64,000 bases of DNA, from positions 248,001-312,000 of the forward strand of contig JAJNNX010000057.1 of the NCBI GenBank assembly GCA_023159155.1, written 5' to 3'. The notes under the pieces are model-generated. The model worked only from the letters and a program-made list of their open reading frames with translations. It did not search any database and was not told the DNA's origin. Of the stretch, positions 1-64,000 are shown one piece after another. Position 1 is the stretch's first letter, and every line of letters starts with the position of its first letter. The stretch comes from Ustulina deusta (lineage: Eukaryota > Ascomycota > Sordariomycetes > Xylariales > Xylariaceae). The translations under genes were made by a program, and so were the position numbers.

Positions 1-3000
1 ACCCGCCGAGTTATCACCACAAGATCCGGGATTAAGCTATTGAAGTCGTTCCTTGGCTTCTTCATTACCTACATCCTCTGTCTTATTCCTGCCGTGCGAG
101 TGCGATTGGGCCGCTATGCTTATATCATGGTTATATCCGCTATCCTCAACCACCCGGGACGAACAGTCGGAGCTCAGGTCGATGGGGCAGTGCTTACTAT
201 CTTCGGCACTGCGACGGGCCTTGGTTGGGGCGCCTTTGGGTTATGGGTTTCTATTGTTACGGCCACGGCGCGAGTCGGCTTTGGCGCCATCCTCGCGCTT
301 TTCCTTTTCATCCTCATATTTATTAGTGCCTGTCTCCGCTCCTACTATATTCGGACATATCAGTTTGTCATATGTGCTGGTATTGCCATTTCCTACACAT
401 GCTTAGCAGAAATATCAAGCACTGAAGTCTCCTGGTTCAAATTGGTTTCTTACGGAATCCCCTGGCTCATTGGGCAAGCCGTTTCTCTGGTTGTATGCAG
501 TATTGTCGCTCCTGATGCAGGGTCCCGTCCACTAGGTCAGTCCGTTAGAGTCTTTTATGCCCCTTTTTGACTCGTCTTGGGAGCACAATTTACCTTATTA
601 GGGTGTTTCTACTCTTATTCCTACTGCAAACTCCCGAAACCCTTTCCATCTGTTACCATAGATGACAATTACTGACTCCAGATTCTTAAATAGCCGTAGG
701 CATTCACCAAATTTTTAGTATCATGGTGGTAAGCGTCTGCAGTCTTTGTTTCCGTTAAATGCCTGCTAAGTTACCTAGGCTGGAATTCCACCTGTCCAAG
801 ATTCGGTGAGAATGCGGAGACGACTAGCTCAGGCATTCGTGAGCATGTCTCAAGTCCACAGAGATCTGGCAATCGACTTTTCCATCACCACTTTAAGCCC
901 GAAAGACGTTTTGATTCTTCGCAATTCAGTTCAAGCTGTGATTCGGACGCTTTGTAAGAATTTCTTGAGTCAAAATCCCCATTTCCTGTTCGTTTTCAAT
1001 AGTACCAGGACTTCATTTCGGATCGTCGTGTCTTTTAAGCCTTCCGCGGTCTTAAACACACATAGAACGCGCTTAAAGAGGATTGCTGACCATGCATGTT
1101 GCAGTAAGTTTGAAGACGGAAACTAGACTGCTCGAGCTTCCGACAAGCGATGCGCCCGATAGGGATAGCTCATCTCGTCAGCAGCTTCCAGAATTTATCA
1201 TTGAGATGGATAAGACCCCAGGAGCCTCCGGCCAGACTGAGGAAGAGGAAATCACGAAATTCGTCATTGGAAGTTTGGCAACACCCACAGAGAATCTATC
1301 GGATTCAATGAAGTTAGTTTTACAAAGTTGCGACGCCGCCCTAATGGATACGTGTGGACATCGGCGTTATTTAGGACCCCCATACAACATATCAAGTGAT
1401 ATTCATACCGCTTTGGTTGATCTACGAAAGCAGATCACTACGTTCAACACTCGACAAGAAGAGGTCTTAGCTAGCAACAGGCTACCTCATACCTGTTCTA
1501 GGTTCCCCGAGGTTGTCAAAATCTTTGCGTTTTGCCTTTCACTCCATCAAGCGGCTAGTTCAATTGAATCTCTCGCGACTCAACTGAACGAGTTACGGCA
1601 GAGACAGCCAAAATATCCACACTTCCACTTACCTTGCTATCCGTTCTGGAAAGCCATCCATCGAACTAATGCTCAGGTACGCCATGATAGAGGCGGTGTC
1701 ACAGCTGGTAAGATGGGATCAATCGTACGTAACATTAGATACACTGACCATAGTAGGTTCGTATTTCAGGAGTTTCAAAGATATTGCAAAGATAATCAAT
1801 AAGATCCAGTCTCGAGATTTCCAGCCAGTTGCACAAAAAGGGGCAACAGACACTCCATTAGCCACAACGACAGCCGATGACCTCAACAACAGCTCTAAGT
1901 CTAGAGAAGCCCACTTCCGGTACCAAATTTGGGCTGTTCTTCACCGGATGCAGGGCTTTGAGACACGGTTTGGGCTTAAGACGGCTATAGTCACCTCCCT
2001 TCTCGCCCTGCCTGCGTATTTGGTAGAAAGCCATCCTTGGTGGAATCACTATGACGCATGGTGGGGTGTTGTGATGGGTTGGTTGATAATGGGTCCCCGG
2101 TAAGATCTCAGTTACCTGTGGTGATATCGAACTGACAAAGCTTTCTGTAGAACGGGCGGAAATGTTCAGGATCTCTTTGCTAGAGCATTTTGCGCGGTTC
2201 TTGGCTCTCTGTGGGCTGGTCTATCGTATGCGGCTGGAAATGGAAACCCATATGTCATCGCAGTGTTTGCTTCAATCTTCGTATGTATTAGTCGAAGTCC
2301 TATTCCAGCCTCTTTCCCTATCCTACATCTTGTAGAAAATAAGCGCAAGTCAAGCTCCTGGATAAACCAGAGCTGGATACTTGTATATTTATTTCAATTT
2401 GCACTATTTCGTCCTAGAAGACAGCTGCTTACTCGTTTGACAGATGCTCCCTATGATGTACAGGTACACTCAAAGTACACATCCTGTAAGCAAAATAGGA
2501 AACCTGCATTGAGCTATTACTAAGAACATTACAGAGGTCAGGGATGGTCGGTTGTATTTCTTTTACAGTTGTTTCCCTATCAGAGGTGATTGAAAAAGGC
2601 AGACCATCGGTAGCAGATATCGCGGCAACCAGGGGCGCCTCAATGCTGTTTGGGGTTGTTGCGTCAGTTATTGTGAACTGGATTCTTTGGCCATTTGTGG
2701 CTCGCCATGACCTACGCAAGGGGCTAGCATTGATGATTTTCAACTGCAGCATAGTTTACAGGAGTTAGTAACCTTAGCCCCTTTTCTAACACCGCAGCGT
2801 CTCATTGTATATGGCAGGTATTATATCCCAATACGCATACTATGAAGACGGTGATGCACCTACAGAACAGGATATTAGAGCCTCTGAAATCATCGAAGGA
2901 CGGTTGCGGGAAGGATTCGTCAGACTCAGGCAACTGCTGGTAGAGAGCCCTATGAGTTAACTACAGGCATGGATTAAGTGCTAACTATCCTAGGGGTTGA

Positions 3001-3769
3001 CGCGCCATGAGATCCGCTTACGAGCTCCCTTCGATCCATTACCATACTCGGCGCTCATTAGGTCTGTAATTTAGAGCTCTCGTCCCTCTTTCTGATGTGC
3101 CCCAAGAGCAAGAGTTGCCTAACTACGGAGTTCTGTCCCCGACGCTCTTGCAAGCCTACTGAACTCTAGATTTTCTTTGATAATAAATGGCAATTACTGA
3201 CTCCTGGTTACTATGTAGTTCATGTGAGCAGTTCTTCGACCACATTGTCGCGGTACGGCAATCTTCCTTATTCTACCACCCTCACTTCGTTGGAGATGAT
3301 TCCGAAGCAGCTATGGACCTCCTTGGCCACAGGCGCGATCAAATTGCAACGGTCTTAACTAATCTGTACGTTCTGTCGGGAGCACTGCGCGCCGACAGAC
3401 CAGTCCCGGTGAGTTATCCCCCCTCAGATCGCCTTTTTCGGTATGATTAACTGTACATTCCCCAGAAATACCTTCCTAGCTCCGCTGTCGCCAGGAAGCG
3501 TTTACTAGACCGACTTTTTGAGCTTGAAAGAGAATATGCTGCTAGTGCAAAACACAGTAATAAAGAGACACAGCGAGAGCTTGGATTGAGACAAATTTAT
3601 AGTTACTCGTACAACGACAGTCTGACGGGATGCGTAGAGCAGGTCAAGGAGCTTGAGAAGTATACCAAAATAATCGTTGGCGAGCAAGGGTAAGTTGACC
3701 TGCTCATATATGAGGCCTTTGCTTATGGGGATTAGGTTCGATTGTGATTTCGCCATGCTGAGTGAATGA
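1..3769 (+). CDS. ArAE_2 / DUF2421 family membrane transporter, 5' end outside the window
   Basis: Multi-spanning membrane protein of the fungal aromatic-acid-exporter-like family (ArAE_2 N-terminal domain plus DUF2421), related to yeast Bre4. Exons read as <1-535, 694-728, 779-953, 1105-1707, 1757-2099, 2151-2280, 2425-2463, 2535-2763, 2818-2939, 2994-3061, 3219-3408, 3466-3689 and 3736-3769; the sum is 2727 bases, exactly 909 codons. The first exon encodes about five hydrophobic segments; a cytosolic stretch with RRKLA/SLKTETR-like family motifs follows; a second membrane block starts near 1970 (TGGNVQDL, GNGNPYV); the tail holds IYSYSYNDSLTGC and VGEQG, ending FAMLSE. Hydrophobic segments come in two blocks, as in the family. 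It first looks like scattered fragments, but all pieces join in phase, so I call it intact. Two of its 12 introns (536-693, 3062-3218) are introner-like elements. The substrate cannot be told. Confidence 0.85.
536..693 (+). repeat. Introner-like element, copy 1 (intron of the ArAE_2 transporter)
   Basis: A 158-bp phase-1 intron beginning GTCAG and ending TTAAATAG. It aligns without gaps over its full length with the 158-bp intron at 46844-47001; I count 127 matching positions. A 22-base run in the middle, from position 624, is identical, as is the branch-site block around AATTACTGACTC at 668-679. The flanking exons are unrelated to those of the other copy, so the homology is confined to the intron. 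Confidence 0.9.
3062..3218 (+). repeat. Introner-like element, copy 2 (intron of the ArAE_2 transporter)
   Basis: A 157-bp phase-2 intron from GTCTG to ATGTAG. It shares with the copies at 536 and 46844 the blocks GAGCA-GAGTTGCCT in the first half and AATGGCAATTACTGACTC at the branch site, in the same order and at the same distances from the splice sites. It is more diverged than those two are from each other. Splicing joins AG|T TCA TGT GAG in phase. Confidence 0.8.
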
Positions 3770-4359
3770 TGTCTAGACGTTCCACAAACGTTAAAAATGA
3801 ATATGTCTTTTAGAAGCAAAGTACCTATATCAATGATGTTTCTCGAGCTGCCTGTTAGGATATATGAGTTTATACATGAATGTATTTACAAGGTGTAGTT
3901 GCGAGCCCCGTAATAAGTAGCTATTTCCGCTGGACTTCGTAACAGTCTATTATTCTCCTTGTTAATGCTTGTTTTAAATGTTTAGCATCCGCGTTGCTGA
4001 TCTAGTAGTCAATTGCCATGAGTCTATTTCATGCCAAGGTTCGGTATTTGTTTTCCGCTCCACATCACTACTTCGGATCTCACCGCCATCCCCGCGATCT
4101 ACCGCAGTCTTCATGTCTCGGTGCGGTTTTGCAAGTTTAATCCTCGCACGTGCTTGTAAGTTGCGTTGGTTTTCGTTGGCCTAACTAGACCGCCATCTAC
4201 AACTGGAAGACCCTCAAGTAATGGTGAGGAGACATGCGTATTTCCTTCCTTATCGTGAAGTACCACGACTATTCTGGCCAAATATATGCAAGCCCGTCTG
4301 AATACAGCTTGTTCCCTATACGACGTTATCCTAATATCATTTCACCAGATAATATTATC
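3770..4359. other. Intergenic region between transporter and histidine phosphatase
   Basis: AT-rich 3' flank of the transporter and putative promoter of the phosphatase gene. The open frame at 3978-4184 has no family resemblance and no coding bias that I can see. No other feature was recognised. Confidence 0.5.
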
Positions 4360-5637
4360 ATGTTGGCAACCTTAATCTTTGCATTGCTTTCACTCAGCGC
4401 GACCCCACTGGCCCGAGAATTGGATTGGCCAGGTAAATGGGATCAACATCATAAGTCGACTATCAACTACACGACAATCAGTGGATTCTTCCTACAGGAC
4501 GATCCAACGACAGATCCTAAAACATTCGATTATGTGCGATCCCTCGCCAACTCCTGACACTGCACACTGTCATATCAATAACAATCTGCTAATGAGATGT
4601 TAGACCGCCGTGAACTATGGTCTCATCAATAGATCATATCCAACAGACAAAGGGTTCGACCTGTACGGGAAGAAAACTCAATGGCAGCGTTTTGAGTATT
4701 ACGTGGACAACCTAAACCGTAACGCCGACACGAACACGCAGTACAAAGTATTGTTCATGGCTAGGCACGGCGAGGGCTATCATAACACCGCAGAGAGTTA
4801 CTACGGAACTCCCGCTTGGAATGTAAGGTTTTTACAGGGCATTTACCCCCATACCCCATATGAGGATAATCATGAGTAGCAGTAGCAGTGCTGGGGTACT
4901 GAGGAATCACATAGTGTTACTGGGGCCCCTTAGACGGAAACGGCACGGTAGTCTGGAAAGACGCACGCCTAACAGACACCGGACTAGGGCAATGCACCAA
5001 AGCAAACGACTTCTGGAAATATGCGCTCGCGGTGGCGAAAATCCCGGCTCCGCAGACGTACTACAGCAGTCCGTTGACGCGCTCTGCGACGACGGCAAAC
5101 CTGACGTTCGCGGACCTCGATCTACCCGATACCCGCCCCTTCGCGCCGACCCTGAAGGAGTTGTTGAGAGAAGGGATATCGATACGCTCGTGCGACGAAC
5201 GCTCCAGTAAGGCGGCTCTCGCGAGGCTCCTCCCGGGCTTCAGGTTCGAGGACGGCTTTACCGAAACAGATCTGCTCTGGAGGGGCCGCGACGGCCAGGG
5301 CGAGACAGATGAGGCGCAGGCCCGGCGCGCAAAAACTGCCCTCGATGATATCTTTAGACACGATGCAAGCACTTGGGTTAGTATTACCACGCACTCGGGA
5401 CAGATCGCCACGGCGCTAAGGGTGCTGGGACACGGCGTGTTCAGTCTCTCGACGGGTCAGGCTATCCCCGTGTTAGTTCAGGCGAAAACGATTGCTGCTC
5501 TGCCCAGTACGACTTTGGCTTCTTTTACACCCGAGGCTACGTGCTTTGCGCCGCCCGTCACGAGCATCCAGGGCCAAGGGTGTGTGTGCTCGAGTGTGGC
5601 TTCTGTCTCCCCAACCCCCTCTCTTTTAGATGGGTGA
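4360..5637 (+). CDS. Secreted histidine phosphatase (phosphoglycerate-mutase-like fold)
   Basis: Histidine-phosphatase-superfamily enzyme of 371 residues, close to fungal PMU1/phosphoglycerate-mutase-like proteins; it would hydrolyse a phosphate ester, substrate unknown. Exons 4360-4533, 4604-4822 and 4915-5637 total 372 codons. The start ATG is followed by a hydrophobic signal peptide ending near LSATPLARE, which suggests secretion or entry to the ER. The phosphohistidine motif appears as MARHGEGYHN and the second catalytic histidine as ITTHSGQ; the C-terminal half has PLTRSATTA, typical of the fold. Introns are short (70 and 92 bp) with CTAAT/CTGAG-like branch sites. The C-terminal 50 residues are rich in Cys, Ser and Pro and look low-complexity. 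A start at 4234 in another frame was rejected because it lacks the signal peptide and family match. Confidence 0.85.
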
Positions 5638-7183
5638 TGCAACATTGGACCACATCGAGGCAAATAGCGTGACTATAATGCCATTGTGCAACTAATGTGC
5701 CCAGATTTTTAAGGATAGCTTCGATGATTGATCCCCTGATCCCACTTCCTTACACAACCTCAAGCCTCCTTCTCTTGTCCCGAAATAAAAAGGAGCCAGT
5801 TAACCTGGGATATCATTGTCACCCTAATGACCCGTGATCAACTTCCCGTGTGACTAGATCCCAACATCTTGGAAAGTGTCCAAAAGACGGATACATTATC
5901 TTTCCGATCTATATATTGATTCTGCACCGAATATTACCGCATTCGGTAAATCAGGTTGCGTTACACTACATAAATCAATCTTGGTCACGCATCGTCATCT
6001 CATCCTGCAATCTATGTATACTTTAGTATTAAGGACTTCGATCTGGGCAGAGAGAGAGGAGGGCACCCCTAGCCTACATCAAGCGAAGAAACAATAAATA
6101 GGCAATCGAGTAGATGCGTGCCCAGTTTCGCCTGAACTGGGTCGGGGTCTTTAACGTTCATGTGGTATGCCAAGTCCCGATATGAACGTATAGGTAGGTA
6201 TAGTAATAGTAGTACATGCAATGGAGACTCTGCCCTAGCGATATCGACTGAATACCTACCTGCCTAGACTAGGTCGTGTAAGCGGGAAATGCCACCCTCG
6301 GCTGCAGCTCTCACACCAGCTTTTCCACTTGTCAGACATTATCTAATGTGTTATTCTCGATTCATAATCCACCGACTATCGACACCCAGAAGCGCGGATG
6401 AAACCTCCCGCTCTGTGGCTGCGCGGGAGCCAATGAGTTCTAGTCTAGAAATCGATACTTGCGTCTGTCGGAGAGAGGAGTTATAATTATTACATAAGCT
6501 GGCTTTGCTGTTCGCTATCCTCTGGGGACGAGAAGAATGAAAACAATCAAAATAATATGAACGCTTTCTCTTAGATCTTTCCCTTGTTAGTGCCCAGGCT
6601 ACAACGAATCTTTCATTTGAATATGGGACTTACCCATTTATTCGCGGTTATGGATCTAGGCTGCTGCTTCCATAGGCGCTGAATAGGTCCCTACAAAGAA
6701 GCGTGCGAGCTTCCGTAGAAGATAGCCAACCTGATCAACCATGACAGTACGCTATGGTAAGGGCCGTAACTAAACTGGGATCGTTTTGGTCATCAACACG
6801 TCATCTTAGCAGCTGAGGCGGTAGGCGCTGCTGTTGAACCAAGTTGCTATTTTGATATGTGCCTCTCAAATTCCAAGCCCAAGGAGTTCAAATGTGAGTG
6901 GGGGTTGAAGAAGAATCTGGTTTTACGAGACGGGACGTCCCGTTGTAGTGGGTTTGACGGTAATAGTAGTGCGCCCGAGTATGGAGATTACATGTTTTGA
7001 TGTCAGTTCTGTAAGATGTATTATTCATGGAGATATGTCGGCCATGTCTGATATCTGGCCAGGCCAGCCTGTTATCCAGGGGAGGGGTAAACAAGGTAGG
7101 ATATATGATCGTGACCGGAGAACTTTTCTATCATGGATTGACACGTTGTAGACCCAGAAAGGTATGCTAGTCTAGCTCATTAC
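5638..7183. other. Intergenic region with TAGGTA-type motifs
   Basis: 1.5 kb with only short spurious frames. It contains ATAGGTAGGTATAG near 6189 and TACCTACCTGCC near 6254, members of the dispersed palindromic motif seen throughout the window. It probably holds the phosphatase terminator and the promoter of the FAD oxidase. No gene or RNA was recognised. Confidence 0.5.
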
Positions 7184-9547
7184 ATGGCTCATTATACTAC
7201 AATGATGCACTTTTCTATAATCGCTGGTATCCTTACCTTCATATCAAGGGCCAATTGTATCAACTTCCCTTTCGAAGCAACGGTGCTCGAAGACGACGAC
7301 ATTGGCAACTTCTCTGCCATTGCTTTCGGTAATAGGGGGACAGCAAGCCCGGTATATGACGGACCGGAATGCAAGGTCTACCCAGGCACGGCGACATGGC
7401 CGCTCGAAGTAGAGTGGGCGCAACTGAACAGTACTCTGGACGGCGCTTTACTCAAGCCTGTTCCCGCCGCTGCTGTATGTTATAACGGCCCTTACGAGGA
7501 CACGAATCAGTGCAACTTCCTGCTACGCAACACGAGCTCATCACGCTTCTACATCAATGATCCACTCACAGTTCTCGCCATGTGGCCTGAGGGCGACACA
7601 TGCTATGCCTCGGCCAGCACCACGGGCCTAAACTGCACGCAGGGCGGGTTCCCTAGTTACGTTGTTAATGTAACGACGGTGAAGCAGATCCAGGCCGCGG
7701 TGAACTTCGCACGGAACAAGAATCTCAGACTGGTTGTCAAGTGAGCCGAAAGCGTTTCTTTGGGTGTTGATTTTTTGAAAGTACTACAGGATACAACCGC
7801 GGATGAACTCGGTGGCTAATCGTCGTAGGAATACTGGCCACGACTTCTTCGGACGTTCCACGGGATTCGGTGCCCTGGGCATTTGGACACATTGGTTGAA
7901 GGACTTTGAATTTCTGCCTGAGTATAGTATTGGTGAGTATAGGGGTATGGCTGCCCGAGTTGGCGCAGGACTTGAGAGTTGGGAGCTGTTCACATATATG
8001 GAAAAGCACAATATAACAGTCCTGGTTGCTGGTCCCTATACCGTCGGCGCGTTCGGGGGGTGGATAACAGGTGGTGGGCACTCAGCGCTAGCCTCAACCT
8101 ATGGCATGGGAGCTGATCAAGTGTTGTCGCTGGGTGTTGTTACTGCTGACGGGCAGTTCGTGACGGCGGATGCGAATCAAAATACCGACCTATTCTTCGC
8201 ACTGCGCGGAGGTGGCGGGAGTGAGTGTGGTTTTTTTCTAAACAAGCTCACATCTGTTGCCTGATGACGGACTAATGAAAGCGTAAACCATCTAGGCACA
8301 TATGGCATTGTGACCTCAGCCATAGTAAAAGCCCATCCCACGACTTCAGTCCTAAGCTCCTCGCTTAGGTTTTCCGTCCAACCGGCCACAAACTCTCCCG
8401 CCAACGTCACAGAATCGTTCTGGGCGGCTTTCGATGCATACCACAAGTTTGGGCTAGATATCGTCGACAACGGGGGTACGGCATACAGCTCGGTGTCACG
8501 CATCGCACCTCAATCAGGTGGCAATGCTCCGCCGGGAGCTAGTTTCTCGGCTACTATCGAGATGCCGGGGATGTCAGCCACGCAGCTCACTGCGTTCGTA
8601 AAACCATTGTACGACCGCATTGCAGCCCTCGGGATCAACTTCCCTGCTTCCAGCATCACACAAGCCTCTAATTGGCAAGATGTAAGCCATGGCGTAGGAG
8701 ACATGCCGGGCAGTGGCGGACGTTTTGCCAGTCGAATCTTCCCTCGAGTGAGCTTCGAGAACCCGAGCCGCTTCGCTGTGACACAGAAGGCCATTCGGAA
8801 TACTGTTGAGGCTGGATATCTTTTCCATGGAATTAACATGGCACCCAGGTCAGTACTCTGGAGCCCCCGATGCCTTCTCCTAGGTTGCTTAATCAGGGGA
8901 TTTCACTCCTGGGACTCTGTAACTGCCCGAAACACTCGACGTTATTTACAATAGATGGTCGAATTACTGACTCTATATTCCTACGTAGCCTCAATGTTGC
9001 AGGATACCCCGGCCGCGACAGCGCTGTGAACCCGGCATTCCGCACTGGTGGTGAGTTATATCGAGAGCTAACTTTCTTTCTTATCTGGACCATGCCGAGA
9101 ACAGAGGGCCGCCGGCTCTGGATAGACCCATGTCTCAAGAGTCCTACATATCCCCAAAACATTCATAGATTCCGGTTAGAAGTGATATCGCTGACATTTG
9201 ATATTGCAGTCATGCATGCCGACGTCTTTGAGGGTACGAATTTGCGGGGTCTTTCAGCGCAAGGTGTACGCGATGCACACGCGACATTCAACGTGTATAT
9301 GAATCAGATCCGACAGGCTACGCCCGAGGGTGGATCGTATATTAACGAAGGCGACATTGAGGAACCAGAGTGGCAGAAAGCGTTCTTTGGCAACAACTAT
9401 GCGAGGCTGGTGGAGGTGAAGACGAGCTGGGATCCTTGGAACTTGTTTTACACTCCTGTTGGTGTCGGGAGCGAGAGTTGGGTTGTCCGGACTGTTGATC
9501 ATGGTCTGCCGACCCAGGATGGACCGCTCTGTCGAGCCGACTTGTGA
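7184..9547 (+). CDS. Secreted FAD-linked oxidoreductase (PCMH + BBE domains), isoamyl-alcohol-oxidase-like
   Basis: Vanillyl-alcohol-oxidase-superfamily enzyme, about 630 residues; oxidises an alcohol or sugar-like substrate with O2. Exons 7184-7740, 7829-8220, 8296-8848, 8989-9050 and 9210-9547 total 634 codons. A signal peptide follows the starts at 7184, 7202 or 7205 (MMHFSIIAGIL); 7202/7205 gives the tidier one. The FAD-binding PCMH domain shows KNTGHDFFGRSTGFGALGIW, where the His is the expected covalent-FAD site, and FGGWITGGGHSALA; the second flavinylation Cys of bicovalent enzymes is not seen. The C-terminal BBE domain ends WDPWNLFYTPVGVGSESW. Several N-x-S/T sites fit a secreted glycoprotein. 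Intron 8849-8988 is an introner-like element; intron 9051-9209 is also unusually long but not clearly related. The isoamyl alcohol oxidase assignment rests on the WTH motif near residue 200. Confidence 0.87.
8849..8988 (+). repeat. Introner-like element, copy 3 (intron of the FAD oxidase)
   Basis: A 140-bp phase-2 intron from GTCAGT to ACGTAG. Its 3' half, ACTGCCCGAAAC then GAATTACTGACTCTA, matches the corresponding blocks of copies 1 and 6; the 5' part GTCAGT-CTGGAG also matches. It is about 18 bp shorter than copies 1 and 6, mainly through loss in the middle. Splicing gives AG|C CTC AAT GTT in frame with the conserved GYPGRD region. Confidence 0.8.
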
Positions 9548-11894
9548 CGTGCGAGCCTTTATCTAGCCGCCCAATAAAGGGCTGCCAACACGACGAATAT
9601 GGCATAGCAATATGATAGATTTTAGGGGTCTGATAGGTATAGGGAGGGATGTTTCCTGCTCCTCAGATGTGGTATATGGAACTTCAATGTTAGTGAAGTG
9701 CGTCCTTCCTGAGACCACTTAAATTTATTGTTCTGACCTTAGTCTCTCATGGGCATCTTCTCGTCTATTTTCGTCATCGTGGTCGCAACAATGGTAAAGA
9801 CGCACACAAACTGCAGTGGTAACATTTCACGGTTTCCCCTCGCAGTTGGTCTTCCAAGATCCCAAAACAGCTAATGTTCACTTCTGCGAACCGCACAAAG
9901 TTGTCCTCACGCTAGGCTCTTCAGGACAGCCGATTGAGAGAGTCTTAGAGCAAAGCAAGGGATTTTGAGTCACCGGGGGCCACAGATTCAAAGCGTTGGC
10001 AGCTATGACCCTCTGGGCTTAAAGTTTCACCGGAGGCTGAAAGCTATGAACAACGATGTATCAGATGGGCTATGTTCTCTTTCTCTCCCACACTCTGGGT
10101 ATTGAGATGGCCCTGACCAAGAAGGGAAAAAAGCAAAAGAAAACATAATGAACAACCACCCATTGGAAGCACCGAAAGACAGCTAGCTAGAACCTACACC
10201 AATGTTTTAGGCTTGCCTATAACTAACTATAGGTAGGTACTTACGAAGGTAATGTCCAGAAGATGAGGGTACTACCTTATGTACACCTAAGGTAGGTACT
10301 TACCTAGGTACTTAATTCTATTGACTCAAGCAGATAAGTGTTTGTGTAAGCCCCCTACGATGGCCATAAGAAGTCTCTTGATTGTGCCCAAGTATGACAG
10401 TAAGTACCTATGTATCTTCCTGACCAAGTGCAAGCATCTCCAAATGCAACTTTTCTATAGCTACTAAAGGTTACACTAACTAACTATAGCTAATATTTTA
10501 AACCTAGTTTATAAATTTACAAAAAAAAAACCCAAAACCCCCATTTAATTAGGGGTTTGATTAATATTTGGTTTACTTGACCTATAAGTGTAGCATTCAA
10601 TAGGTAGTTGGCTATAAGGACTTCTATTCAACTGAGTACTTCTGTGTGGGGACCTGGCCACCATAGGGCTTTTTCATGGCCATTGTAGGTGGTCTCGAGT
10701 TTGCGAGAGAAAAGATCTGCATAGCTAGGCTTTGTCGGGTGCGCCCAGCTGTTCGATGTGGGACAAATCCATACCACCAGTTCAAGAGCCGGTCTATGGT
10801 CAAGGGTATTAATGTTTGTGTCAGGAACCTTAGGTACATAAGGTCATATGTGATGTACCTACTTACCTACATATATGTAGTACCTACACTATCCCGAGCA
10901 GCTTGGACTTGTTGTCTACTACCTTTTATTAACTGAGGGTAGGCGGGTAGGGAGGTAGGTACCTACCTAAGGATGTTCCTATTTAGGGACACTGTTGCTC
11001 TCTCACTGAAAGCAGAACCACCCCATTGCTATCCCCCAAAACCCTGTGAAAGCTACCTAGGGACCAAACAAGGTACCTAGGCACATAGGTACCCATTCCA
11101 TATAGGTAGATGGGTACCTTGTATCCACTGTTACCTCCCATTAGTGTAGGTACCACATCGAACTCTGCTTCAAGTTCTACCTCCACAACATGCTCCCCCC
11201 AGACTCTACCAATCTACCTACTCCTACACAACTTGAACCCAGATTTTAGCAACCACCACAGTCTCACTACGCCATACAGCGCCCTTCTCGACCCAAGCAT
11301 CACTAACTTTTGTTCATCTCCTGCTCATCGCCACCACGCGACGATCCATTTCCAGCTCAGACAAATCCCCAACCCTCCCCCCTTCAGGTCGGCAGCAGAG
11401 AGACGCGCCAGCCGAAGCCGCACACAGCCGTGGAACTCTCCCACCTCTCCGGCTCGACATATCCCTGACAGGCAGGCGTCCGACGAAGCTTCACCGAGTT
11501 GGGACGACTTTAGTGTTCCTCGTCCACTCACCAACTCATCGACCACCGAACTCTCTGGCCAGGTGAACACCTACCTCTAGAACCCTCCCCGACGACCGCT
11601 GCTCCCAGACAACCGACCATACCTGCCGCCCGACGGCCACCTCGGCCAATCAGTCAGCCAGGCTCATGACCGCATTGCCCAACGAGCCGTTGAGCGTACG
11701 CCATCTCTCCGTTGTCGAGTAGTCCGCAGCCTCTGTGTGTCTGCTTGCGTGGCTCTCGCTCTCGTGGCATAGTCGGTCGCCATCCCGTGTGATTTTGCGA
11801 GGGGTTCTAGGGGATTCGCATTTCACCTCGTCCCATCTCCCACCTCCCGTCCCCTTCCCCTTCTTCCCCCGCCGATCCCGTGACCACCACCCCC
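9548..11894. other. Gene-poor region with TAGGTA palindromes and an AT-rich hairpin
   Basis: 2.3 kb without a supportable gene. At 10200-10330, 10850-10970 and 11050-11160 there are dense repeats of TAGGTAGGTAC and its complement. At 10490-10580 there is an AT-rich stretch containing the stem AAACCCC...GGGGTTT (10526-10559) separated by a short AT-rich loop. From about 11160 to 11894 the strand is C/T-rich and probably serves as promoter and 5' leader of NOT1. The frames at 11110-11580 (+) and 11650-12021 (-) have no family resemblance. Confidence 0.5.
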
Positions 11895-14800
11895 ATGGTC
11901 CCTCCGCCCTCCTCCCATTCACGATCCGGAACCTTTTCGCCTGTTGCTGCTCAAGGTTTGCAGACGGGCTTGACCCATTCGCCCCATCCGTCACAGACTG
12001 GTCCTCTGAGTGCTGGCGCAAGCCCGAGCACTAGTAGCCCGACCACGGGTAGCAATAACTCTCTTACCAAAATCGTCGTTGCCCAAGTCTATCTACTACT
12101 GAGTTCCATCAACAAGGACAAAGACCGTGCAAGGTTTGAGCTACAAATCGACCAGCTGAACAAGGTTAGTGCATTCCGATGTCGAACGTCGCTTATGTCG
12201 AACTGCCATCGGCCCAAGTATCGCTGCTAACCATGGATCTTCCACCCCTGTAGCTGCTCGATGATCACGGGATGGAAGTCTTTTCTCGATATTTCACGCG
12301 GCTGGTCGCCGGCAATGCTGCTCAGATATTTCCCGGCCTGAATAGGTCTACTGCCAATCCTGGCAACTACTCGTTATTGGTCAATGAGATGAACAAGATC
12401 TCGCACGATCTCGATCAAGCCCCCAAGATTGCCGAGTCTATCGAGACTGCCAATGAGGACATATTCCGCGAATTTGATCTTTCTACTTTCATGGAGCACT
12501 TCAAGCTTGATGCTCTTGAGAAGACGATTCTGGCACTGGCCTTCAAGTTCGGTTCGCGTTCAGATCTAAAAACCAAAGGTTAGCCTGCCATATGAATTCC
12601 GCATGCGCTGTCTCTCGTTCAAGCTAAGCTAACCTCAAACCTTCTCCGCAGCCGATGCCATTCTCTCGACTAATTTCCCAACCTTTGTTAATTTAATCTC
12701 GCGCCCTAATTATGGCGATCATTCGGATCTAAGTCCATCCTTCATCGCCGCTATTGTCGACCGATACATTCAGGGACATCCGCCGAACTTTAACTCTGCT
12801 GCTAAGCACGAGCTCAGTCATAAAGTGCAGTCGCGCTGGTCCCCTTCGGATCATGCACCTCCTATGGAGGTTCTGTCTGCTTTAGACCTGATTAGAGTTT
12901 TGGGAGAGAAGCCTCCCAATGCGCTAGCGCTCTATATTCGGGCAACTGGCACTGACTTTACACGCGACGAGGATGCTTGCCTTAGCCACCTCAAGAACCG
13001 GCCTGCTAATATACAGCTCAGCGAGGAGCAAGTGTCTGCCGCCTTGACCTATACCACCGTTAGCACCACATACCGACATAATCCTTCTGTTCTAGTCGCT
13101 GCACTTCGTCGGGTTCTACCTTCAGCCTTCAGCTGGCAGGATGTCATCGCCTACTTTGATCAGCGTGATGTACGCTTGTCCTCGGCGCAGTTCTTACGAT
13201 TGTATAATGCTCTTCTACCAGTTGCTCAAGCAAACGATGACCATTCGCCACCCTTCGATATTCAGTGCCTGTGGGGCGGGTCACACTGGGAGAATCCCGA
13301 AACCCAGTTGTCTTTCATCTGCGCGTTCGCCTCTCTGACTCCGGATGAACTTGATGCGAGCACTATTCCTGGACTTCAGCCCACTTTTACACTTGATGAC
13401 TATGATCAATCACCTCCGGAGGTCCGTGAACGGGCTGCGATAGCCGTCAAACACCCGCTGGTTTCCGGTCCTGCTCTTTCGGCTATATTCCAAGTCGCTC
13501 TCCATTCCTTGCATGCTTCACAAAGCACCGAGGCCAAACGTCTATTCCAAGAAGTCGTCGTTCCCAATTTAGATATTTTTATCGTGTCGGCCTTTGGTGT
13601 ACCTAAACCGTGGCCGCCCATGGCAATAGACACTCTGGCGTCCCTGTTTGAAAACTTCCTTCATCGCAGCTCGGAGTATCACGAGTTCGTCCTGGATAGC
13701 TTATGGAGGAAAGACCGCGACTGGGTAACCCAGAGACTTGTAGACGCTCATGCAATGAAACCCGCGGATCTCCCTCTCATCTTCGATCATGTCATGAAGC
13801 ATGGTTGGTTAGACGATCTCGTCTATCTTGCCAATGGCTTCGGATTTGATCTCGCATCCCTTGCTCATGCCGAGGGTCAGCTAGATCTCACACAATGGTC
13901 TCGCAACATCTCAGAGAGAAGTCATACCATCTCACCAGCCTTGGTGCAGTTCTTGCTCATCAAGGCGAATCTTGAAATACAGTCTCAAAAGGCCTTGAAT
14001 GGCCAAATACCCCAGAACACGAGTACTTCGCTTCACTTGAAGACCGTTCTAGCTCTTCTCCAGATATTAGAGGAATTTCTTCCTCGAGGTCCCATTCCTG
14101 AGCTTATCATGGTTCAGCGTGTGTGTATCACTGCCTATCCCAGACTGGTCAATTATGGAGAGGGTTATGACGATATCATTGATGCCAATGGGCAGAATGG
14201 TCATGGGCTTCCCCAGGCTGCCGTTGTCAAGATGGAAGAGCAGTATAAGAAAATGTACAGTGAAGAGAGCGAAGTCAAGGTTGTCGTTCAGCGGCTTGAG
14301 GCATACAAACACTCCCGAGAGCCGCTTGAACAGGATATTTTTGCTTGTATGATCCATGGGCTCTTCGACGAGTATTCTCACTTTGCCGGTTACCCCCTCG
14401 AGGCCTTAGCCACCACCGCCGTCCTATTCGGTGGAATCATCTCACACAAGCTTATTTCAGAGCTCCCACTTAAGATTGGGCTTGGGATGATTCTCGAAGC
14501 GGTGAGGGACCACAGACCAGAAGAGAACATGTACAAGTTCGGTCTTCAGGCTTTGATGCAGTTGTTCTCGCGTTTCAGGGAATGGCCCGGATTTTGTAAA
14601 CAGTTATTGCAAATCCCCGGTCTCCACGGAACCGAGGCTTGGAGGAAGGCGGAGGAAGTCGTACGCGAAGACGAGGAAGAAAAAGCGCGCACTCAGAACG
14701 GGAACGGACAAGTTCATCACCTAGGGACTGATGCGATGGTGAACGGCTCTGTTGAGACCTCAGATGCGCACGCGCCTCCCTTTGCGTCCATTAATGTCGA

Positions 14801-17800
14801 TCCTCCAAACTTAGAGGTCAATTTCGAAGACCCTGTTATGGAAATCCAGGACAAGATCCAATTTGGTCTCAACAACTTGACAACAACATCACTTCAGACC
14901 ACTTTCCGGGAAATATGTGAAATCATGGACGAGCGTCATCAGCAGTGGTTCGCAAGCCATCTCGTGGAGGAACGCGCCAAGATGCAACCAAACTACCACC
15001 AAGTCTATCTTGATCTCGTCAAACTCTTTCAAGATCGTAGCCTATGGTCTGAAGTCCTGAGGCAGACATACAAAAGCGTAGCACGGATGCTCAATGCGGA
15101 GAGCACAACGCAAAGTTCGACAGACAGAACACATCTCAAATACCTAGGAGCCTGGTTGGGACTCCTTACACTAGCAAGGGACCAACCCATCAAGCACAAA
15201 AACATTGCATTCAAGCAGCTCCTAATCGAAGCTCACGATACCAAGCGCTTAGTTGTTGTGGTGCCTTTCGTGTGCAAAGTCCTCATCCAAGCTTCTAAAT
15301 CGAGTATATTTCGTCCACCCAATCCTTGGTTGATGGATATTATCCATCTTCTTATCGAGCTGTACCATACCGCTGAGCTAAAGCTCAATCAGAAGTTCGA
15401 GATTGAGGTTCTGTGCAAGGATCTAAACCTCGATCACAAGAGTATAGAGCCCTCTAGTGAGCTTCAAGATCGTGAACCCATTGATGACGTGGGTGAGCTC
15501 TCAGTCCCAGAACTTGAGCAATTCGAAAGTCTCTCTCTAAGCGGTTTGCCTGGCCCCGTCGCCCCTGGGCTATCGCCACCGAGTCTTCCAGTATCGGTCC
15601 CAGAAGTCAGTAGTCTGCTATCAATTCCGCCAACGAACGAAATGGTGGTGAACACCACCCGCCTTCATGACATGGTGCGCAACGCTGTTACGAAAGCGTT
15701 GCACGATATCATCCAGCCGGTTGTTGACAGATCTGTAACGATCGCGGCTATCAGCACCCAGCAAATGATTCATAAAGACTTTGCTACAGAACCCGATGAG
15801 AACAAACTTCGAACTGCGGCGATTAATATGGTTAAGGCGACAGCAGGAAGTCTTGCACAGGTTACTTCCAAAGAACCTCTCAGAGCAAACATTACCAATT
15901 ATCTGCGAGCCGCTGCCAATGATCTGCCGCAAGGCTTGCCAGAAGGCACAATTCTAATGTGCGTCAATTCAAACCTGGATCTCGCATGTAACATCATCGA
16001 GAAGCAGGCTGAAGACCGTGCCGTCCCGGAAATTGAGGATATGATCGAAGGCGAAATTGAGCTACGTCGGCGACATCGCCTACAGAGACCCAATGAGCCA
16101 TACGTCGATCCAGGTCTCACTCGATGGGCTATGACGATCCCTCACCCTTTCAAGCTCGCTCCAAGTACATCAGGGTTGAATGCAGAGCAGATGGCTATCT
16201 ATGATGATTTCGCCAGGCAACCAAGAGGTGTCACCCAAAGTAGCGCACATGCCGCCTCTGCCTCCGATGCAACTCGGATAATCGCTAACGAGGTACTTTC
16301 GGAGCAGTACAATGCCATGCCAAACCTGCCCACACCTGCGGAAACACCTTCTCTGCAACATTTGAGTGCACAGTTACAATACTCGCATATGCATGCAGGG
16401 ATGGCTAATGGCCGCGGTCAAGTAGATGGCAGACAAATTGAAGATAAAATCTCAAACCTGCTAGAAGAGTTGAAACATACAGCCGATGCCTCCAAGGAGA
16501 TCCATTTTAGCGAAGTTCCCAAGCCGCATGGCATCCTCGATGTGGTGGACGCGTTCACTCAGCTCATCATCAAGACTACCCAAACCTCCGATGCCCCTGC
16601 TGTTCATGCGGCAGAGAAGATCTGTAACCTTTTGTTCAACAGGTATAATCACAGTGCCTTGTTCATAGAGGTACTTGTTCATATCCTTGAGTTGATATTG
16701 AAGATATCCGCTAGCTCTGGCTCGAATTTGCGTGATCGGGTCCAGGTCAGCCTCTACAATCAACCACCTCAGAACCTTCTCCACATACCTCTGATATCTG
16801 CTTTGCTTCAGGCCGACCTTCTCGATCTGCATAATATTGACACAATGACCGCAAAAGTCATTGTCCAACGAGAAGATTCATCCTTGGACTTCTTTGAGCA
16901 ACTTTTGGACTTGACGTTATTCAATGAGAGACCGGTGGCGCTATACGCCGATTTTGTGCATAGCTTCCTCGCTGCATGGGACTGGATTCTTGAGGACCCG
17001 AATCTCGAAGTCGGACAGCAGCTGAAAGCAAAGTTACAGAACTCTGGATTGCTGAAGCCTCAAATCGACGATGACATCGAACAAGCAGAGCTTTTCGACT
17101 ACATCATAGATGAGTGGGGAAGGGCATTGTCGAATTCCAACGCATCCGACAAAGCACTGGTGGGTTTCATCAGGCAGATGCGTGGCGAAGGAATTATTAG
17201 TAGTCAAGATGACTTTTTATTGTTTCTACGGCGAGGCATTGACGCCTCGGTTAACCACTATGAGCAGGTCATGCATGGTGGAGGAAATACTAAGACTGAG
17301 GCCTTCGCATACGTGGATGCGCTTGTGAAAATGACCGAAATCTTCGCCAAAGAAAGCATCGATGAGAATGGGGATCCGAAAAACAGTCCTGTCTCCGTTT
17401 TTCGGGCCGTTTTCTCCCTGGTTGCAGTCGTCCTCAATCACCACCACTTTACTCGAGGAGAGCGATTTAACGGGCGTGTCTTCTTTCGTCTGTTTTCGAT
17501 GTTGATGCACGCTGTTGATAACGTCTTTGTGGATAATCTTCGGCCTGACCGAAAAGACGTTCTGTTAGAGCTAGCAGACACCCTCCTACGCCTTGACCCA
17601 GAATGGTTCCCAGGCTTCTCTTATGCCTGGGTCTATCTTATTGGACACAGACAGTTCTTGCCCAACATGTTGACTCTTGACGGAAGATTGGGTTGGGCGC
17701 CGTTCACTAGGATCCTACAGGCACTCCTAAGGTATGTGTCCGAGCATATGAAAGTGATTGACATCACAGATGTCGTCAAGGACTATTATCGAGCGACTGT

Positions 17801-18599
17801 CAAGCTCATAGTAACGCTCTCGCATGACTATCCGGACTATGTGTCAGCCAATGCCATCCAACTGTGCAGCAGCATTGCGCCTCACGTCAGGCAATTGAGG
17901 AACATCATTCTACACTGTAGCCCTAGGGCAGATGCTGGAGAGGCTGCTGTTTCTCAAGACTCGGAAACCGTCAATATTATTATGTCCTTCTCAACACTCA
18001 GGGAAGCAGGATTAATACCTGTCCTCGAGCAGCTCATGCAAGCGGGCCCAACTGAAGATGCTATCGCACACCTAACGCATGCTATTAATAAGCGCTCTGG
18101 CAATGAAACCATCTTTGGGCATGTGCGTTCAACGGTTGATCCGAAGCTTATTGGTGACATAGTGGACTACATTGGCGATCATGCTGTCTCCAGATCCCGG
18201 CAAGCCGGCCCATTGTTCGTTCATGGATCTGCTGACATTGCCACGTTGTCACTCTTGGTACACGAATTAGCGCCTGAAGGTCGGTACTACTTATTAAGCA
18301 GCATCATCGACCGATTGCGGTATCCGGTACCTCTAACCGAATACTTCACTCATGTTACCCTCGAACTGTTCGGCCAAGACATCAATGATCCCGAAGAAGC
18401 AGATATCCGCCAGCAAATCGTCCGAATTCTGCTCGAACGGCTAGCAGGGTACTGGCCACAACCATGGGGCCTGTTGACAGTCATTCTCGAGCTCACTAAG
18501 GACCAGAAGTACATGTTCTTCGACCAGCCATTTATCAAGGCGGACCGCGATGTAAGCCTGGCTCTATCTCGAGCCCGCCTCCCATACTCAGGCATCTAA
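11895..18599 (+). CDS. NOT1, scaffold subunit of the CCR4-NOT deadenylase complex
   Basis: Very large scaffold protein (2180 residues) that binds the CAF1-CCR4 deadenylases and the NOT module, acting in mRNA decay and transcription. Exons 11895-12164, 12254-12578 and 12652-18599 total 2181 codons. The first ATG (11895) opens a Ser/Pro-rich N-terminus followed by LTKIVVAQVYLLLSSINKD, the usual conserved start of fungal NOT1. In order: N-terminal HEAT-like repeats; the MIF4G-like CAF1-binding domain around 14780-15440 (KIQFGLNNLTT, FKQLLIEAHDTKR, WLMDIIHLLIELY); the CNOT1 DUF3819/CAF40-binding region around 15640-16080 (VDRSVTIAAISTQQMI, CNSNLDLACNIIEKQAEDRA with Val before the Asn); and the NOT1 C-terminal domain around 17380-18500 (RVFFRLFSMLMHAVDN, NMLT, WAPFTRILQALLRY). 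Both introns are short and ordinary. The yeast counterpart is CDC39/NOT1. Converges with the antiporter gene. Confidence 0.97.
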
Positions 18600-19720
18600 C
18601 AAGCGTCAACAGATTGCAGAGCAATTCTTAAATTTGGCAAGACAGACACAATAATTATCTCAGAAGCCAAGATGCCAATTAGCCAACCCTAAGCCATACA
18701 TAGGCTATAGGTCCGTTCATAGCACTGCACATCGCTAATATGTGCTACAAAAAACAAAAGTCACGACTAGATATTTGGGATGGAGCCATTAAAGGTCACA
18801 ACGTGTGGTTAGCATGAGGGCATGTGTATTTGACACGATAGCATCGGCATGGATTTAGTTTATGATGAAACGGCATTATACGGAGTCTATCGGGGACTAC
18901 TAAAAAATTGCATGCGCGTACCTTTAACACGAGACTGCACGATCGAAGGCCATTTAGGCAAGGGCCGAATGTCATGCACCTGGGTGTGTGTATTATAATA
19001 TAGAACTCGGTGGACAAACACCTACTTTTGCGTTAGAGACATGGAGCAGCAGCCCTCGCGTTACGCCCAAAAAGGCATACGGAATAATAACGCTCATTCT
19101 TCGAACCACACTGACTTCGATTCAAAAAAAAGGAAGAAGAAAAAAAGGAGAGAGAGAGAGAATGGTGTAAACAAGCTAAAGTATTCACTTAATTTGTATG
19201 ATCTTTTAGATTAGCCGCATAGGTGTATCTTGTAGTTTCGAGCAAGGGTTCCATGCCAGATCACCCCCCCTTCCCCCCTTTATCAACCCATCATCATCTA
19301 AATGCATCGTGTTTTGAATTACCTACCTGCCTACTCACCTAGGTAGGCTCAACATTAACTACATATGTACCTAACTACTTGACTTAGGTACCTACCTACC
19401 TCGGTCACGCTATCATCCCGTTGTCACAGATTACTATGACAACAACGGAGCCTTCGAGAAACCGACCTGCAAAGGAATCGTAGTCTGCACTTGACTTAAC
19501 AACGTTTACTATTTCTTGTACAGGATGACGCAAAATTCCGTGTAGCAGTGCATGTTTATGAGGTAAGCGTGAATTTTATATAAGTAGGCTTTGAAATTAC
19601 AAGGTAATCTAAGCAGTACCTATATGGATCAATGCAGATAGCGACACCAGGTTCGCGTAGATTTCTGAAAAATCATACGCAGGTTCAGCTACTCGAAGAT
19701 ATTTTGTGACACTACCACAT
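18600..19720. other. Convergent intergenic region between NOT1 and antiporter
   Basis: Shared 3' flank of two convergent genes. It includes an A/G-rich tract at 19123-19162 and a TAGGTA-type cluster at 19321-19405 (ACCTACCTGCC...ACCTAGGTAGG...TAGGTACCTACCTACC). No gene recognised. Confidence 0.5.
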
Positions 19721-21836
19721 TCAGCCAGGGCCCCAAACGCCGAGGACGCTGCGAGCACCGCCTCCCAGCGACTCGGTAGCCCTCTCAAGTTTCTTGATGC
19801 GCCTGACAAGTAGGCCAGCACAAAGAGGGCCGAGAATAGTGCAGAGGAAAATAGCCCAGGTTACGATGAGGAAGAGCTCGGAGGCTTTAGCGGCGTCCTC
19901 ATCTATATGGCGAAATACGCCCTGGCTTTCTGCCATTGACGAGATAAGGAAGCCGATTTCGCCGCGAGCAACCACTACAACACTCGGGGTCAGCAATATT
20001 CTCAATGTCGCCAAAACAAGGAGAGAATGATTCTGAGAACTACTCACTGGAACAACCCATCACTGCTGCTGGATACAGGGAAAGCGGTTTAGGAGGCGTG
20101 GCTAATTCAGAATTTGGAGAAGACGACGAAGCGAGGTTAATTGGGCGTGGACTCTGAGAAGATCGCGGTGCGCATAGTTCCATACATGTTGTCCGGGTTG
20201 ACGGATTGTTAGACTGGGGCTCCTGGGCTACTCTCGACTTTATCGCAGGCCTGAAACCCCAAGACCGAATCGTAGACACAATCTTGTTATACTTTGATGC
20301 TGTGAATGGAGCCACGCTTCGCGATGCATCTGATATAGATACCGGGAAGCGCACGAGCCAGAGGCCACAGACAAACTTGCCGATAATCATGAGGATGCTG
20401 TAGATGATGCCCCGCCACACAATCTTGCCTACGAATAGTTGTGATATTGGAATAGAAAACCCAATTGAAGCCTTCAACTGTTAGTATCACGGTTTATCTG
20501 GGCTCCAGTATAATTATTGGGCAAACGGACTTACAAAGAAGAATGGCTTTAGTACATGATTAACCACCTGTGCGTAATATGTATCAAAGACCCCCGAGGC
20601 CATATGTCGCAGGGTAAGAGTCTCTTGGTCTATTATATCTGAAGGCGAGCGGCCACCATTCGACTCAGGTTCCCGCCTATCAATTTCTTGCGCCTGTCGC
20701 CCCGTGGATGGTGGCGTCTCTCTAGAATGAGTTTCGACACATGGTGGCTGAGAGGATTCTTTGGAGTCGTTCCATTGCGCGTCCCACCAACTCATTATCA
20801 CGCCCGCAAGATAAGCAGCCAGTAAAACTGAAGTTCCAGCATAATCAGCTGCAACAATCAGGAGGATTAAAAACGCCGTCTGGATAACAAAGGCAGCCTC
20901 TCGGGTACGGACCCAGGTCATTACTCTCACCTTGTTGCTAGCATTTCCTGTCCCACTCTCTCTCCCCTTGTTATCCCACTCTTTCATGATGCCGTGTAAG
21001 ATTCTTTGCGCGGGCTTCAGCGCATAGCGGCACACAAGAGGCACGGCGACGGCAAATGCAACAGAGACTAGCACAGGTCTCAAAATCATTGCTGGTTCGA
21101 CTTTAATCTCTAAAGTCAGTAACTACCCCTCTGCAAATTTAATAGGTGCCCCAGAAGCATTCTAAGCCATTTAGACATGAGTTCCAGGGCAGGAGACTCA
21201 GCTCCCCTATCATTAGTCAAGCCATGACTGTGCATATGACTTACCTCTGTTTCCTGTCCGCCCGAGACTAGCGATAATACGGACCATCACCAATCCAACC
21301 ACATCGTCAAGAAGCGCCGCCGACGCTAGAACAGCGCCCAATCTCGTGCGACTCAGCCCACTCGCTTGGAGCACGGAAAACATGGTACCCAGACTCGTGG
21401 AGCACAACGCAGCGCCGGCAGCAAAAGCCGGGAGAAGTGACGCGCTACTACCATCTGTCCCCAGGAATGACCCAGCAGAGGCAAGGAGCGCAAACGACAA
21501 ACCAATGGGGACGATGACGCCCGTGGCTGCGACGGCGACTGAGAGAGCGAGGTTTTCCCTCAGCGCCACGACGTCCGTCTCCACGCCGCCGGCGTACACG
21601 ACGAGAATGAGCCCGAGGTAACCGAGACTAGACACCACGCGCTGGAAGTCGATGGATAGCCATCGGGCTCCGGGCTGGCCCCAGGCCGTGCCTACGAGGA
21701 CTTGGCCGACGAGGCCGCAGGCCAGCGTACGGTCCAGCACGGAGCTGATGCTGTTGAGAGCGAGCAGGAATGTTGATGAGATGAGAAGCTCGACTACGGA
21801 GGGCTCGTGATACGGCAAATAAGATGGGGTGGCCAT
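19721..21836 (-). CDS. CPA2-type monovalent cation/proton antiporter
   Basis: Sodium/hydrogen-exchanger-family membrane protein of 613 residues that would exchange K+ or Na+ for H+ across the plasma or an organelle membrane. Exons on the minus strand: 21836-21245, 21100-20535, 20477-20048 and 19974-19721 (614 codons in total). Hydrophobic helices run through the first 380 residues; LGYLGLILVVYAGGVETD matches the family's EGG-type helix, and AALLDDVVGLVMV carries the paired-Asp ion-binding site. A polar loop rich in Ser, Pro and Glu follows, then further helices with MVARGEIGFLISSMA near the end, reconstructed only after splicing. The start at 21836 puts YLPYHEPS directly at the N-terminus as in relatives; an in-frame ATG at 21935 would add 33 residues. 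The first intron (144 bp) may be a worn introner-like element. Confidence 0.85.
21101..21244 (-). repeat. Doubtful introner-like element (first intron of the antiporter)
   Basis: A 144-bp intron, read on the minus strand from GTAAGTC to GATTAAAG. The 3' end contains AGTTACTGACTTTAGAGATT, resembling the family block AATTACTGACTCTAGATTCTT, and upstream GGGGCAC and TTGCAGAGG fall in a plausible order. Similarity elsewhere is weak, and ACTGAC is itself a common fungal branch site, so the membership is only possible. Confidence 0.35.
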
Positions 21837-23156
21837 TGTTGCGCTCGTGTGTTCGACGACCGCTGATCCATACATCGAAGCGACAAAGTAGACTGGTAGT
21901 TGAAAGTGGGCTCGCGGCTTGGCGATGATGTGCATATCTACATATAACTAAGTACCTATCCCCTAAGCATTCGCCTCTTCAAGTTGTTTCCTTTGTAATC
22001 TGTGCTTCCTCCTCGCTATTCATCCTGCTCCATCACCATTGCATACCTAAGGTAGGTTAGAGTTTCTCCATATAACGGCTCGAATAGAGGAGCTGCCCCA
22101 TAACATGTATGGACCTAATAAGTAGACTGTGGTACTGGTTGCTTATCGGTATAATGGAGATAGGTAGATCATCTCGATTAAATCCGAGTTGCAAATATAT
22201 CCGATAAATCCGATGTCCAGGCTTATCTTCGGGACACGCTAAGGACGCGAGTTTCTGTTTCCCCCACAATCCCCAGAACCACAACTTGGTGATCCAACGT
22301 CATCTCATCCAACGATTCATCTGGGAACCTCGACGAGAGGTGCACAGCAGACGTCCATCATGCCTCTTTGTCATCAGGTGAACTGAACATCAAAGGGAAA
22401 ATGTCTGGATTATAAATAGCCACTCCCTCGTTCACCAGGTAAGAAACCCCAACGCATCCTTTCCTGCTGTTGCTCACGTTTTGGAAGTACGCCAGCACAC
22501 CAGCCGAGATTCCCTCTCTCAAGACCTTCGCTCAAGTTTCTGGCCCCCTGAGACATCGGCCAATGCATCATATCTCCTCTATAGGATATCCGAGTATGGT
22601 GTGGTACGGATCCAGCCAGTAAAACCACACCTCGGTGCTGATCTCTCGAGATTCGTGTAGCAGCGAAGACTAGATCCCTCCCTGCTTGGGAATCTTCTAG
22701 TCTATCGTTGTTAGGCACTGCCATTTAAATAGGAGTTCAAGTCCCTCAACTGTCAAACCATGAGTTGGTGTGGCATTTCGACGACATGTCTCCTGTCCAA
22801 CCCGAAGAAGACGATTTCAAATGTTGGCTGTATGGTATCCTTGGATCCCAGAGGCGGCGGCCCGGTTGATCTCGACGAAGTGCGGGGTGGCTATCCGTAC
22901 GGGGCTCTCACCCTCTAAGGCGTTCCATTCCAGGGAACTCATACAGCCCTATGTCGACGGTGGCAGACTACCGCCAGCTGTCCTGTCCGAGCTTGACGCT
23001 CCCCAAGGAACATTTTTCAGGGTACAAGCTTCCCTCAAATTCTAATCTGTGTGCACGCCACACTACCTCGCTTGTCCCCCACACTCTAACTTTTATATCT
23101 TCTCTAGACCTCACGACCACGAAGACGAGACAGTCTTCTAGCAACCATCATCAACC
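21837..23156. other. Divergent intergenic region between antiporter and small unknown gene
   Basis: 1.3 kb with an ACCTAAGGTAGGT motif near 22046 and a TATAAATAG box at 22410-22418. Frames at 22410-22724 (-) and 22770-23045 (+) show no family resemblance. Probably contains both promoters. Confidence 0.45.
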
Positions 23157-24048
23157 ATGGCTCGCGTCCGCACCATCGCGCCTCGTAAGCGTGCCACCGG
23201 TAAGGAATTCTTGAATTATTCGAGTCGTTTATCCTTATCCTGCTTTTTCGAACACGAAAGCCTCTTTTCGGGCCAAAAACATATCCTAGAACCTTTCCAC
23301 AGTTCCGAGACACGTGCAAATAGCACCCAAGATGCCGATAACTGACTCCTAGTCATCCAGTGCCTCGCCAACACGCCGCCATGCTTGGTCACCAGAGCCC
23401 CCAAGTCGACCACACCCGAGCTCCGGCTCTAGCCGGCGCCAAGGGCATCATCCGTAAGTCCAGAGCAGACCCAATCTCGTTATAACCTCCATCCTCTCTC
23501 TTCCCACCGGAGTAAAATGAGCGGCATCGTTAGTTTTCTCCTTGAATCACACTAAACTTTCCTCCTCCATAGTGGCAAATGGCATGTTCCAATGCACCGG
23601 CACGGACCGTACTCGCCACGATAACTCCGCCGCTAATACTGCTTGTGGCAGCATCATGGAGAACAACAAGAAGAATATTCGATCTCATCTGAATAAACTT
23701 CACAAACAAGACTCGACATACACCAAGTCTCAAGCCAGCTTCGCCAAAGCCCAACATCTGAAGCAGTTGAGCTGCGATCGTCCCCGACTTGATGGCCAGG
23801 GCTGGTGCACCCGCTCACGATGGGGCCAACACTCACTCGTCGCACACGCTCGCGAAGAGCATAAATTCAGGGGCAAGTCGACTTCGCTCTCCACTCCTTG
23901 GGAAGGTCTGAGCGATAATCAGCGTGCCTACTACATGGAAAGAGTCAACCTTGAGATACGCCGCCAACAGAATGGTGGTGTATATACCCCGGAGGACGAG
24001 GCACTCAATAAGCGATTTGAGGAGGAGAAGTTCCCTGATGCTTCTTAA
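23157..24048 (+). CDS. Small protein of unknown function with a Cys/His-rich segment
   Basis: I do not recognise this protein. My model has exons 23157-23199, 23361-23453 and 23573-24048, 204 codons, in phase. The N-terminus is basic (MARVRTIAPRKRAT). The middle has a spaced Cys/His pattern, FQCTG then ACGS then HLNKLH, which could be a degenerate C2H2 finger; further on are SCDRPRL and QGWCTRSRWGQHSL, giving more Cys and His. The tail, WEGLSDNQRAYYMERVNLEI, is charged and probably helical. The ATG sits in a favourable context (CAACCATGG). The 161-bp first intron ends CATCCAG; using the earlier TAG at 23353 would hit a stop. Nuclear or nucleic-acid-binding would be a guess from the basic residues only. 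Confidence 0.55.
23200..23360 (+). repeat. Doubtful introner-like element (first intron of the small unknown gene)
   Basis: A 161-bp intron with GATGCCGATAACTGACTCC close to its 3' end, like GATGACAATTACTGACTCC in copy 1. The length fits the family, but the 5' two thirds do not align convincingly by eye. Confidence 0.25.
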
Positions 24049-25173
24049 GGTCTCCGAGCATCCTACTTAGAGGGATAGAATAGGGTTCGCTTCGAACCAG
24101 ACAACATCATCTACCACAGGATGGAATAACGAGCGTTGTCATCGGGAAGACGTGATGGGGAGAATCAGGCAGCAAAGAATCCGAATCAACCTATGGTGAA
24201 TTGATTCCAGGTGTAATAGGAGGAATGGAATTCGATAGAACCAAAGCGGTCTAGTGTCGATAGCTCCCTCGCAACGGATGGATACACTACCAGTAGCTAC
24301 ACTCAATGTAGCCCCTTCGTTAATAATGCCGCCATCGTGTGACTTAACCGCTAACTGGCATTCCAGCTATACCCGTAATCAGAACACGTGGCACAAATGG
24401 CATCTCTTCTAGCGAACTAGGGGTTTGAGACGACGGAATGGAGAACGTGCATAGAACCCTAGCATGGCGTTCACGCAGCTATGTCGGTAGATTTTAAACG
24501 TATGCTTCAAGCTCTAGCTTAGCGCCGACGCTGAATGTTGAACGCGTCCTGTCCACGATTGGAGTAGGTATGCGCGCCGTTCAGTTGGGGTAATATTGTA
24601 CAATAATAGGGTACTTCTCCTCACATGGGTAGGTATAGGAGCCTTGTTAATCCCGGGGTGAGCAGGGTCCTAAGAATTGATAACTGTGAGATAAGCACGA
24701 TGCAATAGACGCCGAGCCAACATGCATACAAATTCAAGACGATGTCAACTATTCCTGGCCTTTACAGGCGCAGACCCCAAGCCAGATTCGTCTGCTCAAC
24801 AGGGAGGCGTCTGCCGTACGAGCTTAGGTAATTTCTTAGTTTCTCCTTCAAATTCAAACCATGTTTGTGATTGGTCTCCAGACTCTTTCTTACGGCCGTG
24901 GGGGCCGTTATCATCGGGAATGGTATCATTGGCAATGGAGCTCTAACGATTCGCACGCTGTTGGGACCCAACACCAACAGCTTAGGAGAAGAAGCATGTG
25001 GCGCGTACTCGGGCTCTCCCGTGTGTCACCGGCTATCGCGGTAGTCGCCAAAAATAAACAACCACGATACAGTCGTTGTTTTACCGCATGCTTTGAGATC
25101 GCACACGGCATCTGCACGTCCGTCCCCCTAAACCTAAACTCTGGCAGTCCTCGTTCGTAATACTCCTGCTAGT
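24049..25173. other. Intergenic region upstream of MFS transporter
   Basis: 1.1 kb; only short frames without family resemblance (for example 24722-24946 and 24861-25160). Probable terminator of the small gene and promoter of the MFS gene. Nothing else recognised. Confidence 0.45.
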
Positions 25174-27273
25174 ATGGCTACCGAAGATATAGAGAAGACG
25201 TCGGTTACCGGGCAAGCTCCCGTCAAGGATAGCGACTCCCAAGAAGATAAGATTCATGAGTTCAAGGAATTGGTGGGATATGAAGTCAATGTGGACGGCG
25301 CAGAGAGAGACGACACGTTCAAGCTCGCCAAAGACGGCCGGACCCGATTGATCCCTCAGCCAAGCGAGGATCCTGCGGATCCATTGAATTGGCCCCAGCG
25401 CAAGAAGAATCTTATCCTATTCATTGTCGCCTTCGCCGCCCTCCTGCCCGACTATGGTTCGGCAACGGGAGCCGTTACTTTGATACCGCAAGCTGAGTAT
25501 GTCTCGATGGTCATTCTCATCATACGATAACTGTGCCTGATACACTAATACGAGAAACAGACAGTGGGACATGTCCCAGGACGAGGTGAATCACTCCCAG
25601 GCCGGGAATGTCTTCATGCTGGGAGCCGGCGGCATCTTTGGTAATTCCGAACACTGCCCACGAGACAATTGATGTCGAGAGTGCTTGCTACTGACAACCC
25701 TGTCTTCTCAGTCGTGGTCTTCAGCGCTTACTTCGGACGTCTACCCGTGATGTTCTACTTTCTCGTTGTCGCGCTCGCCACTGCTGCTTGGTGCGCCGGC
25801 GCCACCAACTTCGAGTCCTTCGAGACCGCTCGGATTCTAAACGGCTTCTTCTCGACCGTGTCGCAGGTCAACGGCTTAATCTTCATCCAGGACATGTTCT
25901 TTTTCCACGAACGTGCGCGGAAGATTAACCTTTGGGCGTAAGTGTCTTCGCACTCACCTCATCGATCCGCGGTTCAAAGTCATACTCACGGACTTATTGC
26001 TAGCTCCTTCTTCGTCCTTAGCCCTTATCTTGGACCGCTACTCGCCGCTTGTGAGTACCATGAATCGCCATCTTTATACTTATTTTCCCCAACATGGTCA
26101 TCAGACGTCTCTTGCTAGGCAGTTCCGCGTCTGAGGGGGGCGGTAGATCTGTGAAACCTCTACAGATTTCTCCTAGAGATGAAAGGGTTCCATTGCTGAC
26201 TTGCGACGAGAAAAAGTTCAGATTGTAATGAAGCCATGGCCGACGCCTTTCTGGGTTTATACTGCCGAGACTGCCCTTGCCCTAGCACTGACCATAGTCT
26301 TTGTCGAAGAAACCTACTATGATCGTAGGATCGTCCAGTCCGAGCAACCCGATCGCGGCAATCGCGTCACAAGTCTGCTAGGGGTCGCGCAGTGGAAGTC
26401 AAGAGGCCAGCGAAACACGTTCTTTCAAGCGTGTATGAGACCTGTTCGAGTCATCTCCAAGCCCACCGTGTTGATATCTTGCCTTTACTATTTCCTAGTA
26501 AGTTCGCGCATTGCCTCCTTTGCTAGACTCGAGGGATCTCCGGTATGATATGGCCAGTTTTCTAACGCAATCAATGGTCCCGGGTCTAGACATTCGCGTG
26601 GGTTGTGGGCATCAACACGACTCTGTCCATCTTCCTCCAGCCCGTATACGGGTTTGGCCCGAAGCAGATCGGCTTCTTCTACTTCACGCCCATCGTAGCT
26701 GTTATCATCGGCGAGACCGTCGGACACTGGCTACACGATATCTTCGCGAAGAATTACAGTAAGTAAGCCATTCCATCTGTTCCGTCGAAGGCTATATCCG
26801 TCACGGCAATTCATCGCTAATTCTGCAATCCAACAGTCCGAGCCCACAAAGGCCGCTTCGAGCCCGAAGCTCGTCTCCGCGCCATCGCCATCGCCCTCCC
26901 CTTTACGCTCCTGGGCCTCGTCCTGCTCGGCCAAAGCCTAGAGAACGAGTGGCATTTCATGATCACGTCGGTGACCTGGGGCCTCTACGTCTTCAGCACC
27001 ATGATCATCACCGTCGCCATCTCGTCGTACAACCTCGACTCCTATCCCGAGGCATCCGGCGAGGTCTCGGCGTGGGTCAATAATTCCCGCTCTCTCGGCG
27101 GATTCGTCGTCAGCTACTTTCAGGTCACGTGGGCCAATGCTCAGGGAACAAGAGCGAGCTTCGGAATCCAGGCCGCCGTGTGTTTGCTTGCGTTCCTGCT
27201 TGTCTTACTATTGATGTGGAAGGGGAAGGCAATGAGGCTCTGGTCAGGGCCGCTGCACTTTGCTACAGCTTGA
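25174..27273 (+). CDS. Major facilitator superfamily transporter (DHA1-like)
   Basis: Proton-coupled MFS antiporter of 520 residues, similar to fungal drug/polyamine DHA1-type carriers. Exons 25174-25496, 25561-25640, 25712-25937, 26004-26050, 26217-26497, 26590-26758 and 26837-27273, 521 codons. An acidic cytosolic N-terminus is followed by EDPADPLNWPQRKKN, the standard entry to TM1. The loop between TM2 and TM3 has FGRLPV where the family has GRRPV. TM5 has LSPYLGPLLAAF, motif-C-like. The cytosolic loop carries VEETYYDRR, a frequent signature. The last half has VAVIIGETVGHW and VNNSRSLGGFVVSYFQV. Intron 26051-26216 (166 bp) uses the unusual acceptor AAAAAG with branch CTGAC 17 bases upstream; no other acceptor restores the frame. 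If that splice is not used, the gene would be broken at TM6. Confidence 0.8.
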
Positions 27274-28067
27274 TTGGTTTGCCTTCTCTACTTGTTGATC
27301 AATGGTTGGGCACATATGTTGGAAGTTTCTAGGAAGGTAGACACACGGCTGAAATGCCAAGGGGAAGGAGTATGCGTTCTGGAGTGGAGCCGTTCACGAT
27401 ATCTTGCGTTGTCTGGGAAGAATGGAGTGGCCGTACAGTGAGTACGGCCAGTCAATGGGTCGCCTATGTCACAGCTGACTGTAGAGAGATCTTGTGGCGG
27501 GCATTGATGCAGTTACCCAAGACAACCCCTACAAAAATCCCAGCTCTATCTGATAATGAAGAACAATAGTTGCGCGCAGGTACCAATAACATCCATCTAC
27601 TGAGCAAGAACTAATAGACGGTCTATGCCTGCGTGTTGATAGACTCATCGCGTTGTCCAGTGCCCGTGATATCACCCACTTCTCCCGATACCCATTGTGT
27701 TATGACACAATAGCAAACAGCACGCGATATCCACCAGCACCATGCTTAGTTATGCACGGTCTCTTCTATTGTCATCGCCGCCATTAGGCGTCGAGTAGCC
27801 GTAATCCATTGGGTACGGTTCTTCTATAAATCGTACCCTTCTCTCTCCTGTCTTGATCCTGTCCAACATTGTTTCCTCACCCCTTCAGATATCCGGCTCT
27901 GTGTCTTCCTTTCTTATCTCCCAGCTAGTAAGACAAAAATAAGTGTCCACACTCACGTCTCTCAAAGCGAGCACTTGTCTATTGTCACTGTACTACATAG
28001 TCCTCTGGCTTTTCTCTCTGTCTTTGTTCCTCTCCGCCAAGTCAGCTTCTTAAATCATATCGTCAAG
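27274..28067. other. Intergenic region with TATA box and pyrimidine-rich leader
   Basis: 3' flank of the MFS gene followed by the promoter of the next gene. TCTATAAATCG at 27822-27832 is a good TATA box, and the following 200 bases are C/T-rich (CTTCTCTCTCCTGTC), typical of a fungal transcription start region. The frame at 27354-27569 is not supported. Confidence 0.5.
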
Positions 28068-28936
28068 ATGCCGACCTCTATGGGCCCGAATTCCTACTAT
28101 CCTTCCAGTCTGCCACTGCACGGGGACAGTGAGGCAAGCGATGGAAATATTGAAGGCGTCGAAATCCGGTCCGAGGGCCAGCTTCCGAGAAACCAACCAT
28201 GCCAATTATCTTATGCTACTGCCTATGGAGGACAGGAGTACTGGAACCATACTCAATGGGGCCAACAAGGGCACATATTCAGCCCATATCCTAGTACCAA
28301 CACCCCTGGGCTGAGAGGTCTCGGGTATTCAATATTTGAGCCACGGCCGATGGCGAATCAAATCATGCATACCGGCTATGGCATAGTTATCGCAGGCCAC
28401 AACACCGAGGACTTCGCGAATAGAACTCGTCTATCCCTTTGCTATCAGTGCTGTAAGCGGTAAGTTGAACCTCTCCATTTCCTCTTTTCGTCCGAAGCCC
28501 CTGCATATTTTACAACCCAACCATCTCCTATGCTCTCATGCCAGGGAAGAATTGCGCCCGGCTTGGTGGGGAGGACTTTGCTAACTATGTAGCACCCAGA
28601 ATCCCACTACAAACTCTCCTCGAGACTCGCAAGGAATCCTGTGATAAAACCTCCTGCCGGCGCACCCAGGAAGCCAGACTACGATTTATCTCAGTATGTT
28701 GTCCCCGCCCGCCTACTTATGCATGTACTATTCAACCCGTATTCCATGTCTCTCTGCTCTCAGGCATACACACTAACAGACCACCTAACTAGATGCCACG
28801 GTACGCGGCTGAAGCCTGCGAAGACTTCCGCATCTTCCTGCACTGGTGGATGGAAAAAGTCGACCTCGAGGCCAACAAGACGATCGAGGAACGCGCCAGG
28901 GAGCGCGTTCTAGAGATGCGTGATGATATCCCCTAA
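28068..28936 (+). CDS. Small unknown protein with clustered cysteines
   Basis: I do not recognise this protein. The model is exons 28068-28452, 28545-28693 and 28793-28936, 226 codons, in phase. The first 128 residues are Tyr/Gly/Pro/Asn-rich and probably disordered (PYPSTNTPGLRGLG). Across the first splice lies LSLCYQCWKNC, a C-x2-C-x3-C cluster, followed by ESCDKTSCRR, so a zinc-binding core is possible. The C-terminus, EDFRIFLHWWMEKVDLEANK then RARERVLEMRDD, is predicted helical. Intron donors are GTAAGC and GTATGT; the alternative donor GTAAGT at 28460 would end the protein after LRPAWWGGLC. A TATA box and C/T-rich leader lie upstream, which supports expression. Confidence 0.5.
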
Positions 28937-31900
28937 TGGTAGCTCGTCCCTGCTGAATATGACCCCAGGGGAGAAGCGAAGAGGGAGCAACCTGCTATTT
29001 CCATGGCTACGATGAAGCTAGGTACAGTGGGATTCTTTAGGAATCAAGGTGCTCCTTGATGGATGAATGCAGCAGAAGGAATGGGTCGGCTAGGGCTCAT
29101 TAGGCGAAAGGGGGCGAAAATGGTTGGTGTGCGTTGAGCTCGGGCTTAGCTGGTTGGTTTGCTCGGTAAGCAGGAAAGGCGTCTTGATTCTGATGGCGGA
29201 TGGGCGTGTAGCCAGAGGGACTGGAGTGCTACCTGGGTAACACTGCGGTGAATATATGTGTAGTGTGACCAGCCTTGTTGCCCAATGTCTAGTCCATATG
29301 TGGTTGTCCATTGGTTTGAGCTTCCCAGGCACGGATTTTCCTTCTTAATATTCATCTTTTATTCGCCCAAGTCTCGATGTGGTCTTCATGTTGCTGGTTC
29401 GTAGATCCCAGTCTTCCTAGCTCCCTCTATTCTCGATATTATGATTCTTTATTCTAATATCCTCCACCTCTTCCAATAGGCGGCGGGATTTCCCTCCTCG
29501 CAACGCTGGTATGCTAGAGTTCGTCACCTTGGACTCGGATCACAACCATCTTCATGTGTTTACCCCACCTCCGACATTATTGCTCCTTCAAGGCCTGCTG
29601 CGCATGAAGCCGAGATAACTAACTGTATTCGTGGTGTATAGGCATGATATGGAATGGGTCATGCTAGGGTGACCCACTTGCTTATGATGCTGTATGGATG
29701 GATATCCTGCGAGTCGACACCTTAACTACCTCCCTACTGTCACGCACTTGACGTGCGCGACTTAAGTCATGACCCGAGCTCTTGTGTTCCAGTGCGATTA
29801 CTTACAGAACCGCATACCACGTTAGGGGTATTACATAGGTATGAAGAGCAAGCAAGCATAGACTAATATTCACGGCTGAGAAAGTAGCTAGATACTAGAT
29901 AATAAGCATGTGACGTTGTGGCGCTTAGTTTTCTCACCAGATGGGACTGAGAGGCGTTATGGCCATGTGCAAGTGGATCTCGGGAGTTGAGTGGTGGCTG
30001 ATTGACTGACACATCAACGAGCGATTACATGTCATCGATTTGAATACCCAGCATACTTTCACGCTAATGAAGTCCACCTGAGGCTGATACTATTCCTGTC
30101 AGTAATAACCTCGGATGGATGTGCTAGTATACCTACACTACCTCGTGTAGTGCGCCGACTAGTGTGATGATATATCACTAATCGAGACTGAAAAGCGATG
30201 CACTGTGAGGAGACCGTGTCTGTGGACGTGCCGCCTGTACGAGAGTGCGCAGGTTATCAGATCATCAAGTGCTGCAAAACATGTTCGTTGATTCGTCCGG
30301 GTTCCCAGGGAGAGAAGTCACTTCATTCCTGATAGGGAAATTCTGTTGTGTATCCATCCTCTAGTCACTCCATTCCAGAGCAGCACCATCGCGTAGGTAA
30401 CTTTCGTTGCGTGTACTGCACCACTCGTTGTCCAGGCAGCGGACCGGTTTTCTGGCCAACCCAACCGTCCAAAGGGTTTTGAAAGGGTTGCCTGGCCTGG
30501 CTGTGTCCCGCTATGTCTTCGAGTCAAGCATCCCACCCTACCCTTAAGGTTCTTGACTACCTACCTATCCCTATCCGAAATGCCGAGAAGCTCTCACGAC
30601 TTCGGTGAGTTGCGTAAGGATCAGCAACCGAGTGGCTCCTATGCGTCAGGCGCGTCAGAACCTCGGCGAGCAGAGGATACCTATTCACACCGAAGCGCGG
30701 TTCATTCAATCCAACAATATCGTCACTTTTGGTACAGCCGACCCCAGATCCACCCGAGGTCGACACTTGATCAAAGATCTCAAAAAGTGAAGGCGGATCT
30801 TGTGAGGTTTCCTGGTTTCCTGGTCGGCGGACAGGTGACAATGATGATAATGACTGACTGATTGATTGATTCATTGATTGTTAGATACAAATCCTGATGA
30901 CATTCGTGTGTAAGTACACCACAATTGTCGATATAGTGGAGAGGTAGGTATACTATGTACCTAGGGACATACCATTAGTAAATTCAGTATACCTACTTTG
31001 CGCTAGTGCAAGCCTACTTCCCTACCTACGCCGTAAGCGTATACCAGCCGATGTGCATTTGGGGAAGCTTCTCGCGTGAGAACCATGAAAAAGAATACCA
31101 GCCTAATCCATTGGACCAGTGCACTGTTAGGTCGAGGGAATGGGTTTGCCCAGACTCGACTATACTAGGTCAGTATCCCTGCACACTAGTACACTGCACT
31201 GCACTAGAAAAAGACCCGCAAAATAGGTAGGCTAAGCGCCCCGCCATAGCGGTTCGCGGCAATCTTCCCAGCGTTTCCGACTGCGGACATGTGTATCTGG
31301 GTATAGCACCACTTTACGCATAGCACTTAGTAGCCACCTGCTGTCCTCCATGTATAAGGAGTAGTACCTATACCATCTCTGCTGTATTGTGTAGTATTTA
31401 TTACCATTGTTAAATGCAAAGCTGTAGTGTATTCATTATTATTGCCTACATAGGTAGGTAGTAGGCACGTAGTGTGTAATGATTGCGACCCTTGGTGCAT
31501 TATTTACTCGGTTTGAGAGAGCGGTCGGTTCACAGCAGGTTGATCTGTCTAACATTAGATGGCTCCATTCCTTACCACTATTTAGGTACTCGTGGACGAA
31601 ACCAACGGTTTACCAAGGAAGCCCTGTAGACATTACCTATATATCTAATAGCTGGTAAACAGACTCACCGATACCTAGGTAGTACACTACAGTATGTTTC
31701 AATACAACATTCAAGGGCAAAGGGATCGCAAAGACTAAAACGGAAAAAAGAGGAAAGGAAAAAAAAAAAAAAAAAGGGAAAAAAAGAAAAAAAGGAAAAG
31801 AAAAAGCGGAACCCCTGTCTTGCCCCGCAAACTGCTCTCCACCCGAATTTTTTTTTTTTTTTCCTCCTCGCCCTTCCTTTTCTATTATATTTTCGATTGT

Positions 31901-33865
31901 CGAGGCATTTTCTGAAATGTCATTTGAACACTTCTGCGCCGAGTCAATTCCATCACTTCATTGGCCCACTCTTTACAGATACTCGACCTATTTCTCTCTT
32001 TGCATTGTTGTTAACATAAATGCCATTGGGCTAAAGTCTCAAGCGGCTGCAAAAATAACTTATCGATAGTGATAAGACACGCATTATGTACCCAAGTACC
32101 TCCGGTACGCTACATACATCCTCGGTAGGTACTTCAACTACTGTACTGTACTACCGGTACATACTACCTAGAGGTAGTAACAATTGTCCTGCAAGTCGCC
32201 TGCAACTCGTAAATGGTGTAACCTCAGCCCCCTATGAGCAGAAACATGAGACTGGGTCCTTAGTATATTTCCTCTTTGGGATGACGAAGCCTTGATTGGA
32301 CCAATGGCAGCATCCCAATTTTGCCTGGAGAAACGTCCGACAATGGTTGGATATGCATGTACTTTACCTGTTTCTCTTTCTGGGGCTGGCTGGCTGGATG
32401 GAGGTAGTGTAGTAGTAGTAGGTATACCCATTGGTACCAGTATGATGCACAATACCTTGTTCGCACTGCTTACCGCCTTTTCCCCATTCCCGACCGCCTA
32501 CCTCCAATTTCTGAATGTATGACATGTTAAACCAGGTAAGCAGGGCCATGTGCTGCGCGAGTCGAGATAGAGACAACAAGTTGCTGTCTACTGCCTAGCG
32601 TGCTAACACGAGTAGGCATGGTGGGTGTGGCATTTCCCAGCGATTGGTACAGTACTGCTAATGGTAGGTATGTGGTGGTCTATGTAGCAATCAAGCGGGA
32701 AGCTGGAAACTGGGGTAAAAGAGATACAAGTGAAGGCGCTCCAAAACAATCCAAACACTCCAAGTGCACGGACGAGACCCTGAAAAAAAGAAGAAGGGAA
32801 AGATGCTATAAAACAATCTTTCGGGGCAATGACATGCGAAAACTTGCGGGAGTACATATGAGATGGAGCACTCGGAGAGGCTGCTGCACCTGTTGTACCT
32901 ACATGATTTCGCCTTGGTTCCTATTGGCCACTGGCTTCCAGGCGGGCGACCAAACCGCTGGGGTGTATCCCTGCAAAGAAGCAGGGGACGTAGAGGTACC
33001 TTGCTTCTAGGTTTCTTTTCCCAGGCTGACCATACAAATTTGGTGCAGGCAAGAACAAATGCACTGACAGATGAATGTCACCAGGCTCGGCTCTAGCGAC
33101 CCACCGACCAGCAGATTCTTTTTTTCCTTTCTTGGTTCTCGCTCGTTGTCTGCACTACACTACTATGTACGCCGCTAGGCTTTGATGCACTGGGGACACA
33201 AGCTCCCTAGCGTGCCTAGGTATACTAGACTCCACTGTGGGTGTAGGTACCCCCTGTACCCCCTGTACCTCCAGCATACATGTATGTACCATGAAGCTCT
33301 CTGTTTGGGGTCTCAATGAGCACCCATTGCTTGCATGTTGTCGCTGCCTCCTACTTTTCCGCCACCCACCCATCCCGTCGCCATTCAGTCAAACACACGG
33401 CTCTCTCTCTCTCCGTGTCTTTCCCACTCAGGCTTTTTACAGCGCGTCTGATCTCGCCTTTCACCTTGCCATCATTGACGCCGCTCTGATCGTCTTCCTG
33501 CCCTCTTTCGTCTCCATCCTCCATCTCTTGACATCCCGTCCTCACCAGTGACTTGCCCCAGTCTTCCTCAATGATAGTCGACACTTACAATCCAACATCC
33601 AACCAATACAATAATACGTACCGCCCTTGCGCATTATTCACCACCGACAGTATTGCCTTTATTCCCTCATCTGTCTCCCACTCTCTGTTTGTCTTCCGGT
33701 AGTACACTTGCCCGACTTGAACCTTGGTCCCATAAGTTTGGATCCACGAAACCCCCCATCCGTGATTCATGCGACGTTCGAGTATCAGATCTCCAAGGAT
33801 ATATACCTAGCCTATCTAGTCCCCGCCCTCTTATGTCTCTCCCTTCTGTCGCCGCGCCTATCATC
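28937..33865. other. Long gene-poor region with TAGGTA motifs and homopolymer tracts
   Basis: Nearly 5 kb without a gene I can support; all frames are short and lack family resemblance. TAGGTA-type motifs occur near 30120-30150, 30545-30565, 30945-30965, 31445-31460, 31672-31682, 32095-32175, 32402-32425 and 33215-33270. A purine tract, mostly A with some G, runs 31739-31806, and a T-tract runs 31849-31862. From about 33340 the strand becomes strongly C/T-rich up to the ATG of the GDS1-like gene, which fits a long promoter and 5' leader. Confidence 0.5.
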
Positions 33866-35124
33866 ATGCCTTATAACACCCGTCGCAAATCGTTGTCCCT
33901 TCCATCTCTTGGAATACACGTCCCTGTTAACCGTTCGTCAACCACCAACAACACGCAAGCAAACATGACCGCAAGACCGCGGCCGTCGTCTGAGGGGTCA
34001 GCCCGTCCCAGCAAGAAGGCGAAGCGATTGCATAACGACTCTTCTGCCTCTTCTTCCACCAATACTACTACCGCGACCGTCTCTAAGAAATATGGTTCGA
34101 TACCGACGCCGTTGCCGGGTGTTCACGCTTCCATAGAGACAGACGATGTCGATTTCACCAGTGCGCCCGAAGTCAAACCTGTCGACCTCGACGGAATAAA
34201 TGACGAGATTGTCGAGGCTGTCGTTCTTCGGTTACAACAGACACGGAATCGCCCTCAGCTTGTAAAAGAGCTGGCCACCGTGCTTGTGGGTAAACTTGCA
34301 ATCGTTCAACAGTTGGTCTCATCTTAAACGCTTGTCGTCTATGTCATGTCTAACTGACTTTCAGGTCCGCAAATCCATGCGCAATCATCTCATCACGGCT
34401 TACCACATTTATGAAGCGACCTGGTTGGACTGCCTCGACCCCTTGTCCTTTGGGCAAGGAACTTGAGTCAATTCATCCGAGGCGCACATACTTCTACCTC
34501 ACTACATGCCCCCACCTCCCACTGCCCGACTCGTTTTCCATACAGCAAAGTGCCATCGTCACTCCGTCGCTATCAAGCGCAGGCTCTACGATTGAGGATA
34601 CTGACAACGACCGGAGGAGGGAACTTAGCCTCTCGCCCGAGGTCGATCTCTCGTCTCCTGAGTTTGATGAGATAGAAGACGACTATCCCGTACCTGGAAC
34701 GTCCCTGGGCTCGGTCTCTGGGCGTCACCGACAACTCCACACCTTATCGCGCATTCACAGAGCAGAGGAGCCCCCACTAGAGAAAGATGAGAAGGAGTTC
34801 ACACAAACTGCGGACGGTCTGCTAAAGCGCAAGGCCCGTGGAGAGTTACTCTCCGCTACTCCTGTCGACCAACTCGGCATAGACGATGGGATGCAGAACG
34901 AGCAGCTCTTCGGCGAACCCCACCGGACTTTTATTCCCACTTTCCTTCCACACATGGCCTTCATGACCAGTCCAGCCATGCGCCCAACCTTGACCATACC
35001 GCCACCCATTAAGCGTGATGGCGAGGCCGAAGGCTGGGCTAAGTTAGATGCCTTGCTGGACTGGGATAAAAGTCCCGAGACAATTGAGCTAGATGAGCTC
35101 GATTGTTTATTTGATGAGTTTTAA
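33866..35124 (+). CDS. GDS1-like protein (winged-helix-type regulator family)
   Basis: Fungal protein of 401 residues resembling GDS1, a yeast nuclear protein linked to mitochondrial function; molecular role unclear. Exons 33866-34311 and 34365-35124 give 402 codons. The start at 33866 yields MPYNTRRKSLSLPSLGIHVP, the conserved N-terminus in relatives as I remember them; an ATG at 33833 in the same frame would add eleven residues. A basic, Ser-rich segment (RPSKKAKRLHNDSS) may be a nuclear signal. The folded core spans the splice: INDEIVEAVVLRLQQTRNRP, IVQQ, then SANPCAIISSRL and HPRRTYFYLTTCPHLPLPD. The second half is acidic and Ser/Pro-rich (SPEVDLSSPEFDEIEDD), ending in another acidic patch DELDCLFDEF that could act as an activation segment. 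The intron is short (53 bp). Confidence 0.7.
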
Positions 35125-35961
35125 TGTTGTCATGAACCCTTTGATCTATGATTCTCTCACTCTCCAAGCATCCCCGTCTCTTGTAGACACATGGTCATAT
35201 TTGCATATCAGGAGTTTTATCTGATGGGTTATGCTTTTTCTATTTCTATTGAACGGAGTTAAGGTTTCATGAGGCTACAGGCGCGGAATGGGAGCGTGTA
35301 ATCTGTTTATTGGCATCTGGCTCTTGCTATTTTCACTGGTCTAGGAGGGGCGAGGGGCTTTGCGCATGTATGACTATTTCTGGGGGCATGCGTTTGGAGA
35401 TACCCGAAGGGTGGTATGTCGCATCATGAACGGCCCATGTTGTTTAACGGGCGTAGAATGAGTTGTTCCTGCTAGAAGAGTCATCTCGTTAGACTTTGAT
35501 TAATGGATGAAGACGAGACCATGTTTCGAGGAGCATGAAGAGTACTAGGCAACATGCACAGGATGCGCAGAGTTAGACCTTGCGATCCGCTCTTAACTTC
35601 GCTGGATAACAAAAAAAAAGAAAAAAGGCGCAACCTGGAAAGATAAAAGGCAAAGAATTTCGGGTGTTCCAATTTAGAAAGAAATACAGAAGAAATCTCC
35701 AATCAAATGCTTACTTTCGTCATGCTCTTCTCTATTTGCCGCTAGTCTGCCGACAACACGGGAATTACTGAGATCCAGAATCAATTGGCAAGATCTTGCA
35801 CGTGGCGCTTATGAGATGTAATTTAGGTACAATTACAGGTTAGAAGTACAGATACACACGTCCTCACAAGGACCTGCCACAGCTCTTCTCCTGGCTTCGA
35901 TTCAATGTCGAGTACTGTGATCAGACCTAGTAGGGATAGATGAGCTGATGGATGAGCTTGT
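35125..35961. other. Convergent intergenic region
   Basis: 3' flanks of the convergent GDS1-like and OMS1-like genes. A-rich stretch at 35609-35628. No gene recognised; the frame at 35481-35702 (-) is unsupported. Confidence 0.45.
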
Positions 35962-37401
35962 TCAATTCGCCTTAGGATCATCAGCCGCCTTCGTCGACAG
36001 CAAGGACGGGACGATGGAAGCCCAGCCAGTTACTTTCTGCTCCTTCGTCTCTTCCTCGCTCTTCGCGTTGGCGTCTCTCACGCGCAGCTCGACGATAACG
36101 TGAGTACCGGCTGTCGCCCATCCGGGGCGCTCAAGGCGCAGGATCTCGAGCCCCGGTATGCGACGCGCGGCCTCGTTGACGATGACCTCGATGTCCCGGT
36201 TCCACCAGCACCCGAAACGCTCGTGGTGGGCGCGCGCCCCGCGGTCCAGAAGCCCGTTCACGATGTCCCAGAGACTGCGCCCGTGCTCGAGGAGGAGGAT
36301 CCGTCCCGTGTCGGGCTGGAGCGAGGATGCCATTAGAGAGAGGAGGGATACGGGGTCCTGCACGCTGCAGAGGCCGAAGGTTTGCAGGATAGTATCGTAT
36401 TTTTGGGACGCGGCAGGTGATGATCCCGCGCCCGAGGGGGGAGATAGCGTGGGTGGTGCGGGAAGCCCCGATTGGACGTCGGATTGCAGAAGTCGGATCC
36501 GGTCTGAGAGGAAGGAAACGACGTGGCCTGCCGGCTTCTCGCTATCATTGTGCTTGGCGGCCAATATGGCGAACGACGGTTTCTTGGGAATTTCACCCGT
36601 CATGTGTGGGACGACCTGCCGCGTCCGCTGCAGTGCAATGTCAAGCATGCCAGGCGAGATATCGACACCCGTGAAACTGAGGACCGCACCATCGAATTTC
36701 TGCGCGGCTTTGGAGCGGCCCCAACTCGGGAGCCAGCCGGAAGATTTCGCCTTCGCCTTTTTGCGCTCCTCGGGCGTGGTCAGGGATGCAGTCACCGTGT
36801 CCCAGCCATAAAACTCGAGATTCCGCCCCGTGCCTATCGCGACCTCGAGTACGTGCCCCCGCGCCTCGGCGCCTATCTCCCGCCGCAAGCGCGTGATGCC
36901 GTACCGCCACTCTGATTTGTCGAGGTGCAGGTCGAACTCGTACGGCGACTGGATGGATGGCCGGCCTGTGGGCGCCATGGGCTCACAACCCAATGGGTAG
37001 CACGGGGCCGGCTCCGACCGCCAGTACATCGTCAGACTCGCTGTGAAGTAGCCTAGACATCCTAGCGCGCTACCGAAGCCGAGGATAGCAAACCAGCGTT
37101 CGCGGACGAGGTCTGAGATGGGTGCCTTCTCGTTTCGCCTCTGCTGCTGTTGCTGCTGCTGAGAATGCGCATTTGGCTGCGCATCTGGTTGCGCCTTTGG
37201 TTGTGTGGGCTGGTAGGGGAGAGGCTTCGCGGCGGATTTCTTCCTGGGATTTGGCGCCCTTGATGCGGCATGCCGCCTTATCAGATGAGCTCCCCCATAA
37301 CCTTGTCTTATGAGGCCGTGGACATTTCTCGTCGGCCTACAATTACGCGTAAGAGTCCGTCCAACTGATGTGCATGATATGCCGCCGTATAGGGGCTGCA
37401 T
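35962..37401 (-). CDS. OMS1-like mitochondrial methyltransferase
   Basis: Class I SAM-dependent methyltransferase of 479 residues, resembling yeast Oms1, a mitochondrial inner-membrane protein. Single exon. The N-terminus is Arg-rich and lacks acids (GRTLTRNCRPTRNVHGLIRQ), as in a mitochondrial presequence. A Gln run and polar linker follow (encoded by CTG/TTG repeats at 37140-37160 on the plus strand), then one membrane segment around residues 100-125 (WFAILGFGSALGCLGYFTAS). SAM motif I is VLEVAIGTGRNLEFY; motif II-like FTGVDISPGMLDIA; the post-motif region has ILQTFGLCSVQDPVSLL and GRILLLEHGRS. The C-terminal WWNRDIE is also conserved in the family. The ATG at 37401 is the only start that keeps the presequence. 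Divergent from the IMPACT gene with a 738-bp shared promoter region. Confidence 0.88.
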   Translation of the reverse strand: MQPLYGGISCTSVGRTLTRNCRPTRNVHGLIRQGYGGAHLIRRHAASRAPNPRKKSAAKPLPYQPTQPKAQPDAQPNAHSQQQQQQQRRNEKAPISDLVRERWFAILGFGSALGCLGYFTASLTMYWRSEPAPCYPLGCEPMAPTGRPSIQSPYEFDLHLDKSEWRYGITRLRREIGAEARGHVLEVAIGTGRNLEFYGWDTVTASLTTPEERKKAKAKSSGWLPSWGRSKAAQKFDGAVLSFTGVDISPGMLDIALQRTRQVVPHMTGEIPKKPSFAILAAKHNDSEKPAGHVVSFLSDRIRLLQSDVQSGLPAPPTLSPPSGAGSSPAASQKYDTILQTFGLCSVQDPVSLLSLMASSLQPDTGRILLLEHGRSLWDIVNGLLDRGARAHHERFGCWWNRDIEVIVNEAARRIPGLEILRLERPGWATAGTHVIVELRVRDANAKSEEETKEQKVTGWASIVPSLLSTKAADDPKAN

Positions 37402-38139
37402 CGTGACCCGTCAGGCTAGCTGCCGCTGGCCGAGTTCTCGCCTCGCCGAATCTTCCTGACTCACTTGCTGACTCACTCAAGGCAGCGACGAATTGATCTA
37501 GCCGTTTCTCACCTGCAGTTACAGGGTGGTGAGGATCTACGCAATGAGCCTGTCTGATTCTCGCCCCGCATTCATCGATTCATCATACAAAGACTCGATG
37601 CGCAGCCAACAACAGGCTCGGCGATCTGCCTTCAGATGAAAGCCTATTGGAGAGTCTCCCAGGCTGAGGGCTGAATGGACGTCAGTCGCCAGGGGTTAAA
37701 TTAGCCAATGGTGGAGGCAGAGATAGGATATGGAGCCTGTGACGCAAGGCGAGTGACCATCCCCTTACGTCGTTGTCGTTGATGATGGGGATTTGGAGAG
37801 TCCCGCAGAGTTTCGGAGTAGGCATTGTAGATCTGGCACAGTGCAATAGATTTTTGGGGGGATATTGATACAGTGTATGTTGGTCTGGTCTCTGACTGTA
37901 TCACTCGCACCGCCACTTCTGTTACCTCAAGCCACAGCTGTTTGTTTAATGCACTTAAGAGCCATATTTATATAAACTATACAATGTTTCGCTTTAATAG
38001 GTACTCACCTTAGGTAGGTACTACCTGGTAATTGCCTTACAGCCTGCAGTGACGCATCTCCTGGCACCGTTCCTTTATCCAGAGACGCGACTCAATTCCC
38101 TAGGTCTTTAGCTGCGGTACCGCCGACAATATTGGAGAG
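37402..38139. other. Divergent promoter region of OMS1-like and IMPACT-domain genes
   Basis: Holds a TATATTTATATAAAC-like TATA region at about 37964-37980 and a CTTAGGTAGGTACTACC motif near 38010. No gene recognised. Confidence 0.5.
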
Positions 38140-39909
38140 ATGTCGGCTCAACAGGATCTTCAAGATCTTATTCGGCTGATGACCGTAGGAATGAAAGTCC
38201 CAATCAAAGATGCCTTATCACGCGTGAAGAGTCTCCAGGCCAACAACCTCCGAAGCGTAAAGCAAATAGCGGAATGTCCGCTCTCGGAGGTCCAGTCAGC
38301 TGTATCCGATTCCAAGGCTGCGAGATCTCTTCAGAATGCATGCAAAGCCCGCATGAAGAACCCAACCGTACCATTGGCCAGCAAGAGGACCGGCTCTGAT
38401 CTCACGGCGGATGCGAAGCGGTTGAAGCTCGCCGGCGATGCAGGATATCTTGGCCGGCTCGATCCCGTACAGCCCCGCGAATATGAAGCATCGCTTGAAC
38501 TCTCCGTCGAGACAGATGAGCAACTCATTGCTAATACTACACTGTTAACAAACAGGGCACCCCTCGTCCTGGCTTTCGCTGTTGAGCTCTTGCGATATAC
38601 GATGCCAGAACAACCTCCTTCTAGTTGTTGGAGCCTGGCTCAAGCTGTAGTCAGCGCCAATTCGAGAAGTAAAGCCGTCTCTCTGGGCCTTGAAAAGGGC
38701 CTCAGTGCTGACGACGAAGGCTGGGGTCATGGCCAGCCGAGGGTTAAAGTGATGGGTCGAGAAGTTGCAGTTTTAAAAAGAGGTGGCTATGTATGGAAGG
38801 GAGAAGAAGAAGTTGCTGAGATTGGTGAAATTGCTTTCGACGTAAAAAATTCACCAACCGCAACTGAGACTAGCAACAGTAGTAAGGCTCCAGATATGAG
38901 TGACAACACGACCAGCCACACAGCTAGATCGTGGTCGACTAGTCAACCTATCACTTTGAAGCAATCGACATTTGTTGTGCGGGCTATCGCTCTTACCGAA
39001 CCGTCTCAACGCCAGTCGGTTTTGCAATCACTCTTTGCTGCCATTCCATCTCTGCAGTCAGCAACACACAATGCGTGGGCGTATCGGGTTAAGGTGGCTA
39101 CCAATTTATTTAATGCTACTACGATTAAAGAGGAGTCTTTCGATGACGGAGAGAGCGGATGTGGATCCTTCTTACTCAAGAATATGCAAGAAATGAATGC
39201 CGTTGACACATTGGTTCTAATGACGCGCTGGTACGGTGGAATCATGCTTGGACCCGACCGATGGAGGATTATGCGTAATTGCCTTAGGGAGTAGGTTCTC
39301 GCATATACTCCAACCCCCCAGGACCGGTACGTCATAACTAACCTGGGGACTTGTAGTGCATTATCAGAACGTCTTCGCATCACAGGGGAACAAGTTACAC
39401 TAGGAGGAGAGGCACTATGGGGCTTAGACCTCGAAGCTATGAAGAATAAAGCCGGCACAGCTGGTTCCGCATCCAGTAGATCGTATGAGGCTGGTGTCGT
39501 CGGCATGCCTATACATCGGCCAGAAGCAGCCAAGGCATATCTCCTCAAAAGCTTTGCCACACGAATCGAACTGTCCCAAGATGAAGGAAGTAGCGTCCCA
39601 GGTCAGAAGAGCGAACAAGACGGGCAGCCAACCCCCCCAAAGGCCAACGCGTCAAAAGTGACCCCGAAAAGGAAGACTGTCAAAGCCATGGAACTCGAGA
39701 AGGAAGAAAATGTTGCCAGACTTCTTGGCGCCATTAGGCTTCTGTGCGAAAGCTGGGCAGGTCCTTTGAGCGCCAATGAGCTTGATCGCCGTGCGTGGAA
39801 TTGGTACGTGGCTGTCCGGCCCGAAGTCGAGAGTGGTCCTTCTGGCTGGGGTGCCAAAGGACAACTTAAACTAGCTGACATCCTCGCACTGAGGCGGAAA
39901 GAGGCATGA
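38140..39909 (+). CDS. IMPACT/UPF0029-domain protein with N-terminal helix-hairpin-helix-like segment
   Basis: Protein of 567 residues; exons 38140-39290 and 39357-39909, 568 codons. The IMPACT N-terminal fold is recognised by QSTFVVRAIALTEPSQR, then HNAWAYRV and above all MTRWYGGIMLGPDRWRIMRN, the family's W-(F/Y)-GG-(I/V)-x-LGPDR signature. In Yih1/IMPACT this domain accompanies a Gcn1-binding RWD domain; I see no RWD here. Instead residues about 8-70 are helical with VKSLQANNLRSVKQIAE and SDSKAARSLQNACKARM, reminiscent of a helix-hairpin-helix repeat. After the domain comes a basic Lys/Pro-rich linker (NASKVTPKRKTVKAMELEKE) and a Trp-rich helical tail. The intron is short (66 bp). The precise role is unknown; stress translation control is a family inference. 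Confidence 0.75.
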
Positions 39910-40329
39910 CTTACAACTTTTATCCTCGGCAAAACCACATAGGATAATTCCCGCCACGCTAAAAGACTCAACCGTCTAAAGCGGGGATAACAGACCTTGA
40001 GAGTAGGCTTCACTTGATAGCACTCGATCACAACGTCTGAGCAAAAGCTGTTCCCTCCGTGCAGGCGAATTTATACTTATATATACTAGTGTTTATTTGA
40101 AACCTAGAGGGCATTTGTTGGGACATACTACATACACGAGGTCTATTTGATAGGCCCTCGTTCTACTTCGAGAGTCGATGATTTGGAAGCGAGAGCATTA
40201 TCCAACTTCCGGCTGATCGACGGGATCCAGTCGAAGTCGACATATTTGATCCGCTATTTATTGAAGATTCCCTGGCAGAATCCGCTGTGCTTGCCATGCT
40301 TGGCCGTCTCAACGATTTGTCGCTCAGCA

Positions 40330-40499
40330 CTACAAGAATCGGAGTCAATTAGCACCATTTCCAGCATGACCTATGAGGGTTTAGAAAGGATGGGAAGCCT
40401 CTAGGGCATAAATTTCTGCCTGGAATGAACTTTGATACTCAAAGTCGCCATGGCAAAAAGAAAATCGCTCGAAAGAGTGCTTACACTTCTTTATCTCAC
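40330..40499 (-). repeat. Introner-like element, copy 4 (last intron of the ankyrin gene)
   Basis: A 170-bp phase-1 intron on the minus strand, from GTGAGAT to CTTGTAG. The 3' end reads AATGGTGCTAATTGACTCC then GATTCTTGTAG, matching AATGGCAATTACTGACTCTAGATTCTTGAATAG of copy 6 with small gaps; upstream ATGCCCTAGAGG resembles TTGCCTCATTAGAGG. The 5' half is not alignable by eye. Splicing joins GCA AGA G|TG CTG AGC in frame. Confidence 0.6.
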
Positions 40500-41553
40500 C
40501 TCTTGCGAGCCCTGCATTGTTTGCAGCTTCGAATGCTGTTCTACCATTTCCATCACGCAATCCAGTGTCGGCCCCATGTTCCAGCAATAGTTTAACAAGA
40601 TGAATAGTTGCCCTTGATTGGGCGACCGCATCGATTGCGCTTACCAACGGAATAAACTTCCCAGGGCCATCTCTGTTGGGGTTGGCACCTTGTGACAGTA
40701 AATACGCAGCCACTGCAGTATGTAGTGTCAGTGTTTATTGAAATATTGGTCTCTAGAAGATGAATAGTTCTGGTTTTGAAACCAGCACACGGTCTATCAT
40801 CCCAAGGACCTTATCCTGCGAGGGGAAAGAAGTTAGTAAGGAATAAGATACTCACTCTTTTCGTTTCCACTTTCGCACGCCATATAGAGAGCTGTCTTGC
40901 CAAAGTAGTCAATGCGATCGATTAGGTCAGGGCACCGATTCAATATCAATTCAGCGACCTGGACGCCACCAGACCTTCCTTGACATCTATGCAAAGGAGA
41001 CCTCTATTTTTGGTCAACAACGCCGACGTTGGCGGCCTTATCCAGCAGTACAGCGCACACCCGCTTGTTACGAGTGCTTGCCGCGAGGTGCATAGGTGTG
41101 GATCCGGAGCTATCCCGCTGTTCGGCTTGTGGAATGTTCGATAGCATACTCTGCAACACTTCAAGGTTTTCATGCTGAATCGCTCGGTGAATCGGGGCGT
41201 TTCCCGTCTGAGGATCGCAAACGTTAAATCCAAAATGTGGCGAATGAACATCAAAGCCCTGTTCTATAGACCACCGGTATGGACTACCTAGGTCGTTGTC
41301 CTCACACACGCTCGTTCTTGGTGATGGTTGAGGTGATAGTCCATGGTCCTCGTAGGATTCAGCCGGCAATTCCTCCTCAAGCCAGCTCCGAATACCCCGT
41401 GCCTCGTCGATTAATTGGAGTGCTTGTAGACTTTTGATAAGCATCTCTGCCGAGTCTATTATAAGACTTTTGCGTCGAGGGTTTGCCCTTGACCGACCCA
41501 TAAATGCATTTTTTAGAAATTTTCGCGATCTGAGAAAGTTTCCTTGCCTTACA

Positions 41554-41707
41554 CTGTAATGCGGAGTCAGTAGGTCAGGTCAAACACGATTTCCGTTGCA
41601 GTATTGAGAGAGAAAGAGCTTTCCAATAAGGTAGCAGCTCAAAGAGAGGCATTTGCTTTCCCTTGGGCATCACCAAGACGTGCAGAATGACTAAACGGGT
41701 TACTCAC
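41554..41707 (-). repeat. Introner-like element, copy 5 (intron of the ankyrin gene)
   Basis: A 154-bp phase-2 intron on the minus strand from GTGAGTAA to ATTACAG. Its middle contains TACCTTATTGG, a T/C stretch, then ATACTGCAACGGAAATCG, in the order TACCTTATTAGG, T/C stretch, CTACTGCAAAC, GAAACC of copy 1; CTACTGACTCCG lies at the branch site. Splicing gives KLGNL|CVRQGNF, which continues the family sequence. Confidence 0.65.
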
Positions 41708-42819
41708 CAGAGGTTCCCAAGCTTGTGATATAATCTCCATTGCCGGTCAGTGTCGTCTGTTTCTATTCGCTCCCTTTCATGGTCTAACAACTCTTCTATG
41801 ACCTTTTTCGCCTCCTTGTCTGTCTCTGTAGTATCACAGTGGAAGAGGATATCCGCAAGCTTCTCCTCCATATCAATCAACTTTGAGGCACTACTGGCAT
41901 CACCGTCCTGATTACCCTGCTCGGAGAGTCCGTCATCCAGGAGCTTGCGTCTTCTAATGCCACGCCGTTGATATTCCGCAGCCTGAAAAAAATATCTCAC
42001 TTTGCATGAGCTGGCGTACGATTTTCTGATTATTTTCGAGAGTGAGTTTCATTACTTTGCAACTCACTTCATCGAGTTCCTCAGGCTCGGAGTCAGAAAT
42101 GTCGTCATCGAAAGTTGGTAGGGTTGTGCTGCTTGTAGAGTTGTGCAGCGAGACGGTCTGGCGCTCATCGGTTGGTTCATCATAAGGTATGGAGAGGGAT
42201 ACTGCCGCAGCGATCTCGCTGTCAGGAGTTAGCAATCTTCATTTACAGTAGAGATGTTGAGCATGTAGGAGAGCGAGTGACGATAGGGACTCCTGGTTAG
42301 GCCATTCCTGCTCCCAAGACCTGTCTTGAAAGAAAAAAACAAAACATCCGAGACCATACTCAGCTGTTTCACGCCATTCTCGTATCTCCTTGGCGAGAAA
42401 ACTTCTCGCTTCCCCATCGGCTGGGGGCATATCCAGTTGCGGGGTTGATATCAATGGGAGCTCTCGGATATTCCTGGTTCTTGTCTCTGTACGACCTGAG
42501 AATATCTCCGTTGCGCGGATATCTCGATTGATTCTTTGCACTTCGGCAAGGATCATTTCCTGCGACTGTCGATATATCCATAACTCGCCAAGAGAGAGCG
42601 TCGACAAGCTCAATTGAAGGATCCTTGTGTATGAGGTGATATGGTGTACGATTTCCTTCAGACGTTCCCCCTTCAACGATATCTGGATGCTAAGTTTGAG
42701 GTTTTGAAGAGGTGCTGTTCACAGCCTTGCCCATACGCCACCGGTAAGCCATCAATGAAATATGCATTAAAAGCCGGATGAGAATAGCTTAGTGCAGATC
42801 GTAGCGTCCCTGCCGCCAT

Positions 42820-43207
42820 ATTGAGATGCTGCAAATCCGTTTGCTACTCAAGCCTGCTTGCTGATTATTCTAGCGAAAACCATAAATTTTCTTTTACTGT
42901 TTCGAAGTAAGTCACATCAACGTTTAGTATCTTCTGCGTGACCGCCTTCTTATAAACTCGGCCAGTAACGATGATAAGTCAACGGGGCTCTTCTACTAGC
43001 CACGCCTTACATGTCCGTGAGCATAATATACCCTCTCGTATCGAGTTAGACGTCAGAGCGGCGAGCGTCTCAGCAGCTCGAGATTCGTACCAAAACCAAA
43101 GGAGATCGAAGACGCAGCAACCACCAAGCAGTTATCGAAAGCCCGTTAGGTATATTATTCTTAGCTCTCTCTGCTGTAGCCGTGTCATTCTCGCTCACGC
43201 TGCCCAG
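42820..43207. other. Region between the two broken genes
   Basis: Head-to-head spacer plus the unresolved 5' exon(s) of the sugar porter. From 42971 an ATG opens a polar, basic stretch, and in another frame VIESPLAHL joins across a GTATAT...CCCAG intron to TDEELERDAREF at 43208; an in-frame stop upstream means a further intron or lesion must be assumed. Confidence 0.35.
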
Positions 43208-45960
43208 CTCATCTCACGGACGAGGAACTCGAAAGAGACGCCCGCGAATTCCAAAGGCAATTTCTCCCACGTGTCGAAGTAGAGCGGCTGCTGAGAGCTG
43301 TCCAGGTAGCAAAGTATATCAGAATCTATGATGCAGTTGCGCGATCCGAAGATGCCCATGCAGCCAAGGATCTGTCAGTACAGCTAACAGGGGAAGAGAA
43401 GATCGCACTGAAGAAGGAAAAAGACTCTCTGCCATCCGAGCCCACGATGCTTATCGTAGTTCTCACCGTGTCACTCGCGGCGTTTCTCCAAGGATTTGTC
43501 CAGTCCTCGATCAATGGAGCGTCCCTTTACGCAAGAGAATTTGGACTTGATACTGTGAAGCCCGTCGAGGAAATGGGCGGCTCGACTCCGAAGCCGCCAA
43601 CATTGAACGATTGGAAGCTTGGCGCCGTCAATGCCTCGCCATTTCTGTTCGCCGCTCTAGTGGGTTGCTGGCTTGCCTTACCCATCAACGAACGTGTTGG
43701 TCGGCGAGGCGCGATGGCAATCGCTGCGTGTTTGATATTTGCCAGCTCACTAGGCGCTGCTGCCTGCAGCAACTGGCAGCAGCTCTTCGGGGTGCGCGTC
43801 TTAAATGGAATAGGTCAGTTCAGTACGGAGACATCCCTTTCAAACCCGAACCCTTCGACAAGGCCGATTTTACTTGCCCTGCGACTGGCTGACGATCTAA
43901 TGGAAGGTATGGGTATCAAGGCAGTCAGCACACCTATATTGGCTTCCGAAACTGCAGTTGGGTATTGGCGAGGCACATCAATTCTTGCCTGGCAACTTTG
44001 GTGAGATGCGCGATCGCCGTCTAAGAAGGGACATTAACACTAGCAGGGTCGCTTTCGGCATTGCCATAGGATTCGCATTCAACCTAATTTTCTACACTGC
44101 TAGAGACTCTCGGACAATTAAGCAACTAATCTTAGGAGCCCCCCTCGTGCCGTCGATCTTTCTTCTAGCCAGCCTCTGTTTTTGCGCTGAAAGTCCTCGT
44201 TATTATATGCGGCGACAGAGCGCCCATTTCGACCCTGAAAAGGCGTATGCTATTCTGGTCAGACTGAGAGGCGGAGAGGTAATCAACTCAATAAACTTGA
44301 CTAGCACGTGAGGGATTACCGGGCTAACTATTCCACTTCAGTTCCTAGCACTCCGGGATATCTATTTGATATATAAGTCTGTCCAACAAGAAGAACAAGC
44401 CATTCAGTTAGATATGGAAACCGAAAGCTGTGACGTGCCTCGAGGCCTCGTTGCACATATTAGGGCTTATTTAACTCAATACAAGTAGCTCTTTACTCAG
44501 AGACGCCTTAGGAACGCTCTGCAGCTCGATAGTTTCCCTAGCCCAGCAGCTCTGTGGGAGTAAGTTTATTGATTATGAGAACGCACCTTTACTTCCTCGA
44601 AGATATTCTAACGGCCTCATAGTAAACGTGTTTGCTTTCTATTCCGGTAAGCGCCAATCCCAGCTTGCGTTTCGCTCAACATCGATTCGGGAGCTTGTGG
44701 GTTAAGGATGTTCACTTGCCGAGACCCCAAGGCTGGCTTGGTATTGCTCTGCTTGTCCCACAGGATGCTTAATCGATTTTCTCTGCCTTCATTGCTTAAC
44801 CGTCCCTTTACTTACACATGGCGTAGGACCTCTGCTCAATGGACTATTGCATGATAAAAAAGGCGAATTGGAGCCGATGCTCTATAGCCTGGGATACGGT
44901 ATGTCGCACTCGAAAAAGTCGGGCAACTCTATATGGCCGCCATACTTACGAGCCTAAGGCGCCGTCAACTTCCTTTTTGGCCTTCCAGCTATCAGGACCA
45001 TTGACACCCTTGGCCGTCGTAAATGGCTTGTGCTCACATTACCCCTTATGTGCCTCTTCATGACCGCAGCGGCACTGCCGACTCTAATCCCCGAAGAAAC
45101 GGACGCTCGAGGTGGAGTCGTCGCTCTCTTCGTCTTCCGTCAGTCATATATCCAAATCAGCATGTCTAGGATACGAACTGACAATTTTCATAGTTTTTGC
45201 TGCAGCATATTCCCCAGGGCTAGGTACATGCTGCCTTCAAGACAGCGTCGGAGCAGCGTGCTAACTTTGACCAGGTCCTATTCCTTTTACCCTAGCGTCT
45301 GAAAGGTTACTCGCTACCTCCAGCCCCAGAAACGCAGACGCTAACTGATACGCAGCTTTCCATTATCACATCGTGAAGCAGTGAGTCGTCAATCGGAATC
45401 GAGAAGTACTTCTAATCACATATTCTTTGATCAGGGATGCGCTTTCGCTGTTGCCACGAATTTCCTTTTCGCCGGACTTCTATCAATTTTTTCCCCAAGG
45501 TTGCATTGCCGATGAAGCACCCTATTAGACAGCATTCGCTAATAGCCATTGTAGTATTTACGCCGGGCTTCATGATGGCGGGACACTAGGGCTCTTCGCT
45601 GGCCTCAATCTCGTTGCGTTCGCTCTCATTTTCCTCCTTGTCGAGGAGACCAAACGCCGGTCTCTCGAGGATCTGAATGCCATCTTTGCCGTCAGAAAGA
45701 GTAGATTCACACGGTATCAGGTCATGCAATACCTCCCCTGGTTCTTCCGACGCTATATCCTGGGCCGTGATGTTCCCAGGCCTGAGCTGTATCTCGATCT
45801 CATCTGGGGTAATCACGACGACTCTGCTGACCACCACGGTCAAGGTGGTGGCACAATTGAAGCTGGGGGCTATGGCAAGTCGGACAGGGGTGATATTTGG
45901 GGGGGGGGGGGGGAGGGGGGGGGGGACAGGGCCTGTTTAATCCAACCTTGCCATTTGCTC
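43208..45960 (+). pseudogene. Broken MFS sugar-porter gene (nonsense codon plus frameshift in one exon)
   Basis: Sugar-porter-family MFS gene whose exons still splice in phase: 43208-43813, 43907-44000, 44047-44278, 44342-44559, 44623-44646, 44827-44898, 44959-45138, 45194-45223, 45275-45305, 45356-45380, 45435-45499 and 45555 onward. Signatures: LPINERVGRRGAMAI, AESPRYYMRR, TIDTLGRRKW, FLLVEETKRRSLEDL then QYLPWFFRRY. In exon 44342-44559 TAG at 44486-44488 replaces the residue between QYK and LFTQRR (CAG to TAG is one C-to-T change), and near 44515-44521 one extra base shifts the frame; downstream SSIVSLAQQLCG needs the other frame. The final exon runs into a poly-G tract at 45899-45925, and its end is undefined. 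I judge it non-functional as a full transporter. Confidence 0.75.
45899..45925 (+). repeat. Poly-G tract
   Basis: Fifteen G, one A, then eleven G on the plus strand. It lies at the 3' end of the broken sugar-porter gene and would encode a Gly run if translated. Such a tract can form a G-quadruplex and is prone to length error in sequencing. Confidence 0.95.
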
Positions 45961-46693
45961 GGCCTCCTCACATGGACGTTAGGAGGGCGAGCGGTGAGGA
46001 TGACGACCATTGGTGAATTTAGCTACGTGTCATCAATCATGGAATCCATAAACATCTAAATTCGTGTATCATTTTGTCACCTATTTACTAGCTATTGTCT
46101 CTTTCCATCAAATCTAGTTCTGTGCTCTGTTCCATTCTACCGCAACAGTTAAAGGAAGCACTCAGGAGCGCACCTGTCAGATTTTCCGAAGCAATGCTCA
46201 TCGCTTCTCTTACTCCCCGCTCTAATTATAGTGCCCAGCCCAGGATAGTTAAGTCAAGCGTAGGATTCTCTGCGTAACGGAGTGTGGTTGCTCCGAAGGA
46301 TGCTAGTGGCGTTGTGGCTTAGCATGTGAATGCGATGGCGGTTGAACAACACGCCGAGCCACCACAAGCGCTTTAGGCAATAGACCAGATATTTATGCTG
46401 CTACCTAGACAAGGTGCTGTTCATTGTGCCGTATCCTCGTTTCAGCATGAGCCGTCGGCACAACCCCGACGACCAGCCCGTTCGTTCATCGCGATGTATG
46501 TGGATCAAGGCTGAGCGACGTCGAGCCTATTCACAACATCATGGCCGCTCCAATGTCTATAAGAGGCGGCCATGGTGTCTTCATTGACAGGTAGACTAAA
46601 CAGCATGACGACATAATAGAAAGACATACCCTGTTCTTAACTTGTTGATTGATACCTACCTCTGTAGAATTCCTCACTTCTCTCTCATCTACG
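45961..46693. other. Intergenic region upstream of the reductase gene
   Basis: No gene recognised. Likely holds the promoter of the gene starting at 46694; the frame at 46531-46770 (-) is antisense to its first exon and unsupported. Confidence 0.45.
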
Positions 46694-47868
46694 ATGGCTA
46701 CTCCTATCCGTAAAGTTGTCATTTCCGAGTTTGGCGACGTCTCTAAGGTCAATGTCGAGCAATCAAGCATCGACCCACCGAAGGCGGGCGAGATTCAGGT
46801 CGCTCCCATCTACTCTGGATTTTCAGGTGCCGACATTGGAATGGTGAGTCCGCTGGAGTCTTCTATGCCCCCGTTTAACATGTCTCGGGAGCACGAGTTG
46901 CCTCATTAGAGGTTTTCTACCCCTATTACCACTGCAAACTCCCGAAACCCTTTCTATTATATACCATGAATGGCAATTACTGACTCTAGATTCTTGAATA
47001 GCGCCGAGGACAGTATCCAATGCAGAGGAAAGCTCCGCTCACTCCCGGCTACTGCCTTGTCGGGCGAGCGAGAACAAACGGCGCCTATGTCAAAACTGGT
47101 GATCTGGTAGCTTGTTTGACGGTGTACGACGCCCAGGCAGAGCTAGTCAACCTGCCAGAGAAGCACCTTATCCGGGTGCCCAACGGCGTCACCCCAGAAG
47201 CAGCGACAGCCATCATGCTCGACTGGGCGACGGCATTCGGTCTAGTCGACAAGGCCAAGGTGACGAAAGGCCAGCGCGTCTTCATTCACGGCGTCAGCGG
47301 CGCCGTTGGCTATGCGACAATGAAGCTGTGCCAACTGCGGGGCGCCGTTGTCTACGGCACGGCATCGGAGCGGAACCACCAAGTTCTTCGAGAGCAAGGC
47401 GCCATGCCCTTCGTTTACACCAACAAGAACTGGATGAAGGAGATGCAGGATCTCGGGGGCGCCCATGTCGTCTTCGACCCTCTCGGCTCCGATAGTTGGG
47501 AGGAGTCTTACTCGATCCTGCCCCCCTGCAGCGGCGGCGACGAACAGGGCGTCCTCGTCGGATACGGCCAGAACCAGCAAGCGCTCACCGATGTCAAGCC
47601 GTCTGGAAACGCCGTCGTGCCTCTGACGAAACTCCTGCTCAAGAATGCTAAGATATTCTCGAACCGACGGACTTGTTTCTACTACATCTCGCGGGACGAC
47701 GCGTCGTTCGTGCCGAGCGTCGATACACTATTCGAGATGGCTAAGGATGGAAAGATAGACGTCGTCATAAAGAAGATCTGGGACATGGAGGATATCCAGA
47801 TGGCGCATCGAAGCTGGGCGACAGGTGTTGGAATCGGTTCTAATCTGATTCGCATCTCTGGGGCGTGA
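46694..47868 (+). CDS. MDR-family quinone reductase / zinc-less dehydrogenase
   Basis: Medium-chain dehydrogenase/reductase of 338 residues; probably reduces a quinone, enone or similar with NADPH. Exons 46694-46843 and 47002-47868, 339 codons. The GroES-like N-terminal half has FSGADIGM followed after splicing by QYPMQRKAPLTPGYCLVGR, typical of the zinc-less branch in which the catalytic Cys/His zinc ligands are absent. The Rossmann half carries the nucleotide motif FIHGVSGAVGYATMKLCQLR (A-x-x-G-x-x-G type) and GTASERNHQVLREQGA. The ending IQMAHRSWATG matches the family's A-H substrate-loop helix. The only intron is an introner-like element, so the intron was gained in a gene that otherwise has none. 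Catalytic substrate cannot be told from sequence. Confidence 0.85.
46844..47001 (+). repeat. Introner-like element, copy 6 (sole intron of the reductase gene)
   Basis: A 158-bp phase-0 intron from GTGAGT to TTGAATAG, the same length as copy 1 and identical at 127 of 158 ungapped positions by hand count. The conserved blocks are GGAGTCTT near the donor, GGGAGCAC, a 22-base block in the middle, and AATTACTGACTC at the branch site. Exon joining gives ATG|CGC CGA GGA in frame. Confidence 0.9.
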
Positions 47869-48919
47869 GAAGGAGAGGCCAAAATGCCCCCGCTCTTCTA
47901 TCATGCGTAATAATATTTATTGTTATTCATTTACTCATCAACATCGGTATAAGGCTGCTTAATTTTACAAATTGAAACGATCTTCGGCGTCTGGCTAGGC
48001 TTGCTGCGGTATGTTCTCGTGAGAACCGTTGGTGTGCTGCTTTACAAGCCTGAGTTCTGGCGGCCTAGGGTCTTTTCTTTTATCCCTGGCGCAAAAGAAA
48101 CGCAAAACGTCTTCTCAAACACCCAATCTAAAAGGTATTTGATTTTGTAGGCGGAAGAGCAGCTAGTAAATTCACCCTCTTGATCTACACGTCCGATTGG
48201 GAACTCTTACGATCTTCTCTGGTCTACTAACCTGGTAAGTTATAACGTTTTCTCTTTCTCTGAACGGCTCTTATACAAACTACGAAACAACGGACTAGGA
48301 AACCCAAACTTTCTTCCAGCTACTATCGCCGTAGTTTTAACCAAGTCAAACACGGCATCGTTGTATACCACAGGAAACCATCACGCGTAATTAGGTAGTC
48401 CAGTACCCCTACATATGCTAGGCTCATTGTGTCCTTTGGGGAAAAGTGCCACTACCAAGTGCCATGACAGTCTCCCTTTTTACGAATTGTCTGGTCTACA
48501 AGCTTGGGTTGAAGGGGGAGGGACTCAACATAAATGGTTAACGTGCCATAATCGATCTATTATAAATTACTCAATAATACTGTCACACATGGTCCTCTAA
48601 ACGAGGGATAAAAAAGTCGCTGCACGAAGCGCAATGATCTTCCTATTTATTCCTTAGGCGCTACACAGGAGTGTGCCCCAAGACCCTGGGCGTAATCGCC
48701 GAGGAGTCTCAGTCCCTAAAAGCTCCTAAGCATGCACTCATTGACCCTAGCAGATGCGTATTCTAAGCGACAAGGTGCCAGTCACAATAGTTGTATCATC
48801 ATATCATGTCGCTAAATCATGAGTTATCCCTGTTGATGCAAGACACTTGATATACCCCAAGCCTCCCGGCGAAGAACGATAAACCCAACAATCTGCACCC
48901 GCTAATGAAAGCAACCAAC
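47869..48919. other. Convergent intergenic region between reductase and Dna2
   Basis: 1 kb; AT-rich, only short frames. Probable terminators of the two convergent genes. Nothing else recognised. Confidence 0.45.
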
Positions 48920-51900
48920 TCAGTAAACGCCTTCCATCATTTCATTTAGGATATCTCTCGAGACAGGGTTGTTCCGTAGAAGTGCCCTGCCCGTGACGTT
49001 CCCCCTTTTGGGACCCGGTCCTCGATTTTCTTTCCCGGCGAAGATCTGGTTCCTCTTTATGGCACCACCCATGGGAGCCATTTTCTTTGGGCTTTTCTTC
49101 GACGGGGAGGGCAGGCTACCCGGCGCGCCTGTCGCTGTGAACTGCGTTGCGCCGTCCTCGAAAAAGTGACTTTCCAGCGCATCACGAGGCAGATCATACA
49201 CCCACTCACGGTCTTCCATCAGGCGGACAAACCTGCTGAGCATTTCCTGCTCTCCGCTTCCCTTCAGCGTGTCACGGCTCCCAATTACGAGAAGCTTCGT
49301 CTTGGCGCGTGTGAACGCGACATTGATCCGGCGCCAGTCTTTGAGCAGGTCGCCTATGCTGCATGCCTCGTTACTTCGGACTAGACTGAGCACTACAACC
49401 TCCTTGTCCCTGCCCTGGAAGCGGTCGGCCGTGTGTAGCTCGATACTGTTCCCAAATCCACGGAGACCGTGTTTTAACAGGGAGAGCTGCGAGCGATAGT
49501 GAGTCATGACGCCGATTTCACTGGCTGGCACGCCAACGGCGAGGAGGGAATCGACGAGTTGGACGACGACGCGGGCTTCAGTTGGATTGACGATGCGGTT
49601 ACCTTTGGCCTCTTCTCGTGGTGAAGGTAAATAGTCCGTATTGACGAAACGAACCCGTGCATCGGGATCAAGGAGATGATGTAGCCAACAATGATCACTG
49701 CTCCAATTGACGCAAAACGACCTTGGCGTGCCAGGTCGCATGATTGTGTCGGCGTCGTAATGTTTCTGTCGTAAGTGGTCCATATGAGGGATTGCTAACT
49801 TCTGATGGCGCAGTGCTTCAGTGCCACACTTCAGCTGACCTTCGTAGATGAGAGTGTTGCTCAGTGTCATGACATCTTCACACATTCGATATTGGTGTTC
49901 GAGGTTGACAACCGAGTGAGGATGTGTATCTGAGAGCAACTTGAAGAGACTAATATCCAGCCCTCCCTCTCGGGCTTCCTCGTTTTGAACGAGTGGTGGA
50001 AGTTGATTGTGGTCTCCCACTAACACGAAGGTCCGCGCCAGCCGTATTGGCCCTAGGCAAATAGGTAGGGTGATCTGTGACGCCTCATCTACGATGCAGT
50101 AATCAAACGTACGTTCATTGAAGAGAGGGTGGCTTACTCCCAAACAGGTGGTTGCTACGACTGGGGTATCATGCCAAGCATGCCGAATCTCCTCGAAACT
50201 GCTCATCGGCTGATTAGCCAAAATGGCAAACTCCCGAACCTCGGGATGAACCTTCGCTGGCGCTCCAAGTCGGAGGATAGGGAACCGATCTGTCTTCAGT
50301 TTCAACAAGATGTTGTCCACGGCAGAATGAGTGTACGAGGTTAAGAGCACACTCTTCCCCTGGCTAACAAGCGCGCGGATAATATGCGCAATTGTCGTGG
50401 TCTTGCCCGTCCCGGGCATACCAAGCACGAGAGCATAATCCTGGGCGCTCATGACCTTTTGGATGGCTCTTCTTTGGTCCACATTAAGACTTGCCTGTTC
50501 TGCTATCGAGTATTGTGTTGTGGTTGCTTTAAATCGAGGAGAAGCAAGGTCAACCACTAACCGCCTAATCTCCTTCGATCCAAACACGCCCTCTGCCATC
50601 ACTTGAACTAGGTTGTTTCGTACAGTCGCCATGCCATTACTGAACTCGTCCTTGTCTAGGCGGTATCGCAGAGGAACCTCTTTAATCTTTCCTTGCGGCT
50701 GAGCCGGCGTTGCACCTTCTGGGACGACCTCCATGATGCTAGCAAACACTTGGTTGGTATTCTCATCGAATCCAGGACGTCGGATACGCGCGTTGTGAAG
50801 ACGACGATCGACAGCGACGGAAATTCTTTGTTTTCGCACAGCAGTGACGTAGCCGAGGGCTAGTGCAAAATGGCCAGTTTCATCTGAGACTACGATGGGT
50901 TCTCCTACTGCCAGCTGAGAGTCGAGGAAGGAGAAAGTAGAGCTGGCCTTCTCTTTGACGAAAGTATATCGGTATCGATTGATCTTCGGGCTGTCCCCGT
51001 CTTCGAATGCGGAGCCTTCTTCGATAATGACGTTGGCAAAGCAACGCCCAACCTTCTCACGTTCCGTGCTGACCATAGTCCAGAGCTCTCGTCGTAATTT
51101 TTGACCTTCTTTCTCTTCCTTTGTCAATAGATGTTCCCATTTCAAAAAGAACTCTTGGTGTGCCGGGGTGAGATGCTGGACCACTTCATCGAACTTCCCT
51201 TTGACGCCGCTTGTTTCGGCATCACCGTCATCGGCAAGCTTATGATAAATGAAACAAGATACCTTGGCATAACACTTGCCACAAGTGTTCGCACTTTTCT
51301 TCATTGGTGGAAGCTGTACACTCCGTTCCCTCACGTAGCACGCTAGCTGGTTGCGCTGCATAATCATATGCCGAAGCTCGCTGCGTATCGTTGGAATTCG
51401 GTATGTCTGTGAGGTCTCCATGTAATATAAGACTCCATAAACGATCTCAATATCGTATCGGTCTGACAGCAAAAGATTATATAGTGCCGTCTGGGCCATA
51501 TGGTTCGGTGTCGCATTTTTGCCCGTTTTCACCTCGAAGGGTACGGTGAGAATTCGTCTCTGAGGACCCTCTTTCATAGTCACTTGAACCGTCGCATCAA
51601 TATTTCCCTTTAACCCGTACATCGGGGACCACACATGCTCTTCAACATCCAGTAGCTTGGTAACACTCATATTCGCCCTGTCTCCTTTTCGACCCTGGAC
51701 TATGGCATCAGGCTATGAAACGGTTAGCGGAGGAAACTTGATCAATGCATCAAATGGTCGCAAGCACAAACCTTGGGGAAAGCAGAGACGAATGTCTTTG
51801 CCCAAGCTTTTAGCTCTGGCATTTTGGACCTGAGATGATTGCGGGCATCGCTAATTGCAACTTGGATAATATACAAATCTTCTACATGTTTCTCGGTAAT

Positions 51901-54027
51901 CTTGCAGATCACTGCGTCCAAAAATTCAGGGGTCCAATTGTTCGCCAACAAGGCTTCTTGGAAAATTTCATGGAGCAGAGTGCCATAGACGAGGGGTGGT
52001 GTCTTGTCACTAGTTGCCTTCACACGATCCTGGAGAACAGATCTCCGCATGCAGGTGAAACTGTCCGCAACGACTGTGGCCGAGATCAACTGGTCTGGGT
52101 GTAGGATTAAAATGTTGTGCAAGTTGTCTATGACGCATTGCCCCGAAGGTTGGAAATCGCCAATAATGTGAATATATGATTTCGGGCTGGCTGACGTTTC
52201 TACCCAGTCTCCTCGAAGATGCACCGTTTTCATGGTCTTTGATCGGTCGACTTCGACCAACAACACCTTGAAAAAATGTTAGCAGCAGGTGAACCAGCCA
52301 GCGTCGTGTGCTTACCTTCTCTGGCAATTCTCTGCCCTGGTCGTCTATGTACTGGCTCTGCAAAACCTGAGTGATAAGATAGCGCTGGATTGTCTTAGGT
52401 TTTTGAGATGGCTAGTAATCATGTGAGCGAGTATACAGCATGGTATTGCGGACATGACTTACGTACAAGTGGTACTGATCCATTGGGCTGCTTGGCCGAT
52501 TGCGTGGCAGCTATTTCAGCAGCTTCGAAATCAAAATCGCCACCAAAGTCGTCCCCATACATATCATCTACCGATTCATCAGGAACGAGCCCTTGTGAGG
52601 CTGTGCTCACAGGAACGGGAGCCTGGGGAACGTTGGTACGCTGGCCGGTATTACAAGCAGAATCAATCTGTGATAACAAGTCTCCAGCGTCGGCGAATAT
52701 GTCATCATCTAGGTCGGCAAACTCGTCCAATGTGTCTGCACTTTGAGCGGTACTATTTGGGTTTGCGGTTTGCCTCGCGATGGGTGTTCGTGGGTGCGGT
52801 ACACGGGATTCTTGCTCCAGTGCGGAGCTGATATCGACATCTAAACTCATCAGTGTATCGTCATCGAAATCGTCATCCCCGTAATCGGACGAGGGATCTG
52901 CCGTACTGGCCTCCTTCGGCACACCGACAGCTCCTGGGATATGGGGAAGTGGAGGCTTCGAAGGAGATGGGCGCCGCTTTGGCGACCCGGAGACATGGTC
53001 GGCAGGGTTGAACCGTCTTTTTCGAGGTGACGGCGATTTCAGAACATCTCGTTGCGCTTGGGCAGCTCTAGATCGGTTGAGCTCGCCTGTCACACTCTTC
53101 AATAAGGCATTGACCATTGAGGATTTGGAATTGTTCCTTGGGCTCTCTTCAACGGCAATGCTCATGGAGGGGGCGGTCTCGGCGCGTTCGACGCGGCGAC
53201 GCTTAGGCCAATTGTCTCCGCAGCTGATAGCTCTCCTCAGCCCCCCCTCGCCACGGCCGCCGCCCACAAACTTGGGGGGTTGGGGAGAAGAAGAGACCAT
53301 GATCTGGGCCAAAGCCGGGTTGGCTGCTCCCAAGGGTGTGGTGGCGGCAGAACCGCTCAGCGAGAAGCGATCCCAGAGTTCGATGGCGGGATCTGCGCGA
53401 GGCGACTTGAGAGCGGCAGACAGCCTCTTGACATTGACGGCCGGCGTCATCGTCCTGGAGGCGGCGGCGGGCGAGGACACGGGCGAAGAACTACGCGCCC
53501 TCTTGGACCCCCGTTTTCGCGGCATTGGCGACACGCCGTACATGGGTTTCTGTTTTGTATCCCATTCGATCTTTTCCTGCGGACTGACGTCTTCATCTTC
53601 GCCCTTGACATCGGAGTCGCCAATCAGATCCCGCCAGGCGAGCCGGTTCACGGGGGTGCTCAGGTGCTGCATGGGAGCTGAGGGCACGTTGGACGGGAGA
53701 GATGCGGCGTCGCGCTTGACGGGGCTGTCGTTCTCGTCGACAGACTCTCGTTTCGGGGGCTCGTCGGCTTCGGGGGCTCGAGCAGGAGGGCAGAAGTTGA
53801 AAGCATTGAGTTTGTGCTTGGTGGCGTCGGCAACGCGATCGAGGGGCTGCGGACGAGCATTCGAAGCAGCCGAGGGCTGGCTGACAGCAGAATGGCTTCT
53901 GGATTTGTGCCAGCGCTGGCGGGTCTGCTAGCATACCCATGCTCGTCAGAACGATCATGGACACACTCACGTTCGCACTCACCTTGAGAGAGCCGTTCTG
54001 CTCCGAGAAAGACTTCTGGAGGGGCAT
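48920..54027 (-). CDS. DNA2: Dna2, DNA replication ATP-dependent helicase/nuclease
   Basis: Nuclease-helicase that trims long flaps in Okazaki-fragment processing and resects DNA ends; 1628 residues. Minus-strand exons 54027-53983, 53924-52467, 52411-52316, 52266-51772 and 51712-48920 total 1629 codons. The N-terminal 500 residues are disordered and basic, with SP/TP sites and KRRRVERAE. The nuclease domain has YGTLLHEIFQ, MYGLKGNIDAT and PFEVKTGK, the last being the E-x-K active site; its iron-sulfur cysteines are SFTCMRR and CGKCYAKVSC. The SF1B helicase shows Walker A GMPGTGKTTT, SYTHSAVDN, IVDEASQ, VGDHNQLPP, EHQYRM, and motif VI NVAFTRAKTKLLVIG. All four introns are 49-59 bp, unlike the long introner-type ones elsewhere. 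The start ATG at 54027 opens MPLQKSFSEQNG as in relatives. Divergent from the next gene. Confidence 0.96.
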
Positions 54028-54597
54028 GGCGGCTTGCTGCTTCTAGTCGACTGGCTGGATCATGCTTGTTCAACCACGGAACCGAGCAGGCGAGTGGTCA
54101 ATTAGGGATACATGTACAAGGGCGGGTGCATAGAGCGCAGAAAAACAAGAGAAGAGGGGGGTGATTGTTCTTGAATTGGGTGTCGGTGGAAGTCAGAAGT
54201 CCCTTCGAGTTGTTTGCATCCATCTATCTTATCTAAAGTGCGGGCTGGGAGACGCGGTCAAGCGCGTCGCGGCCTGCGAAAGTCAATAGAACGCGCCGAG
54301 CCACAGACCCACAAATTATTGATTAGGTATTCGAGGCTTGACGTCAGACAGTTGCAATGGGGAGCATGCCAGTAACCATAGCCCCCCCCCCAAAGATGGC
54401 CCAAGCTCCCCAGCACCTTCGCCTGGCCTACCTGCCACTGACCAGCGATCTTCAAGCATCAGGTGATCTGGTATCGCTCACTCATCATCATCATCATCAT
54501 CAACCCCGATACCTTCATCACCCACTCTCATTCCACGACAGCCATCAACACGGGCTGTCTTTTACGATGAAAAGCGCATAAGGCAAGGAATGAGAAA
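54028..54597. other. Divergent promoter region of Dna2 and the membrane-protein gene
   Basis: 570 bp serving two divergent starts. Contains an ATC/CAT trinucleotide run at 54483-54503. No gene recognised; the frames at 54258-54455 (-) and 54357-54581 (+) are unsupported. Confidence 0.5.
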
Positions 54598-55869
54598 ATG
54601 ACGTCTGCTGGAGATTCAGACAGCCCATTTGGAGCAGGCGACAGTGACGAGACCCCTACCCACAACAAGCCATGGCCCCTCGTCGACCCTTTCGTGCAGG
54701 GCCGCTTCGAGAGGAAGTTCCTCGCAAACGGAGAGACCATCGACTTCGACAGCTTCCCGAAGCTGCAGTTTTGGTCGCCGTGGTTCGGCTTCTCCGACAT
54801 CTTCCGCGTATTGCACGTACTCAGGAGGGTCTCGACTCACTCCTCCGCTGCTCGGCGTCCGTTGACCGGCACCGAGGCGAACGCCCTCGGGGAGCATACC
54901 GCCAATTCCATTCGCTACTTTACTTGGGCACAGCCGGTATCTTCTGCTATCGCCCTCGCCATCGCCGTGAACTCGAGGCACACCTTCTCGTTTCCCTTCT
55001 ACCGGCCTAAGATGATCAAGTTTGATCCTTATTCTTTCCCTACGAGGAGGTTCCGAATTCTGACAGGCCCCCGGGCTGCTCTTATGTGGCATGTTACGCG
55101 TTACATCGCCTATTTGCCTTTGGCTTGGATCCCGACGTCAATAGTCTTCAACTCTATAGCCGAAAATTCCTTTGTAGCGCATGCGCGAAGAGATCCGCGC
55201 CTTACTAGCTTGATCCAACAGGGCCACCAAAAGCTACAAAATCGGCAGCAGCAGCCGCAACCATGGCGCCGACCGGGTGTTCCGAATCCTGTGGGGACGG
55301 TTCCTCCCCAGAATCCGCAACAAACCGGTGATGGAGCGTATAGAGACGGCTCAACACCTCAAGATTATGGCAGCACCGACTATTCTGCTCAGCCAAGCAG
55401 CGCTTTTGGGCGGCCCGGTGCAGCCACTGAGGGCCCTCGAGCTACGCAGCCAGACCGGGCTCGAAGTTCGCGGCGTGAGGATGACGATCACCATGACCTC
55501 TTTGAGGATGACGATGCTTCACCGGTAGCACCGTCAGCTAGAAAGCAAGAGGTGGGGAAAGGACAATCTACCTCACCCGGCTCGTCTTGGGACCGTATCA
55601 GACAACAAGCAAAAGCAGGTGACCCAAATTGGGAGAGGGGTGATTCATCTGGCCAGGGACGAGGATGGGCGCAACTGAGGCAAGATAAAACACGAGACTC
55701 AAGGGATTCTGCTCCCAAAACTGATAGCTATTCTTATTCAACTGATGATGAGGAGAGAGAGGGGCGAAATTACGAGAAAGAGCAGGCTCAAAAGGAGTTC
55801 GATGCCCTAGTCGAAGCTGAAAGGCGTGATGATAGTGGCAGTAGCAACAGCCAAGGCTGGCGAAGGTAA
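54598..55869 (+). CDS. Conserved fungal membrane-associated protein of unknown function
   Basis: Single-exon gene, 423 residues. I recall similar uncharacterised proteins in other ascomycetes (FERKFLANGETIDFDSFPKL, SPWFGFSDIFRVLHVLRR, RPLTGTEANALGEH) but know no function. Two or three moderately hydrophobic segments occur, around residues 115-130 (FTWAQPVSSAIALAIAV) and 165-190 (LMWHVTRYIAYLPLAWIPTS), so it may be a membrane protein. The C-terminal half from about residue 205 is Gln/Pro/Ser-rich, strongly charged and disordered, ending in an acidic-basic helix (EREGRNYEKEQAQKEFDALV). The ATG at 54598 follows a stop in frame. Convergent with the flavoprotein gene, 267 bp apart. Confidence 0.7.
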   Translation: MTSAGDSDSPFGAGDSDETPTHNKPWPLVDPFVQGRFERKFLANGETIDFDSFPKLQFWSPWFGFSDIFRVLHVLRRVSTHSSAARRPLTGTEANALGEHTANSIRYFTWAQPVSSAIALAIAVNSRHTFSFPFYRPKMIKFDPYSFPTRRFRILTGPRAALMWHVTRYIAYLPLAWIPTSIVFNSIAENSFVAHARRDPRLTSLIQQGHQKLQNRQQQPQPWRRPGVPNPVGTVPPQNPQQTGDGAYRDGSTPQDYGSTDYSAQPSSAFGRPGAATEGPRATQPDRARSSRREDDDHHDLFEDDDASPVAPSARKQEVGKGQSTSPGSSWDRIRQQAKAGDPNWERGDSSGQGRGWAQLRQDKTRDSRDSAPKTDSYSYSTDDEEREGRNYEKEQAQKEFDALVEAERRDDSGSSNSQGWRR

Positions 55870-56136
55870 TGACGAATATCCCAGCTGAATATGAACATGG
55901 AGAAAGATTCCTCGAGGTTCAAATTCGTGTATGACATGTAAAGCGGCATTGTACAGCTAGGGGGTTCTGCGATTTACCTCTCTACTTAGCATCTCGATTG
56001 TCAGGAACGGATTCATCGTGTTTCGTATTCAAACTATCTACTAGCTAAAGATATTTGTATGCATCTTGATCTGACATGCGGGAAAGGAAGAGAGAAGCAG
56101 ACAACGCCGCCCGGGTCAGGCTCTTATCTATTGATA

Positions 56137-57399
56137 CTACGACTCCTTCGTCCACTGCTTTCCACTCCACAGACTTGCCGTGGTCCACAACCAATAGTCG
56201 CGCCCCTTGATTAACCACACAAAGAAACAGGGAATCTTCATTCCCATTGCGGCACCAACCCCCTTGCTCTTCCCAATAGGCACGAGCTGTGTCTCACGGG
56301 TATCCTCTTTGAATACCCTGTCCTCGCCCGCCACCTGCTCCGATTGGCCGGCCTCGAGTAGCAAATCGCGTTTGATGTTGGCGCAGAGTACGGGTACCAT
56401 GGAAAAGATATTATGTATCGCGGGGCGAGCAGCTGCCGACACGTCGCCGATGGCATAGACTCTCCCTCCGGCCCCGACGACGCGCAGGGTCGAGGCGTCG
56501 GCGTGAACCCGCCCGTCCGGGCATCGCAGGGTGTCCGACACGAAGTCGGTGTTCGGTATGACACCCGTCGCGGGAATGTACAGATCGGCCTGCAGGGTCT
56601 CTCCACTATCCAGAGTTAGCGTCGCATTTGCCGCGACATCCTCCACGCCAGCTGTGGCCGGGACAACGGTTACCACACGCCTGTTATGCACGATACGCAC
56701 TCCAACCTTTGCCAGGTAAGTTTCAGCCGTTTGCGCGATAGTTGGCCGCAGATACGGCAAGATGCGTGAGCCGCCGCTCAGAAGGGTGACTTGCACCTTG
56801 GGGTTTGACAAAGTCGAGCTCAGCCAGCCCGCCCGCCCGTTCAAATGCTCGCCGAGTTCACCGGCCACCTCGACGCCAGACGCACCACCGCCTGCAACTA
56901 CGATGTGCTTAGCCTTAGGTAACGCCCCGCGGAACACGCTCCAGCTTGACTTGAGTGCTGTCTCATCTCTGGTAAATCCAAGAAGCGGCGACGGGGTAGA
57001 AGCTCCGGTAGCGATAACCAGCGCGTGGTATGTGATCTTCAACTTAGCACTGCTGCCGTCGCCGCCTTTGGCTAGAACGACCGAGATAGTTCGGTTCTCA
57101 TGGTCTAACGCCGTCGCCGTTCCCTGCTTAAAGACGAAGCTGCCGGGCGTGTATTGTGAGAAGCTCTCGGGTACGCTCACGAAGAGCTTGTCCTGCGGGA
57201 ACATGGCATCCGAGATAAGGGCGCGCGGAGCGGCGGGCCGGCACATGGTCTGTGAAGACGTGCTGATGAGGATCACCTGGTAGGATTTCGAGCCTGGTAG
57301 CTTCGGTACGGCATGTTTGAGGACGTAGTGCGCTGTCGATACACCGCCATAAGAGCCGCCTAGGATGACGATATTTTTCTTGTCGTCCGCAATCGACAT
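56137..57399 (-). CDS. AIF/FSP1-like FAD-dependent NAD(P)H oxidoreductase
   Basis: Pyridine-nucleotide-disulfide-type flavoprotein of 420 residues, of the AIF/AMID/FSP1 group that passes electrons from NAD(P)H to quinone or oxygen. Single exon. The FAD dinucleotide-binding motif NIVILGGSYGGVSTAHYVLK stands at the N-terminus when the ATG at 57399 is used; an in-frame ATG at 57489 would put a hydrophobic 30-residue leader before it, possibly a membrane anchor, but it looks less like relatives. ATGASTPSPLLGF and the NAD motif HIVVAGGGASGVEVAGELGE follow, then RVYAIGDVSA for the second FAD contact. No redox-active CxxC is present, consistent with AIF-like rather than disulfide-reductase members. 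The C-terminus has a hydrophobic IPCFFVWLIKGRDYWLW segment. Confidence 0.85.
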   Translation of the reverse strand: MSIADDKKNIVILGGSYGGVSTAHYVLKHAVPKLPGSKSYQVILISTSSQTMCRPAAPRALISDAMFPQDKLFVSVPESFSQYTPGSFVFKQGTATALDHENRTISVVLAKGGDGSSAKLKITYHALVIATGASTPSPLLGFTRDETALKSSWSVFRGALPKAKHIVVAGGGASGVEVAGELGEHLNGRAGWLSSTLSNPKVQVTLLSGGSRILPYLRPTIAQTAETYLAKVGVRIVHNRRVVTVVPATAGVEDVAANATLTLDSGETLQADLYIPATGVIPNTDFVSDTLRCPDGRVHADASTLRVVGAGGRVYAIGDVSAAARPAIHNIFSMVPVLCANIKRDLLLEAGQSEQVAGEDRVFKEDTRETQLVPIGKSKGVGAAMGMKIPCFFVWLIKGRDYWLWTTASLWSGKQWTKES

Positions 57400-57549
57400 C
57401 TTCCAATGGAGTGAGTAGATAAAGCACAGTCTCAGATCACCAATCACGATCCAGGGAGAAATAAGAGACACCAATTCAATTGCAAGCAATGCTCAAACAC
57501 AACCATTGCTACTTATATACTTCCACATTCGAGAAATCTCCATCAGCTG

Positions 57550-57571
57550 GACGGACGGACGGACGGACGGA
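57550..57571 (+). repeat. GGAC tetranucleotide microsatellite
   Basis: Consecutive GGAC units starting after CAGCTGGAC, upstream (in transcription sense) of the FSP1-like gene, which lies on the opposite strand. Confidence 0.85.
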
Positions 57572-59087
57572 CCAACGCCTACAATTCAGGTATCGAGCAG
57601 TATGTCGAGGTCGCCCAACCAGGCGCGCGTCGGCCGAACTGACGGACGAATCCCCCCGTCTCATCTCCCCGTAACATGCCTCGTTCAGCTCGCCGCTGCA
57701 CAGGGCTCTCGAAATGCGCTTTGTATTATGCATTTATCACATCGTGTCGATTGTCGAAATACGTCCACAGAGCACAGGCTCGGAGTGACTCCCCGGCAAT
57801 TGGGATATTGGGAGTAAGGTCAAGATGCCAAGGCCAACAAGTGCCTATTTAGCACGCTGTACTGTGCAGCGCTATCCATGGCCGTCGATTGAATTCTTCG
57901 TATCTTGGAAGATTGGGAAAGCCGACGACGAAAAAGATGCCTTCATACCGATCTCCCTTACTTTCCCTCGGTAGATAAGTTGCTAGTTCAAACTCGGGCG
58001 ATCCTGTCGTTCTCCTCTCATCAGCTTAGCGATACCGGCGCAACTACCACGATAATTTCAGCAAGTTGTCTTCCTCATCACCATCTTCTTCTTCTTCTTC
58101 CTCGTCACCGTCGCCGGTCTTTCGGGTCACAAATACCGCCTAACGCCGATCAACTGGAAGCGTGATACCGCTACATGTTCGGCCAACCGGTCAGGGCCTC
58201 TTGGACCAAAGTCACGCAGTACAGTAGCATATTGCGATGCGAATCGCAGGCGCATTGGCCGTCGTGGTACTGTCGCACTAGATCAGATGCGCATAATGAT
58301 GTACAGTGCCTGTCCGTGGATACGCGACATTGCCAGTGGCCCCATCCCAGCCTTTTGGTTCCGAGACATGGCCGCTCGCGATACACAAAACAGCGGCACA
58401 TGCCCTCACATTCGCGGGCGTCCAATGGATGCCTACAATAACAACAACAGTGAGTGAGAAGGACGTCCGTTTTCTATCGCTTGCATCTGCGCCTCGACCG
58501 TCCATCCCGCGTGTCAACACACGGCAATTGGTGCTATCTCTCTCCATTCCATAGAATGCAGCACTCAAGCTGTTGGACGGTTTACACCGAACCCTGCACG
58601 GAACTCTCACGGGGCGGGGAAAACCGGTTGTCCCGTGGGGGTCCTCATCTGCATGCAGGCCCAGCACGACTACACGGTGAGCAGGTAGGCAGTGTGTGCT
58701 GGTGATGGACACGCGATGCGGGGCGGCCGCACCCAGATGTCTTTACCTACCTACCTAGGTAGATGGTCTGTAGAAAGGTGTCGCATGTCCAATGGCGATG
58801 ATAGGATGACATAATGAGAGAGTGCCACTAAGTACCTAATACGGTCCCGCTGCACATGCGTATCACTCCGTACTGCCCAAACCCGTCTAACCTTGGACAG
58901 ACCTTAGAAGACTGGGTCCATTCGACATGTCGTCACTAACACGAGGTAGATAGCGCCGACTTGCAGCAGGCATTGGCGATTGCATACAGCCTGATATGGG
59001 ATTTGGTGACATGATTCGGGGAGAATAGTAATAGTCTCAGCTGGACGGACAAATGAGCCCAAGTCGATCAGTGATGTGGTATCTATG

Positions 59088-59088
<1 letters not shown>

Positions 59089-59119
<31 letters not shown>
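59089..59119 (+). repeat. ATCT tetranucleotide microsatellite
   Basis: A run of about seven ATCT units, ending CTATCTTGTCC. Preceded by an imperfect unit (ATCTATG). Confidence 0.9.
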
Positions 59120-59120
<1 letters not shown>

Positions 59121-61321
59121 GTCCTTTCTATTATTCCACGATAATGTAATGTCCATTACCCCATGGACCAGGGAGCCGCCAGCCAACGTGAAGGACCCCA
59201 CGCACATTCTCTCATAACCTTCTGTCATCCATCCTGTTAGTGCACACATACTACTGAAGGTTTGCATAGGTATATCATGAGATAAATCCCACAGAGGCGC
59301 TCCAAAAAAAAAAAAGCCTCTCCACGCGTGAGACGGCAGTATCCGATCCTCACAAGCCAATTCAAGCTGCTCCATCGCCGTCGCCGTGATTGGTAAAAGG
59401 CTCGTCTCTAAAGGCCAGCTCCTCGTACGGTGGTGCAGACCTCGACCCCTGCATGACTCGGCAAGGTTGGGCTCATTACGTTAAATAATTCCCAGCCTAG
59501 CCACATTCCGGCGCGGCGGCTTTTCTATTTGGTAATGGGAGCACAGAACCCAGTCGTTGTGGCCTGAGAGTTGCATCGATTGGCCCGCCGCCCGACGTAT
59601 AGGGTGCGCCGTGGCAGCCTGTCCCCTCATCGAGTCTCCTCATCGAGTCTAGCCTAGCGGTTCATCTCTGGGCAGTCGACACTCCATGGGAGATAGTGCA
59701 CGAGATGGGTATGTGCATGTCTCTCGGGTCATATTGCTCCTATCATCGTACCGCGAATGCGCCGGCAAGCCGAGTGTTCCATGGGAGCGCGAGTGCTGCG
59801 ACTTAAGTAGGTACATGCTTGTGAGTCGATGGCCAGCACCAGCGTCGCATTGTGGCCGGCCGATTTGGCTTCGGGCTCGCAGCCACAATCAAGTCTCTCC
59901 GACGTACTTCAAACCTTGGTGAGCCTCCCGAGGCATGCCATCGCCTGTAAAGGCACTGTACACGGTACAAAGCCGGCTAGTCGTCGCTACACTAACCAAG
60001 TGTCCATCAGTCTACACTAACCTAGCATTGTCGGGTCTTGCTATTATCGCTATTATCGAGTAGGTATTACAATTCGCTTCTTGTCATGCCTTTGCCTGCG
60101 AGATAAGATCGACCGCCGACGCTATCTTTCAATGGCTCTGTAGTAATTCGTGCGTTTAGCCTTTGGCGTGCTGCAAGAGGCATATCCGCCCTCGACTTTC
60201 TGATTCTGCCGTCGCCTGGTCCCTGGATCCAACAACCATCCCCAGAGACACCCTCACCTGCCGTCGTAGCCAAGAGCTCTGGTCGGTCGTATAGGGAGCG
60301 GTAAAGGACAACTCCTCTCGTCGTGTGTCCGTTGCGTTGCGTGTAAAAGGGCCCCTCTGAGACTTCGTTATCTCTCGACCGCCAGCGTTGTCTGACCACT
60401 CCTCAACCTGCCGTCATCCCGCACAGGACCAGCAAATATCCCTATCACGCAGCCAGCTCTAGTCTCTCTATACTATCTACCTATTGCACGGGCTTGGTGG
60501 CTGCTGCTTCCGATCTTACCCCCCCTTGCCCTTGACACCACAGATCGATCCTGTCTTCTTCTTGTTACCTTGACAGCTTTCTTTTCTTTTCTTTTTCCTT
60601 TTTTTAACCGCCCAACCCACTCCCTCTCAACGCGCCCGTTGGAGTCGCAGCCTCAATGACGAAGATAAGCCTAGCTTATCTAGTTTTAGCCTCCGTCATT
60701 ACCTAGAACAATCAGCCTTACGTACTCACCACAACGTTGGTACCGGTGCCCAGGCTATACTAGGGTAGAGTGCCGGTCCAGTTTACCTGCAGCTGTGGCT
60801 GCGGACGTACCAGAAGCATCCAGGGTGCCTGCAGAGATCCTCCATCAGGTGTGTGCCATATACCAGCCAGACCCTTCAAGGGTCCCCCAACAACACATCG
60901 TCATAAACGTCACGCGCGCTTCCGCTCTGTATCTACGCAAATCATCTCCGCCCTTTAGTCGTCAGAGCTAGGTCCGGGGGGGGAGCCCAAATATCTTCTC
61001 CCCGCTAGTCCCTCGGCTGCTTGCCATCCTGCACATGTAGATATCTTATCAACCATCCGTCCATTGAGATTCCGGGGTTGACTAGACCGGCATTCTTTCC
61101 TGCCATCTGTAGCCTCGATTAGAGGCGGTGGATCAACTATCTGCAATCCCTCGTGGCTGCTATTGCATTGGGTTGGCCGACAGCTGCACTGTAAGCAAGT
61201 CGATCCCATACCTCGTCTGTAGCACCCCTATCAGGCTTCGGCAAGCAATCCACTGCCCATTGGGACGGGCTTGTCCTACCCACAACTTTGTTGCCGACGA
61301 TTGGAATACACGGCCTGGCTC

Positions 61322-63660
61322 ATGATTATTGAGCTCTCGCCGCTGGCCATGTCTAATCCAGGCGTCGTCCCAAGGACGGCTCCCATCGCCATCGCCCCCA
61401 AAACCGCACATCAAACCCCCGGCCTGCCGTTCCGGCATAGTCATGCAGATAGAGAAGACGCATACATGGGTAGTATGACCGGCAATGACTCGGCCGATTC
61501 CGACTCGGCTTTGAGCGGGACAGTGACACCGTGTGAGGCCTGTGCTCTTCGCGGATCTAAGTGTGTTGCAGGTGACGACGAGGAGAAGTGTATGTCGTGC
61601 CAGGCCCGAGGTGCCGAGTGCTCTTTATGCCAGAGCCCGCCGCCTCGGAAAAGAAAGTTGGCGCGTGACTTGGCCGACGAGAGCAATGGCCAGAGAGGGT
61701 AAGGATTCACCCAGTTTTCCCTACTTGACCCCCATGCCTGCAATGCATTATCATGCTGCTAGTCCCTCGTCTACATCGCACCATACCGGGACACATGGTT
61801 TACTAATACGCCATTGGCTGGTGCAGCTCACCTGGCCGGTCGGATAACAGACGACTGCGGCAACACGCGCCCAGTTTGTCCAGCACGGCCGCCAGCAACT
61901 CTTTCATTGAAGAAATGGCCAACTTCGGGGGACCAACCCTCCTCAAGCGCACCCTTGGCCTTCAGGAAGACCGGTATAGTCAGTATATCGGCCCGACGAC
62001 GGATTTCGAGCCTTCGTTGATTAATCTCTCGCCGTTCGACCCACAGGATGAGAGTCTCCTCGCTCGAGGGACCCTCCGAAAAGTGAGTGATCACGACACG
62101 TTCTTGATGCTGCCGGACGCCACGACGCCTGGGTACGACCACCAATTTGACGACGTGGACGAGATCGAGCGCATCGTCGCCCCTCACGGCCGGAAGCTGC
62201 TCAAGCTCTACTTTGAAGTTGTTCATCCGGGCTTCCCCATTCTCCAGAAGAACGTATTCTACGAGAAGTACGACAGGGATCGCCACGAATTCTCGCCAGC
62301 TGTCCTAGCCGCCGTGTACCTTCTCGCCGTCAACTGGTGGGACCACTCAGAGGAGCTCTCGAGATGCCAACGCCCGAATGTGCGCGATTTGGAGAGGTTG
62401 ATAAGGTCATCGCTCGCCGATGCCATGTGGCGGCCGAAACTCTCCACGGTACAAGCTGGCCTCCTGCTCTCCCAACGGCCCGAAGGTGATCAGTGGGCAC
62501 CAACCGCTCAGCTCGTGGCCACCGCCCAAGAACTCGGTCTTCACCTCGACTGCACTCATTGGAAGATCCCGCCTTGGGAAAAAGGCCTTCGGAAGCGGTT
62601 GGCTTGGGCCCTCTATATGCAAGACAAGTGGGGAGCGCTCGTCCACGGGCGACCATCCCATATTTTCAGCTCGAATTGGACTGTACAGCCGCTCGCCCCC
62701 AACGATTTCTCCGAGGCCGATTGCGACGAGAACGATACGGAGGGGAGACAGGAAATGGAACGAGGTCGGACGCTTTTCGTGCAGATGGTATACCTGTCGC
62801 AGGCTCTAGCCGAGATCCTTGAGACATTCTACACCCTTCAAGCCATGCAGAATGTGACGGCTGCCGGACCGCAGGGGACTCACCTCGTTCTATCCCTAGC
62901 CAAACCTATCCAGCTCAAGTTGAAGGAATGGTACGCGGCCTTACCGACGATTATCCGTATGGACTCTTCTTTCCTTAGCAGTTCCATTTCTTCCAACCGC
63001 CTGTCCAGCATCGGGTATCTTCACCTGGCCTACTTCGCGACCGAGATTACTCTCCATCGCCGTATCATCCGGGCGCTAGCCTCCGACTCGCAGGCCATCG
63101 ACCCATATCTTGAGCACATATGCCGCAGCGCCGCCAAGGCCCGTCTGATTTCGGCCATGGATTTCGTCAACCGGCTTACGCCTCAGCATCTTCGTGCGTT
63201 CTGGTATTTCGCCTCCAAGACCAATTTCGCCCTCATTGGCACATTTGGTTCCCTTCTCTGGGCGACATCTCCCGGCCGAGAGGAGGCCGACTGGTACCGA
63301 CGAAGACTCGGCGAGTATCGATGGACCCTGAGTGTGAGCAGTAAGCCTGGTGAAAGTCACCAGCTCACAGAATTCGCCATGGGGATGCTCGATATTTCAA
63401 CCGGGTTACTCAAGAAGCTCCCGGAGAAGCCCGAACTTAGCCGCACGGGCAGCGCGGTTGACTTCACGAACGCGGGCAGGCGCCACAGCCTTCTCTCCAT
63501 AGGCATGAGAAGCTTTGCGGGCGACGCATTCAGTGGGATAAATAGTGCCGATATCAGCGTTGCACATAGTCCCGGGAGTCCAATTGACAGCAGCGAAGAC
63601 GAGGATTACGAATACGAAACCTTCTCTCCAACTGCTGGGGTGGCCTTGATGCGCGATTGA
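61322..63660 (+). CDS. Zn2Cys6 transcription regulator, TamA/Dal81-like
   Basis: Fungal binuclear-zinc-cluster regulator, about 730 residues. Exons 61322-61698 and 61827-63660 give 737 codons; the in-frame ATG at 61349 would shorten it by nine residues and is an equal candidate. The cluster is C-x2-C-x6-C-x8-C-x2-C-x6-C (CEACALRGSKC then CMSCQARGAEC), followed by a basic RKRKLAR. The region between Cys 2 and 3 lacks the usual RKxK DNA-contact residues. After the intron come GPTLLKRTLGLQEDRYSQYI and GPTTDFEPSLINL, which I associate with TamA/Dal81 of nitrogen control, then the fungal-specific regulatory domain (LYFEVVHPGFPILQKNVFYE, AQELGLHLDCTHWKIP, RLAWALYMQDKW). The acidic tail SSEDEDYEYETF may activate transcription. 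If the assignment is right, it is a coactivator for nitrogen-source genes. Confidence 0.8.
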
Positions 63661-64000
63661 AAGGGGTTTTTATAGGCAAGCAAGGAAGCAAGCGAGCAAA
63701 ATTCTTTATTTATTGTTGCTGTGGTGCGGATATATAAACGGACGGCCAAGGTAAATTGATGAATGGGATGAAAATCCGACGCGATCACGCCATTCCCGCG
63801 ACATTATGCAATCGAATTGCACAATCACACAGGTGGCGAGCGAATATGGAGTGGGTGGTGTTTTCTCCTGCCAGGCTACTATTACCACATACTTGTTCTT
63901 CTTCTTCTTTCCTCTTTTATGTAGTCTTAAGAACGAACCACCATCCCTCTTGTTTTCTTCTCGGATTACGGATACCCCCCCCCTCTTAGAGTGTGTCTGG
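63661..64000. other. 3' flank of the regulator gene
   Basis: AT-rich after the stop (AAATTCTTTATTTATTG), then C/T-rich (CTTCTTCTTCTTTCC at 63898-63912). No gene start is visible before the window ends. Confidence 0.45.

What the first reader, a model, noticed from the sequence alone, without database searches (positions are those of the whole stretch)
536..47001. A family of introner-like elements: unrelated genes share whole introns
The 158-bp intron at 536-693 (ArAE_2 transporter) and the 158-bp intron at 46844-47001 (quinone-reductase-type gene) match at 127 of 158 positions without a gap, from GT to AG, while their exons are unrelated. Introns at 3062-3218 and 8849-8988 carry the same blocks in the same order. 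Ordinary introns do not keep this similarity; the pattern is that of introners, elements that create new introns when they insert and that are known from some other fungi, algae and protists. The elements are about 140-170 bp, two to three times the length of the ordinary introns in Dna2 or NOT1. Known introners have been reported in particular fungal lineages; whether this family has been described I cannot say.
Basis: partly seen in the sequence, partly recalled or inferred. Interest (0 to 1): 0.88.

Follow-up and report, generated by a model that had tools for sequence, protein, structure and literature searches.

The report
Copied introns spreading through a fungus
Dozens of unrelated genes in this fungus carry copies of one and the same intron, which points to a self-copying sequence that has been making new introns in them; such "introners" are known from some other fungi and algae, and this is a further family with clear clues about where it lands.

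Summary
Confirmed. The introns at 536-693 and 46844-47001 match at 127 of 158 positions without a gap; their flanking exons match at 15 of 60 on each side. They belong to an introner-like family with at least three subfamilies; I tabulated 90 copies in the 56-Mb genome, a lower bound. Best preserved is B: 27 copies with both ends, mean pairwise identity 93%; 23 of the 27 have a sense-strand Pfam match in the joined exons, crossing the junction in 19. Distant paralogues lack one tested intron; a transcript-like contig lacks another.

No target-site duplication and no longer parent with the B ends were seen. A and B share a near-terminal inverted repeat. B sits after TA/TG/CA (27 of 31), A and C after AG (32 of 46; 11 of 13).

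The host is Ustulina deusta or very close. This is a new member of the ascomycete introner kind, resembling Xylariales stwintrons in behaviour but not in sequence. RNA- or transcription-linked insertion is likeliest; the mechanism is not shown.

The parts
536..693 (+). introner copy, subfamily A, 158 bp, GTCAGT...AATAG, in an aromatic-acid-exporter-like gene (gene name from the finding, not tested)
   Evidence: exon context TAG|
545..552 (+). 5' arm of the near-terminal inverted repeat in this copy (TTAGAGTC)
   Evidence: read from the sequence and the alignment
674..681 (+). 3' arm of the near-terminal inverted repeat (GACTCCAG), overlapping the branch-site-like CTGAC
   Evidence: read from the sequence and the alignment
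3062..3218 (+). diverged introner copy, subfamily A, 157 bp
   Evidence: 3077-3208, E 1.1e-15 with window copies left out
8849..8988 (+). diverged introner copy, subfamily A, 140 bp, in a gene with a berberine-bridge-type C-terminal (BBE) domain; sense frame open for 449 and 450 nt on the two sides after excision
   Evidence: E 1.3e-13 with window copies left out
46844..47001 (+). introner copy, subfamily A, 158 bp, GTGAGT...AATAG, in a zinc-binding dehydrogenase gene; exon context ATG|
46853..46860 (+). 5' arm CTGGAGTC of the near-terminal inverted repeat
46982..46989 (+). 3' arm GACTCTAG of the near-terminal inverted repeat (one G-U pair)
42222..42325 (-). decayed introner copy (about profile positions 34-147)
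   Evidence: sequence. Whether it is still an intron was not tested

Best explanation
The introns are copies of a mobile spliceosomal intron (an introner-like element). A unit of about 150-160 bp that carries its own 5' splice site, branch-site-like motif and 3' splice site inserts seamlessly into coding exons in the sense direction. It is then spliced out, so the protein is unchanged, and it decays with time into an ordinary-looking intron. SHOWN: multi-copy family; boundaries at the splice sites; unrelated host genes; sense orientation in coding sequence in the B copies where homology allowed a decision; no target-site duplication at the junctions examined; no longer element with the B ends found; near-terminal inverted repeat in A and B; subfamily-specific exon context. 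INFERRED: that copying goes through the excised intron RNA, or is coupled to transcription, with the near-terminal stem holding both intron ends together, followed by insertion by reverse splicing or by capture at a break and conversion to DNA. I give about 0.95 to the identification and about 0.5 to an RNA- or transcription-linked mechanism; the single figure is for the two together, loosely held.
For: (1) Copies: 32 matches with window:536-693, 40 scored of 44 candidates with a B copy, 40 scored of 78 with the A consensus, 36 of 36 with a C copy, overlapping sets; 90 distinct copies tabulated (46 A, 31 B, 13 C). The 27 B copies with both ends have mean pairwise identity 93%, best pair 98%; the closest to consensus differs at 1 of 157 positions. 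(2) Boundaries: in an alignment of 51 copies that I had delimited, GT and AG are invariant, while flanks are 25-27% identical. (3) Splicing restores the gene: mean open stretch across the junction is 593 nt for canonical excision against 424 and 455 nt when 1 or 2 more exon bases are removed (25 A copies; canonical best or equal in 22), and 573 against 537 and 474 for 27 B copies (best or equal in 19); canonical sense exceeds antisense in 25 of 25 A and 21 of 27 B. Pfam matches cross the junction in 19 of 27 B copies. Alignments run through the junction without a gap for L049 against 7m3k and L031 against 3lou; for the gene of L031, eight Xylariales proteins align without a gap there, and for that of L020 twelve proteins do. 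(4) Splicing: P0241, on a 3229-base contig, reads through the L020 junction as one 591-aa frame, 100% identical over the 96% of the query that aligned, while all three frames of the unspliced stretch hold stops. (5) Gain: paralogues of the L042 transporter (28-38% identical) read through the insertion point, e.g. C1:1990575 over residues 6-342 and C91:1245563 over 9-258, without a stop. (6) No target-site duplication: upstream 3-mer equals downstream 3-mer in 1 of 25 A and 0 of 27 B; equals the intron's last 3 bases in 3 of 25 and 2 of 27; nothing of 5 or more bases in any of the three comparisons. (7) No orphan ends: all 27 matches to the B 3' end are copies already known; of 32 matches to the B 5' end, 27 are known B copies, 4 are A copies and 1 (C93:115879) was not examined (at most 3 mismatches). 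(8) Stem: 8-bp exact inverted repeat between the first and last 25 nt of the A and B consensus, reached by 15 and 9 of 5000 shuffles; the minimum-energy fold of a young copy pairs GUUA/UAAC and CUGGAGUC/GACUCCAG.
Against: The stem shows no covariation: compensatory changes and paired cells do not exceed shuffles, and RNAalifold predicted no pairs on that alignment. So it is not maintained at each site, and its role in copying is conjecture. Whole-fold z-scores are modest (-2.0 and -1.2). In C the repeat is 6 bp and not significant (334 of 5000 shuffles). Four of 27 B copies (L045, L046, L055, L060) gave no Pfam match, in 4 more (L040, L051, L057, L061) the match does not cross the junction, in L044 it crosses by 2 residues only, and three matches (L041, L052, L061) are below the curated cut-off. 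Four further B copies without a placed 3' end (L059, L062, L063, L066) were not classified, and antisense Pfam scans were not run. Antisense frames are longer than sense in 6 of 27 B copies. A codon-usage test on 180-nt flanks was sense and in frame on both sides in 45 of 74 and otherwise in 29, with one (L041) antisense on both sides. The origin of the one transcript-like contig (source label 'lgn') was not verified, and that search did not list a U. deusta protein by name. Selection against antisense exonic insertions could by itself give a sense bias.
Confidence: 0.72

Rival explanations
1. A non-autonomous DNA transposon (MITE-like introner) moved by a transposase, whose ends happen to be splice sites.
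For: Near-terminal inverted repeat CTGGAGTC/GACTCCAG in A and B, extended in B by GTTA/TAAC near the ends. Subfamily B lands after TA, TG or CA in 27 of 31 copies, a self-complementary set of steps, against about 15% expected (P 2e-18). Most introners outside ascomycetes look like DNA transposons (PMC9860276, section 4 part 1 and section 8 read).
Against: No target-site duplication in 25 A and 27 B copies. No longer element with the B ends. 23 of 27 B copies have a sense coding match and none was identified as intergenic or antisense, though 4 are undecided. If antisense exonic copies are purged, 23 or more of 27 in sense exons would have P 4e-8, 7e-6 or 6e-4 for an assumed coding fraction of 0.5, 0.6 or 0.7; open frames of 80-150 codons or more cover 0.52-0.74 of the window, so the weaker figures apply too.
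Confidence: 0.25
2. The copies are [D1,2] stwintrons (nested introns starting 5'-GGT) of the kind described in Hypoxylaceae and Xylariaceae, not canonical introns.
For: The base before the GT is G in 46 of 46 A copies and 12 of 13 C copies. Those stwintrons also carry near-terminal inverted repeats and show no target-site duplication (PMC12403724, parts 1-5 of 6 read).
Against: Removing the extra G shortens the open frame (593 to 424 nt on average, 25 A copies). The base is A in 19 of 31 B copies. Protein alignments fit the canonical excision. The published 5' repeat with its donor is not enriched in this genome (10 matches against 8 in the control).
Confidence: 0.03
3. Intron similarity through gene duplication or gene conversion between the host genes.
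For: One copy (L085/L089/L090) occurs three times with identical printed flanks, a duplication.
Against: Flanks of 25 A and 27 B copies are unrelated: mean identity 25-27%, maximum 47%; host genes are of different Pfam families.
Confidence: 0.01
4. The introns look alike because they host a conserved non-coding RNA (for example a snoRNA).
For: Fungal snoRNAs can lie in introns (recalled).
Against: No Rfam match at gathering score in the window and none at E 0.1 or better in L030, L040 and L068. The similarity runs to both splice sites.
Confidence: 0.01

Closest known systems
Introner-like elements of Dothideomycetes (Fulvia fulva, Dothistroma septosporum, Zymoseptoria tritici and others), PMC4457414 (part 1 of 4 of the text read)
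   Same: Spliceosomal introns present in many similar copies in unrelated genes of a filamentous ascomycete; several families per genome, some with near-identical and some with decayed copies.
   Different: Different class (host here in Sordariomycetes, Xylariales). No sequence comparison with the published families was made. The exon-context difference between subfamilies was not met in the part read.
[quoted passage not shown]
   Same: Same order and, for part of them, same family of fungi; tens of sequence-similar copies at new positions; no target-site duplication; near-terminal inverted repeat that could hold the intron ends together; seamless insertion on the coding strand. The cropped sister introns are canonical introns, as here.
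   Different: The main class there is nested introns. The repeat here is CUGGAGUC/GACUCCAG, not GUAUAAAAAC/GUUUUUAUGU. Insertion sites here are not random: B after TA/TG/CA, A and C after AG; that paper reports no nucleotide bias next to its stwintrons.
Introners surveyed across eukaryotes, incl. Alternaria alternata, PMC9860276 (abstract, section 4 part 1 of 2, section 8 and passages read)
   Same: Family of introns similar from end to end; ascomycete families lack target-site duplications.
   Different: That survey calls ascomycete families free of inverted repeats too; here subfamilies A and B have a short near-terminal one. Terms beginning xylari- or sordario- do not occur in its main text.

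Membership tests
Introner / introner-like element | Many introns in one genome that are similar over their whole length, in unrelated genes | tested here: met
   90 copies tabulated; flanks 25-27% identical; different Pfam families
Introner / introner-like element | Similarity ends at the splice sites | tested here: met
   GT and AG invariant in an alignment of 51 copies delimited by me, flanks unrelated; one copy of the larger set, L078, starts AT
Introner / introner-like element | Insertion into coding sequence with unchanged protein | tested here: met
   for the copies named there
Introner / introner-like element | Position not occupied in relatives (intron gain) | tested here: inconclusive
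   Absent from distant paralogues of one gene; orthologous DNA of other species is not held
Introner / introner-like element | Spliced in RNA | tested here: inconclusive
   One transcript-like contig for L020; no reads available
DNA-transposon introner (Micromonas, Symbiodinium type) | Target-site duplication | tested here: not met
   k = 2 to 8, 25 A and 27 B copies
DNA-transposon introner (Micromonas, Symbiodinium type) | Terminal inverted repeats | tested here: inconclusive
   8-bp near-terminal repeat in A and B, 4 more pairs in the fold of a B copy; C not significant
[D1,2] stwintron | Starts GGT, with a first G that is removed with the intron | tested here: not met
   frame; A at -1 in 19 of 31 B copies
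[D1,2] stwintron | NTIRE-10 sequence GUAUAAAAAC at the 5' end | tested here: not met
   not in the aligned copies; not enriched in the genome

The most novel reading that the evidence does not exclude
An introner lineage whose insertion machinery chooses the exon sequence, with a preference that differs between sister subfamilies: B takes pyrimidine-purine steps (TA, TG, CA) and does not favour AG, while A and C take AG. The bases before the intron would then be a mark of how the intron arrived, not of later selection for splicing, which bears on the old dispute about protosplice sites. In the three cases that could be checked at protein level, the codon before the insertion is conserved or nearly so: His in 8 of 8 proteins for L031, Met in 3 of 3 for 46844-47001, Glu in 11 of 12 for L020, once Asp.
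Probability: 0.3. Interest if true: 0.78.

Novelty: new member of a known kind. Interest (0 to 1): 0.58.

Why it matters
How new spliceosomal introns arise is a long-standing question, and few lineages show recent bursts. Here one genome holds three related subfamilies of different divergence, with intact and decaying copies, no target-site duplication, a near-terminal inverted repeat, and clearly different exon contexts. That allows direct tests of reverse splicing against DNA transposition, and of whether the AG| context of introns is chosen at insertion or selected later. It also adds canonical introners beside the stwintrons already known in the same fungal order.

Tried and rejected
Age explanation of the exon context: over all 90 copies, AG-flanked ones are more diverged from their consensus (median 0.149 against 0.057, P 2e-8), which first suggested that sites evolve or are filtered towards AG. 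But subfamily confounds this: at 0.06-0.11 divergence B has TA/TG/CA in 5 of 5, A in 4 of 8, C in 0 of 6. Within A alone the trend is weak (P 0.034 for TA/TG/CA against the rest, 0.055 for AG against the rest; all). Some differential survival in A is not excluded.

Stwintron reading: tested by frame and rejected. Structure by covariation: no support. Codon-usage orientation test on 180-nt flanks: too noisy. Rfam: nothing. A covariance model R1 was built but could not be used on the genome. In B the context also depends on codon phase as I assigned it for 24 copies (phase 0: 13 of 16 end in TA or TG and none in CA; phases 1 and 2: 6 of 8 end in CA); not explained.

Rows dropped or weak: L089 and L090 (duplicates of L085) were left out; L065, L069, L070, L024, L038 and C93:115879 were not in its table; two fetched candidates, L088 and L102, do not appear in the profile results that I printed and were not counted. 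In one search my 3' end was wrong for L028, L032, L075, L078, L081 and L091 and left open for nine copies; only their 5' context and approximate divergence were used. L078 starts AT, not GT. Frame, flank and duplication tests used 25 A and 27 B copies, not all 90, and no C copy. The search with the A consensus scored 40 of 78 candidates, so counts are lower bounds. On checking the draft I mended several counts, left the window copies out of a profile and recomputed one probability for 23 instead of 24 copies; the last made the case against a DNA transposon weaker, but I left the odds as they were.
Full report
Observation. The two introns of the finding match at 127 of 158 positions with no gap, and their flanking exons match at 15 of 60 on either side. 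With all four window copies left out, a profile of 20 other A copies still finds all four and a decayed fifth copy on the minus strand at 42224-42325, and nothing in the reversed window. Reversed-sequence controls with four other profiles over 262,020 bases also gave no hit.

Genome-wide. The window lies in a 56.06-Mb, 123-contig assembly. Searching it with 536-693 gave 32 matches, 15 of them over query bases 1-158; with one B copy, 40 scored of 44 candidates; with the A consensus, 40 scored of 78; with a C copy, 36 of 36. The sets overlap. I tabulated 90 distinct copies: 46 in subfamily A (to which the window copies belong), 31 in B and 13 in C. B is the best preserved: 27 copies with both ends, mean pairwise identity 93%, best pair 98%; 24 A copies average 73%, and A against B 64%. 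In twenty 9.9-kb stretches chosen because they held a copy, the profiles found no further intact copy except the second one in L012, which BLAST had already found; short weak hits in L016, L025 and L027 (E 1e-4 to 0.13) may be remnants. Four copies in 46 kb of the window is therefore a local cluster.

Host. The protein of the 46844-47001 gene is 99% identical to one of Ustulina deusta, next best 83%; that of the L031 gene is 100% identical to U. deusta, next best 98%. For the L020 gene the best hit (100%) has no name and U. deusta is not listed. The genome is probably that species or a very close one: Xylariaceae, Sordariomycetes.

These are introns that restore genes when removed. Canonical GT-AG excision gives the longest or equal longest open frame across the junction in 22 of 25 A and 19 of 27 B copies, among three alternatives; sense exceeds antisense in 25 of 25 and 21 of 27. 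In the sense direction, 23 of 27 B copies have a Pfam match in the joined exons: 10 of 10; 7 of 10; and 6 of the 7 B copies given, two of which (L041, L046) had already been tried. Three of these matches are below the curated cut-off (TauD, APH, glycosyl hydrolase 28). In 19 of 27 the match crosses the junction, in L044 by only 2 residues; in L040, L051, L057 and L061 it does not; L045, L046, L055 and L060 have none. Antisense scans were not run. The L031 product aligns to bacterial formyltetrahydrofolate deformylases without a gap at the junction, and eight Xylariales proteins, one of them identical to it, align without a gap there; the same holds for L049 against 7m3k and for twelve proteins of the L020 gene. 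For L020, protein P0241 on a 3229-base contig reads through the junction, and through what appears to be another intron upstream, as one frame of 591 aa, while the unspliced stretch has stops in all three frames. That is what a transcript would give; the nature of that source was not verified. Distant paralogues of the L042 transporter run through the insertion point without interruption.

How it inserts. No target-site duplication is present at the junctions: the upstream and downstream 3-mers agree in 1 of 25 A and 0 of 27 B copies. The A copies' upstream 'AG' repeats the intron's own AG in 16 of 25, but only 3 of 25 share three bases. All 27 matches to the B 3' end are known copies; of 32 matches to the B 5' end, 27 are known B copies, 4 are A copies, and one, C93:115879, was not examined; controls 0. 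So no larger parent with these ends was seen, within 3 mismatches.

Structure. A and B share an exact 8-bp inverted repeat, CTGGAGTC starting at intron base 10 and GACTCCAG 11-12 bases before the intron end, which shuffled consensus sequences reach in 15 and 9 of 5000 trials; in C it is 6 bp and not significant. In individual copies an exact inverted repeat of 8 bp or more between the two ends is present in 16 of 27 B and 3 of 25 A, against 2 of 200 control 158-mers. In the fold of a young copy, GUUA at the very 5' end also pairs with UAAC just before the final AG. There is no covariation, so the stem is not kept up after insertion; if it matters, it matters for copying. This parallels the near-terminal repeats (NTIRE-10) of Xylariales stwintrons (PMC12403724, parts 1-5 of 6 read), whose authors suggest that the stem may protect the excised RNA, but the sequences are unrelated and the published 5' repeat is not enriched here.

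Exon context. B follows TA, TG or CA in 27 of 31 copies (background 15%, P 2e-18) and AG in only 2; A follows AG in 32 of 46 and a G in 46 of 46; C follows AG in 11 of 13. The difference between B and the rest for AG has P 1e-9. Where proteins could be compared, the codon before the insertion is conserved or nearly so: His in 8 of 8 for L031, Met in 3 of 3 for 46844-47001, Glu in 11 of 12 for L020, once Asp. In these three cases the base at -2 most likely preceded the intron, which argues for choice at insertion; whether those relatives lack the intron is not known. An age effect cannot be excluded for A. B hosts are also richer in G+C (57% against 51% in 300-nt flanks, P 0.01).

Mechanism. 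Sense coding location where decidable, no duplication, exact intron boundaries and no parent element fit a route through excised intron RNA or one coupled to transcription. The inverted repeat and the TA/TG/CA preference keep a DNA-transposon route alive, and the sense bias is weaker evidence if most of the genome is coding. I favour the first at about 0.5, the second at about 0.25, and leave the rest open.

Known or new. Introner-like elements are known in Dothideomycetes (PMC4457414) and other ascomycetes (PMC9860276), and repeated stwintrons in Xylariales (PMC8469720, PMC12403724). In the held library, searches for 'introner-like elements' with fungi and intron gain, introner with Xylaria, at least three of Ustulina deusta, Kretzschmaria deusta, introner, intron and genome (15 of 68 papers listed), 'introners' since 2021 and introner with Sordariomycetes listed no paper whose title or abstract start describes canonical introners in this species; only the papers named above were opened. 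Supplementary tables were not read, and subscription papers are mostly not held, so the family may be listed elsewhere.

Noticed in passing
L012:4497-4658 and L012:5041-5195 (minus strand): Two subfamily A introners about 380 bp apart; the exons joined across the upstream one match zinc carboxypeptidase (Peptidase_M14), so probably two gains in one gene.
   Followed up: partly
L085, L089, L090 (contigs C7 and C121): An old introner present three times with identical printed flanks, on both strands of one small contig and on another: a segmental duplication or assembly artefact.
   Followed up: no
L023, L024, L034, L082, L064, L025: Introner copies with internal expansions of simple repeats (T/C-rich, ATT, poly-C or poly-G), lengthening the intron.
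   Followed up: no
L063:545-660: A B copy that matches only query bases 1-116; the 3' part with the splice acceptor is not matched. Whether the gene uses another acceptor is unknown.
   Followed up: no
B copies: The B context depends on codon phase (TA/TG before phase-0 sites, CA mostly in phases 1 and 2), and G is rare at -3 (0 of 27; 2 of 31); unexplained.
   Followed up: partly
window 536-47001 and G000:C77:215932-216110: Five introners within about 80 kb of one contig, denser than in the other sampled stretches.
   Followed up: no
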